NCBI GenBank assembly: GCA_014526335.1
Contig: JACTAT010000040.1
Coordinates: 9,741,857 to 9,805,856, forward strand
Direction of reading: 5' to 3'
From: Chrysaora quinquecirrha
Taxonomy: Eukaryota > Cnidaria > Scyphozoa > Semaeostomeae > Pelagiidae
Length of the DNA: 64,000 nucleotides
Below, one piece after another: positions 1 through 64,000 of this stretch. Under the pieces are notes generated by a model. It ran no database searches. It saw only the letters and a program-made list of their open reading frames with translations, and was not told the origin of the DNA. A program made the position numbers and the translations under genes. Positions within the stretch are counted from its first letter, which is position 1, and each line of letters begins with the position of its first letter.

Positions 1-639
1 AGTTCTTTAGTTCCTGGACTTGGAAGCGAGATCTTACGAATTGTCTGCTTTCCATGATTTCGGTCACCAATTTGCTGATGGTTGCTGCTAGGTCTCGATG
101 AACGAGGTCTGCGAGGCTTTGTGACATAGCTGTCATTGCTACCCGAGAATTTCCGATAAGATGCTGGTCTTAATGTCGATAACCTGTCCACATCGTAAGA
201 TTCAGAAGCACCATTTCCACTGTATGTATTTTGTGACTTTTGAGAACTAACATCATTTGGGATTTGTAGACCAATGTTAGTAAACTGAGTCTCGTCAAGG
301 CTTTTGGAAATACTGGAATGCGCAATTGTTAATTTGTTTGTCAATCTTCCCTTAGCATGAGCATTTCTACGATTTAAGATTCTCGTATTATTGTTTATAT
401 TATCTTCCGTTGATACAAAATCAAAATCTTCCTCAGGCTCTGCATCGTTAACTTGAATCATGATTTTCTTTCTTGAAATAATTGTGTCATCATCTTCTGC
501 AAAATTATTGTTCTCTTCACGGTACAAATTATCATCACAATCATTGTATATTTCTTGTTCTTCCAAGTATCTGTCAAGAAGTGCCTTTTTGCACGGTTTT
601 TCATCATTTTTCAGCAGCAAATATTTATTGGAACTCATT
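1..639 (-). CDS. 5'-terminal coding exon of an unrecognised gene, cut by the window edge
   Basis: Reading the minus strand from the ATG at 638-636, 212 codons stay open to base 1 with no stop, so the gene continues beyond the left edge. The ATG sits two bases after a splice acceptor (TTTACTTTCAG, cut after 640), so the exon starts at 639 with almost no 5' UTR. The protein begins MSSNKYLLLKNDEKPCKKAL. It is polar and probably disordered: acidic stretches around residues 27-52 and 67-80, an Asn run near 85, and a Ser/Arg/Pro-rich basic part near 165-190. I see no membrane segment, signal peptide or known domain. Long uninterrupted reading plus a clean acceptor make a real exon likely. The function is unknown. 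Confidence 0.72.
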
Positions 640-1132
640 CTGAAAGTAAAGACGAAGGTATTTTACGGTCCTCTTCTAAAATTTGCGGAGAAATGCCAAC
701 TGTATGTAAGCCTTAAAGGGAAAAGACAAACGGATGATCATGTAATGGTTAATGTTTGAACTTTTATGTAATTGCAGTTATTTAATGCGAATATTGCACG
801 CGACTTATTGGATTTTAGGGATCCCATTGTTGAAAAAATGGGATTTCTATCAAAGATTTTCCAGATAAGAGTGAGTTGAAACCTGTTGAAACCCATAAGG
901 GCAATATCTATGCAGGGAATGTCTCGACGGAGAAGCAGCCCAAGTTGTCTCACTAGGCATATTCATGCAATGAGAGAAACCCCCTTTATTGGCAAGTAAA
1001 AGTACAAGGGGCAAAATCCATTTGTTTACCATGGAAATCACGTAAAGCTTTTGGAGTATGAGCTACCATTCGGAAAAATGCGAAAGGGGCGAAAAAATGA
1101 TAAAAATGGCAAGAGGAAAGAGTAATATCTAC

Positions 1133-1260
1133 CTGAACTGTGTTTGACGAAAGCTTCTTCTTCATACAAAATAGAATTCTTTCACAGCGTGCATATGAAG
1201 TCGAGAGAGTAAACGAGCTCACTGCTCACATTCATTCAACATAGACAGTCTAGACGTTTA
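1133..1260 (-). other. Possible 5' UTR exon of the left-edge gene
   Basis: On the minus strand the sequence ends at a good donor, CAG|GTAGAT (GT at 1132-1131). It could splice to the acceptor at 641. An ATG near 1222 opens a frame to this donor, but after splicing that frame would stop a few codons past the main ATG. It would therefore act as an upstream ORF, not as the protein start. The 5' limit is a guess. This is inference from splice consensus only. Confidence 0.22.
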
Positions 1261-3989
1261 ATTTCCACTCGTTTTATGTTTACCAGATTGATACGAAGTG
1301 TTAAAAACCAGTTACATGATATATAGAAACAACGTTACTTATTAATACTTTTGTGAAATAACAAAGCTATATAAACATCTGACCGTGAAGAAAAAGAAAC
1401 CACAAAGTCTGCTATCGTCGACCTGCTTGGCTTTAGTTATCCAATTTAATCCCCTTAAAAAAGCAGTAAAACTACACTTCAACCAAGGAATTTTACTAAC
1501 ACTTTATAAATAATAAATAATAGGAGCAATTCCTTATTTAACACTAAGATCAGTATTCTCGCATATAATTGTGCCCAAACAGTGAACAACATCTACTTAA
1601 TTTCTATTATACCGTTTGCCAGTGGATAAAAATAATCCTAAAGCGTTATTTCCCAACAGGAATCCATTGAATCTTCAAATAAGAACCGCAACAACAGCTG
1701 AATTTCGGCTACCACAGTCGGACTTTCTATGAGCCTTGACGTCATTGAGAAATGTACATAAATGCTATTCCCTTGAAACTCTTATATAGCTACTTATTTT
1801 AAGGAGAATATTAAGGTGGATTGCGACAGATAGTTAATTAGATTTAAACAATCTACTCCACCTTTTCACGATATTTAGGTGTTTAGGCTGTTGAATAAAA
1901 GTCGAGCTCACGATTGACAACCAATGAGCTTCAAATAAAAAAACGTGAAACACAGTTTCATTTTTGCCCGTTTCCAAGAATTATCCAACAGAAGATGATA
2001 AACTAATATTTTATTATATGTTCATTATTAATAAATTAACTTATACATTAAAACAATATTACATCATTATGCTCGATTGGCTACAGGGGCAACATTCATC
2101 AAATAGGGAGGTACCGCTCATAAGTGTGATTATTCGCCGAAAATTCTAGAAAAGGGGTTCCATTTTGCACAAAATTCTTGAGTACGTAAGATCTCGATCC
2201 TATTTTGAGTCGATCTTCGGACACGAAACTGTCAAGACCTTTAAAAGGAAAGGAGTATGGACCTAAAACTGATTATTAATGGTGGGTTCAGGCCTCAAAA
2301 ATAGTCCTAGCAGTACAATACTGTATATTCACTCCTCGGAAATCTGGTTTACCCCCCTGGAAATCTTATTTGTTCTCACCAAAATCCCTTAGAAATTTTT
2401 AACTGAGTCTTAATGAAACCTAGTATCTGTCTTAAGAGTAAAATGCTCCGAAATGTTCTACCTTTCAGCTAGCTAATTAAGCGAACTTTTAATTAAGAAA
2501 TGAATTATGATTTGCATGATGCATGCTGAGCAAGCGATTCATTTGATTGATCATGATAGGTTTCCCCACTGCATTTCAGTAACGAGGTAACGCCACATTG
2601 TAACATCGAGTAAGATGTAAGTGGAGACCTACTACAAGGCAGATACTCTTGATATGGAAGAAAAGCTTGTTATTCTATGTTTTTATCTTCTTTTTGCAGC
2701 ACAACATTGAAATTTAGATCCTCAGAGTCTTTTGTTGTACTTTTTGGACTTTTTGGTGTTTGAATGCCCCTAGGGGTTCGAACTGTTCTACATGAATCAT
2801 TTCCAGGAGCGGGAACCCTCAATGAGATAAACTAAACACTAGCTATCGATAATTCCGCACTTTAAAAAAAAAGTACCCCTAAATAATGGCACGTCCCCGT
2901 ACCCCCAAAACTGTTAAGTTACCCCCCCCCCTCGAGTAGCCAGCCTGAAAGACCGCTAAAACAGACAGCACAAGCTCCATTACAAACAGGATATAGTAAG
3001 CTTCATCACGAGCAACAGAAATCTATAGCAAAAGCAACCATTTGCATAAGGAAATTGAATTGGATGGCCTAAATTGTTGTAGTTGTGCGACCTACCAACT
3101 GTATCATGAAACTCAGGTCAAAAGCCAGGCTTGTCTGGATACCAGTTAGAATCAAAGCCAAATAATTTGAGGCAGTAGTTTGATTGTTTTTTTTTTGAGC
3201 GTCTGGTTTCTCAAAGGAAGCTCATAGAAACTAGCCAATCACGGATAGCCTTCAGGCAGACTCGGGCACTTTGAAGAGTGCAGACACTGAAAAATTTCTT
3301 ATAGCTTGCATTCGCAATTCGTAATCGAGTTTTGGTAAGATTTTTATGAAGTTGATTATACCACGTAGAATCAAGCAGCTGGTCTGTTAGGCTTAAGAGA
3401 CGAAAACTACAGCGCATTGACCATGTAACAGGTTTACCATACATAGCTATGGAAGCGACAAAAAGGCTGCACTAAATGGGGGTCTATCATACTTGTTTAA
3501 AGTTGGTTTCCAGTACCCGGCAACATTCCAATTATACTGCTGGCTATTGTGGCTAATTTTGAGGTCTCATTATTTCAGCAGTCGTTGTTACGAGGTCTCT
3601 CAGCAGGTCAATATCAACGCCAGGCAGACCTCTTCAATGGCACTGAGGGTGGTTATTGCCAGAGGGTTTTAAACGTCCTCATCAGTTCTAACGTCCTAAT
3701 CAATTTTGAGACGGACCTGCAGTTTCATGCAATCACCCGCGTCACAGAGAGCAAGGTTTTTCAGCTTGTAATTTTTGCCACATACCCTGAATTATAGAGC
3801 CAAAGACCTTAAGCATAAATGACGCAGCAACTACACTGTGCTATCATTTACTCTTCATTGATATAAAGAAGGCACGATTTACTTTTTATCAATTAGCTTT
3901 ACGTACTATAAACCCACTTAGGGGAATCTGTCTGAATAAAACCTGTCTCTGAGTTACCTGAATTCAAGCAGAGTCTTTTCGATGATTAC
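1261..3989. other. Non-coding stretch, no gene recognised
   Basis: Both strands carry only short open frames (77-82 codons at 3211-3444 minus and 3549-3797 plus) without domain or splice support. A C-run occurs at 2922-2931. Nothing else can be supported. Confidence 0.5.
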
Positions 3990-4071
3990 CTTGTATTATC
4001 ATTCATACCATATCCAATGGCATCACCAAGTGAATTCCATACTCTGAACTCAGTTGCTAAGAATTCGGCAC
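3990..4071 (-). CDS. Isolated exon resembling an UNC93-like membrane transporter
   Basis: An 82-nt stretch lies between an acceptor (CTCATTCCAG) and a donor (ACAAG|GTAATC). The frame that fits both encodes AEFLATEFRVWNSLGDAIGY followed by GMNDNT. The pattern Y/F-R-x-W-x-S-L-G-x-x-I-x-Y resembles a segment that I recall from the second half of UNC93A-type major-facilitator proteins. That is memory, not a search. I could not find the neighbouring exons; the minus-strand open frame at 4140-4469 is not clearly joined to it. It may be one exon of a spread-out gene or a relic. Confidence 0.3.
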
Positions 4072-5324
4072 CTGGAATGAGAAAAGAACATACATAACGC
4101 TTACCATAACCTTTAAAATTGGTTTCCTTAAGAATGTTACTAGCTACTGTGATGAGAATATCGCGGTATTCTTAAAGAGCAACCATCCTCGATACTTAAA
4201 TGAAAACAAATTGCAGCTGAAACTGGGTAAACGTTTATCACCAATACATTCGTTAACATATTAGGGCCTGTTGGGCCAAATAGCCCACAAAAATTCCTGG
4301 TCCAAACTACTTCAGTACCGTAATCATCGTTCTGTGTCTCCTCTCCTTGAGACAACAATGCTAAGAGGACGATTTGTTTCAGATTGATCGAAAACCACGG
4401 CAGAACTAGTAATGAACAGGTCTTGGGTTCATTAATTTTCTCCAAATATGAAAGTGAGAGGAATACCAAAGCCCAAAAAGAGGATAAGCATCATTAGTGA
4501 ACATACAGGAAATGAATCACGTAATCTCCAAATCATTATGAACAAGATTTTTTGGAAATTTTTAGTTTTTTAGGTCAAGAGATTTCATCTTTTAATTCTT
4601 ATTCCTGCGGGTTACGTCCCCAGGGCGAATAGGCCTCTACGTGAAACTCCGCTGTCCATATTCGACCCTGGTATCGGCCTTGTCTTTTCGCAATTTGATT
4701 GGCTGTTCAAATAATAGATATTTTAAGTGACGTCACAGTTTCTTCAAAATTTCACACCAAAATAGGCCGAAAACTATGTGAAAAACATCTATAAAAACCA
4801 AAAAATGATGTTACATGAGATATTGTATCTTGCCTGACAATTATCAATGAAATTCTTTGCGTTTCCTTTCTAAGAACATCTGCTTTCAGAATTTTCATCA
4901 TGTTGTGATGCCTAGGCCAAATTTGCCAGTATTTTGGCATATTTTTGTGGCCGGTACCGGAGCCCAAATCGATTTGACGGTTGAGATTCGAGGAAATTCG
5001 ATTTGGGGCTTGGGGACGAGGTTGACGCCTATCTGTCACTCAGAAAATTCAAAAATTAGCTATTTCACTTGTCTTGTGCTGCCAGTCCCTAACAAATGCT
5101 AGAACATGTCACTATTAGATGTTACCAACAATTGATCCTACCATGATACGTTTATTGGCGGCCTTGCCTATTTAAAGCTTGCCTTGTGAAATAAGTCATT
5201 TTTCATCGACTAGACAGGAAACCTCTCAAATGAGCCTGCTCAATTTATCCCTACTCTTGGATCAGTATGTTGGTGCAGTTGCTGTGTCAAGAAGATATTT
5301 ATCGTACAGAAACTGTGAAGATCC
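4072..5324. other. Non-coding or unresolved stretch
   Basis: A 109-codon minus-strand open frame (4140-4469) contains the peptide GTEVVWTRNFCGLFGPTGPN. It has no recognisable domain, and its start is unsupported. The rest (4500-5324) shows no coding signal that I would defend. Confidence 0.35.
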
Positions 5325-5511
5325 TTCATTATCATTGAATCTGGGGAGATCTCTAACAGGCTCAAATTTGAATAAGAAACTAACGCCAGAATACATAGAG
5401 CCCAGCCTTATAATCTGAAAAAGAATATTTAATTTGTGGCAGTCAAATGCTGAGTTTGAGAAAATAAAACGCGATGGAAAAGTGCAGAAAGGAGATGTAT
5501 TTCTGATGCGA
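5325..5511 (+). repeat. Dispersed repeat, copy 1 of 2
   Basis: About 187 bp match 9472-9665 in the same orientation with scattered substitutions and small indels. Shared words include ATTATCATTGAAT, GGGGAGATCTCT, AGTCAAATG and GAGAAAATAAAACGCGAT. There is no inverted terminal repeat. It could be part of a larger interspersed element or an old segmental duplication. Confidence 0.75.
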
Positions 5512-5751
5512 TACTAGTACTAAGGTAGACCTTATGACAGAAGGGCTAAAGCTTGGAATTCTTTGAATTTCAGTCTTTTGCAAAACGCTTGTGAAAAACT
5601 GTTTCCTATAAGAGAACCGAATGATTCAAATACGAGAAGCAGTAAAAGGTAAACACACGGGTTACCAAGCCAAAAAATCAGCTTGTGAAAAATTCAGTTT
5701 ATAGAGCCGCTGTTTTGATTTTTATGGCTTAAGCAACAGTCAATCCGAGTA

Positions 5752-5956
5752 TAGACTTACCTTACCGTCTAAATTTTCCCTTATCGAACACAAAGTCATA
5801 CCAGAAATATGATGGCGCTGCGGAAGAGACAGTGAGTAAAGTGAACTGAGATTGACTGAGATCTCAGTTCACTTTTCTCATCCCCCGCAACGCTGTTACA
5901 TTTCGGTTACGAATTTGTGCTCGGATAAAGAAGAATTTAGACTGAGGGTAAGTCTA
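5752..5956. mobile_element. Foldback MITE with TAGACTTA ends and a 9-bp target duplication
   Basis: A 205-bp element is almost entirely one inverted repeat. It starts TAGACTTACC and ends GGTAAGTCTA. The outer arms pair for about 75 bp, and the centre is a perfect 14-bp stem (5839-5852 with 5861-5874) around an 8-nt loop. Flanking 9-mers are ATCCGAGTA (5743-5751) and ATACGAGTA (5957-5965), 8 of 9 identical, which fits a target-site duplication. Length, lack of coding and 9-bp duplication suggest a Mutator-like MITE. A second copy with the same TAGACTTA ends lies at 58424-58560. Confidence 0.8.
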
Positions 5957-6053
5957 ATACGAGTAAGGTACTGTACAGAGATGAGTTTGGGGAATTTGAC
6001 GTAATGGAGAATTTGACGTAATGAAATGTTCAAGGGATAGAGGTGCAATACAC

Positions 6054-6403
6054 TATTTTTTTATAAGAACCAGGAAATTTTGATCGAGGCTGGCTGTTCT
6101 GAAATTTTTGCCGTTTTTGAGCCTGAAATGTTCTTAATCTGTTCTTAATTCCTTGGTTACTTAGATATCTGTATTTTCAATGAATGTCTAGGGTGGTACT
6201 GGGTTTGTGTGAAAATGCAGCATTCTTTTCTATTTCTTTGTTTGCTTGCATTTTACGTTCCGTCTGACTGTCGCACCTCCATATTTAGCTGATATTCTTG
6301 AGGCTTTTGAAAAGGCCAGCCTTAGCTTGTTCTTAATTTGTTTTTAAAATCTAGGCAAATTCCAGGCTCGTGTTCTTATAAAATTGTTCTTATGAAAAAA
6401 AGA
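6054..6403. mobile_element. MITE-like element with 17-18 bp inverted ends
   Basis: The ends are TATTTTTTTATAAGAAC (6054-6070) and its imperfect reverse complement (6386-6403). The direct repeat GTGCAATACAC flanks both sides (6043-6053 and 6404-6414). The interior holds repeated TGTTCTTAAT-type words and no ORF. The ends resemble those of the element at 14421-14807, so the two are probably relatives. The superfamily is undecided because the flanking repeat (11 bp) is longer than most target duplications. Confidence 0.65.
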
Positions 6404-6677
6404 GTGCAATACACAACGATCAGATGTTAGAAGAGGTTGAGAAATCAAATCTGCCTAAATCAAATTTAGTCAGAAATCTTGAAAAACAACACAAGTGAGT
6501 TTTCACAAAAAATACACGCACTCGCTAACTTCAATATTTACTTAAGTTCTCTCAAAAATTGCTTTTTTGATTTCAATTATGTCATGTCAGTAGGAAACTC
6601 AAATAAAATTATTTTTCCTTTTAAACCATGCTAAGAATAAAGCTATACTTCAACATGCAGCTGAGTTCATAATTAGA

Positions 6678-7660
6678 AAGTATTGTAGAAAAATACACAT
6701 AGATTTGAATTGAAATATATATTCTACTGAACGAAGTAAAAAAAGTATGCTTTCCTTATTATTGGTATCGAGCAAGTATGCAAACAAACAAATAAATCAG
6801 CAAACAAGCAAGAAAGCAAAGCAAACACGCTTGCAAGCATGCGAGCATGTGAGCAAGGAAGCATTCAAGCAAGACAGCAAGCAAGCAAGCTCCATTTAAG
6901 CAACCAAGCAGGCAAGCCAGCAAGCAAGTAGCAAGCAAGCAAGCAACCATCGAAGCAACCAAGCAGGCGAGCCAGCAAGCAACCACCGAAGTATTGTAGA
7001 AAAATAATCATAGATTTGAATCGAAATATATATTCTACTGAACGAAGTAAACAAAAATATGCTTCCCTTCTTATTGGTATCGAGCAAGCATGAAATCAAA
7101 CAAATACCTAAGCAAACAAGCATAAGAAAGCAAAGCAAACACGATAGCATGCATGCGAGCATGCGTGCAAGGAAGCATTCATGCAAGCAAGCAAACAAAG
7201 CAAGCAAGCAAGCTCCATTGAAGCAACGAAGCAGGCAAGCGAGCAAGCAAGCAACCTTTGAAGCAACAAAGCAGGCAAGCCAGCAAGCAAGTAGCAAGCA
7301 AGCAAGCAACCTTTGAAGCAACAAAGCAGGCAAGCCAGCAAGCAAGTAGCAAGCAAGCAAGCTCCATTGAAGCAACAAAGAAGGCAAGCCAGCAAACAAG
7401 TAGCAAGCAAGCAACCAACCATCGAAGCAACTAAGCGGGCAAGCAAGTATCTTTGAAGCAATCAAGCAGGCGAGCCAGCAAGCAAGTAGCAAGCAAGCAA
7501 GCAACCTTTGAAGCAACAAAGCAGGCAAGCCAGCAAGCAAGTAGCAAGCAAGCAAGCAACCATCGAAGCAACTAAGCAGGCAAGCAATCAAACTTTGAAG
7601 CAACCAAGCAGGCAAGCCAGCAAGCAATTAGCAAGCAAGCAAGCAACCACCGAAGCATAA
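6678..7660. repeat. GCAA-type minisatellite inside a 311-bp tandem duplication
   Basis: A block starting AAGTATTGTAGAAAAAT at 6678 recurs at 6989, an offset of 311 bp. Each copy leads into a run of AAGCAAGCAAGC words with longer units such as AAGCAACAAAGCAGGCAAGC. The second run continues to about 7660. Minus-strand open frames here (e.g. 6896-7627) spell only Leu/Ala/Cys repeats (ACLLACWLACL) in several frames at once. They are by-products of the repeat, not genes. Confidence 0.9.
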
Positions 7661-9471
7661 AAAAAACAGGCCAATATGCTGTCATACGATGTTAGGGTTT
7701 TAATCCAAATTAATGCGAGGGTAGGCCATTCCTAATACGAAAGATGTTTCCGCTTTTTCTTTAAATTTTGATGTTGTGTACTGCTCAGACTATTACGATA
7801 CCATTTTAGAGACGGAAAAATAAGATTGTCCGGTGGCAAATATTAGGAGTTATCCAAATCTGAAAATTCGCTGAATCGAAAATACGCTTTCTTTTCAAAA
7901 CAGGAAAGTTCTGAATAGTTTACTATAGATGTGAACGTACGGGATCAAAAAAACAGTTTCAGGATTAAAAGGTAAATAAAATAGCAAACAAAAGTGAAAA
8001 TTTTAGAAATATCTGTATATAAAAACCAAGAAACTGAAGAACATGTAAATAGAAAGAGTGAATTGTGTAAAGCTTTTAAGTAGAAAGGATTTAGGCTGAA
8101 TCGATGATATATTAAATGTGCCTTAACAAGAGAGTGTTATCAGCTCATCGTTACCAAAAAGTGAGTTAGCTGAACTGAGTTAGTAATAATGAAAAGAGAA
8201 TCCTTTGTAAACATATTCCACCTGTTTTAGATCCAAAGGCTTTTTTAGCACTGACCAATCAGATTGAAGTATCTTGAGTCAACAGGCTAGCAAATTAATA
8301 CGATTGTGGGAGTGATACCGGGTTATTGCGCAAAACAAATCATTCTTTCAAGCACCCAGCAGAGCAGCAAGTGACTCATAGTGTAGTTCAAATAAAACAA
8401 ACACACGCCAACGAAATCTAGCAGCAACACTACTGAAACGTTGCGATTAAGAAGGAGACAGAAGAAGTGAATTGTCGTAAACATCTAAATCAAGCTGGAA
8501 TATCAAAGTATAGTAAACATATAGCTAGCTGTAAGCGTACAGCATATCACAAATATTAGCCAATCAAAAACTCAATTTCACAAGAAAACAAGCTCTTAAG
8601 ACATACGAGTCCAAAATCAACAACGATCAACATACATCGTCTTCATTGCACTGGTAAACAACAATGACTGAAGTTAAAGCAACCCAAGGAACAGGTTTAT
8701 TCTGATTTGGTTAGAGAGTGAAGATCAATTTTATCAGTTTAAGATTGATAATTTCTTGAATGCTGTTTGCTGAAAGAAGAAAGTTACTAAAGAAGAAGAT
8801 ATACGAACGCAAGAGAAACGGCGAGCGTCTTACAGCTACTGTATTGTAAGAAGAGCACGATTATTGCTGAAGGGCATTTCTGACTTGAAAAAAATTGAAA
8901 TTTGAATTAAAAGAACCGCGAAGAAGGTCAGCTTTGATTCGATTCAAGAAAGGATATCGATGCAAGTTGGAACTCGATGCTGTCGAATGCTGTTTTATTA
9001 CAAAGAAAACTCAATTACCAACACAGGATAATACATTTGAAGAGATATTGAAACGAACCCCACAGAAACGGTTTGGCTATTCCCATTTGTAAAACAATAT
9101 AACTTTTGTCACAGGAAACTACTGACCGGGAAAATAAAAATACTTGATTCAAAAGACCAAGAAGCAAGAAGCAGGTGCACTCTAACGCGATTTCAGAAGA
9201 GAAGATCTACGGGGGATTTAATTCGATTTTCTTGAAAGCTGTTATCTGTGAAGAAAACAACTATAAGAAATATATGTGGCCTGTGTTACAAACAAAGAAT
9301 CAAAATCAAACAAGAAACAAACGGATATAGCATCTTTATTCTCACTTTGTATACAGCCTTTTTTATATTACGGCAACTTAAGACTAAGACCGTAAAGTTC
9401 CAAGTCCAAAATCCTTATCTCCGAATTCTATTCTTCTATTGACTCCCTCACCGCTCAAGGGGGCTATGTCT
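7661..9471. other. Non-coding stretch with old internal repeats
   Basis: No gene is supported; open frames at 8895-9092 and 9248-9442 are short and domain-less. From about 8690 the sequence contains recurring words such as GAATGCTGTT, AGGAAACT and GAAGAAGAAAG, which suggest diverged tandem copies of a few hundred bp. Confidence 0.45.
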
Positions 9472-9665
9472 TTCATTATCATTGAATTTGGGGAGATCTC
9501 TGAGCGGCTCACATATATTTGAAGAGGATACTAACGCTAGGAATATACAGAGCCCAGTGTTTTTATCTGTAAAAGAAAATTTAATTTGTGACAGTCAAAT
9601 GTTGGGTTTGAGAAAATAAAACGCGATTGAAAAGTGCAGAAAACAGATGTATTTCTCATTCGACT
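9472..9665 (+). repeat. Dispersed repeat, copy 2 of 2
   Basis: This matches 5325-5511 in direct orientation and is slightly longer through small insertions. It lies about 1 kb upstream of the GPCR start. Confidence 0.75.
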
Positions 9666-10717
9666 GGAGGAGAGAAAATCGCTGTAAGAGTAATTCAGTG
9701 CCTTTGAATGCCCTCAAAGGCCATTTTTTGTGAAGAAGAAAGTGTAGTAGCTAAATTGATGCCAAGATGACACTAATATCGCTAGAAAACGCTAGAGAAA
9801 CCAACAGGCAATATAAATTTTGCAATAGGAAACTGCTGATTGTCAAAATACACAAACGTGATTAAGGAACGCTGTGAGGCAGTATGTTCGTACTCGATAT
9901 GAGCGAAAATCGATGACACAGTTGCGATCTTATGAATGCTGTTAGAATGTAAAAAAGATAGTCAAACATGTTTTAGAACAAATTAACACAGATAAACCAA
10001 TCGCAGAGAAGAACAAAATTAGTCATAAAAAACATCTGCTGTATCAAGTCAATCATTTTATCGACGCAAAGTCATTTGCAAACATACTAGGTAACTCTGC
10101 TACTCGTAAAGTTAAAAGGACAACAGAACTCTGCTGATCAAACATCAAGACAGAGTAAAGCAATTAATAGTCACTGAGAAGGAAACAGAATGGATAGGAT
10201 TTCGAAATACATTTTTAAAAAAAGATAAGGGAATAAAATAAACTTTAAATTGAAGGATACAAAGACATAAATTGTAAAGGTTTACACTGGGTTCGTTTTA
10301 AAGAACAGCTATGAGATGTTCAGTTTTCCTTTTGAAGATTCACAACTGTTAAAATCGCTCAAAGACTGAATCAAGCCTTCACGAATCTCCAGAAGCCTCC
10401 TACATGATCAAGTCTTCATCATTGGTCTTTACTCAGCTGTGTATTATTCGGATTACAGACAAACAGTAACCCAGCTTAACGAGCTCGTTTACGTCTCGCG
10501 CTCGAAAGTACTTCTTTTGTTTCAAGGAAAGGTAAATATTAAGACAACCATAACAGAAATATCGATTCAGATAGGCCAATCTGCGTGCAAGTAACTATAT
10601 TCGCCGAATAAAACCTTAACGTGCCTGTTACAATAGACTAGCTGAAGTTCAAGAAAGAAACCATCCGAAAACGTTGAAATATCTTGGCCTTAAGCTTTAC
10701 AAAGAATTGATATAACC
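9666..10717 (+). other. 5' flank of the GPCR gene
   Basis: No ORF is supported. A stretch at about 9809-9975 (ATATAAATTTTGCAATAGGAA and onwards) is a diverged copy of about 9094-9260 (ATATAACTTTTGTCACAGGAA). I could not pick out a promoter element with confidence. Confidence 0.4.
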
Positions 10718-11812
10718 ATGATTGTCTCATCTCCATGCAATAACAGCGTGTTTCAATGGATCTATGTTGTGAGCCAAACCGAGCATATATCACTAATTTG
10801 CTTCAATGCTATCCTAATACCACTGACTATGATTGCCAATTTTTTGGTTATATACAGTTTAATCAAAACAAAACAACTCAACTCTGGTGTGAATAACATG
10901 TTCTGCTGCTTGAGCATTTCTGATTTCTGTGTGGCATCGATCTGCGAGTTGTCAACATTGCTAATTCTATGTATTTATGCAAATGGCAGGAGCTGTGCCT
11001 TGGAATTCACAATACAATACAGCAGTACCTTATTCTGCAATTTGTCAGGCATGATAATATTGTCGATCGCTATTGACCGGTACACACAGACTAGGAAAAC
11101 CATAAGCCTGAGATTCTATGGATCAAGCCGTCGGCCACTGTTTCTAATTATTTTATCTATAGTAGTGGCAATAGCTGTAATGGCATTGGATATCTTAGGC
11201 ACTTATATGACAGCCTATGCATGGATTAATATGTCAATACAATTCGCCGAGTTGACCGCGCTAACTGTCATTTTTGCCCTTTATATTCTCTCTTACCGTA
11301 CTGTGTCTCGATACCAGAAACGAAATAACAGGGTTCTTCAGACTCCGGATCTTCCAAGAATCAGCCAACGAAGAATAACATACGTGAGATCAATGATTAT
11401 AACAGTCATCTCTATACTGACGTCATTATTTGTATGCTATTCACCGCTTCTTGTCATTGGATTAAACACAGTTGTTAATGGGGCAAGGAATGGAGATGCA
11501 TCACCCAAACGAACTTTCGCCAATTATCTTTCATTTCAATTTGGTTACATGAGCTCGCTGCTGAGTGCAGTCATATTCATAAATCGTAACAGGCGATGCA
11601 GAGACTTCATTCTTGGTAAGCTCGGCAGAAAAAGCGTTCGTGTTGAAGCTGTTCAACTGAAACGGCTGGACGGCAAAAATACCAAGGGTAGCACCAAGGC
11701 AGACCTTATGAGAGTAGGAATAAAGCTTGCAAGCAGATTGTCTCTAAAGGACTCTCACAATAGAAAAGGTGGAGGAATATACGTCTTAGATCCTATTCAA
11801 AAGCCTGAATAA
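10718..11812 (+). CDS. Intronless class A (rhodopsin-like) G-protein-coupled receptor, orphan
   Basis: This is a 364-residue seven-helix receptor expected in the plasma membrane, coupling an unknown ligand to G proteins. Helices lie at roughly 26-50 (with N41, the TM1 Asn), 58-84 (LSISD, D69), 98-122 (ending IDRY at 119-122), 138-161, 170-193, 223-247 (CYSP at 240-243 in place of CWxP) and 268-289. A basic NRNRRCRDF follows as helix 8. The TM7 NPxxY motif is degraded to SAVIF, TM4 lacks its usual Trp, and no Cys lies between TM4 and TM5 to pair with C93, so the usual extracellular disulfide seems absent. N8 is a glycosylation site. The whole gene is one exon, as in many expanded cnidarian amine/peptide-like receptor families. 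The ATG is the first in frame. AATAAA overlaps the stop codon (11808-11813). Confidence 0.85.
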   Translation: MIVSSPCNNSVFQWIYVVSQTEHISLICFNAILIPLTMIANFLVIYSLIKTKQLNSGVNNMFCCLSISDFCVASICELSTLLILCIYANGRSCALEFTIQYSSTLFCNLSGMIILSIAIDRYTQTRKTISLRFYGSSRRPLFLIILSIVVAIAVMALDILGTYMTAYAWINMSIQFAELTALTVIFALYILSYRTVSRYQKRNNRVLQTPDLPRISQRRITYVRSMIITVISILTSLFVCYSPLLVIGLNTVVNGARNGDASPKRTFANYLSFQFGYMSSLLSAVIFINRNRRCRDFILGKLGRKSVRVEAVQLKRLDGKNTKGSTKADLMRVGIKLASRLSLKDSHNRKGGGIYVLDPIQKPE

Positions 11813-12542
11813 ACACAGACATCCAATCATTGGCCTTAAGCTCATTTGCTAATTGTTGAAAAATTCCACAGGTGTGAGTATATGTTGCTTGAGCATAAGA
11901 TGTAACTAGTGTGTACATAGTATACTATATGCAAAAAGATGGAACACTTACAGAAAATGTGGAGAGAAAAAGAGAGATTCACAGCTATTGTTGCAAATGT
12001 ACATACCATGGGAAAAACCTGATTGGAGATTGTGAGAAATGAATCAAAAGAGCAAACAAGCTGCCGAAAAGTTGGCATGCCCGACTACCACGAAAAGATA
12101 CAAGTAAAGAGCAATGTAGTGTAAAGAACCTCTACTTTTATATATCGTAATTACCGAGAAAGTACTCTGTGGTTATAGTTAAGACAGTCTAGAAACCTAA
12201 TAGAAACTTTATTCTTGAATAACGGAACGGAGACCGGCAATTATAAACAAAACAAGGCGTCACAGCGGTTTATTATCACAAAGGGTTTCCATGACAATCT
12301 CTATGTTTCAAAATAAGGGCAATGTTTTCGTCATTCCCTTTCTCCCCTGCCTCAATGTTCGGAAAAAGTAATCCCTAGCTGACTCAATATAACGTCCAAA
12401 GAAAAAAGTTTACAAAAAGTTTGATTAGGGCAGAAGGGGGAGTAAACATATGTTCCATGGTTTACATTGAAAGAGTAGTAGTATTGCAAGAGTTTCTTAT
12501 GCGATTGTGGCTGTGTGACAACGTAGCTGTATTTTCAGGCAC
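11813..12542. other. Non-coding stretch downstream of the GPCR
   Basis: Nothing recognisable. A 78-codon minus-strand frame at 11842-12078 has no domain or splice support. Confidence 0.45.
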
Positions 12543-12826
12543 TGGACAAATGAAGTGGAAATTTCACTGAACACTGTCCAAAATTGAAGTTCAGTGAAAG
12601 ATCCAGCTGATTTGTTCCCATATTGGTTGAACAAATTTCTTCAGTGGCGTGTTCAGTTCATTTGGGTACTCAGCTGAACAAACGCTGAACATTTATCTGA
12701 TATATGAAAGCTCCTATATACGATACACGAAAATCTCCAGCTAATGATCAGCGAAATGTTGAGTTCATTAGGCCACTCGTCATCGAACATTTTCGGTGAA
12801 ACGTTCAGTTCATTTGTTCAGGGTTG
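12543..12826. mobile_element. Possible diverged foldback element
   Basis: The left end (CTGGACAAATGAAGTGGAAA) is an imperfect inverted match to the right end, which reads CTGAACAAATGAACTGAACG on the other strand. The interior repeats GTTCAG/CTGAAC words. I found no clear target duplication. Confidence 0.35.
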
Positions 12827-13475
12827 CATGCTAAATTGTATATTTAAAAATAATGTTTTATAGTCGAGCAATAATTAATCTTACATCTTGTTGTTCCTGT
12901 CAGCCGTTGGTCTGTCAAGTATTCGATTTTGTTTAATAATGAACGATCAAAGTTCGGCATAGCATCCGCAGTGGCGTGGCCAAGGGGGGTATCATCCCAC
13001 CTCACCTGCTCTGTTTCAGAAAAATGCTCTACAACTAATGTTATGCGGCAATTAACGCTACATGTTTACAATTGTTCAACCCACACTCCCCTCCTTTTTC
13101 AGTAGGTCTCGATGTGTGAGGGGTTCTAAAGGTACGGACCTTTCTTGTGTTTTTACGATACCGTCGGACAGATTCAAAGTTTATTCAAAAGACCTCCCTA
13201 GCGTATTCTTGCTGTGGTGAAAAGTGAAAACGTCCAGTTCCTTACTCTCGTTGTCGAAATAAAAACGAAATAGGACGAAAAGGCAAAACCACGAGAAAAT
13301 AAGAAATTACATTTACTCACCTGCAGTAACTTTAAATTTTGAATTTGAATCCAGGCTTATTGATCTATTATCCAGTCTCAAACCACTATATGTATAATCG
13401 GCAACTTTGAACGATATCTAAGAAGATAGATTAATAAATAAAGAAATATCAGCAGACAATGATGTTTTAGCCTAA
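12827..13475. other. Non-coding stretch
   Basis: No gene, RNA or repeat could be supported on either strand. Confidence 0.4.
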
Positions 13476-13601
13476 TTAAAGGCCGATCTCCATTAGACGA
13501 TTTTCACAACGATCGTCATGAAATTTCGCTGCGAATAAGTTCTTTAAATCACCACTTACTATAATACCATGAAAGAAAAAGACAATAGAATCGTGAAAAT
13601 A

Positions 13602-14359
13602 TAGCCTGCGTTGCAGACTCAACTGGTGTTTACTTCCAGAAGAGTTGAGTTGAATTAAAAATTCAAAGTTTCTCTCCCAGTAGAGTCTGCGCATCCAAGC
13701 CAATATTCTATTCCAAGGTCATGTGAAGTTCTGAGATTTCTAGAACCGAATTTGATTGGCTGATAGCAATTCCTTTTGTTGTTTGTATCTGCTCCGGTCA
13801 TAACCTTATCAATCAAAATGGCGCAACTGAAACATCGGAAACTAATTTCTTCATGTTCTCAATTTTTGTCGCGCCCCAGACTCGAGGCAGGCATTATTCC
13901 GAGCTGTATTTTTCTCATCTGAACTGTAGGCATTCATCTGTGAACGTAAATCGTATAGCAGTACAGATTTAATTGCCTAGGCCATCTGTCGATCACTCTG
14001 TTTGATTTCTGTTTATTAGATCACCACTTCACTTCAAGTTCCTCAATAATTATTCCTGATTTACTGGATAGACTGTATTAATTTTCTTTTGCAAATAACG
14101 TGGAATTTCCTTGAATATTCACTCAGCAAACACATTTTTCAGTAAGTAATTCATTCTCTGCGGTAGTAAACAATCGACATTGTGAAGAACACAAACGGAA
14201 AAATGCTAAAAGGCGACATTGCTCATTGTGGAATGCTGACATCATTGGAATAGAATATTGGCTTGGATGCGCAAACTCTACTGGGAGAGAAATTTTGAAA
14301 TTTTAATTCAACTCAACTCTCCCGGAAGTAAACACCAGTTGAGTCTGCAACGCAGGCTA
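13602..14359. mobile_element. Nested non-autonomous transposon, 8-bp target duplication, long inverted ends
   Basis: It starts TAGCCTGCGTTGCAGACTCA and ends with the reverse complement. The inverted arms run about 115 bp (13602-13716 with 14245-14359). TGAAAATA flanks both ends (13594-13601 and 14360-14367). An 8-bp duplication fits hAT-like elements. The 758-bp body has no transposase. A 75-codon minus-strand frame at 13476-13703 falls mostly in the arm and is not a gene. Confidence 0.8.
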
Positions 14360-14420
14360 TGAAAATACAGCTCAAAGCTGAATACAACTCTGAGAATTAG
14401 ATATGCAAAATTTTATAATA

Positions 14421-14807
14421 CACGTTTTTTTATAAGAAACCAGTTTATAAGTAACCTAGAACTAGACACCCAAAAATTTAAGAAACTTTTTGAACTAGGA
14501 GGAAGAAGTTAAGAAACTGTTGAAATTTTTGCGTCTGTTTTCCAACATACTGATTCAGATTTGTGGAGGTAGTAATTAGTTCTCAAGCATTTCCATTCTA
14601 TTTCTCGCACCAGAGTGGCTAATTTCGTGCGATTTCTAGCATCTGTAAGCAATTCTGTATCCTACAGAAGGTTTTCGTCGTTTTTACTGCAATTTATTTC
14701 AATTAATTAAGAAACTGTTAAGAAACTTTTAGAACTAAAATTGGGCCAAAAATTAAGAAACTTTTAGAACTAGGCCCCGAGCTAGGTTTCTTATAAAAAA
14801 AAGCGTG
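14421..14807. mobile_element. Second nested MITE, TA-flanked, ATAAGAAAC ends
   Basis: The ends are CACGTTTTTTTATAAGAAAC and its near-perfect reverse complement; TA flanks both sides. The interior repeats TTAAGAAACTTTTxGAACTA. The ends are similar to the element at 6054-6403. Confidence 0.7.
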
Positions 14808-15200
14808 TACCATTGGTTGAACTGCTGGGCGAACAAAATCTTCTGACGAAAACTAGAAACTACTTTCAATTTTCGCCAAACGATTATTTTCGTTGCAGCA
14901 ATAAATATTTTCAACTGCGCATGCGTCGCGGCGAAATTTTCCTGACGATCATGCTGGAAATCTTCTAGTGGAGATCGGCTTTAAGACCCCGTTTACACGC
15001 TTACGGATAAAACTTGTGAGAAGCAAAGTCGTTCGGATCGGCCTCGCGTTTATACTGTGGCAGATAACATTGATGCGCTCTGGATCACTGTTTACACTGT
15101 GTCAGGGCATGCGTAGCTAGTACTCCATTAATTGCAGAAAACGTCGATTTGTACCAATTTTGATTGCAATACACTGAACTTCACGAAAGACGCGCGTAAC

Positions 15201-15211
15201 GCTAATTCCCC
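15201..15211 (-). pseudogene. tRNA-Ala 5' fragment at the left array border
   Basis: Only the first 11 nt of a tRNA-Ala (GGGGAATTAGC on the minus strand) remain, followed by a full family B spacer. It marks the break where the array meets unique DNA. Confidence 0.8.
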
Positions 15212-15289
15212 TATACTAAATTACTTATCTAACTGCAAGTGACAGACATCAGAGTGAGCATTCTTCAATGGTAATTCATAATATACAGC

Positions 15290-18200
15290 TGGAGAATCTG
15301 GGCATTGATTCCAGTACCTCTCGCATGCAAAGCGAGCGCTCTACCATCTGAGCTAATTCCCCTATACTAAATTACTTATCTAACTGCAAGTGACGGAAAT
15401 CAGAGTGAGCATTCTTCAATGGTAATTCAAAACATAGGACTTGAGAATCTGGGCATCGATCCCAGTACCTCTCGCATGCGAAGCGAGCACTCTACCATTT
15501 CAGCTAATTCCCCTATACTAAATTACTGATATAACTGCAAGTGAGAGACATCAGAGTGAGCATTCTTCAATGGTAATTCAAAATAAACAGCTGGAGAATC
15601 TGGGCATCGATTCCAGTACCTCTCGCATGCAAAGCAAGCTCTCTACCATTTGAGCTAATTCCCCTATACTATACCATTTGACTAAGGGTAAGTGACAAAC
15701 ATTGAGTGACAGTTCTTTAGATGGTAATTCAGAACAGAGGACTGGAGAGTCTGGGCATCGATCCCAGTACCTCTCGCATGCGAAGCGAGCGCTCTACCAT
15801 TTCAGCTAATTCCCCTATACTAAATTACTTATCTAACTGCAAGTGACAGACATCAGAGTGAGCATTCTTCAATGGTAATTCAAAATATACAGCTGGAGAG
15901 TCTGGGCATCGATCCCAGTACCTCTCGCACGCAAAGCGAGCGCTCTACCATTTCAGCTAATTCCCCTATACTAAATTACTTATCTAACTGCAAGTGACAG
16001 ACATCAGAGTGAGCATTCTTCAATGGTAATTCAAAATATACAGCTGGAGAATCTGGGCATCGATCCCAGTACCTCTCGCATGCAAAGCGAGCGCTCTAAC
16101 ATTTGAGCTAATTCCCCATTACTATATCATTTGACTAAGGGTAAGTGACAAACATTGAGTGACAGTTCTTTAGATGGTAATTGAAAACAGAGGACTGGAG
16201 AATCTGGGTATCGATCCCAGTACCTCTCGCATGCAAAGCGAGCGCTCTACCACTTGAGCTAATTCCTCAATACTATATCGTTTGACTAAGGGTAAGTGAC
16301 AAACATCGAGTGACAGATCTTTAGATGGTAATTGAAAACAGAGGACTGGAGAATCTGGGTATCGATCCCAGTACCTCTCGCATGCAAAGCCAGCGCTCTA
16401 CCATTTGAGCTAATTCCTCAATACTATATCATTTGACTAAGGGTAAGTGACAAACATTGAGTGACAGTTCTTTAGATGGTAATTCAAAACAAAGGACTGG
16501 AGAATCTGGGTATCGATCCCAGTACCTCTCGCATGCTAAGCGAGCACTCTACCATTTGAGCTAATTCCCCTATACTATATCAATTGACTAAGGGTAAGTG
16601 ACAAACATTGAGTGACAGTTCTTTAGATGGTAATTCAAAACAGAGGACTGGAGAATCTGGGTATCGATCCCAGTACCTCTCGCATGCTAAGCGAGCACTC
16701 TACCATTTGAGCTAATTCCTCTATACTATATCAATCGACTAAGGGTAAGCGTCAAACATTGAGTGACAGTTCTTCAGATGGTAATTAAAAACAGAAAACT
16801 GGAGAATCTGGGTATCGATCCCAGTACCTCTCGCATGCTAAGCGAGCACTCTACCATTTGAGCTAATTCCCCTATACTATATCAATTGACTAAGGGTAAG
16901 TGACAAACATTGAGTGACAGTTCTTTAGATGGTAATTAAAAACAGAAAACTGGAGAATCTGGGTATCGATCCCAGTACCTCTCGCATGCAAAGCGAGCGC
17001 TCTACCATTTCAGTTAATTCCCCTATACTAAATTACTTATCTAACTGCAAGTGACAGACATCAGAGTGAGCATTCTTCAATGGTAATTCAAAATATACAG
17101 CTGGAGAATTTGGGCATCGACCCCAGTACCTCTCGTGTGCGAAGCGAGCGCTCTACCATTTCAGTTAATTCCCCTATACTAAATTACTTATCTAACTGCA
17201 AGTGACAGACATCAGAGTGAGCATTCTTCAATGGTAATTCAAAATATACAGCTGGAGAATCTGGGCATCGATCCCAGTACCTCTCGAATGCGAAGCGAGC
17301 GCTCTACCATTTTAACTAATTCCCCTATACTAAATTACTTATCTAACTGCAATTGACAGACATCAGAGTGAGCATTCTTCAATGGTAATTCAAAATATAC
17401 AGCTGGAGAATCTGGGCATCGATCCCAGTACCTCTCGCATGCAAAGCGAGCGCTCTACCATTTGAGCTAATTCCCCTATACTAAATTACTTATCTAACTG
17501 CAAGTGACAGACATCAGAGTGAGCACTCTTCAATGGTAATTCAAAATATACAGCTGGAGAATCTGGGCATCGATCACCAGTACCTCTCTCACGCTTAGCG
17601 AGCGCTCTTCCATTTGAGCTAATTCCCCTATAATATATCATATGTCTACGTGTAAGTGACAAACGTTGAGTGACAGTTCTTTAGATGATAATTCAAAACA
17701 GAGGACTGGAGAATCTGGGTATCGATCCCAGTACCATTCGCATGCTAAGCGAGAGCTCTACCATTTGAGCTAATTCCCCTATACTATATCATTTGACTAA
17801 GGGTAAGTGAAAAACATTGAGTGACAGTTCTTTAGATGGTAATTCAAAACAGAGGACTGGAGAATCTGGGTATCGATCCCAGTACCTCTCGCATGCAAAG
17901 CGAGCGCTCTACCATTTGAGCTAATTCCCCTATACTATATCATTTGACTAAGGGTAAGTGACAAACATTGAGTGACAGTTCTTTAGATGGTAATTCAAAA
18001 CAGAAGAATGGAGAATCTGGGTATCGATCCCAGTACATCTCGCATGCGAAGCGAGCGCTCTACCATTTGAGCTAATTCCCCTATACTATATCATTTCTCT
18101 ATGGGTAAGTGACAAACATTGAGTGACAGTTCTTTAGATGGTAATTCAAAACAGAGGACTGGAGAATCTGGGCATCGATCCCAGTACCTCTCGCATGCAA

Positions 18201-18534
18201 AGCGAGCGCTCTACCATTTGAGCTAACTCCCCTATACTATATCATTTCACTAAGGGTAAGTGACAAACGTTGAGTGACAGTTCTTTAGATGGTAATTCAA
18301 AACAGAGGACTGGAGAATCAGGGTATCGATCCCAGTACCTCTCGCATGCTAAGCGAGCGCTCTACCATTTGAGCTAATACCCCTATACTATATCATTTGA
18401 CTAAGGGTAAGTGACAAACATTGAGTGACAGTTCTTTAGATGGTAATTCAAAACAGAGGACTGGAGAATCTGGGTATCGATCCCAGTACCTCTCGCATGC
18501 GAAGCGAGCGCTCTACCATTTGAGCTAATTCCCC
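15290..18534 (-). tRNA. tRNA-Ala cluster, block 1 (22 genes)
   Basis: Each gene runs from the listed plus-strand base (A73) about 72 bases upward to G1. UGC: 15290, 15592, 15894, 16045, 16196, 16347, 16951, 17404, 17858, 18160. AGC: 16498, 16649, 16800, 17555, 17707, 18311. CGC: 15441, 15743, 17102, 17253, 18009, 18462. Family A and B spacers alternate here. Oddities: 15290 has G57 changed to A and a broken T stem; 15441 has C72 changed to A; 17555 has U33 changed to A; 16347 has a broken anticodon stem. Several CGC genes have D stem GCTG in place of GCTC, which breaks pair 13-22. Most others fold fully. Confidence 0.9.
18462..18534 (-). tRNA. tRNA-Ala(CGC), type example
   Basis: A full 73-nt cloverleaf: acceptor GGGGAAT/ATTCTCC with G3.U70, D stem GCTC/GAGC, anticodon stem CTCGC/GCGAG around TTCGCAT (anticodon CGC, reads GCG), T stem CTGGG/CCCAG, A73, no encoded CCA. 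The box A match is TAGCTCAAATGG and box B is GGATCGATACC. No intron. Confidence 0.93.
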
Positions 18535-18612
18535 TATACTAAATTACTTATCTAACTGCAAGTGACAGACATCAGAGTGAGCATTCTTCAATGGTAATTC
18601 AAAATATACAGC

Positions 18613-18649
18613 TGGAGAATCTGGGCATTGATTCCAGTACCTCTCGCAT
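18613..18649 (-). pseudogene. tRNA-Ala truncated at the anticodon stem
   Basis: Only the 3' half remains (T arm and acceptor 3' strand). The sequence passes from the anticodon-stem bases CTCTCGCAT directly into spacer CTAACTGCAAG. The junction shares AT with both sides, so a short-homology deletion joined two units. Confidence 0.9.
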
Positions 18650-18710
18650 CTAACTGCAAGTGACAGAAATCAGAGTGAGCATTCTTCAATGGTAATTCAA
18701 AACATAGGAC

Positions 18711-20444
18711 TGGAGAATCTGGGCATCGATCCCAGTACCTCTCGCATGCGAAGCGAGCGCTCTACCATTTGAGCTAATTTCCCTATACTAAATTACTTAT
18801 CTAACTGCAAGTGACAGACATCAGAGTAAGCATTCTTCAATGGTAATTCAAAATATACAGCTGGAGAATCTGGGCATCGATCCCAGTACCTCTCGCATGC
18901 GAAGCGAACGCTCTACCATTTGAGCTAATTCCCCTATACTAAATTACTTATCTAACTGCAAGTGACAGACATCAGAGTAAGCATTCTTCAATGGTAATTC
19001 AAAATATACAACTGGAGAATCTGGGCATCGATCCCAGTACCTCTCGAAGGCGAAGCGAGCGCTCTACCGATTGAGCTAATTCCCCTATACTAAATTACTT
19101 ATCTAACTGCAAGTGACAGACATCAGAGTAAGCATTCTTCAATGGTAATTCAAAACATAGGACTGGAGAATCTGGGCATCGATCCCAGTACCTCTCGCAT
19201 GCGAAGCGAGCGCTCTACCATTTGAGCTAATTTCCCTATACTAAATTACTTATCTAACTGCAAGTGACAGACATCAGAGTAAGCATTCTTCAATGGTAAT
19301 TCAAAATATACAGCTGGAGAATCTGGGCATCGATCCCAGTACCTCTCGCATGCGAAGCGAACGCTCTACCATTTGAGCTAATTCCCCTATACTAAATTAC
19401 TTATCTAACTGCAAGTGACAGACATCAGAGTAAGCATTCTTCAATGGTAATTCAAAATATACAACTGGAGAATCTGGGCATCGATCCCAGTACCTCTCGC
19501 ATGCGAAGCGAACGCTCTACCATTTGAGCTAATTCCCCTATACTAAATTACTTATCTAACTGCAAGTGACAGACATCAGAGTAAGCATTCTTCAATGGTA
19601 ATTCAAAATATACAACTGGAGAATCTGGGCATCGATCCCAGTACCTCTCGAAGGCGAAGCGAGCGCTCTACCATTTGAGCTAATTCCCCTATACTAAATT
19701 ACTTATCTAACTGCAAGTGACAGACATCAGAGTAAGCATTCTTCAATGGTAATTCAAAATATACAACTGGAGAATCTGGGCATCGATCCCAGTACCTCTC
19801 GAAGGCGAAGCGAGCGCTCTACCGATTGAGCTAATTCCCCTATACTAAATTACTTATCTAACTGCAAGTGACGAAAATCAGAGTGAGCATTCTTCAATGG
19901 TAATTCAAAACATAGGACTGGAGAATCTGGGCATCGATCCCAGTACCTCTCGCATGCAAAGCGAGCGCTCTACCATCTGAGCTAATTCCCCAATACTATA
20001 TGATTTGACTAAGAGTAAGTGACAAACATTGAGTGACAGTTCTTTAGATGGTAATTCAAAACAGAGGACTGGAGAATCTGGGTATCGATCCAACTACCTC
20101 TCGCATGCTAAGCGAGCGCTCTACCATTTGAGCTAATTCCCCTATATTGTATCATTTGATTAAGGGTAAGTGACAAACATTGAGTGACAGTTCTTTAGAT
20201 GGTAATTCAAAACAGAGGACTGGAGAATCTGGGTATCGATCCCAGTACCTCTCGCATGCGAAGCGAGCGCTCTACCATTTGAGCTAATTCCCCTATACTA
20301 AATTACTTATCTAACTGAAAGTGACATACATCAGAGTAAGCATTCTTCAATGGTAATTCAAAATATACAACTGGAGAATCTGGGCATCGATCCCAGTACC
20401 TCTCGAATGCAAGCGAGCGCTCTACCGATTGAGCTAATTCCCCT
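18711..20444 (-). tRNA. tRNA-Ala cluster, block 2 (CGC-rich, mostly family B spacers)
   Basis: CGC: 18711, 18862, 19013, 19164, 19315, 19466, 19617, 19768, 20221. UGC: 19919. AGC: 20070. Loop-deleted: 20372. This is the main CGC run of the array. Copies at 19013, 19617 and 19768 read TTCGCCT in the loop and TCGAG in the 3' stem strand (31-39 mismatch, C37), so they may be inactive. The run 18862-19768 repeats a three-gene motif, showing local duplication. Confidence 0.9.
20372..20443 (-). pseudogene. tRNA-Ala with a 6-nt anticodon loop
   Basis: The loop reads TTGCAT, one T short of TTTGCAT, so position 32 or 33 is missing. Three other units share this change (25375, 31089, 33652). A six-base loop should not decode normally. 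Confidence 0.8.
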
Positions 20445-23400
20445 ATACTAAACTACTTATCTAACTGCAAGTGACGGAAATCAGAGTGAGCATTCTTCAA
20501 TGGTAATTCAAAACATAGGACTGGAGAATCTGGGCATCGATCCCAGTACCTCTCGCATGCAAAGCGAGCGCTCTACCATCTGAGCTAATTCCCCAATACT
20601 ATATCATTTGACTAAGAGTAAGTGACAAACATTGAGTGACAGTTCTTTAGATGGTAATTCAAAACAGAGGACTGGAGAATCTGGGTATCGATCCCAGTAC
20701 CTCTCGCATGCTAAGCGAGCGCTCTACCATTTGAGCTAATTCCCCTGTACTATATCATTTGACTAAGGGTAAGTGACAAACATTTAGTGACAGTTCTTTA
20801 GATGGTAATTGAAAACAGAGGACTGGAGAATCTGGGTATCGATCCCAGTACCTCTCGCATGCTTAGCGAGCGCTCTTCCATTTGAGCTAATTCCCCTATA
20901 CTATATCATTTGTCTACGTGTAAGTGACAAAAGTTGAGTGACAGTTCTTTAGATGGAAATTCAAAACAGAAGACTGGAGAATCTGGGTATCGATCCCAGT
21001 ACCTCTAGCATGCTAAGAGAGCGCTCTTCCATTTGAGCTAACTTCCCTATACTATATCATTTGACTAAGGGTAAGTGACAAACATTTAGCGACAGTTCTT
21101 TAGATGGTAATTCAAAACAGAGGACTGGAGAATCTGGGTATCGATCCCAGTACCTCTCGCATGCTAAGCGAGCGCTCTACCATTTGAGCTAATTCCCTTT
21201 TACTATATAATTTGTCTACGTGTAAGTGATAAACGTTGAGTGACAGTACTCTAGATGGTTATTCAAAACAGAGGACTGGAGAATCTGGGTATCGATCCCA
21301 GTACCTCTCGCATGCAAAGCGAGCGCTCTACCATTTGAGCTAATTCCCCTATACTATATCATTTGACTAAGGGTAAGTGACAAACATTGAGTGACAGTTC
21401 TTTAGATGGTAATTCAAAACAGAAGAATGGAGAATCTAGGTATCGATCCCAGTACATCTCGCATGCAAAGCGAGCGCTCTACCATTTGAGCTAATTCCCA
21501 TATACTATATCATTTGACTAAGGGTAAGTGACAAACATTGAGTGACAGTTCTTTAGATGGTAATTCAAAACAGAGGACTGGAGAATCTGGGTATCGATCC
21601 CAGTACCTCTCGCATGCTAAGCGAGCGCTCTACCATTTGAGCTAATTCCCTATACTATATCATTTGTCTAAGGGTAAGTGACAAACATTGAGTGACAGTT
21701 CTTTAGATGGTAATTCAAAACAGAGGACTGGAGAATCTGGGTATCGATCCCAGTACCTCTCGCATGCAAAGCGAGCGCTCTACCATTTGAGCTAATTCCC
21801 TATACTATATCATTTGACTAAGGGTAAGTGACAAACATTGAGTGACAGTTCTTTAGATGGTAATTCAAAACAGAGGACTGGAGAATCTGGGTATCGATCC
21901 CAGTACCTCTCGCATGCAAAGCGAGCGCTCTACCATTTGAGCTAATTCCCCTATACTATATCATTTGACTAAGGGTAAGTGACAAACATTTAGTGACAGT
22001 TCTTTAGATGGTAATTAAAAACAGAGGACTGGAGAATCTGGATATCGATCCCAGTACCTCTCGCATGCAAAGCGAGCGCTCTACCATTTGAGCTAATTCC
22101 CCTATACTATATCATTTGACTAAGGGTAAGTGACAAACATTGAGTGACAGTTCTTTAGATGGTAATTCAAAACAAAGGACTGAAGAATCTGGGTATCGAT
22201 CCCAGTACCTCTCGCATGCTAAGCGAGCGCTCTACATTTGAGCTAATCCCCCTATACTATATCATTTGACTAAGGGTAAGTGACAAACATTTAGTGACAG
22301 TTCTTTAGATGGTAATTAAAAACAGAGGACTGGAGAGTCTGGGTATCGATCCCAGTACCTCTCGCATGCAAAGCGAGCGCTCTACCATTTGAGCTAATTC
22401 CCCTATACTATATCATTTGAATAAGGGTAAGTGACAAACATTTAGTGACAGTTCTTTAGATGGTAATTCAAAACAGAAGACTGGAGAATCTGGGTATCGA
22501 TCCCAGTACCTCTCGCATGCTAAGCGAGCGCTCTTCCATTTGAGCTAATTCCCCTATACTATATCATTTGTCTACGTGTAAGTGACAAAAGTTGAGTGAC
22601 AGTTCTTTAGATGGAAATTCAAAACAGAAGACTGGAGAATCTGGGTATCGATCCCAGTACCTCTAGCATGCTAAGCAAGCGCTCTTCCATTTGAGCTAAT
22701 TCCCCTATACTATATCATTTGACTAAGGGTAAGTGACAAACATTTAGTGACAGTTCTTTAGATGGTAATTGAAAACAGAGGACTGGAGAATCTGGGTATC
22801 GATCCCAGTACCTCTCGCATGCTAAGCGAGCGCTCTACCATTTGAGCTAATTCCCCTATACTATATCATTTGTCTACGTGTAAGTGACAAAAGTTGAGTG
22901 ACAGTTCTTTAGATGGAAATTCAAAACAGAAGACTGGAGAATCTGGGTATCGATCCCAGTACCTCTCGCATGCAAAGCGAGCGGTCTGCCATTTGAGCTA
23001 ATTCCCCAATACTATATCATTTGACTAAGGGTAAGTGACAAACATTGAGTGACAGTTCTTTAAATGGTAATTGAAAACAGAGGACTGGAGAATCTGGGTA
23101 TCGATCCCAGTACCTCTCGCATGCAAAGCGAGCGCTCTACCATTTGAGCTAATTCCCCTATACTATATCATTTGACTAAGGGTAAGTGACAAACATTGAG
23201 TGACAGTTCTTTAGATGGTAATTCAAAACAAAGGACTGGAGAATCTGGGTATCGATCCCAGTACCTCTCGCATGCTAAGCGAGCGCTCTACCATTTGAGC
23301 TAATCCCCCTATACTATATCATTTGACTAAGGGTAAGTGACAAACATTTAGTGACAGTTCTTTAGATGGTAATTAAAAACAGAGGACTGGAGAATCTGGG

Positions 23401-24285
23401 TATCGATCCCAGTACCTCTCGCATGCAAAGCGAGCGCTCTACCATTTGAGCTAATTCCTATATCATTTGACTAAGGGTAAGTGACAAACATTGAGTGACA
23501 GTTCTTTAGATGGTAATTGAAAACAGAGGACTGGAGAATCTGGGTATCGATCCCAGTACCTCTCGCATGCTAAGCGAGCGCTCTACCATTTGAGCTAATT
23601 CCCCTATACTATATCATTTGACTAAGGGTAAGTGACAAACATTGAGTGACAGTTCTTTAGATGGTAATTCACAACAGAAGACTGGAGAATCTGGGTATCG
23701 ATCCCAGTACCTCTCGCATGCAAAGCGAGCGGTCTGCCATTTGAGCTAATTCCCCAATACTATATCATTTGACTAAGGGTAAGTGACAAACATTGAGTGA
23801 CAGTTCTTTAAATGGTAATGGAAAACAGAGGACTGGAGAATCTGGGATTTCGATCCCAGTACCTCTCGCATGCAAAGCGAGCGCTCTACCATTTGAGCTA
23901 ATTCCCCTATACTATATCATTTGACTAAGGGTAGGTGACAAACATTGAGTGACAGTTCTTTAGATGGTAATTCAAAACAAAGGACTGGAGAATCTGGGTA
24001 TCGATCCCAGTACCTCTCGCATGCTAAGCGAGCGCTCTACCATTTGAGCTAATCTCCCTATACTATATCATTTGACTAAGGGTAAGTGACAAACATTTAG
24101 TGACAGTTCTTTAGATGGTAATTAAAAACAGAGGACTGGAGAATCTGGGTATCGATCCCAGTACCTCTCGCATGCAAAGCGAGCGCTCTACCATTTGAGC
24201 TAATTCCCTATACTATATCATTTGACTAAGGTAAGTGACAAACATTGAGTGACAGTTCTTTAGATGGTAATTCAAAACAGAGGAC

Positions 24286-24320
24286 TGGAGAATCTGGGTA
24301 TCGATCCCAGTACAGAGGAC
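24286..24320 (-). pseudogene. Duplicated tRNA 3' fragment (T arm only)
   Basis: About 35 bp covering the acceptor 3' strand and T arm are duplicated directly in front of the complete AGC gene at 24321. The complete gene is therefore followed by a second T arm in the downstream direction and its usual terminator is pushed away. Confidence 0.85.
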
Positions 24321-24620
24321 TGGAGAATCTGGGTATCGATCCCAGTACCTCTCGCATGCTAAGCGAGCGCTCTACCATTTGAGCTAATTCCCTATACTAT
24401 ATCATTTGACTAAGGGTAAGTGACAAACATTGAGTGACAGTTCTTTAGATGGTAATTCAAAACAGAGGACTGGAGAATCTGGGTATCGATCCCAGTACCT
24501 CTCGCATGCAAAGCGAGCGCTCTACCATTTGAGCTAATTCCCTATACTATATCATTTGACTAAGGGTAAGTGACAAACATTGAGTGACAGTTCTTTAGAT
24601 GGTAATTCAAAACAGAGGAC

Positions 24621-24693
24621 TGGAGAATCTGGGTATCGATCCCAGTACCTCTCGCATGCTAAGCGAGCGCTCTACCATTTGAGCTAATTCCCC
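24621..24693 (-). tRNA. tRNA-Ala(AGC), type example
   Basis: A full cloverleaf with anticodon loop TTAGCAT (AGC; A34 is normally modified to inosine and reads GCU, GCC and GCA). G3.U70, A73, intact D, anticodon and T stems, box A TAGCTCAAATGG. TTTT lies 8 nt past A73. The spacer is family A. Confidence 0.94.
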
Positions 24694-24771
24694 TATACTA
24701 TATCATTTGACTAAGGGTAAGTGACAAACATTGAGTGACAGTTCTTTAGATGGTAATTCAAAACAGAGGAC

Positions 24772-24844
24772 TGGAGAATCTGGGTATCGATCCCAGTACC
24801 TCTCGCATGCAAAGCGAGCGCTCTACCATTTGAGCTAATTCCCC
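24772..24844 (-). tRNA. tRNA-Ala(UGC), type example
   Basis: Identical body to the AGC example at 24621 except base 34 (loop TTTGCAT, anticodon UGC, reads GCA and GCG). All stems pair. UGC is the most frequent type in the array. Confidence 0.94.
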
Positions 24845-25073
24845 TATACTATATCATTTGACTAAGGGTAAGTGACAAACATTGAGTGACAGTTCTTTAG
24901 ATGGTAATTCAAAACAGAGGACTGGAGAATCTGGGCATCGATCCCAGTACCTCTCGCATGCAAAGCGAGCGCTCTACCATTTGAGCTAATTCCCCTATAC
25001 TAAACTACTTATCTAACTGCAAGTGACGGAAATCAGAGTGAGCATTCTTCAATGGTAATTCAAAACATAGGAC

Positions 25074-28000
25074 TGGAGAATCTGGGCATCGATCCCAGTA
25101 CCTCTCGCATGCAAAGCGAGCGCTCTACAATCTGAGCTAATTCCCCTATACTATATCAATTGACTAAGGGTAAGTGACAAACATTGAGTGACAGTTCTTT
25201 AGATGGTAATTCAAAACAGAGGACTGGAGAATCTGGGTATCGATCCCAGTACCTCTCGCATGCGAAGCGAGCGCTCTACCATTTGAGCTAATTCCCTATA
25301 CTATATCATTTGACTAAGGGTAAGTGACAAACATTGAGTGACAGTTCTTTAGATGGTAATTCAAAACAGAGGACTGGAGAATCTGGGCATCGATCCCAGT
25401 ACCTCTCGCATGCAAGCGAGCGCTCTACCATTTGAGCTAATTCCCTATACTAAATCACTTATCTAACTGCAAGTGACAAACATCAGAGTGACAGTTCTTT
25501 AGATGGTAATTCAAAACAGAGGACTGGAGAATCTGGGTATCGATCCCAGTACCTCTCGCATGCAAAGCGAGCGCTCTACCATTTGAGCTAATTCCCCAAT
25601 ACTATATCATTTGACTAAGAGTAAGTGACAAACATTGAGTGACAGTTCTTTAGATGGTAATTCAAAACAGAGGACTGGAGAATCTGGGTATCGATCCCAG
25701 TACCTCTCGCATGCTAAGCGAGCGCTCTACCATTTGAGCTAATTCCCCTGTACTATATCATTTGACTAAGGATAAGTGACAAACATTGAGTGACAGTTCT
25801 TTAGATGGTAATTCAAAACAGAGGACTGGAGAATCTGGGTATCGATCCCAGTACCGATCGCATGCTAAGCGAGCGCTCTACCATCTGAGCTAGTTCCCCA
25901 ATACTATATCATTTCACTTAGGGTAAGTGACAAACATTTAGTGACAGTTCTTTAGATGGTAATTGAAAAAAGAGGACTGGAGAATCTTGGTATCGATCCC
26001 AGTACCTCTCGCATGCTAAGCGAGCGCTCTACCATTTGAGATAATTCCCTATACTATATCATTTATCTAACTGCAAGTGACAAACATTGAGTGACAGTTC
26101 TTTAGATGGTAATTCAAAACATAGGACTGGAGAATCTGGGCATCGATCCCAGTACCTCTCGCATGCAAAGGGAGCGCTCTACCATTTGAGCTTATTCCTC
26201 AATACTATATCATTTCACTTAGGGTAAGTGACAAACATTGAGTGACAGTTCTTTAGATGGTAATTAAAAACAGAAAACTGGAGAATCTGGGCATCGATCC
26301 CAATACCTCTCGCATGCTAAGCGAGCGCTCTACCATTTGAGCTAATTCCCCTATACTATACCATTTGATTAAGGGTAAGTGACAAACATTGAGTGACAGT
26401 TCTTTAGATGGTAATTAAAAACAGAAAACTGGAGAATCTGGGTATCGATCCCAGTACCTCTCGCATGCTAAGCTAGCGCTCTACCATTTGAGCTAATTCC
26501 CCTATACTATATCATTTGATTAAGGGTAAGTGACAAACATTGAGTGACAGTTCTTTAGATGGTAATTAAAAACAGAAAACTGGAGAATCTGGGTATCGAT
26601 CCCAGTACCTCTCGCATGCAAAGCGAGCGCTCTACCATTTGAGCTAATTCCCCTATACTAAACTACTTATCTAACTGCAAGTGACGGAAATCAGAGTGAC
26701 AGTTCTTCAGATGGTAATTCAAAACATAGGACTGGAGAATCTGGGCATCGATCCCAGTACCTCTCGCATGCAAAGCGAGCGCTCTACCATCTGAGCTAAT
26801 TCCCCAATACTATATCATTTGACTAAGAGTAAGTGACAAACATTGAGTGACAGTTCTTTAGATGGTAATTAAAAACAGAAAACTGGAGAATCTGGGTATC
26901 GATCCCAGTACCTCTCGCATGCAAAGCGAGCGCTCTACCATCTGAGCTAATTCCCCTATACTAAATTACCTATCTAACTGCAAGTGACAAAATCAGAGTG
27001 ACAGTTCTTTAGATGGTAATTCAAAACAGAGGACTGGAGAATCTGGGCATCGATCCCAGTACCTCTCGCATGCAAAGCGAGCGCTCTACCATTTGAGCTA
27101 ATTCCCCTATACTATATCATTTCACTAAGGGTAAGTGACAAACGTTGAGTGACAGTTCTTTAGATGGTAATTCAAAACAGAGGACTGGAGAATCTGGGTA
27201 TCGATCCCAGTACCTCTCGCATGCTAAGCGAGCGCTCTACCATTTGAGCTAATTCCCTATACTATATCATTTGACTAAGGGTAAGTGACAAACATTTGAG
27301 TGACAGTTCTTTAGATGGTAATTCAAAACAGAGGACTGGAGAATCTGGGTATCGATCCCAGTACCTCTCGCATGCAAAGCGAGCGCTCTACCATTTGAGC
27401 TAATTCCCTATACTATATCATTTGACTAAGGGTAAGTGACAAACATTGAGTGACAGTTCTTTAGATGGTAATTCAAAACAGAGGACTGGAGAATCTGGGT
27501 ATCGATCCCAGTACCTCTCGCATGCAAAGCGAGCGCTCTACCATTTGAGCTAATTCCCTATACTATATCATTTGACTAAGGGTAAGTGACAAACGTTGAG
27601 TGACAGTTCTTTAGATGGTAATTCAAAACAGAGGACTGGAGAATCTGGGTATCGATCCCAGTACCTCTCGCATGCTAAGCGAGCGCTCTACCATTTGAGC
27701 TAATTCCCCTATACTATATCATTTGACTAAGGGTAAGTGACAAACATTGAGTGACAGTTCTTTAGATGGTAATTCAAAACAGAGGACTGGAGAATCTGGG
27801 TATCGATCCCAGTACCTCTCGCATGCAAAGCAAGCGCTCTGCCATTTGAGCTAATTCCTCAATACTATATCATTTGACTAAGGGTAAGTGAGAAACATTG
27901 AGTGACAGTTCTTTAGATGGTAATTCAAAACAGAGGACTGGAGAATCTGGGTATCGATCCCAGTACCTCTCGCATGCTAAGCGAGCGCTCTACCATTTGA

Positions 28001-31000
28001 GCTAATTCCTATATCATTTGACTAAGGGTAAGTGACAAACATTGAGTGACAGTTCTTTAGATGGTAATTCAAAACAGAGGACTGGAGAATCTGGGTATCG
28101 ATCCCAGTACCTCTCGCATGCTAAGCGAGCGCTCTACCATTTGAGCTAATTCCCCTATACTATATCATTTGACTAAGGGTAAGTGACAAACATTGAGTGA
28201 CAGTTCTTTAGATGGTAATTCAAAACAGAGGACTGGAGAATCTGGGTATCGATCCCAGTACCTCTCGCATGCAAAGCGAGCGCTCTACCATTTGAGCTAA
28301 TTCCCTATACTATATCATTTGACTAAGGGTAAGTGACAAACATTGAGTGACAGTTCTTTAGATGGTAATTCAAAACAGAGGACTGGAGAATCTGGGTATC
28401 GATCCCAGTACCTCTCGCATGCAAAGCGAGCGCTCTACCATTTGAGCTAATTCCCCTATACTATATCATTTCACTAAGGGTAAGTGACAAACGTTGAGTG
28501 ACAGTTCTTTAGATGGTAATTCAAAACAGAGGACTGGAGAATCTGGGTATCGATCCCAGTACCTCTCGCATGCTAAGCGAGCGCTCTACCATTTGAGCTA
28601 ATTCCCCTATACTATATCATTTGACTAAGGGTAAGTGACAAACATTGAGTGACAGTTCTTTAGATGGTAATTCAAAACAGAGGACTGGAGAATCTGGGTA
28701 TCGATCCCAGTACCTCTCGCATGCAAAGCGAGCGCTCTGCCATTTGAGCTAATTCCCAATACTATATCATTTGACTAAGGGTAAGTGACAAACATTGAGT
28801 GACAGTTCTTTAGATGGTAATTCAAAATAGAGGACTGGAGAATCTGGGTATGGATCCCAGTACCTCTCGCATGCTAAGCGAGCGCTCTACCATTTGAGCT
28901 AATTCCCTATACTATATCATTTGACTAAGGGTAAGTGACAAACATTGAGTGACAGTTCTTTAGATTTTAATTAAAAACAGAAAACTGGAGAATCTGGGTA
29001 TCGATCCCAGTACCTCTCGCATGCAAAGCGAGCGGTCTACCATTTGAGCTAATTCCTCAATACTATATCATTTGACTAAGGGTAAGTGACAAACATTGAG
29101 TGACAGTTCTTTAGATGGTAATTCAAAACAGAGGACTGGAGAATCTGGGTATCGATCCCAGTACCTCTCGCATGCTAAGCGAGCGCTCTACCATTTGAGC
29201 TAATTCCCTATACTATATCATTTGACTAAGGGTAAGTGACAAACATTGAGTGACAGTTCTTTAGATGGTAATTCAAAACAGAGGACTGGAGAATCTGGGT
29301 ATCGATCCCAGTACCTCTCGCATGCAAAGCGAGCGCTCTACCATTTGAGCTAATTCCCTATACTATATCATTTATCTAACTGTAAGTGACAAACATTGAG
29401 TGACAGTTCTTTAGATGGTAATTCAAAACAGAGGACTGGAGAATCTGGGCATCGATCCCAGTACCTCTCGCATGCAAAGCGAGCGCTCTACCATTTGAGC
29501 TAATTCCCTATACTATATCATTTATCTAACTGCAAGTGACAAACAGAGTGACAGTTCTTTAGATGGTAATTCAAAACAGAGGACTGGAGAATCTGGGCAT
29601 CGATCCCAGTACCTCTCGCATGCAAAGCGAGCGCTCTACCATTTGAGCTAATTCCCTATACTAAATTACTTATCTAACTGCAAGTGACAAACATTGAGTG
29701 ACAGTTCTTCAGATGGTAATTCAAAACATAGGACTGGAGAATCTGGGCATCGATCCCAGTACCTCTCGCATGCAAAGCGAGCGCTCTACCATTTGAGCTA
29801 ATTCCTCAATACTATATCATTTGACTAAGGGTAAGTGACAAACATTGAGTGACAGTTCTTTAGATGGTAATTCAAAACAGAGGACTGGAGAATCTGGGTA
29901 TCGATCCCAGTACCTTTCGCATGCTAAGCGAGCGCTCTACCATTTGAGCTAATTCCCCTATACTATATCAATTGACTAAGGGTAAGTGACAAACATTGAG
30001 TGACAGTTCTTTAGATGGTAATTCAAAACAGAGGACTGGAGAATCTGGGTATGGATCCCAGTACCTCTCGCATGCTAAGCGAGCGCTCTACCATTTGAGC
30101 TAATTCCCCTATACTATATCATTTGACTAAGGGTAAGTGACAAACATTGAGTGACAGTTCTTTAGATGGTAATTCAAAACAGAGGACTGGAGAATCTGGG
30201 TATCGATCCCAGTACCTCTCGCATGCAAAGCGAGCGCTCTACCATTTGAGCTAATTCCTCAATACTATATCATTTGACTAAGGGTAAGTGACAAACGTTG
30301 AGTGACAGTTCTTTAGATGGTAATTCAAAACAGAGGACTGGAAAATCTGGGTATCGATCCAAGTACCTCTCGCATGCAAAGCGAGTGCTCTGCCATTTGA
30401 GCTAATCCCCCTATACTATATCATTCGACTAAGAGTAAGTGACAAACATTGAGTGACAGTTCTTTAGATGGTAATTCAAAACAGAGGACTGGAGAATCTG
30501 GGTATCGATCCCAGTACCTCCCGCATGCAAAGCGAGCGCTCTACCGTTTGAGCTAGTTCCCCAATACTATATCATTTCACTTAGGGTAAGTGACAAACAT
30601 TGAGTGAGAGTTCTTTAGATGGTAATTCAAGAGGACTGGAGAATCTCGGTATCGATCCCAGTACCTCTCGCATGCAAAGCGAGCGGTCTACCATTTGAGC
30701 TGATTCCCCTTTACTATATCATTTGCCTAAGGGTAAGTGACAAACGTTGAATGACAGTTCTTTAGATGATAATTCAAAACAGAGGACTGGAGAATCTGGG
30801 TATCGATCCCAGTACCTCTCGCATGCAAAGCGAGCGGTCTACCATTTGAGCTAATTCCCCTATACTATATCAATTGACTAAGGGTAAGTGACAAACGTTG
30901 AGTGACAGTTCTTTAGATGGTAATTCAAAACAGAGGACTGGAGAATCTGGGTATCGATCCCAGTACCTCTCGCATGCGAAGCGAGCGCTCTACCATTTCA

Positions 31001-31011
31001 GTTAATTCCCC
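25074..31011 (-). tRNA. tRNA-Ala cluster, block 4 (40 units)
   Basis: UGC: 25074, 25525, 26128, 26581, 26733, 26884, 27035, 27337, 27487, 27788, 28234, 28384, 28686, 28986, 29287, 29437, 29585, 29735, 30188, 30339, 30490, 30637, 30788. AGC: 25676, 25827, 25978, 26279, 26430, 27186, 27637, 27939, 28083, 28535, 28836, 29137, 29886, 30037. CGC: 25225, 30939. Loop-deleted: 25375. Hybrid A/B spacers appear near 26050, 29370 and 29520. Many 5' ends read TTCCC in place of TTCCCC, so G1 is missing. 30339 has G4.U69 as well as G3.U70. Confidence 0.9.
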
Positions 31012-31088
31012 TATACTAAATTACTTATATAACTGAAAGTGACAAACATTGAGTGACAGTTCTTTAATGGTAATTCAAAACAGAGGAC

Positions 31089-34000
31089 TGGAGAATCTGG
31101 GCATCGATCCCAGTACCTCTCGCATGCAAGCGAGCGCTCTACCATTTGAGCTAATTCCCTATACTATATCATTTGATCTAACTGTAAGTGACAAACATTG
31201 AGTGACAGTTCTTTAGATGGTAATTCAAAACAGAGGACTGGAGAATCTGGGTATCGATCCCAGTACCTCTCGCATGCAAAGCGAGCGCTCTACCATCTGA
31301 GCTAATTCCCCAATACTATATCATTTGACTAAGAGTAAGTGACAAACATTGAGTGACAGTTCTTTAGATGGTAATTCAAAACAGAGGACTGGAGAATCTG
31401 GGTATCGATCCCAGTACCTCTCGCATGCTAAGCGAGCGCTCTACCATTTGAGCTAATTCCCCTGTACTATATCATTTGACTAAGGGTAAGTGACAAACAT
31501 TGAGTGACAGTTCTTTAGATGGTAATTCAAAACAGAGGACTGGAGAATCTGGGTATCGATCCCAGTACCGCTCGCATGCTAAGCGAGCGCTCTACCATCT
31601 GAGCTAGTTCCCCAATACTATATCATTTCACTTAGGGTAAGTGACAAACATTGAGTGACAGTTCTTTAGATGGTAATTCAAAACAGAGGACTGGAGAATC
31701 TGGGTATCGATCCCAGTACCTCTCGCATGCTAAGCGAGCGCTCTACCATTTGAGATAATTCCCCTATACTAAATTACTTATCTAACTGCAAGTGACGGAA
31801 ATCAGAGTGACAGTTCTTCAGATGGTAATTCAAAACAGAGGACTGGAGAATCTGGGCATCGATCCCAGTACCTCTCGCATGCAAAGCGAGCGCTCTACCA
31901 TTTGAGCTAATTCCCTATACTATATCATTTATCTAACTGCAAGTGACAAATCAGAGTGACAGTTCTTTAGATGGTAATTCAAAACAGAGGACTGGAGAAT
32001 CTGGGCATCGATCCCAGTACCTCTCGCATGCAAAGCGAGCGCTCTACCATTTGAGCTAATTCCTCAATACTATATCATTTGACTAAGGGTAAGTGACAAA
32101 CATTGAGTGACAGTTCTTTAGATGGTAATTCAAAACAGAGGACTGGAGAATCTGGGTATCGATCCCAGTACCTCTCGCATGCTAAGCGAGCGCTCTACCA
32201 TTTGAGCTAATTCCCCTATACTATATCATTTGACTAAGGGTAAGTGACAAACATTGAGTGACAGTTCTTTAGATGGTAATTCAAAACAGAGGACTGGAGA
32301 ATCTGGGTATCGATCCCAGTACCTCTCGCATGCAAAGCGAGCGCTCTGCCATTTGAGCTAATTCCTCAATACTATATCATTTGACTAAGGGTAAGTGACA
32401 AACATTGAGTGACAGTTCTTTAGATGGTAATTCAAAACAGAGGACTGGAGAATCTGGGTATCGATCCCAGTACCTCTCGCATGCTAAGCGAGCGCTCTAC
32501 CATTTGAGCTAATTCCCCTATACTATATCATTTGACTAAGGGTAAGTGACAAACATTGAGTGACAGTTCTTTAGATGGTAATTCAAAACAGAAAACTGGA
32601 GAATCTGGGTATCGATCCCAGTACCTCTCGCATGCAAAGCGAGCGCTCTACCATTTGAGCTAATTCCTCAATACTATATCATTTGACTAAGGGTAAGTGA
32701 TAAACGTTGAGTGACAGTTCTTTAGATGGTAATTCAAAACAGAGGACTGGAAAATCTGGGTATCGATCCAAGTACCTCTCGCATGCAAAGCGAGTGCTCT
32801 GCCATTTGAGCTAATCCCCCTATACTATATCATTCGACTAAGAGTAAGTGACAAACATTGAGTGACAGTTCTTTAGATGGTAATTCAAAACAGAGGACTG
32901 GAGAATCTGGGTATCGATCCCAGTACCTCTCGCATGCAAAGCGAGCGCTCTACCATTTGAGCTAATTCCCCAATACTATATCATTTGACTAAGGGTAAGT
33001 GACAAACATTGAGTGACAGTTCTTTAGATGGTAATTCAAAACAGAGGACTGGAGAATCTGGGTATCGATCCCAGTACCTCTCGCATGCAAAGCGAGCGCT
33101 CTACCATTTGAGCTAATTCCCCAATACTATATCATTTGACTAAGGGTAAGTGACAAACATTGAGTGACAGTTCTTTAGATGGTAATTAAAAACAGAGGAC
33201 TGGAGAATCTGGGTATCGATCCCAGTACCTCTCGCATGCAAAGCGAGCGCTCTACCATTTGAGCTAATTCCCTATACTATATCATTTGACTAAGGGTAAG
33301 TGACAAACGTTGAGTGACAGTTCTTTAGATGGTAATTCAAAACAGAGGACTGGAAAATCTGGGTATCGATCCAAGTACCTCTCGCATGCAAAGCGAGTGC
33401 TCTGCCATTTGAGCTAATTCCCTATACTATATCATTTGACTAAGGGTAAGTGACAAACGTTGAGTGACAGTTCTTTAGATGGTAATTCAAAACAGAGGAC
33501 TGGAGAATCTGGGTATCGATCCCAGTACCTCTCGCATGCAAAGCGAGCGCTCTACCATTTGAGCTAATTCCCTATACTATATCATTTATATAACTGAAAG
33601 TGACAAACATCAGAGTGACAGTTCTTCAGATGGTAATTCAAAACAGAGGACTGGAGAATCTGGGCATCGATCCCAGTACCTCTCGCATGCAAGCGAGCGC
33701 TCTACCATTTGAGCTAATTCCCTATACTATATCATTTATCTAACTGCAAGTGACAAACATTGAGTGACAGTTCTTTAGATGGTAATTAAAAACAGAAAAC
33801 TGGAGAATCTGGGCATCGATCCCAGTACCTCTCGCATGCAAAGCGAGCGCTCTACCATCTGAGCTAATTCCCCAATACTATATCATTTGACTAAGAGTAA
33901 GTGACAAACATTGAGTGACAGTTCTTTAGATGGTAATTCAAAACAGAGGACTGGAGAATCTGGGTATCGATCCCAGTACCTCTCGCATGCTAAGCGAGCG

Positions 34001-37000
34001 CTCTACCATTTGAGCTAATTCCCTATACTATATCATTTGACTAAGGGTAAGTGACAAACATTGAGTGACAGTTCTTTAGATGGTAATTCAAAACAGAGGA
34101 CTGGAGAATCTGGGTATCGATCCCAGTACCTCTCGCATGCTAAGCGAGCGCTCTACCATTTGAGCTAATTCCCCTGTACTATATCATTTGACTAAGGGTA
34201 AGTGACAAACATTGAGTGACAGTTCTTTAGATGGTAATTCAAAACAGAGGACTGGAGAATCTGGGTATCGATCCCAGTACCTCTCGCATGCTAAGCGAGC
34301 GCTCTACCATTTGAGCTAATTCCCTATACTATATCATTTGACTAAGGGTAAGTGACAAACATTGAGTGACAGTTCTTTAGATGGTAATTCAAAACAGAGG
34401 ACTGGAGAATCTGGGCATCGATCCCAGTACCTCTCGCATGCAAATCGAGCGCTCTACCGTTTGAGCTAATTCCTCAATACTATATCATTTGACTAAGGGT
34501 AAGTGACAAACATTGAGTGACAGTTCTTTAGATGGTAATTCAAAACAGAGGACTGGAGAATCTGGGTATCGATCCCAGTACCTCTCGCATGCTAAGCTAG
34601 CGCTCTACCATTTGAGCTAATTCCCCTATACTATATCATTTGATTAAGGGTAAGTGACAAACATTGAGTGACAGTTCTTTAGATGGTAATTAAAAACAGA
34701 AAACTGGAGAATCTGGGTATCGATCCCAGTACCTCTCGCATGCAAAGCGAGCGCTCTACCATTTGAGCTAATTCCCCTATACTATATCATTTGACTAAGG
34801 GTAAGTGACAAACATTGAGTGACAGTTCTTTAGATGGTAATTCAAAACAGAGGACTGGAGAATCTGGGTATCGATCCCAGTACCTCTCGCATGCTAAGCG
34901 AGCGCTCTACCATTTGAGCTAATTCCCTATACTATATCATTTGACTAAGGGTAAGTGACAAACATTGAGTGACAGTTCTTTAGATGGTAATTCAAAACAG
35001 AGGACTGGAGAATCTGGGTATCGATCCCAGTACCTCTCGCATGCAAAGCGAGCGCTCTACCATTTGAGCTAATTCCCAATACTATATCATTTGACTAAGG
35101 GTAAGTGACAAACATTGAGTGACAGTTCTTTAGATGGTAATTCAAAACAGAGGACTGGAGAATCTGGGTATCGATCCCAGTACCTCTCGCATGCTAAGCG
35201 AGCGCTCTACCATTTGAGCTAATTCCCTATACTATATCATTTGACTAAGGGTAAGTGACAAACATTGAGTGACAGTTCTTTAGATGGTAATTCAAAACAG
35301 AGGACTGGAGAATCTGGGTATCGATCCCAGTACCTCTCGCATGCTAAGCGAGCGCTCTACCATTTGAGCTAATTCCCCAATACTATATCATTTGACTAAG
35401 GGTAAGTGACAAACATTGAGTGACAGTTCTTTAGATGGTAATTCAAAACAGAGGACTGGAGAATCTGGGTATCGATCCCAGTACCTCTCGCATGCTAAGC
35501 GAGCGCTCTACCATTTGAGCTAATTCCCTATACTATATCATTTGACTAAGGGTAAGTGACAAAAATTGAGTGACAGTTCTTCAGATGGTAATTCAAAATA
35601 GAGGACTGGAGAATCTGGGTATCGATCCCAGTACCTCTCGCATGCAAAGCGAGCGCTCTGCCATTTGAGCTAATTCCTCAATACTATATCATTTGACTAA
35701 GGGTAAGTGAGAAACATTGAGTGACAGTTCTTTAGATGGTAATTCAAAACAGAGGACTGGAGAATCTGGGTATCGATCCCAGTACCTCTCGCATGCTAAG
35801 CGAGCGCTCTACCATTTGAGCTAATTCCCCTATACTATATCATTTGATTAAGGGTAAGTGACAAACATTGAGTGACAGTTCTTTAGATGGTAATTAAAAA
35901 CAGAAAACTGGAGAATCTGGGTATCGATCCCAGTACCTCCCGCATGCAAAGCGAGCGCTCTACCGTTTGAGCTAATTCCTCAATACTATATCATTTGACT
36001 AAGGGTAAGTGAAAAACATTGAGTGACAGTTCTTTAGATGGTAATTCAAAACAGAGGACTGGAGAATCTGGGTATCGATCCCAGTACCTCTCGCATGCTA
36101 AGCGAGCGCTCTACCATTTGAGCTAATTCCCTATACTATATCATTTGACTAAGGGTAAGTGACAAACATTGAGTGACAGTTCTTTAGATGGTAATTCAAA
36201 ACAGAGGACTGGAGAATCTGGGTATCGATCCCAGTACCTCTCGCATGCAAAGCGAGCGCTCTACCATTTGAGCTAATTCCCTATACTATATCATTTGATT
36301 AAGGGAAAGTGACAAACATTGAGTGACAGTTCTTTAGATGGTAATTCAAAACAGAGGACTGGAGAATCTGGGTATAGATCCCAGTACCTCTCGCATGCTA
36401 AGCGAGCGCTCTACCATTTGAGCTAATTCCCTATACTATATCATTTGATTAAGGGTAAGTGACAAACATTGAGTGACAGTTCTTTAGATGGTAATTCAAA
36501 ACAGAGGACTGGAGAATCTGGGTATCGATCCCAGTACCTCTCGCATGCTAAGCGAGCGCTCTACCATTTGAGCTAATTCCCCTATACTATATCATTTGAT
36601 TAAGGGTAAGTGACAAACATTCAGTTACAGTTCTTTAGATGGTAATTCAAAACAGAGGACTGGAGAATCTGGGTATCGATCCCATTACCTCTCGCATGCT
36701 AAGCGAGCGCTCTACCATTTGAGCTAATTCCCCTATACTATATCATTTGATTAAGGGTAAGTGACAAACATTGAGTGACAGTTCTTTAGATGGTAATTCA
36801 AAACAGAGGACTGGAGAATCTGGGTATCGATCCCAGTACCTCTCGCATGCAAAGCGAGCGCTCTACCATTTGAGCTAATCCCCTATACTATATCATTTTA
36901 TCTAACTGCAAGTGACAAACATTGAGTGACAGTTCTTCAGATGGTAATTCAAAACAGAGGACTGGAGAATCTGGGCATCGATCCCAGTACCTCTCGCATG

Positions 37001-37787
37001 CAAAGCGAGCGCTCTACCATCTGAGCTAATTCCCCTATACTATATCATTTATCTAACTGCAAGTGACAAACATTGAGTGACAGTTCTTCAGATGGTAATT
37101 CAAAACAGAGGACTGGAGAATCTGGGCATCGATCCCAGTACCTCTCGCATGCAAAGCGAGCGCTCTACCATTTGAGCTAATTCCCTATACTATATCATTT
37201 ATCTAACAGCAAGTGACAAACATTGAGTGACAGTTCTTCAGATGGTAATTCAAAACAGAGGACTGGAGAATCTGGGCATCGATCCCAGTACCTCTCGCAT
37301 GCAAAGCGAGCGCTCTACCATTTGAGCTAATTCCTCAATACTATATCATTTGACTAAGGGTAAGTGACAAACATTGAGTGACAGTTCTTTAGATGGTAAT
37401 TCAAAATAGAGGACTGGAGAATCTGGGTATGGATCCCAGTACCTCTCGCATGCTAAGCGAGCGCTCTACCATTTGAGCTAATTCCCCTATACTATTATTT
37501 GACTAAGGGTAAGTGACAAACATTGAATGACAGTTCTTTAGATTTTAATTAAAAACAGAAAACTGGAGAATCTGGGTATCGATCCCAGTACCTCTCGCAT
37601 GCAAAGCGAGCGCTCTACCGTTTGAGCTAATTCCTCAATACAATATCATTTGACTAAGGGTAAGTGACAAACATTGAGTGACAGTTCTTTAGATGGTAAT
37701 TCAAAACAGAGGACTGGAGAATCTGGGCATGGATTCCCGTACCTCTCGCATGCTAAGCGAGCGGTCTACCATTTGAGCTAATTCCTC
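31089..37787 (-). tRNA. tRNA-Ala cluster, block 5 (45 units)
   Basis: UGC: 31239, 31844, 31993, 32295, 32597, 32748, 32899, 33050, 33201, 33351, 33501, 33801, 34403, 34705, 35006, 35607, 35909, 36210, 36812, 36963, 37114, 37264, 37564. AGC: 31390, 31541, 31692, 32144, 32446, 33952, 34102, 34253, 34554, 34856, 35156, 35306, 35457, 35758, 36060, 36360, 36510, 36661, 37415, 37715. Loop-deleted: 31089, 33652. Spacers are mostly family A, with hybrids near 31160, 31930, 33590 and 36890-37210. This is the most homogeneous part of the array, with the TTCCC contraction frequent. Confidence 0.9.
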
Positions 37788-37865
37788 AATACTATATCAT
37801 TTGACTAAGGGTAAGTGATAAACGTTGAGTGACAGTTCTTTAGATGGTAATTCAAAACAGAGGAC

Positions 37866-40655
37866 TGGAAAATCTGGGTATCGATCCCAGTACCTCTCGC
37901 ATGCAAAGCGAGCGCTCTACCATTTCAGTTAATTCCCCTATACTAAATTACTTATATAGCTGCAAGTGACAGACATCAGAGTGACAGTTCTTTCAGATGG
38001 TAATTCAAAACAGAGGACTGGAGAATCTGGGCATCGATCCCAGTACCTCTCGCATGCAAAGCGAGCGCTCTACCATTTCAACTAATTCCCTATACTAAAT
38101 TACTTATATAACTGAAAGTGACAGACATCAGAGTGTGCATTGTTCAATGGTAAATTCAAAATATACAGCTGGAGAATCTGCGCATCGATCCCAGTACCTC
38201 TCGCATGCGAAGCGAGCGCTCTACCATTTCAACAAATTCCCTATACTAAATTACTTATATAACTGAAAGTGACAGACATCAGAGTGAGCATTCTTCAATG
38301 GTAATTCAAAATATACAGCTGGAGAATCTGGGCATCGATCCCAGTACCTCTCGCATGCAAAGCGAGCGCTCTACCATTTCAACAAATTCCCCTATACTAA
38401 ATTAATTATATAACTGAAAGTGACAGACATCAGAGTGAGCATTCTTCAATGGTAATTCAAAATATACAGCTGGAAAATCTGGGTATCGATCCCAGTATCT
38501 CTCGCATGCAAAGCGAGCGCTCTACCATTTCAGTTAATTCCCCTATACTAAATTACTTATATAGCTGCAAGTGACAGACATCAGAGTGACATTCTTTCAA
38601 TGGTAATTCAAAATATACAGCTGGAGAATCTGGGCATCGATCCCAGTACCTCTCGCATGCAAAGCGAGCGCTCTACCATTTGAGCTAATTCCCCTATACT
38701 AAATTACTTATCTAAATGGAAGTGACAGACATCAGAGTGAGCATTCTTCAATGGTAATTCAAAACAGAGGACTGGAGAATCTGGGCATCGATCCCAGTAC
38801 CTCTCGCATGCAAAGCGAGCGCTCTACCATTTCAACAAATTCCCCTATACTAAATTACTTATATAACTGAAAGTGACAGACATCAGAATGACCATTCTTC
38901 AATGGAAATTGAAAACATAGGACTGGAGAATCTGGGCATCGATCCCAGTACCTCTCGCATGCGAAGCGAGCGCTCTACCATTTGAGCTAATTCCCTATAC
39001 TATATCATTTTATCTAACTGCAAAGTGACAAACATTGAGTGACAGTTCTTTAGATGGTAATTCAAAACAGAGGACTGGAAAATCTGGGCATCGATCCCAG
39101 TACCTCTCGCATGCAAAGCGAGTGCTCTGCCATTTGAGCTAATCCCCCTATACTATATCATTCGACTAAGAGTAAGTGACAAACATTGAGTGACAGTTCT
39201 TTAGATGGTAATTCAAAACAGAGGACTGGAGAATCTGGGTATCGATCCCAGTACCTCCCGCATGCAAAGCGAGCGCTCTACCGTTTGAGCTAGTTCCCCA
39301 ATACTATATCATTTCACTTAGGGTAAGTGACAAACATTGAGTGAGAGTTCTTTAGATGGTAATTCAAAACAGAGGACTGGAGAATCTGGGTATCGATCCC
39401 AGTACCTCTCGCATGCAAAGCGAGCGCTCTACCATCTGAGCTAGTTCCCCAATACTATATCATTTCACTTAGGGTAAGTGACAAACATTGAGTGAGAGTT
39501 CTTTAGATGGTAATTCAAAACAGAGGACTGGAGAATCTGGGTATCGATCCCAGTACCTCCCGCATGCAAAGCGAGCGCTCTACCGTTTGAGCTAGTTCCC
39601 CAATACTATATCATTTCACTTAGGGTAAGTGACAAACATTGAGTGAGAGTTCTTTAGATGGTAATTCAAAACAGAGGACACGAGAATCTGGGCATCGATC
39701 CCAGTACCTCTCGCATGCAAAGCGAGCGCTCTACCATTTGAGATAATTCCCCAATACTATATCATTTGACTAAGAGTAAGTGACAAACGTTGAGTGACAG
39801 TTCTTTAGATGGAAATTCAAAACAGAGGACTGGAGAATCTGGGTATCGATCCCAGTACCTCTCGCATGCAAAGCGAGCGCTCTACCATTTCAGTTAATTC
39901 CCTATACTATATCATTTATAAGCTGTAAGTGACAAACATTGAGTGACAGTTCTTTAGATGGAAATTCAAAACAGAGGACTGGAGAATCTGGGTATCGATC
40001 CCAGTACCTCTCGCATGCAAAGCGAGCGCTCTACCATTTCAGTTAATTCCCCGATACTAAATTACTTATCTAACTGCAAGTGACAGACATCAGAGTGAGC
40101 ATTCTTCAATGGTAAATTCAAAATATACAGCTGGAGAATCTGGGCATCGATCCCAGTACCTCTCGCATGCAAAGCGAGCGCTCTACCATTTCAACAAATT
40201 CCCCTATACTAAATTACTTATATAACTGAAAGTGACAGACATCAGAGTGAGCATTCTTCAATGGTAATTCAAAATATACAGCTGGAAAATCTGGGTATCG
40301 ATCCCAGTACCTCTCGCATGCAAAGCGAGCGCTCTACCATTTGAGCTAATTCCCTATACTAAATCACTTATATAACTGAAAGTGACAGACATCAGAATGA
40401 CCATTCTTCAATGGAAATTGAAAACATAGGACTGGAGAATCTGGGCATCGATCCCAGTACCTCTCGCATGCGAAGCGAGCGCTCTACCATTTGAGCTAAT
40501 TCCCTATACTATATCATTTATCTAACTGCAAGTGACAAACATTGAGTGACAGTTCTTCAGATGGTAATTCAAAACAGAGGACTGGAGAATCTGGGCATCG
40601 ATCCCAGTACCTCTCGCATGCGAAGCGAGCGCTCTACCATTTGAGCTAATTCCCT
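37866..40655 (-). tRNA. tRNA-Ala cluster, block 6 (19 genes, mixed B and hybrid spacers)
   Basis: UGC: 37866, 38019, 38320, 38471, 38622, 38773, 39076, 39227, 39378, 39529, 39680, 39831, 39980, 40132, 40283. CGC: 38170, 38924, 40433, 40583. AGC is absent. Several copies have D arms reading CAACAAATT or CAGTTAATT on the plus strand, which damages box A (TAGC becomes TAAC or TTGT), so a fair share may be silent. 39680 has broken acceptor bases 72-73. 37866, 38471, 39076 and 40283 carry G4.U69. Confidence 0.88.
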
Positions 40656-43600
40656 ATACTATATCATTCGACTAAGGGTAAGTGACAAACATTGAGTGAC
40701 AGTTCTTTAGATGGTAATTGAAAACAGAGGACTGGAGAATCTGGGTATCGATCCAAGTACCTCTCGCATGCTAAGCGAGCGCTCTACCATTTGAGCTAAT
40801 TACCCTATACTATATCATTTGACTAAGGGTAAGTGACAAACATTGAGTGACAGTTCTTTAGATGTTAATTGAAAAAACAGAGGACTGGAGAATCTGGGTA
40901 TCGATCCCAGTACCTCTCGCATGCAAAGCGAGTGCTCTACCATTTGAGCTAATTCCCCTATACTATATCATTTGTCTACGTGTGAGTGACAAACGTTGAG
41001 TGACAGTTCTTTAGATGGTAATTGAAAACAGAGGACTGGAGAATCTGGGTATCGATCCCAGTACCTCTCGCATGCAAAGCGAGTGCTCTACCATTTGAGC
41101 TAATTCCCCTATACTATATCATTTGTCTACGTGTAAGTGACAAACGTTGAGTGACAGTTCTTTAGATGGTAATTCAAAACAGAGGACTGGAGAATCTGGG
41201 TATCGATCCCAGTACCTCTCGCATGCAAAGCGAGCGCTCTACCATTTGAGCTAATTCCCCTATACTATATCATTTGTCTACGTGTAAGTGACAAACGTTG
41301 AGTGACAGTTCTTTAGATGGTAATTGAAAACAGAGGACTGGAGAATCTGGGTATCGATCCCAGTACCTCTCGCATGCAAAGCGAGTGCTCTACCATTTGA
41401 GCTAATTCCCCTATACTATATCATTTGTCTACGTGTAAGTGACAAACGTTGAGTGACAGTTCTTTAGATGGTAATTGAAAACAGAGGACTGGAGAATCTG
41501 GGTATCGATCCCAGTACCTCTCGCATGCAAAGCGAGCGCTCTACCATTGAGCTAATTCTTCAATACTATATCATTTGACTAAGGGTAAGTGACAAACATT
41601 TAGTGACAGTTCTTTAGATGGTAATTGAAAAAAGAGGACTGGAGAATCTGGGTATCGATCCCAGTACCTCTCGCATGCAAAGCGAGCGCTCTACCATTTG
41701 AGCTAATTCTTCAATACTATGTCATTTGACTAAGGGTAAGTGACAAACATTTAGTGACAGTTCTTTAGATGGTAATTGAAAAAAGAGGACTGGAGAATCT
41801 TGGTATCGATCCCAGTACCTCTCGCATGCTAAGCGAGCGCTCTACCATTTGAGCTAATTCCCCTATACTATATCAATTGACTAAGGGTAAGTGACAAACA
41901 TTCAGTTACAGTTCTTTAGATGGTAATTCAAAACAGAGGACTGGAGAATCTGGGTATCGATCCCATTACCTCTCGCATGCTAAGCGAGCGCTCTACCATT
42001 TGAGCTAATTCCCCTATACTATATCAATTGACTAAGGGTAAGTGACAAACATTGAGTGACAGTTCTTTAGATGGTAATTAAAAACAGAAAACTGGAGAAT
42101 CTGGGTATCGATCCCAGTACCCCTCGCATGCTAAGCGAGCGCTCTACCATTTGAGCTAATTCCCCTATACTATATCAATTGACTAAGGGTAAGTGACAAA
42201 CATTGAGTGACAGTTCTTTAGATGGTAATTCAAAACAGAGGACTGGAGAATCTGGGTATCGATCCCAGTACCTCTCGCATGCTAAGCGAGCGCTCTACCA
42301 TTTGAGCTAATTCCCTATACTATATCATTTGATTAAGGGTAAGTGACAAACATTGAGTGACAGTTCTTTAGATGGTAATTCAAAACAGAGGACTGGAGAA
42401 TCTGGGTATCGATCCCAGTACCTCTCGCATGCTAAGCGAGCGCTCTACCATTTGAGCTAATTCCCTATACTATATCATTTGATTAAGGGTAAGTGACAAA
42501 CATTGAGTGACAGTTCTTTAGATGGTAATTCAAAACAGAGGACTGGAGAATCTGGGTATCGATCCCAGTACCTCTCGCATGCAAAGCGAGCGCTCTACCA
42601 TTTGAGCTAATTCCCTATACTATATCATTTATCTAACTGCAAGTGACAAACATTGAGTGACAGTTCTTTAGATGGTAATTCAAAACAGAGGACTGGAGAA
42701 TCTGGGTATCGATCCCAGTACCTCTCGCATGCAAAGCGAGCGCTCTACCATTTGAGCTAATTCCCTATACTATATCATTTGATCTAACTGCAAGTGACAG
42801 AAATTGAGTGAGCAGTTCTTCAATGGTAATTCAAAAATAGGACTGGAGAATCTGGGCATCGATCCCAGTACCTCTCGCATGCAAAGCGAGCGCTCTACCA
42901 TTTGAGCTAATTCCCTATACTATATCACTTATCTAACTGCAAGTGACAAACATCAGAGTGACAGTTCTTCAGATGGTAATTCAAAACATAGGACTGGAGA
43001 ATCTGGGCATCGATCCCAGTACCTCTCGCATGCAAAGCGAGCGCTCTACCATTTGAGCTAATTCCTCAATACTATATCATTTGACTAAGAGTAAGTGACA
43101 AACATTGAGTGACAGTTCTTTAGATGGTAATTCAAAACAGAGGACTGGAGAATCTGGGCATGGATCCCAGTAACTCTCGCATGCAAAGCGAGCGCTCTAC
43201 CATTTGAGCTAATTCCCCTATACTATATCATTTGTCTACGTGTAAGTGACAAACGTTGAGTGACAGTTCTTTAGATGGTAATTGAAAACAGAGGACTGGA
43301 GAATCTGGGTATCGATCCCAGTACCTCTCGCATGCAAAGCGAGTGCTCTACCATTTGAGCTAATTCCCCTATACTATATCATTTGTCTACGTGTAAGTGA
43401 CAAACGTTGAGTGACAGTTCTTTAGATGGTAATTCAAAACAGAGGACTGGAGAATCTGGGTATCGATCCCAGTACCTCTCGCATGCAAAGCGAGCGCTCT
43501 ACCATTTGAGCTAATTCTTCAATACTATATCATTTGACTAAGGGTAAGTGACAAACATTTGAGTGACAGTTCTTTAGATGGTAATTGAAAACAGAGGACT

Positions 43601-44203
43601 GGAGAATCTGGGTATCGATCCCAGTACCTCTCGCATGCAAAGCGAGCGCTCTACCATTTGAGCTAATTCTTCAATACTATATCATTTGACTAAGGGTAAG
43701 TGACAAACATTTAGTGACAGTTCTTTAGATGGTAATTGAAAAAAGAGGACTGGAGAATCTTGGTATCGATCCCAGTACCTCTCGCATGCAAAGCGAGCGC
43801 TCTACCATTTGAGCTAATTCCCCTATACTATATCATTTGATTAAGGGTAAGTGACAAACATTGAGTGACAGTTCTTTAGATGGTAATTCAAAATAGAGGA
43901 CTGGAGAATCTGGGTATCGATCCAAGTACCTCTCGCATGCTAAGCGAGCGCTCTATCATTTGAGCTAATTCCCCTATACTATATCAATTGACTAAGGGTA
44001 AGTGACAAACATTGAGTGACAGTTCTTTAGATGGTAATTAAAAACAGAAAACTGGAGAATCTGGGTATCGATCCCAGTACCCCTCGCATGCTAGGCGAGC
44101 GCTCTACCATTTGAGCTAATTCCCCTATACTATATCAATTGACTAAGGGTAAGTGACAAACATTGAGTGACAGTTCTTTAGATGGTAATTCAAAACAGAG
44201 GAC

Positions 44204-44276
44204 TGGAGAATCTGGGTATCGATCCCAGTACCTCTCGCATACTAAGCTAGCGCTCTACCATTTGAGCTAATTCCCT
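44204..44276 (-). tRNA. tRNA with alanine body and threonine anticodon AGU, copy 1
   Basis: The anticodon loop reads TTAGTAT between stem strands CTAGC and GCGAG (one A-G mismatch). Base 36 is T in place of C, giving anticodon AGU (ACU/ACC, Thr). G3.U70 is kept; base 1 is A because the C-run is one short. Established alanyl-tRNA synthetase rules favour alanine charging, so if expressed it could put Ala at Thr codons. Confidence 0.8.
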
Positions 44277-45559
44277 ATACTATATCATTTGATTAAGGGT
44301 AAGTGACAAACATTGAGTGACAGTTCTTTAGATGGTAATTCAAAACAGAGGACTGGAGAATCTGGGTATCGATCCCAGTACCTCTCGCATGCTAAGCGAG
44401 CGCTCTACCATTTGAGCTAATTCCCTATACTATATCATTTGATTAAGGGTAAGTGACAAACATTGAGTGACAGTTCTTTAGATGGTAATTCAAAACAGAG
44501 GACTGGAGAATCTGGGTATCGATCCCAGTACCTCTCGCATGCAAAGCGAGCGCTCTACCATTTGAGCTAATTCCCTATACTATATCATTTTATCTAACTG
44601 CAAGTGACAGACATTGAGTGACAGTTCTTTAGATGGTAATTCAAAACAGAGGACTGGAGAATCTGGGCATCGATCCCAGTACCTCTCGCATGCAAAGCGA
44701 GCGCTCTACCATTTGAGCTAATTCCCTATACTATATCATTTGATCTAACTGCAAGTGACAAACATTGAGTGACAGTTCTTCAGATGGTAATTCAAAACAG
44801 AGGACTGGAGAATCTGGGCATCGATCCCAGTACCTCTCGCATGCAAAGCGAGCGCTCTACCATTTGAGCTAATTCCCTATACTATATCATTTATCTAACT
44901 GCAAGTGACAAATCATTGAGTGAGCAGTTCTTTAGATGGTAATTCAAAACAGAGGACTGGAGAATCTGGGCATCGATCCCAGTACCTCTCGCATGCAAAG
45001 CGAGCGCTCTACCATTTGAGCTAATTCCTCAATACTATATCATTTGACTAAGGGTAAGTGACAAACATTGAGTGACAGTTCTTTAGATGGTAATTCAAAA
45101 CAGAGGACTGGAGAATCTGGGCATCGATCCCAGTACCTCTCGCATGCTAAGCGAGCGCTCTACCATTTGAGCTAATTCCCTATACTATATCATTTGACTA
45201 AGGGTAAGTGACAAACATTGAGTGACAGTTCTTTAGATGGTAATTCAAAACAGAGGACTGGAGAATCTGGGTATCGATCCCAGTACCTCTCGCATGCAAA
45301 GCGAGCGCTCTACCATTTGAGCTAATTCCTCAATACTATATCATTTGACTAAGGGTAAGTGACAAACATTGAGTGACAGTTCTTTAGATGGTAATTCAAA
45401 ACAGAGGACTGGAGAATCTGGGTATCGATCCCAGTACCTCTCGCATGCTAAGCGAGCGCTCTACCATTTGAGCTAATTCCCTATACTATATCATTTGACT
45501 AAGGGTAAGTGACAAACATTGAATGACAGTTCTTTAGATGGTAATTCAAAACAGAGGAC

Positions 45560-45632
45560 TGGAGAATCTGGGTATCGATCCCAGTACCTCTCGCATGTGA
45601 CGCGAGCGCTCTACCATTTGAGCTAATTCCCT
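45560..45632 (-). tRNA. tRNA with alanine body and valine anticodon CAC, copy 1
   Basis: The loop reads GTCACAT in an intact CTCGC/GCGAG stem; U33 is kept and the anticodon is CAC (GUG, Val). The acceptor keeps G3.U70. Three adjacent plus-strand changes (CATGTGACG against CATGCAAAG) produced it. A second copy with the same following genes lies at 49617. Confidence 0.82.
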
Positions 45633-46315
45633 ATACTAAATCACTTATATAGCTGCAAGTGACAAACATTGAGTGACAGTTGTTCAGATGGTAAATTAAA
45701 ATATACAGACTGGAGAATCTGGGCATCGATCCCAGTACCTCTCGCATGCGAAGCGAGCGCTCTACCATTTCAGTTAATTCCCCGATACTAAATTACTTAT
45801 CTAACTGCAAGTGACAGACATCAGAGTGACAGTTCTTTAGATGGTAATTCAAAATATACAGCTGGAGAATCTGGGCATCGATCCCAGTACCTCCCGCATG
45901 CGAAGAGAGCGCTCTACCTTTTGAGCTAATCCCCCTATACTATATCATTCGACTAAGGGTAAGTGACAAACATTGAGTGACAGTTCTTTAGATGGTAATT
46001 GAAAACAGAGGACTGGAGAATCTGGGTATCGATCCAAGTACCTCTCGCATGCAAAGCGAGCGCTCTACCATTTGAGCTAATTTCTCAATACTATATTACT
46101 TATCTAACTGCAAGTGACAAACATTGAGTGACAGTTCTTTAGATGGTAATTCAAAACAGAGGACTGGAGAATCTGGGCATCGATCCCAGTACCTCTCGCA
46201 TGCAAAGCGAGCGCTCTACCATTTGAGCTAATTCCTGAATACTATATCATTTGACTAAGGGTAAGTGACAAACATTGAGTGACAGTTCTTTAGATGGTAA
46301 TTCAAAACAGAGGAC

Positions 46316-46367
46316 TGGAGAATCTGGGTATCGATCCCAGTACGCTCTACCATTTGAGCTAATTCCC
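46316..46367 (-). pseudogene. tRNA-Ala lacking its anticodon arm
   Basis: The plus strand passes from CCCAGTAC directly to GCTCTACC, so the anticodon stem-loop (about 21 nt) is deleted. Acceptor, D and T arms remain, and so do boxes A and B. It could still be transcribed by Pol III but cannot decode. Confidence 0.88.
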
Positions 46368-47048
46368 TATACTATATCATTTGACTAAGGGTAAGTGACA
46401 AACATTGAGTGACAGTTCTTTAGATGGTAATTCAAAACAGAGGACTGGAGAATCTGGGTATCGATCCCAGTACCTCTCGCATGCAAAGCGAGCGCTCTAC
46501 CATTTGAGCTAATTCCCTATACTATATCATTTGACTAAGGGTAAGTGACAAACATTGAGTGACAGTTCTTTAGATGGTAATTCAAAACAGAGGACTGGAG
46601 AATCTGGGTATCGATCCCAGTACCTCTCGCATGCAAAGCGAGCGCTCTACCATTTGAGCTAATTCCTGAATACTATATCATTTGACTAAGGGTAAGTGAC
46701 AAACATTGAGTGACAGTTCTTTAGATGGTAATTCAAAACAGAGGACTGGAGAATCTGGGTATCGATCCAAGTACCTCTCGCATGCTAAGCGAGCGCTCTA
46801 CCATTTGAGCTAATTCCCCTATACTATATCAATTGACTAAGGGTAAGTGACAAACATTGAGTGACAGTTCTTTAGATGGTAATTAAAAACAGAAAACTGG
46901 AGAATCTGGGTATCGATCCCAGTACCCCTCGCATGCTAAGCGAGCGCTCTACCATTTGAGCTAATTCCCCTATACTATATCAATTGACTAAGGGTAAGTG
47001 ACAAACATTGAGTGACAGTTCTTTAGATGGTAATTCAAAACAGAGGAC

Positions 47049-47121
47049 TGGAGAATCTGGGTATCGATCCCAGTACCTCTCGCATACTAAGCTAGCGCTC
47101 TACCATTTGAGCTAATTCCCC
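47049..47121 (-). tRNA. tRNA with alanine body and threonine anticodon AGU, copy 2
   Basis: The same TTAGTAT loop and CTAGC/GCGAG stem as the copy at 44204, but with G1 present, so the acceptor stem is fully paired with G3.U70. First gene of the eight-gene block that is duplicated at 48257. Confidence 0.82.
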
Positions 47122-48256
47122 TATACTATATCATTTGATTAAGGGTAAGTGACAAACATTCAGTTACAGTTCTTTAGATGGTAATTCAAAACAGAGGACT
47201 GGAGAATCTGGGTATCGATCCCATTACCTCTCGCATGCTAAGCGAGCGCTCTACCATTTGAGCTAATACCCCTATACTATATCATTTGATTAAGGGTAAG
47301 TGACAAACATTGAGTGACAGTTCTTTAGATGGTAATTCAAAACAGAGGACTGGAGAATCTGGGTACCGATCCCAGTACCTCTCGTATGCGAAGCGAGCGC
47401 TCTACTATTTCAGCTAATTCCCCTATACTAAATTACTTATCTAACTGCAAGTGACAGACATCAGAGTGAGCATTCTTCAATGGTAATTCAAACTATACAG
47501 CTGGAGAATCTGGGCATTGATCCCAGTACCTCTCGCATGCAAAGCGAGCGCTCTACCATCTGAGCTAATTCCCCTATACTAAATAACCTATCTAACTGCA
47601 AGTGACAGAAATCAGAGTGAGCATTCTTCAATGGCAATTCAAAATATACAGTTGGAGAATCTGGGCATCGATCCCAGTACCTCTCGCATGCGAAGCGAGC
47701 GCTCTACCGATTGAGCTAATTCCCCTATACTAAATTACTTATCTAACTGCAAGTGACGGAAATCAGAGCGAGCATTCTTCAATGGTAATTCAAAACATAG
47801 GACTGGAGAATCTGGGCATCGATCCCAGTACCTCTCGCATGCAAAGCGAGCGCTCTACCATTTGAGCTAATTCCTCAATACTATATCATTTGACTAAGGG
47901 TAAGTGACAAACATTGAGTGACAGTTCTTTAGATGGTAATTCAAAACAGAGGACTGGAGAATCTGGGCATCGATCCCAGTATCTCTCGCATGCTAAGCGA
48001 GCGCTCTACCATTTGAGCTAATTCCCCTATACTATATCAATTGACTAAGGGTAAGTGACAAACATTGAGTGACAGTTCTTTAGATGGTAATTGAAAACAG
48101 AGGACTGGAGAATCTGGGTATCGATCCCAGTACCTCCCGCATGCAAAGCGAGCGCTCTACCGTTTGAGCTAATTCCTCAATACTATATCATTTGACTAAG
48201 GGTAAGTGACAAACATTGAGTGACAGTTCTTTAGATGGTAATTCAAAACAGAGGAC

Positions 48257-48329
48257 TGGAGAATCTGGGTATCGATCCCAGTACCTCTCGCATACTAAGC
48301 TAGCGCTCTACCATTTGAGCTAATTCCCC
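48257..48329 (-). tRNA. tRNA with alanine body and threonine anticodon AGU, copy 3
   Basis: Equivalent to the gene at 47049 in the second copy of the eight-gene block, offset 1208 bp. The acceptor stem is fully paired with G3.U70. Confidence 0.82.
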
Positions 48330-49616
48330 TATACTATATCATTTGATTAAGGGTAAGTGACAAACATTCAGTTACAGTTCTTTAGATGGTAATTCAAAAC
48401 AGAGGACTGGAGAATCTGGGTATCGATCCCATTACCTCTCGCATGCTAAGCGAGCGCTCTACCATTTGAGCTAATACCCCTATACTATATCATTTGATTA
48501 AGGGTAAGTGACAAACATTGAGTGACAGTTCTTTAGATGGTAATTCAAAACAGAGGACTGGAGAATCTGGGTACCGATCCCAGTACCTCTCGTATGCGAA
48601 GCGAGCGCTCTACTATTTCAGCTAATTCCCCTATACTAAATTACTTATCTAACTGCAAGTGACAGACATCAGAGTGAGCATTTCTTCAATGGTAATTCAA
48701 ACTATAGGACTGGAGAATCTGGGCATTGATCCCAGTACCTCTCGCATGCAAAGCGAGCGCTCTACCATTTGAGCTAATTCCCCTATACTAAATAACCTAT
48801 CTAACTGCAAGTGACAGAAATCAGAGTGAGCATTCTTCAATGGCAATTCAAAATATACAGTTGGAGAATCTGGGCATCGATCCCAGTACCTCTCGCATGC
48901 GAAGCGAGCGCTCTACCGATTGAGCTAATTCCCCTATACTAAATTACTTATCTAACTGCAAGTGACGGAAATCAGAGCGAGCATTCTTCAATGGTAATTC
49001 AAAACATAGGACTGGAGAATCTGGGCATCGATCCCAGTACCTCTCGCATGCAAAGCGAGCGCTTTACCATTTGAGCTAATTCCTCAATACTATATCATTT
49101 GACTAAGGGTAAGTGACAAACATTGAGTGACAGTTCTTTAGATGGTAATTCAAAACAGAGGACTGGAGAATCTGGGCATCGATCCCAGTATCTCTCGCAT
49201 GCTAAGCGAGCGCTCTACCATTTGAGCTAATTCCCCTATACTATATCAATTGACTAAGGGTAAGTGACAAACATTGAGTGACAGTTCTTTAGATGGTAAT
49301 TGAAAACAGAGGACTGGAGAATCTGGGTATCGATCCCAGTACCTCCCGCATGCAAAGCGAGCGCTCTACCGTTTGAGCTAATTCCTCAATACTATATCAT
49401 TTGACTAAGGGTAAGTGACAAACATTGAGTGACAGTTCTTTAGATGGTAATTCAAAACAGAGGACTGGAGAATCTGGGTATCGATCCCAGTACCTCTCGC
49501 ATGCTAAGCGAGCGCTCTACCATTTGAGCTAATTCCCCTATACTATATCATTTGACTAAGGGTAAGTGACAAACATTGAATGACAGTTCTTTAGATGGTA
49601 ATTCAAAACAGAGGAC

Positions 49617-49689
49617 TGGAAAATCTGGGTATCGATCCCAGTACCTCTCGCATGTGACGCGAGCGCTCTACCATTTCAGTTAATTCCCC
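49617..49689 (-). tRNA. tRNA with alanine body and valine anticodon CAC, copy 2
   Basis: Loop GTCACAT as at 45560. This copy also has T69 (G4.U69 wobble next to G3.U70) and a D arm of TAACTG, which weakens box A. It is less likely to be transcribed than the copy at 45560. Confidence 0.75.
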
Positions 49690-52035
49690 TATACTAAATT
49701 ACTTATATAGCTGCAAGTGACAGACATCAGAGTGTGCATTGTTCAATGGTAAATTAAAAATATACAGCTGGAGAATCTGGGCATCGATCCCAGTACCTCT
49801 CGTATGCGAAGCGAGGGCTCTACCATTTCAGTTAATTCCCCGATACTAAATTACTTATCTAACTGCAAGTGACAGACATCAGAGTGAGCATTCTTCAATG
49901 GTAATTCAAAATATACAGCTGGAGAATCTGGGCATCGATCCCAGTACCTCTCGCATGCGAAGCGAGCGCTCTACCATTTCAACAAATTCCCCTATACTAT
50001 ATCATTCGACTAAGGGTAAGTGACAAACATTGAGTGACAGTTCTTTAGATGGTAATTGAAAACAGAGGACTGGAGAATCTGGGTATCGATCACAGTACCT
50101 CTCGCATGCAAAGCGAGCGCTCTACCATTTGAGCTAATTTCTCAATACTAAATTACTTATCTAACTGCAAGTGACTGAAATCAGAGTGAGCATTCTTCAA
50201 TGGTAATTCAAAACATAGGACTGGAGAATCTGGGCATCGATCCCAGTACCTCTCGCATGCAAAGCGAGCGCTCTACCATTTGAGCTAATTCCTGAATACT
50301 ATATCATTTGACTAAGGGTAAGTGACAAACATTGAGTGACAGTTCTTTAGATGGTAATTCAAAACAGAGGACTGGAGAATCTTGGTATCGATTCCAGTAC
50401 CTCTCGAATGCAAAGCGAGCGCTCTACCATTTGAGCTAACTCCCCTATACTATATCATTTGACTAAGGGTAAGTGACAAACATTGAGTGACAGTTCTTTA
50501 GATGGTTATTCAAAACAGAGGACTGGAGAATCTGGGCATCGATCCCAGTACCTCTCGAATGCAAAGCGAGCGCTCTACCATTTGAGCTAACTCCCCTATA
50601 CTATATCATTTGACTAAGGGTAAGTGACAAACATTGAGTGACAGTTCTTTAGATGGTTATTCAAAACAGAGGACTGGAGAATCTGGGCATCGATCCCAGT
50701 ACCTCTCGCATGCAAAGCGAGCGCTCTACCATTTGAGCTAACTCCCCTATACTATATCATTTGACTAAGGGTAAGTGACAAACATTGAGTGACAGTTCTT
50801 TAGATGGTTATTCAAAACAGAGGACTGGAGAATCAGGGTATCGATCCCAGTACCTCTCGCATGCTAAGCGAGCGCTCTACCATTTGAGCTAATCCCCCTA
50901 TACTATATCATTCGACTAAGAGTAAGTGACAAACATTGAGTGACAGTTCTTTAGATGGTAATTCAAAACAGAGGACTGGAGAATCTGGGTATCGATCCCA
51001 GTACCTCTCGCATGCTAAGCGAGCGCTCTACCATTTGAGCTAATTCCCCTATACTATATCATTTGACTAAGGGTAAGTGACAAACATTGAGTGACAGTTC
51101 TTTAGATGGTAATTCAAAACAGAGGACTGGAGAATCAGGGTATCGATCCCAGTACCTCTCGCATGCTAAGCAAGCGCTCTACCATTTGAGCTAATTCCCC
51201 TATACTATATCAATTGACTAAGGGTAAGTGACAAACATTGAGTGACAGTTCTTTAGATGGTAATTCAAAACAGAGGACTGGAGAATCTGGGTATCGATCC
51301 CAGTACCTCTCGCATGCTAAGCGAGCGCTCTACCATTTGAGCTAATTCCCCTATACTAAATTACCTATCTAACTGCAAGTGACAGAAATCAGAGTGAGCA
51401 TTCTTCAATGGCAATTCAAAATATACAGTTGGAGAATCTGGGCATCGATCCCAGTACCTCTCGCATGCAAAGCGAGCGCTCTACCATTTGAGCTAATTCT
51501 CCTATACTATATCATTTCACTAAGGGTAAGTGACAAACGTTGAGTGACAGTTCTTTAGATGGTAATTCAAAACAGAGGACTGGAGAATCAGGTTATCGAT
51601 CCCAGTACCTCTCGCATGCTAAGCGAGCGCTCTACCATTTGAGCTAATACCCCTATACTATATCATTCGACTAAGAGTAAGTGACAAACATTGAGTGACA
51701 GTTCTTTAGATGGTAATTCAAAACAGAGGACTGGAGAATCTGGGTATCGATCCCAGTACCTCTCGCATGCTAAGCGAGCACTCTACCATTTGAGCTAATT
51801 CCCCTATACTATATCATTTGACTAAGGGTAAGTGACAAACATTGAGTGACAGTTCTTTAGATGGTAATTCAAAACAGAGGACTGGAGAATCAGGGTATCG
51901 ATCCCAGTACCTTTCGCATGCTAAGCGAGCGCTCTACCATTTGAGCTAATTCCCCTATACTATATATCATTTGACTAAGGGTAAGTGACAAACATTGAGT
52001 GACAGTTCTTTAGATGGTAATTCAAAACAGAGGAC

Positions 52036-52108
52036 TGGAGAATCTGGGTATCGATCCCAGTACCTCTCGCATGGAAAGCGAGCGCTCTGCCATTTGAGCT
52101 AATTCCTC
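52036..52108 (-). tRNA. tRNA with alanine body and glycine anticodon UCC
   Basis: The loop reads TTTCCAT, so one base change (G35 to C) turns UGC into UCC (GGA, Gly). The anticodon stem is intact. A2 opposite C71 weakens the acceptor stem, but G3.U70 is kept. It is a single copy. Confidence 0.75.
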
Positions 52109-54223
52109 AATACTATATCATTTGACTAAGGGCAAGTGACAAACATTGAGTGACAGCTCTTTAGATGGTAATTCAAAACAGAGGACTGGAGAATCTGGGT
52201 ATCGATCCCAGTACCTCTCGCATGCAAAGCGAGCGCTCTACCATTTGAGCTAATTCCTGAATACTATATCATTTGACTAAGGGTAAGTGACAAACATTGG
52301 GTGACAGTTCTTTCGATGGTAATTCAAAACAGAGGACTGGAGAATCTGGGTATCGATCCCAGTACCTCTCGCATGCAAAGCGAGCGCTCTACCATTTGAG
52401 CTAACTCCCCTATACTATATCATTTGACTAAGGGTAAGTGACAAACATTGAGTGACAGTTCTTAAGATGGTTATTCAAAACAGAGGACTGGAGAATCTGG
52501 GCATCGATCCCAGTACCTCTCGCATGCAAAGCGAGCGCTCTACCATTTGAGCTAATTCCCCAATACTATATCATTTGACTAAGGGTAAGTGACAAACATT
52601 GGGTGACAGTTCTTTCGATGGTAATTCAAAACAGAGGACTGGAGAATCTGGATATCGATCTCAGTACCTCTCGCATGCAAAGCGAGCGCTCTACCATTTG
52701 AGCTAATTCCCCTATACTATATCATTTGACTAAGGTTAAGTGACAAACATTGAGTGACAGTTCTTTAGATGGTTATTCAAAACAGAGGACTGGAGAATCT
52801 GGGTATCGATTCCAGTACCTCTCGCATGCAAAACGAGCGCTCTACCATTTGAGCTAATTCCCCTATACTATATCATTTGATTAAGGGTAAGTGACAAACA
52901 TTGAGTGACAGTTCTTTACATGGTAATTCAAAACAGAGGACTGGAGAATCTGGGCATCGATCCCAGTACCTCTCGCATGCAAAGCGAGCGCTCTACCATT
53001 TGAGCTAATTCCCCTATACTAAATTACTTATCTAACTGCAAGTGACAGACATCAGAGTGAGCATTCTTCAATGGCAATTCAAAATATACAGTTGGAGAAT
53101 CTGGGCATCGATCCCAGTACCTCTCGCATGCGAAGCGAGCGCTCTACCGATTGTGCTAATTCCCCTATACTAAATTACTTATCTAACTGCAAGTGACGGA
53201 AATCAGAGTGAGCATTCTTCAATGGTAATTCAAAACATAGGACTGGAGAATCTGGGCATCGATCCCAGTACCTCTCGCATGCAAAGCGAGCGCTCTACCA
53301 TTTGAGCTAATTCTCCTATACTATATCATTTGACTAAGGGTAAGTGACAAACATTTAGTGACAGTTCTTTAGATGGTAATTCAAAACAGAGGACTGGAGA
53401 ATCTGGGTATCGATCCCAGTACCTCTCGCATGCAAAGCGAGCGCTCTACCATTTGAGCTAATTCTCCTATACTATATCATTTGACTAAGGGTAAGTGACA
53501 AACATTTAGTGACAGTTCTTTAGATGGTAATTCAAAACAGAGGACTGGAGAATCTGGGTATCGATCCCAGTACCTCTCGCATGCAAAGCGAGCGCTCTAC
53601 CATTTGAGCTAATTCCCCTATACTATATCATTTGACTAAGGGTAAGTGACAAACATTGAGTGACAGTTCTTTAGATGGTAATTCAAAACAGAGGACTGGA
53701 GAATCTGGGTATCGATCCCAGTACCTCTCGCATGCAAAGCGAGCGCTCTTCCATTTGAGCTAATTCCGCTATACTATATTATTTGTCTACGTGTAAGTGA
53801 CAAAAGTTGAGTGACAGTTCTTTAGACGGTAATTGAAAACAGAGGACTGGAGAATCTGGGTATCGATACCAGTACCTCTCGCATGCTTAGCGAGCGCTCT
53901 TCCATTCGAGCTAATTCCCCTATACTATATCATTTGACTAAGGGTAAGTGACAAACATTGAGTGACAGTTCTTTAGATGGTTATTCAAAAAAGAGGACTG
54001 GAGAATCTGGGTATCGATCCCAGTACCTCTCGCATGCTAAGCGAGCGCTCTACCATTTGGGCTAATTCCCCTATACTATATCATTTGACTAAGGGTAAGT
54101 GACAAACGTTGAGTGACAGTTCTTTTAATGGTAATTCAAAACCGAGGACTGGAGAATCTGGATATCGATTCCAGTACCTCTCGCATGCGAAGCGAGCGCT
54201 CTATTATTTGAGGTAATTCCCCT

Positions 54224-54290
54224 GTAATGTTTGTACAAGTGACAAACATTACAATGACAATTCCTTTTCGGGAATCAGGGTATCGAACTT
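54224..54290 (-). pseudogene. Decayed last unit at the right array border
   Basis: After the CGC gene at 54150 the spacer is shortened (GTACAAGTGACAAACATT is recognisable). A T-arm remnant (GGGAATCAGGGTATCGAACT) is left, and beyond it no array sequence is seen. Confidence 0.75.
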
Positions 54291-54676
54291 AATATTTTGA
54301 AAAAAACCAACTTGGTCAAAGACCCTCTTTCAGGAAATGTTTTGAAGAGTGATCGTGGCTGTTTATTCAGAACAACTAAAAAGACTAGGATCTAAAATTT
54401 ATTCGTTACGGTTGATATAGCCTTATCACATAGATCCAAACCTACGACTACAGAAATTCACTGGAATATAAAATGGGATTTTCCGATTATTTACATAATT
54501 ATGTAATGAGCTGAATAATAATTATGTAGTAGGTTGAGATGCGCCTGTATACAATGCACTACGTAATATGGAGGCAGCGGAAATTGGTATTCAAGGTAAG
54601 AGTAATTGTAAGATAGGACTTTATAGGTCGATAGATGAAAAGTCTAAAGGAATATGAATTTCAACAGATTTCTTAC
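54291..54676. other. Unique sequence next to the array
   Basis: AT-rich with no gene or repeat recognised. On the minus strand it would be intron or 3' region of the exon at 54677-54798. Confidence 0.4.
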
Positions 54677-54798
54677 CAGTATGTAAGAGTTGGGTCCAAC
54701 ACAGAAACTATCTGCCATGGTGACAGCCTCTCCTTTCTCTGAAAACCAGACTCGTCCTTCTAGAGATAGGTCCAATGTTTTGCTTGGGAATTTCGAAC
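54677..54798 (-). CDS. Isolated coding exon of an unrecognised gene beside the array
   Basis: 122 nt lie between an acceptor (TTTTTTACGTTAG) and a strong donor (ACTG|GTAAGA). The frame encodes 40 residues including GRVWFSEKGEAVTMADSFCV, then GPNSYIL. It starts after one base of a split codon and ends in phase 0. It looks like a folded domain, but I do not recognise it. The next exons are not visible; downstream coding would have to cross the 39-kb tRNA array or end before it. Confidence 0.45.
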
Positions 54799-56600
54799 CT
54801 AACGTAAAAAAGCTGAGTCGTAAAAAGGCCCTTGTCAAATGATCAAACATTACTCATTTCTCAAACATACAAAATTTTTAAGTATAAGTAGAGTTTTGAG
54901 TAGTAGGCTCTTTTAGTGAAGAAGACGTTGCGAGCAGACAAAGAATCTGGGCACTAGTTATTTTCCCGCGTCGTGATATTCCGCGTTCTGGCGACAACGT
55001 CATCTTAGCTGGTTTCACGTTCTCAATCGTCCAAATCTTTCGCTGTTCTGGAAGCTGCAACAGTTACTTCAGCAACTATCTAAACCAGTTGATTATTGCG
55101 ATAATTTGCATTTCTAATGAGGACCGGTTCCAATTCAGAATCAAGTGCTAGGCTAAAAGACCTTTTTCGTTAGCTGGTATTATCGCCAACCTTTAATGCT
55201 AAATTAAAAATTTTAATACGAAAAGTCATCAGGAAGACATTTAGAGATGGTTAAGGTACAATAGTCTTATGCAATATGATATGTTAACTTGTCTATGATA
55301 ATAAATAAGAACCATTAAGCATGCTGTTCGAAGATCTATGGATATAATTGTCGCCATTGCTCATATTGCCATCACAATCCGCACAGGCAGAGCGGTCCAT
55401 GGAAGCTTACCAACGGGACACTTGGCCCATCTAGGTAGGCCGTTGGGCTTTTCATAGCAAAGTACGCAGTTTGGCGTACGATGTCGATTAGAACATTTCT
55501 AAACATCATGAACCACAGTGAAAACAAAAATTTACGCCCAAGACATATTCCGTCGAGAAATTAAAACTAACGCTCTTGACGCGATATATGTCTCTACAGT
55601 GAACTGGGCTTTATGCATTCTCAAAAAGTCATAATGTTTGTGAAATAATTCTGGATTGATGTACCTTTCTTTGCGTTCAACAAAAGTTTTGAGCAGTTTC
55701 AATAGTGGAAACGAAACTTTAGGCCCTGCCCAAACAGTCATTCATTATTCTAACCCAAGAGGACGCTCTTAAATCTCAAAATAACGCATGTAAACGCTGT
55801 CTCTAAAGCTGCGAGACATTTCAGAGCGACCCATCTCTCCTCCCTCGGCAACGTTTTTCTTTCCACTTTATATACGTTTTCCACTTCACTTTTACAAAGA
55901 TTACTCCCATTGGGGAATAATTTTGTGTGTTATTAACACAGAGCTACAGGCATACGCACATATGTATAGATTCTGTTCGTGGTAAAGTGAAGTGGAAATC
56001 ACCTATTATTCACTATTCCTCCCGGGTAGCGATCTTCCTTCGCACTCGGATTTCTTAGTTGATTTGAGAGAGTGACTACTTGAGTGATAATAGCTTTCTG
56101 CTCTTCAAACATTTGAAATTTGTTTGCAAAATACAATGTTTGACCGTTTGGCCACATCACATAACATTGCTCGCCAAACATCTTTTTGCTTGATACAAAC
56201 TGTTAAGCAATGTTTGTAATGTGGTTAAACGATCACATTGTTTGTAAAGCCGATCTCAGTTGTTTGACCACGAATGTTTTATCGTTGCGCCAGGCCCTTA
56301 TACTACTTACCTATGTTCCAACGAAGTGTTCTGAGGTCTTTTAGTAGAACTACATTATGCGATGTTGGTGTGCATTCAAATTTTGTAATTGGTGTTCTAG
56401 AAGAGAGGTAGTCGTAAAGCCAAAGGTATATACCAGCCTACGGGTTTTAAACGAAGGTTCAATATTTGCTATAGGAGTCTCCAAAAAGGTTAAAATAATA
56501 AATGCCCCCTGTTTATTACAAACCTGAGACTACGTTAGACATTCTCTTTGAAGATTATTATAGCTACAGTATTACTTTAAATTCCTATTTTGAGAAATCC
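54799..56600. other. Mostly non-coding stretch with weak coding candidates
   Basis: Minus-strand open frames at 54878-55060 (LPEQRKIWTIENVKPAKMTL), 55532-55741 (GPKVSFPLLKLLKTFVERKE) and 55999-56181 look protein-like. None has a domain or convincing pair of splice sites. The part around 56070-56290 repeats CAATGTTTG/CAAACATTG words in both orientations, as in a decayed transposon. Confidence 0.3.
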
Positions 56601-56619
56601 AGTAAATCTTAACTGGTTC

Positions 56620-56880
56620 GTAAATGTTTATCTATTTTCAGACTGAAATGTTCCTAATCTGTTCCCTTGCTGTCGATCTTGTCGATGCAGTCCGAGCATG
56701 TACTCAAGCAGGCCAAGATGTAAGAAATAATTTCGATCATATTGCTAGCAAGTACCAGACAGAAACAAGATCTTTTCGCATTGAAAACAACCGTGGTGCA
56801 GCTAAAGAAGCTTGTGATAATATTGAGAATGGCATAATTATGATTGCTGTGCAGATGAAGATGATGATGATGGTGCTTTG

Positions 56881-56943
<63 letters not shown>

Positions 56944-57669
56944 ATGAAGATGATGATGATGATGATGAAGAGGATGATGATGATGATGGTGGTGGTGGTG
57001 ATGATGATCATAATCAAGATGATGATGATGATGTTGATGATAATATTGAGAAAGACATAATGATGATTGTTGCGTTGATTATGATTATGATTGTGACGAT
57101 GATCATGTTGATGATGACTATGACGATGACGATAACGATTATGATGATGATAATGATTTCCATGATGATTATGATGACGATTACGATTGTGATTATTGTC
57201 CTTCGGACATTGCGATAGCGTTTGTATTTTCTAATATTCAGTAGGTATGGAGGCATTTCAGTTGATTGATCCTTCTCAGATCAGCAGTTTCGATCCAGAT
57301 TTCCAAACGACAGCCTAGCAGTTGCATGTGCAATTATGCCATGTTTAACAAAGCAAGACTTCGAACTGAGTTTAAGATTGTACATAGCAATGAATTATTT
57401 CGACCATAATGTCAAATGTAATGAATCTCCGTCAATTTCTTTTGGATAATAATCTCACAGATACTCTCCCTGAAGTTTACAAATTACTGCAGATCGCATT
57501 TACCACACCTGTTTCGAGCACTGAGGCAAAGAGATGCTTCTCAACCTTGAAACGGATAAAGACCTGCCTAAGAAATTCAATGGGTCACAACAGACTGAAC
57601 GCATTAGCAATGCTAGCCATTCATGCAAAACTTGTATCGAAAGGTGCACTTGAAACGATATCTCAGTAA
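56620..57669 (+). pseudogene. hAT transposase relic (ZMYM1-like) interrupted by a microsatellite
   Basis: Three pieces follow the order of hAT/ZMYM1-type proteins. At 56650-56800: SLAVDLVDAVRACTQAGQDV, a helical part of the transposase fold. Near 57343-57405: FNKARLRTEFKIVHSNELFR, ending in a stop. At 57409-57669: the hAT C-terminal dimerisation domain, with TTPVSSTEAKRCFSTLKRIK and CLRNSMGHNRL. A (GAT)n tract lies between the first and second pieces. A stop and a frame change separate the second and third. It cannot make a full transposase. The family assignment is from memory of the dimerisation motif. Confidence 0.75.
56855..57195 (+). repeat. GAT/ATG trinucleotide microsatellite
   Basis: Nearly pure ATG repeats to about 56985, then degenerate GAT, GAC and TAT variants. 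Methionine-rich and Ile/Val-rich open frames over it on both strands are artefacts of the repeat. Confidence 0.92.
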
Positions 57670-58022
57670 AGGTATGTTCAGGTAACGGATTTTCGCAAAA
57701 ACATAACTTGCTTGCTCATTTCATTGCCTGTTTGCTCCTTCATTCGGTTTCGTGGTTTTTATTTGCTTTTCTATTTTTCTACGAGTTAACAATAAGGCCA
57801 GTTTCAGCTTGCCATGTAGTGGTTCTTAAAAGTCTTGTTTTCTGACCTTGAGGCGATTAACATTTTGTAGGAATCAGCAGGTAAACCTCGTAATTTAGGA
57901 TTTAAATGAGTATTGTATGATTAATACCTTGGCTATAAAACTACTCAGGATTCTGAAAATTTAATTTCCAACTTTCGAACTTATCAAGTTAATTTACAAG
58001 GATAACTTAATTTTGGACATAC
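57670..58022. other. Non-coding stretch
   Basis: Nothing supported; T-rich tracts only. Confidence 0.4.
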
Positions 58023-58123
58023 CTGTTAAAGAAAGGTATCATTACATGCAAGTATTCAAAGTTATTTTTCATTGTTTTCCATAGATTCAACTGAATTTTG
58101 AATTGTGCTTTGTTGCCATCAAT
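58023..58123 (-). CDS. Probable coding exon, gene unrecognised
   Basis: 101 nt lie between an acceptor (CATTTCAG) and a very good donor (AACAG|GTATGT). The frame reads IDGNKAQFKIQLNLWKTMKN and continues NFEYLHVMIPFFN. It may be a downstream exon of the cysteine-rich gene at 60.1-63.8 kb, which lies upstream on the same strand. Its acceptor phase (0) matches that gene's last seen donor (60136). Confidence 0.45.
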
Positions 58124-58423
58124 CTGAAATGTATTGAATATATTATATAATTCCAAGAGAATAGTCCTTGAGTTGTACAAAACTTCAAAATTGTGATGAA
58201 TAGCGGAATCATTTTCGGGCATACTTAAAAGCTTTTTTCGTCTGACACTCCTTAGAGTATGAACGTCAGAAACAGACCGAAACAATAGACTAAGGCGGAA
58301 TTTATACCCAGATGCGGCTCGAAATGCACCAATCAGAAAGATTGAAAAGCTGAATTGGCAATGCTTGCACAATTCTAAGAGATTCTTCGAACACGTTATT
58401 CCAAGCATAATATACAGAAACAT
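58124..58423. other. Intron-like stretch
   Basis: A minus-strand open frame (58007-58462) covers this part, but upstream of the acceptor at 58124 I see no domain. I read it as intron. Confidence 0.35.
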
Positions 58424-58560
58424 TAGACTTATTACCTGAGTCGTAAGTTTCCGCTCCTCCACAACTCAAACACCCCGCTCAAACAACCAGTTTAAGCAAT
58501 CTCACCTTGGTGCTAGTCTAAGTTTCGTGAGCGATAACTGGGACTCAGGTAATAAGTCTA
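58424..58560. mobile_element. 137-bp MITE, TAGACTTA ends, perfect 9-bp target duplication
   Basis: Ends TAGACTTATTACCTGAGTC and its exact reverse complement (19-bp perfect inverted repeat). CAGAAACAT flanks both sides (58415-58423 and 58561-58569). The same first eight bases and the same 9-bp duplication length occur in the element at 5752-5956, so both belong to one Mutator-like MITE family. Confidence 0.85.
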
Positions 58561-58821
58561 CAGAAACATATTTGAAAAAGAACAAGGCGAAAAGGCACAA
58601 AGAAAACAATTAAAAATAACCTATAGTAATCAGTTGTATCTAATCAGAGCAAGAATTTCTTGGAGTTTCCCACCAAGCTCTAGTGAGGTTATTCTCTTTC
58701 CTAATCTCCATACAAAAACATCTTCATAAACGTACTAAACATCATGGAAAATCCTAATGTAAATTCAGAGATGTTGAGAGAATTGTGCAAATATTGCTGC
58801 TGAGTAAATAAGTGATTCATT

Positions 58822-59195
58822 GGGCGTGTGCTTCTGAACCTCCCAAACCTTCCGAATTTCAAAAGAAGAAAGCTTCCAAAAACAGAATCTATGACTTTCG
58901 AAATACAAATCTGAAAATCCGAGACTAATCCAAATTTGTGCCAAACTTCAGTCAACTTTCGCGCCAAAAATCTTGATTGCCTCTTCCCCAGACCCATTTG
59001 CGGAACGTCTCCTGGCAACTGGTAAAGTCTCCTTCGAACTTCACACCGAAAATCTCTCGAAAGTCTCGGAAGCCTGTTTGAAAAGAAGGTTTTGGAGAGC
59101 TTCAAAACCTGCCTTTTTGAAGAATTGCTTCGAAAAACACATATTCTGAAAAAAGAAGGCTACCGAAAAAAGAATTGGTTTGGAAGAACACGCCC
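58822..59195. mobile_element. 374-bp MITE with GGGCGTGT ends
   Basis: The ends are GGGCGTGTGCTTCTGAACC and, inverted, GGGCGTGTTCTTCCAAACC. ATT flanks both sides (58819-58821 and 59196-59198). GGG-starting ends and a 3-bp duplication resemble PIF/Harbinger elements, though their usual target is TWA. A 134-codon minus-strand open frame (58701-59105) lies mainly inside it and is not a gene. Confidence 0.65.
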
Positions 59196-59198
59196 ATT

Positions 59199-60135
59199 AC
59201 GTCACAAAAAGAAATTTTCTAACTAAAGGGTCAACAGTAACATGGATGACAAATAATGCTAAGAGTTGCGAAAAATGGATTAGTTCTCGGGAGCATAACC
59301 ATTGTGCAGAGCATCCTGCATTGACATAAACTTCTAAGCAATCAATTTTACTATATTGAGGCCCCCCCAAGCGGTTCTGCGTGATGCGTTATTGGACCAT
59401 TTTTCATGCGTGATTTTGTGAAACGAGAAATTTTTGCGCGTCAATGCGTGAATCTAAACTCCTGCGTGTCGCGTGAAATGTTTGCTACGGCTCGTGATTT
59501 CGTAATTTACAGTATTGGTGACATAATTGAGAGGTTGCTTGAATGCAGCTAGCTTTATTTCTTTCATTCTTGCATATGATAAAGTAGTAAGTCTCCTAAA
59601 ATCTTAATTTTGTGTGTTCCCTGTTGCAAGCTCGTCGTGGAAAGAATTTTTCGAAGTAAATCTTTTAGACATATGAAGTTAAAAGTCCTGAATATTGATC
59701 ATGCTCAAAATTTCGGAAAGAATAGCCTGAAGTTGTGTGCACGTGAAAACGAGGTTTTAACGTGCGTGATTGCGCGAATCGTAGAAAAATTGCGCGTGAT
59801 TGTGTGATTTGCACTCCCCTTGGACGGTCTCTATACTAATATACTTTTACTTATTTCAAAGCAGCTTTCTAGCTACAGGAAACAGGTTTACCGGAAACTT
59901 AGAGCTAAAAGAGACCTAAATAACGTATTTTGGGTAATAAACCTAATTTTTCTACAATCACGGAGTTTTGAAAAATCTACAAGCAACTTTTAATATTAAA
60001 ATAGGGTAAAATAAAGAATTTTTTAGAACTTGTTTTCTTGAAACATAAAAAGCGTGTGTCTGGTCTTAATTTGCAACTTTCAATTGTTTCTCTCGTGGGG
60101 ATTTCAGGGTGAATTTAAAAGTGCATAATACAAAC
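59199..60135. other. Intron-like stretch with a GCGTGA-rich block
   Basis: From about 59375 to 59810 the words GCGTGATT, GCGCGT and GCGTGAA recur, giving unusually many CG dinucleotides for this region. The plus-strand open frame at 59610-59807 lies in it and has no domain. No function can be assigned. Confidence 0.4.
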
Positions 60136-60402
60136 CTTCATTTGGTAATACGCCATAATAGGTAAGCAATCTGCTGCAGACGTTAGTTTGTATTGACATA
60201 ATACAAAACTGTCAATAGGTGGACAGAATCGTAAAGATCTCACACCACATGGATTTGAAAATGTTTTATCTTCTGCAGTTATAGTGGGGGTAAGACTGTC
60301 AGATTGCTGAACACAATAATGACAGATCATATTGTCAAAGACGGTTGAATCATTTGTTGCAAGAAGATCCAAGGACACTTCTGGCGATCCTTCTAGCTCG
60401 GC
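60136..60402 (-). CDS. Cysteine-rich coding exon of a spliced gene
   Basis: 267 nt (89 codons, phase 0 to phase 0) lie between an acceptor (TTTTTATTTTAG) and a donor (ATGAAG|GTTTGT). It contains six cysteines, including MICHYC, NPCGVRSLRFC and FVLC, which suggests a disulfide-bonded extracellular or a metal-binding module. I do not recognise the family. It joins in frame to the exon at 61050-61106 (SCK then AELEGSPEV). Confidence 0.62.
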
Positions 60403-61049
60403 CTAAAATAAAAATAAAAAAGGTACAGCAAAATCTCATTAGACCAGCACGAAAAACAACAACAAAAGCAGCATCCAGCGGCAGCACCTAACAACAAGAA
60501 TATCCAACAACAACAACAACAATAACTACTACAACAACAATACACAACCTACACTATCAAAAGCTTCTTACGCAAGAACTTTGTGAATTGCCACAGTAAT
60601 CGCCCTTAATCTTCTTGTAATATCAAGTTGCTTCCAGTTCTTATATCATGAGTTGGTTTCTCGTGGGTTATTATAACATGAGTTCTTAAATCTCGAGTTT
60701 ATTGTCCACACGAACACCCCCAGATAGCAGAAATGGCCTAACACGTAGTTGTGCCTAGTTACTTTCGTAGTCGGTTCCTAAATATCATAGGATATGCCAG
60801 AAAATAGGAGACAAACGCTAAGATATGCAAAATTCCCCATAACTCAAGTGTCACAGAAGCAAGAATTCTACTTAGGAAAGAATTTGAATCAGTACACATT
60901 TCGTTTGGACGTTTAAAATACTTCACTGTCTTTACTACTCTTGGTTTAGCTTAATTTGACTGATTTTCACCGCTGGGCCACAACGTCGATCAAAGACTAT
61001 AAACAATCATTTCTGAAGAGCGAATCGAAAAGAATTTTACCCAACTTAC
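60403..61049 (-). other. Intron with a CAA microsatellite
   Basis: The intron runs between two exons of the minus-strand gene. An imperfect CAA/CAG tract lies at about 60451-60552. Nothing else is seen. Confidence 0.5.
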
Positions 61050-61106
61050 TTTGCAGCTGATGGTTCCAAATACCTCGCACACGTCTGGCATACTAGATCT
61101 GTCATA
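61050..61106 (-). CDS. Small coding exon of the cysteine-rich gene
   Basis: 57 nt between acceptor (CTTTTTCAG) and strong donor (AAA|GTAAGTTGG). It reads YDRSSMPDVCEVFGTISCK, phase 0 at both ends, and continues in frame into the exon at 60136-60402. Confidence 0.58.
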
Positions 61107-61631
61107 CTGAAAAAGAAACAAATTTGAAACGAAAAAACGGTAAAATTCAGCAATACAACATCCATCGTCTTTATACTCCCCATTCTTTCAATACATAGGC
61201 CCACATGGTCAAAACCTTCTTTACAGTGGAAAAACGTAACATAAAATTACTGAGATTCGAGAACAATTGCAAACATAACATAACATCAACTACTGAAATT
61301 AGAGAATAATTACAAAAATAAAACAAAAATTAGAATCTTATTGATATACTAAATCAACAGTTATATCTAGAATCAAACAAATTACCGTCATTTTATACAA
61401 AGGGCAACAGAAAGAAAGATTGGTCTATTTGGTTGAATTCAAAACTTATCGTGGTGTTAATAAGGATCCACCTAGCCTATATGCATGTTTTCTTAATCCT
61501 TCTATTGCACTATTTTGCACAAGCCATCTACAGACTACATTTGAACGGACTGACCTGTGACTATGTGGCGTTGCGTAAAGCACAGAGCATGATGATTTTG
61601 ATCGTTTTGCCAGGGTCCAGGCTAGCGAATC
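61107..61631 (-). other. Intron-like stretch
   Basis: A-rich. The short plus and minus open frames at 61433-61640 overlap each other, and neither has support. Confidence 0.4.
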
Positions 61632-61835
61632 TATAATCACTACTGTGGTGGATAATCACTACTGTGGTGGTACTTTCTGCGTACTGTGGTGGTAGTTTCT
61701 GCGTACTGTTGTCAATAATCACTACTGTGGTGGGTTACTATGCTTGATGTGGTGGGTTACTATGCTTGTTGTGGTGGTAGTTTTTGCGTACTGTGGTGGA
61801 TAATCACTACTTGTGGTGGGTTATTATGCTTTATG
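61632..61835 (+). repeat. Minisatellite of CACTACTGTGGTGG and related units
   Basis: Units such as ATAATCACTACTGTGGTGG, TACTTTCTGCGTACTGTGG and GGTTACTATGCTTGATGTGG alternate for about 200 bp. It lies inside the presumed intron between exons at 62.6 and 61.1 kb. Confidence 0.85.
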
Positions 61836-62585
61836 CGGTGAATACAAAATCATAGCAAAACTCTACAGATACGAAATCATAGCAAAACTTTAAGATTTGC
61901 ATATCCTGAGAAATCAAACTTCGTGGTCAACTACAGTAAACATGAGCTTTAGAAACTCTTTTGCCAGAGAAAGGAAGACCAGTACACGAAAAATGAAAAA
62001 ACCTGAACACATCGAAGTTGCTCGTGAATAAAAATGGCTATATGTTGTTTTCCTTTGAAAGTGTTCGGTCGCCAAGAAGGAACCTGAAAGAAAATAAGGC
62101 TGACATATAAATGAAAATTTGAAATGGGAAACTTAGTCAATACTGTTAAACAATGCTTCTCTCTGTTACCAATTTAGCAGTTCAAAAGAAGGGCAGACCT
62201 TGAGGCCCCATTCATTGTGGAAAATGAACCTCCCATTGACTTACAATCATTATTATTGAGCACTAACGCTGTTGCTATGGTTATTTTAATACTTTGATTG
62301 ACACTTTTGAATCTAGGCTTGAAGCTGAAGTTGTGAGTTGGTGATCGGAGCGAGCTTCGGAGATTAAATTTTTAAGTTATGTTTGTTGTTTTTTTTGTGA
62401 TAAAATACCATAAAACGTATTCAAGCAAGTTTTCTTTGTTATCCGAATCTATCAATGATTTCGCGATACTCATACGAGGAGATACGTGATCGCTCCGGGA
62501 GGAGATCGATAACAAACTGGTACTAAAAGAAACTTAAATACAGAATCAAGAACTATTTGATATACGAATAAAGAATCGTGAGGAC
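61836..62585 (-). other. Intron-like stretch
   Basis: No supported feature. The minus-strand open frame at 61949-62140 has no domain. Confidence 0.4.
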
Positions 62586-62723
62586 CTTTTGCTTTGGTAC
62601 AAATAATGAGTCTTTAGAATTCAGTATTCCTCGTGAAGTAGCTGGATCCATTTCCAGTGGTGTTCCAAATGGCATACAAACAAGAAGATAGTCGCGAAGA
62701 TCTTGGATTTTCTCTTCTGAAAC
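62586..62723 (-). CDS. Coding exon of the cysteine-rich gene
   Basis: Starts after acceptor TCTTTAAG and reads VSEEKIQDLRDYLLVCMPFG and onwards, phase 0. The end is either 62586 (AAG|GTCCTC) or 62601 (TTT|GTACCA); both keep phase 0 into the exon at 61050-61106. The previous exon also ends in phase 0, giving a smooth join (PGLE then VSEEK). Confidence 0.52.
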
Positions 62724-62929
62724 CTTAAAGACATATCAAGGATTAAATGCCTCATAACATCGACTGTGTTTTTTCATCATAAACATATTTCATATATTAA
62801 AAGGTAATTTATCACTCAACAAGCCTCAAGTTCTTAAATATCAATATCATAGATCCATAAATATATGCTCAGAAATTCGAACTTATGGTGTAAAGAACAA
62901 AGACATAGGTATAGACATCAAAGCCTAAC

Positions 62930-63320
62930 CAAAACGCTTATCTTGAAGAAGAGCACCCTGCTACGAGTGCTATCAAAGCTAACAAAGCTAACGCAAATTC
63001 AAAATCTCACGCCAATCCAAACCATAATGCTCCACAAAGTTCTAACGCGAACGCTTGCTGCAAAGTCATGCTGATTTTAACGCCAATTTTTAACCCTTAC
63101 CCTAAACATTATCCAGATGGTAAGTTTAATGCTAACCATACCAACGAACATAACCCTAACCGTTATGCTTACGCTAACCTAAAAATAACCCTCACACTTA
63201 AACTAACACCAATTAAAATGCTACCACTGAAGCTAAAACCAAAATCCATAGAAAGAAGCAGAATACACTTCAATTGACTTTGTTGTAACGCTAGCAATAA
63301 CACTAACGATAAATATAACC
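62930..63320 (+). repeat. Degenerate CTAACC/CTAACG-rich repeat, distantly telomere-like
   Basis: Words such as AACCCTAACC, GCTAACG and CTAAACATT recur with a loose six-base rhythm. AACCCTAACC matches the animal telomere repeat over 10 bases only, so this is probably a decayed simple repeat. Two plus-strand open frames over it (62865-63277) are Thr/Leu/Asn-rich artefacts. Confidence 0.55.
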
Positions 63321-63725
63321 GTAATATTAGCCCTGAAGGGAACTCTTTCTTGAACTAACACAAATTTAGCTAAAAGCTAACACTTATGCTAAGACCCTAC
63401 TCAAATGCTGACCCTCCTGCTGTCCGTAAGCTTAAGGATAACGTGTGCGGGTGTGCTATGTTCGGGAATTATGACATAAATCTTATCCCTATATTTTTGA
63501 AATCAGCATTTGAAAGCAAGGGCAAGCGATCTTACGTGTCATTCATCTGAGGAATGATGTTGAAAACGTGGTTCGAAATGCATCTTTACAAAAAGCAAGG
63601 TGCTCAACTGACGATCTATTTTCTGCTGTATCATATATAATTATTACATGAAAGGTAGAGACCAACTAAAGATCTTTATTCGGTATAAAAAAACTAGCCA
63701 AAATCACTTGATAGAGATGTATTAC
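63321..63725 (-). other. Intron-like stretch
   Basis: No supported feature on either strand. Confidence 0.4.
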
Positions 63726-63801
63726 CTCTAAGCCAGGCTGAATCGGTCCAATCAAATCAGCAATTTTGTGCATCATAGAGTAGGCAACTGCGATGGGACC
63801 T
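63726..63801 (-). CDS. Most upstream visible exon of the cysteine-rich gene
   Basis: 76 nt between acceptor (TTGCTTTGCAG) and donor (GAG|GTAATA). One base of a split codon is followed by 25 codons reading GPIAVAYSMMHKIADLIGPI then QPGLE. The start of the gene must lie beyond the right edge. The remaining 63802-64000 shows nothing further. Confidence 0.5.
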
Positions 63802-64000
63802 CTGCAAAGCAATTCTGCAACTCAATACCTGAATTATTATTCAAATATTAAGATGAAGGTTCTAGGAAATCAAGTTTATATATTTGAGCTGGAATGTCTT
63901 TCAATACAGAAAAGAGCACAATCCTTAGATATTCATGTCCTAGAACTGAAAGAACCAATGCACTGCATGTTTGCCCAAAGGAATCAAAGGTTAAATGTAG

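Follow-up and report, generated by a model that had tools for sequence, protein, structure and literature searches.

The closest described system is that of the cnidarian Hydractinia, for which evenly spaced head-to-tail tRNA gene copies are reported, tens to hundreds per array, one genome holding arrays for numerous amino acids (PMC11067881). In Nematostella, clusters of 50 or more tRNA genes (tDNAs) are reported, 89% of tDNAs being clustered, and the clusters are described as mostly heterogeneous pairs (PMC2888827). Entamoeba also keeps its tRNA genes in tandem arrays; a repeat unit there can hold as many as 5 different tRNA genes, and in E. histolytica and E. dispar the genes are described as separated by short tandem repeats (PMC2652664). 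The human tRNA VNTR at 1q23.3 is a tandem repeat of variable copy number (9–43 units) that is reported to bind CTCF and has been suggested to act as a boundary; its units are 7.3 kb long and tRNA genes make up <6% of each (PMC4041453). Finally, the Arabidopsis SYY cluster, a tandem tDNA cluster for Ser and Tyr lying in heterochromatin, is described as silent in most tissues and usable in one (PMC12308677).

The window analysed here, a 64,000-nucleotide stretch of Chrysaora quinquecirrha DNA, contains an array of the kind already published for Hydractinia and Nematostella. It resembles an extensive bank of tRNA genes that changes quickly. A sequence-only reading had described a 39-kb array of about 260 tRNA-Ala genes in a single orientation, one per ~150 bp, and this description holds. 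A consensus search of the window found 260 tRNA-Ala matches, all 260 on the minus strand, between positions 54222 and 15290. Among the 259 spacings between them, 151 bp is the commonest (188), followed by 150 bp (44); three are far off (131, 35 and 98 bp), and two matches, of 28 and 41 nt, are plainly incomplete. Each ~151-bp unit consists of one 73-bp gene and a spacer of ~78 bp, and the array is read from right to left. Its parts are as follows.

15201..54222, minus strand: tandem array, 260 tRNA-Ala matches (consensus search, ARAGORN, TRF, Rfam)
53395..53467, minus strand: type unit gene, TGC, with the top score in the array, 64.1 bits (ARAGORN, Rfam)
53317..53394, minus strand: 3′ spacer of the type unit, type-1 (sequence)
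53383..53386, minus strand: TTTT Pol III-type terminator of the type unit, 9–12 nt past A73 (sequence)
15290..15362, minus strand: final array gene in transcription order (ARAGORN, consensus search)
15201..15211, minus strand: array edge, where a further gene is truncated by the flank after its first 11 nt (sequence; same junction on a second contig, C335)
54223..54290, minus strand: degenerate remnant of a truncated unit, at the upstream array edge (sequence, by eye)
18685..18783, minus strand: irregular junction, 98-bp spacing (consensus search; TRF row 18550–18747)
24358..24393, minus strand: irregular junction, 3′ end of a gene directly duplicated, 35 bp (consensus search; TRF row 24277–24348)
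46237..46368, minus strand: irregular junction, 131-bp spacing (consensus search; TRF row 46212–46477)

ARAGORN predicts 237 tRNA genes in the window, every one inside the array, and TRF rows with a period of 151 and its multiples span 15201–54223. An Rfam search of the whole window also agrees: it gave 251 matches (127 + 124 when rerun in two pieces), all to RF00005, all on the minus strand within the array, and all above the Rfam tRNA threshold, with scores from 32.4 to 64.1 bits.

Even spacing, copy number (260 matches here and 194 at a second locus) and the similarity of copies and spacers, with a mean pairwise identity between units of 0.904, all match what is reported for Hydractinia (PMC11067881). 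A COX1 frame identified with Pfam and PDB sequences reads TGA as Trp (11 codons) and AGA as Arg (11 codons), a code shared with coelenterate mitochondria, and would fit a cnidarian, medusozoan host. The ~78-bp spacer belongs to this array; we take spacer length to be a trait of the Hydractinia arrays rather than one that defines tRNA arrays in general. Beyond what that report describes, the present locus is seen on two contigs with shared flanks, mixes three Ala anticodons and has been put to a test of constraint. The array was rightly described as dedicated to a single amino acid. Its size is indeed far beyond that usual for most animals, but the large clusters reported for Nematostella provide a precedent; those are mostly heterogeneous pairs, whereas nearly all genes here serve one amino acid (PMC2888827). 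Unlike the Entamoeba units, those of this array each hold one gene, and no short tandem repeats are seen in them (PMC2652664). Genes occupy about half of each unit, in contrast to the human VNTR (PMC4041453). Expression was tested for the Arabidopsis cluster (PMC12308677), whereas the present array was studied in assembled sequence.

Tandem arrays are often misassembled, and support for this one was weighed from assembled sequence rather than raw reads. An assembly artefact or false expansion is nevertheless extremely improbable. Among the 257 full-length units that could be aligned (the three of 260 at the 131-, 35- and 98-bp spacings were dropped), 229 are distinct. No exact repeat in the array is longer than 491 bp; all of its 500-mers are therefore unique, which makes collapse or false expansion unlikely. 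Contig C335, moreover, carries the same flanks (93–99% identical) around an array of its own, with 194 units and an apparent retrotransposon. Because the units are so largely distinct, and because a second array of differing length and order lies between both shared flanks, chance and artefact were rejected.

C335 is probably the other haplotype of the array locus. The two arrays differ by 66 units in copy number, and their interior unit order differs almost throughout. Alignment of the units of one locus to those of the other scored 16.1, compared with 8.8–10.5 in four shuffles; colinearity is weak but real, and clearest at the left edge. The retrotransposon on C335 is inserted within one array gene. 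Dada DNA transposons are reported to target tRNA genes (PMC3706591), and a Dada-type element was considered for this insert. It was set aside, since the insert looks like a retrotransposon; an inverted-repeat scan of the insert yielded nothing diagnostic.

We then asked of each unit whether its tRNA gene is intact. Most units had been credited with complete cloverleafs, which overstates the case: 85 of 257 have no stem mismatch, 122 have one and 50 have two or more, giving 207 with at most one and 172 with at least one. When an Ala anticodon, the invariant bases, G3.U70 and a terminator are all required, 74/257 units are perfect and 176/257 have at most one mismatch. The identity marks of tRNA-Ala are present, namely G3.U70 in 248/257 units, as had been noted, A73 in 256/257 and an Ala anticodon in 249/257 (TGC 138, AGC 81, CGC 30). 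The remaining 8 have other anticodons, an exception to the view that every unit is tRNA-Ala. Both promoter boxes had likewise been ascribed to most units. Box A stands, with matches in 226/257, but box B matches, found in 237/257, are obtained only when position 54 is ignored, because this position is never T (A in 256 units, G in 1). The T-loop motif ATCGAT, a ClaI site said to be in nearly every unit, is found in 243/257. Pol III-type terminators are also in place: TTTT lies close downstream in 251/257 window units and in 180/184 C335 units, and in the window the first TTTT is 9–12 nt after A73 in 230/257, nearer in 21 and absent in 6. An A1.C72 mismatch is read in 55 units, in 53 of which the G run has three rather than four bases; decay of the 5′ acceptor was considered for these units and rejected, and 5′ editing, also considered, is not claimed.

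The tRNA body is constrained relative to the spacer. Common variants in the window fall at 5/73 tRNA sites and 24/78 spacer sites (p=1.7e-4), and on C335, where 10 of 194 units were dropped from the alignment, at 4/73 and 21/78. Diversity is 0.062 in the tRNA compared with 0.127 in the spacer. Of the units aligned from both loci, 441 in all, 426 belong to one of two spacer lineages, of 375 and 51 units (15 fit neither), and these lineages differ at 17/78 spacer sites but at only 1/73 tRNA sites (p=7e-5). Wobble base 34 is T, A or C, with G in 0/257 window units and 0/184 C335 units (4 gapped), while position 35 is G in 252/257 and position 36 is C in 253/257.

Other tRNA genes of the same genome provide a reference for these observations. 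Eight solitary A54 tRNA-Ala loci were found, all AGC and all with A54 as in the array, together with several solitary T54-TGC tRNA-Ala genes scoring up to 71.7 bits; two of the A54 loci, L008 and L010, possibly represent a single locus in two haplotypes. At pair 50:64, 251/257 array genes have T-A and 8/8 solitary A54 genes have C-G, which reads as a compensated double change. The lowest score of a solitary A54 gene, 55.5 bits, is equalled or exceeded by 100/251 array Rfam matches. The exact array-type 3′ end occurs nowhere else in the assembly (362/362), and an exact-match search with the 3′ part of the gene, which speaks only to identical sequences in viral and prokaryote collections, returned 0 matches. 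Arrays of Lys tRNA genes lie on C467 and C268. Within the stretches fetched for this comparison (53, 67 and 12 units), the C467 arrays have a tRNA more variable than the spacer, the reverse of the Ala array, so not every array in this genome is constrained. Further regular tRNA runs, with spacings of ~184 and ~324 bp, are found on C96, C246, C179 and C290.

These data bear on whether the array is a tRNA-derived satellite, that is, a tandemly amplified tRNA gene most of whose present copies are silent or pseudogenes, with a tRNA look that stems from the founder and from homogenisation. In an unconstrained satellite the tRNA would vary as freely as the spacer. This is not what we find, and the pattern of common variants, diversity and lineage differences favours maintained tRNA genes instead. 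Rare variants nonetheless reach a higher density in the tRNA, at 1.26 types per site compared with 0.87 in the spacer (p=0.005), and hence individual copies are not strongly protected. A satellite would accommodate this excess, as it would the frequent stem mismatches, the differing interior order of the two loci, the retrotransposon within a C335 gene and the pattern of the C467 Lys arrays. Set against the near-absence of lineage differences in the tRNA, the conserved terminators, the missing G34 and the compensated 50:64 pair, we consider it unlikely, though a serious competitor.

A role in chromatin or replication is improbable. Dense TFIIIC sites would then act as a boundary, a pause site or a block of phased nucleosomes, with tRNA output incidental. 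The abundance of box B matches (position 54 ignored) would suit such a role, as would the ~151-bp period, which is close to nucleosome size. The boundary proposed for the human tRNA tandem repeat is a further point in its favour (PMC4041453), but a boundary role alone does not predict constraint at anticodon positions 35–36 or the absence of G34.

Variation at the wobble position itself does not lead us to claim a hypermutation hotspot. Mapped on a tree built from the other sites, position 34 takes 66 parsimony steps, compared with a mean of 4.5 at other tRNA sites. Among sites that differ between otherwise identical units, it ties with position 1 for the most in the window (10 haplotypes each) and is first on C335 (7). 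When steps are divided by those obtained with shuffled labels within type-1 units, however, position 34 has a ratio of 0.74 in the window, 15th of 34 sites, although on C335 its ratio of 1.0 is 1st of 10. Exchange that shuffles a high-frequency polymorphism explains the window pattern without a hotspot, although the C335 rank would still fit one.

We therefore return to maintained tRNA genes. With a probability of roughly 0.6, the array would be a redundant bank, at a single locus, of A54-class tRNA-Ala genes of the Pol III type, kept tRNA-like by selection amid exchange. An A54-class gene would have been amplified head to tail at one locus, and every unit would carry a box A and a box B and be transcribed by Pol III. 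The transcript would end at the TTTT shortly past the gene and then be processed to alanine tRNA, such that the intact fraction may supply redundant tRNA-Ala, possibly only in certain tissues or stages. Unequal exchange and gene conversion would quickly reorder the units, and selection would block the spread of most tRNA-damaging variants. In favour of such a bank are the contrasts in lineage differences, common variants and diversity, the absence of G34, the conservation of positions 35–36, the TTTT, the 50:64 compensation and the Rfam scores. Against it are the 172 units with a stem mismatch, the denser rare tRNA variants and the reversed pattern of the C467 Lys arrays. Because solitary tRNA-Ala genes exist, the array need not be required, and the 66-copy difference between the loci likewise speaks against a need for it.

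An extension of the gene-bank reading, which we put forward as doubtful, is that the array mixes isoacceptors and that selection acts on total anticodon supply. The capacity to decode Ala codons could then be adjusted through rearrangements at a single locus instead of through regulation of dispersed genes. The solitary A54 loci are all AGC, while the array body occurs with UGC, AGC and CGC side by side and never with G34. Anticodon proportions also shift between the loci (TGC:AGC:CGC), from 138:81:30 of 257 in the window to 91:89:6 of 194 on C335.

Few tRNA arrays have been fully assembled, and here one assembly allows a comparison of two, most likely both haplotypes. Despite a difference of 66 genes and little common interior order, their tRNA body is constrained and occurs with three anticodons. 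The locus offers a test case for how selection keeps function in a tandem tRNA family and for whether such arrays feed translation, as well as for how rapidly members of one species can come to differ in tRNA gene dosage.

A single tandem array of 260 tRNA-Ala matches, identified by consensus search of the window, runs on the minus strand from 54222 down to 15290, with spacings of 151 bp in 188 of 259 cases and 150 bp in 44. Rfam gave 251 matches above threshold in the window, all of them tRNA, on the minus strand and within the array, and ARAGORN counted 237 tRNA genes. The tRNA-Ala array claimed in the sequence-only reading is confirmed. ARAGORN found no tRNA in the ~10 kb outside each window end (fetched stretches L022 and L023). 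The array is made up as follows.

Array unit, minus strand: 73-bp gene plus a spacer of ~78 bp
Left array edge: gene broken off after 11 nt
54223–54290, right array edge: degenerate unit in which the array fades out

The window corresponds to G000:C324:9741857-9805856 in an assembly of 328 Mb and 740 contigs. Distinct sequences account for 229 of 257 units, and the longest exact repeat in the array is 491 bp, so that every 500-mer is unique. The array is well assembled, and its reading as an artefact is rejected. The same locus is present in opposite orientation on a second contig, C335, where both sides of an array match the window flanks (842 bp at 99.1%, 3,456 bp at 95.6%, 2,611 bp at 96.5% and 376 bp at 93.1%). 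Most simply, C335 would carry the other haplotype; a duplicated locus is the less simple reading of these matches. The exact string GGGATCGATRCCCAGATTCTCCA, from the 3′ end of the array-type gene, occurs 362 times genome-wide (control, 0), 207 times in the window and 155 times on C335, and this gene end is therefore absent in its exact form elsewhere in the assembly. The C335 array comprises 194 tRNA matches and an interruption of ~3.4 kb (C335:210482-213895; L021/L057) with endonuclease-like and reverse-transcriptase-like frames, which we take from their motifs to be a non-LTR retrotransposon. The insert sits in one tRNA-Ala gene, and the target is without its D-arm-to-anticodon part. A receptor gene lies near the array, in flank matched on both contigs, and simple-repeat tracts occur in the two flanks.

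10694–11812, plus strand: receptor-like ORF in a single frame, Pfam 7tm_1 (rhodopsin family), with 11 unnamed protein matches at 42–55% identity
6799–7657 and 56854–57181: simple-repeat tracts of AGCA and GAT type

Among 257 full-length units the anticodon is TGC in 138, AGC in 81, CGC in 30 and another triplet in 8; G3.U70 is present in 248, and TTTT follows the gene in 251. All stem pairs form in 85 units, with one mismatch in 122 and more in 50. Under a stricter joint test, requiring an Ala anticodon, the invariant bases, no indel, G3.U70 and a terminator, 74 of the 257 pass without any mismatch and 176 with no more than one. The commonest stem mismatch is A1.C72 (55 units), and in 53 of these the G run is one base short. 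Single-sequence folding gives the cloverleaf as the minimum-energy structure for the two common tRNA bodies, and the same cloverleaf minus pair 1:72 for the A1 body. Rfam scores of array genes span 32.4–64.1 bits.

Solitary tRNA-Ala genes fall into two classes, named by the base at T-loop position 54. A54, found in the array, recurs in eight solitary tRNA-Ala-AGC loci elsewhere in the genome (55.5–59.4 bits), and 100 of the 251 Rfam matches in the array, counted by hand, reach at least 55.5 bits. T54 marks solitary tRNA-Ala-TGC genes (62.8–71.7 bits) and is found in no aligned array unit. The solitary tally is a lower bound because 20 of 22 candidates were scored. Two of the A54 loci, L008 and L010, match at 96% along 2.7 kb, possibly as two haplotypes of a single locus. 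In L018 a second tRNA-like gene (1332–1424, minus strand; 51 bits), its anticodon not called as a triplet, lies 66 bp from a solitary tRNA-Ala-TGC.

We consider that the array functions in tRNA supply, with a probability of about 0.6; the main rival, that it is a mostly silent satellite, seems rather unlikely. Three comparisons, of lineage differences, common variants and diversity, agree that the tRNA body varies less than the spacer. The two spacer lineages together take in 426 of 441 units. Between them 17 of 78 spacer sites differ, as against 1 of 73 tRNA sites (p=7e-5), which is T-loop position 60. Common variants occupy 5/73 tRNA and 24/78 spacer sites in the window (p=1.7e-4), and 4/73 and 21/78 on C335 (p=3.7e-4). 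Diversity is 0.062 in the tRNA versus 0.127 in the spacer in the window, and 0.058 versus 0.097 on C335. The tRNA positions with common variants in the window are 1, 2, 13, 34 and 60. Array units carry T, A or C at position 34, G34 occurring in none of 257 window and none of 184 C335 units (4 of the 184 gapped); this lack is given without a p-value because exchange between units blurs the number of independent changes there. At pair 50:64, T-A is present in 251 of 257 window and 179 of 184 C335 array genes and C-G in all eight solitary A54 genes, a double change with pairing kept. Rare variants in the window, however, count against constraint, being denser in the tRNA both as types per site (1.26 versus 0.87, p=0.005) and as occurrences per site (4.1 versus 2.2, p=6e-5). 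Constraint therefore acts on what spreads, not on each copy. Faster mutation of tRNA genes that are transcribed would likewise give denser rare variants in the tRNA.

Mean pairwise identity of units is 0.904, rising to 0.931 between neighbours and standing at 0.901 for units at least 60 apart. Unit-by-unit alignment of the window with C335 scored 16.1 (8.8–10.5 in four shuffles). Unit order is thus partly colinear, most clearly towards the left edge and little elsewhere. Because neighbours are barely more alike and colinearity is slight, unit order and copy number probably turn over fast, as far as two contigs can tell.

Other tRNA arrays are present in the genome.

C467 (L027-L029, L040-L054): Lys array, 149-bp units, two runs
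C268 (L031-L039): Lys array, 205-bp units

On C268, tRNA diversity is far below that of the spacer (0.010 versus 0.104, 12 units), whereas on C467 it is the higher of the two (0.035 versus 0.016 in 53 units; 0.069 versus 0.046 in 67 units). Hence, arrays in this genome differ in how tRNA-like they stay, and the Ala array is on the constrained side among those compared. In the minus run of C467, TCT (Arg) anticodons also occur on a Lys-type body. A search of the whole genome for a generic A-box string gave 787 occurrences (control, 0); among the first matches listed are more regular runs, spaced at ~184 and ~324 bp, besides many isolated sites. C96 (110–114 kb) and C246 (2.820–2.825 Mb) each have two diverging tRNA-like A-box runs on opposite strands, spaced at ~184 bp. 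Of 35,636 loose candidates at the first look of a genome search with RF00005, 63 were scored; the total is not a gene count.

One contig of at least 1.3 Mb, C179, contains a mitochondrial-type cox1 frame near 1.326 Mb (L064), open under code 4. In COX1 sequence from the assembly TGA is Trp, and AGA is Arg at 11 of 11 AGA codons. Such a code is consistent with a cnidarian host, and gene order and sequence tentatively suggest Medusozoa. A cox2-like frame, recognized by eye, adjoins cox1 in divergent orientation. Either the cox1 frame is a copy in the nuclear genome, or the contig is misjoined there.

The authors of the Hydractinia work describe tRNA arrays in Nematostella as well, and found no RNA arrays in any further cnidarian genome (PMC11067881). 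In Nematostella 89% of tDNAs are clustered, mostly as heterogeneous pairs, with clusters of at least 50 among them (PMC2888827). The tRNA arrays of Entamoeba (PMC2652664) and the human 1q23.3 repeat (PMC4041453) have unit structures unlike that of the Ala array. The Arabidopsis SYY cluster shows that clustered tRNA genes can serve a single tissue while being silent in most others (PMC12308677). A description of this particular Ala array was not found in searches of the open-licence PMC literature, which is weak evidence of absence. The array is a large member of an already known kind of tRNA array; it is useful for the comparison of two contigs, and unusual in mixing three Ala anticodons on one body.
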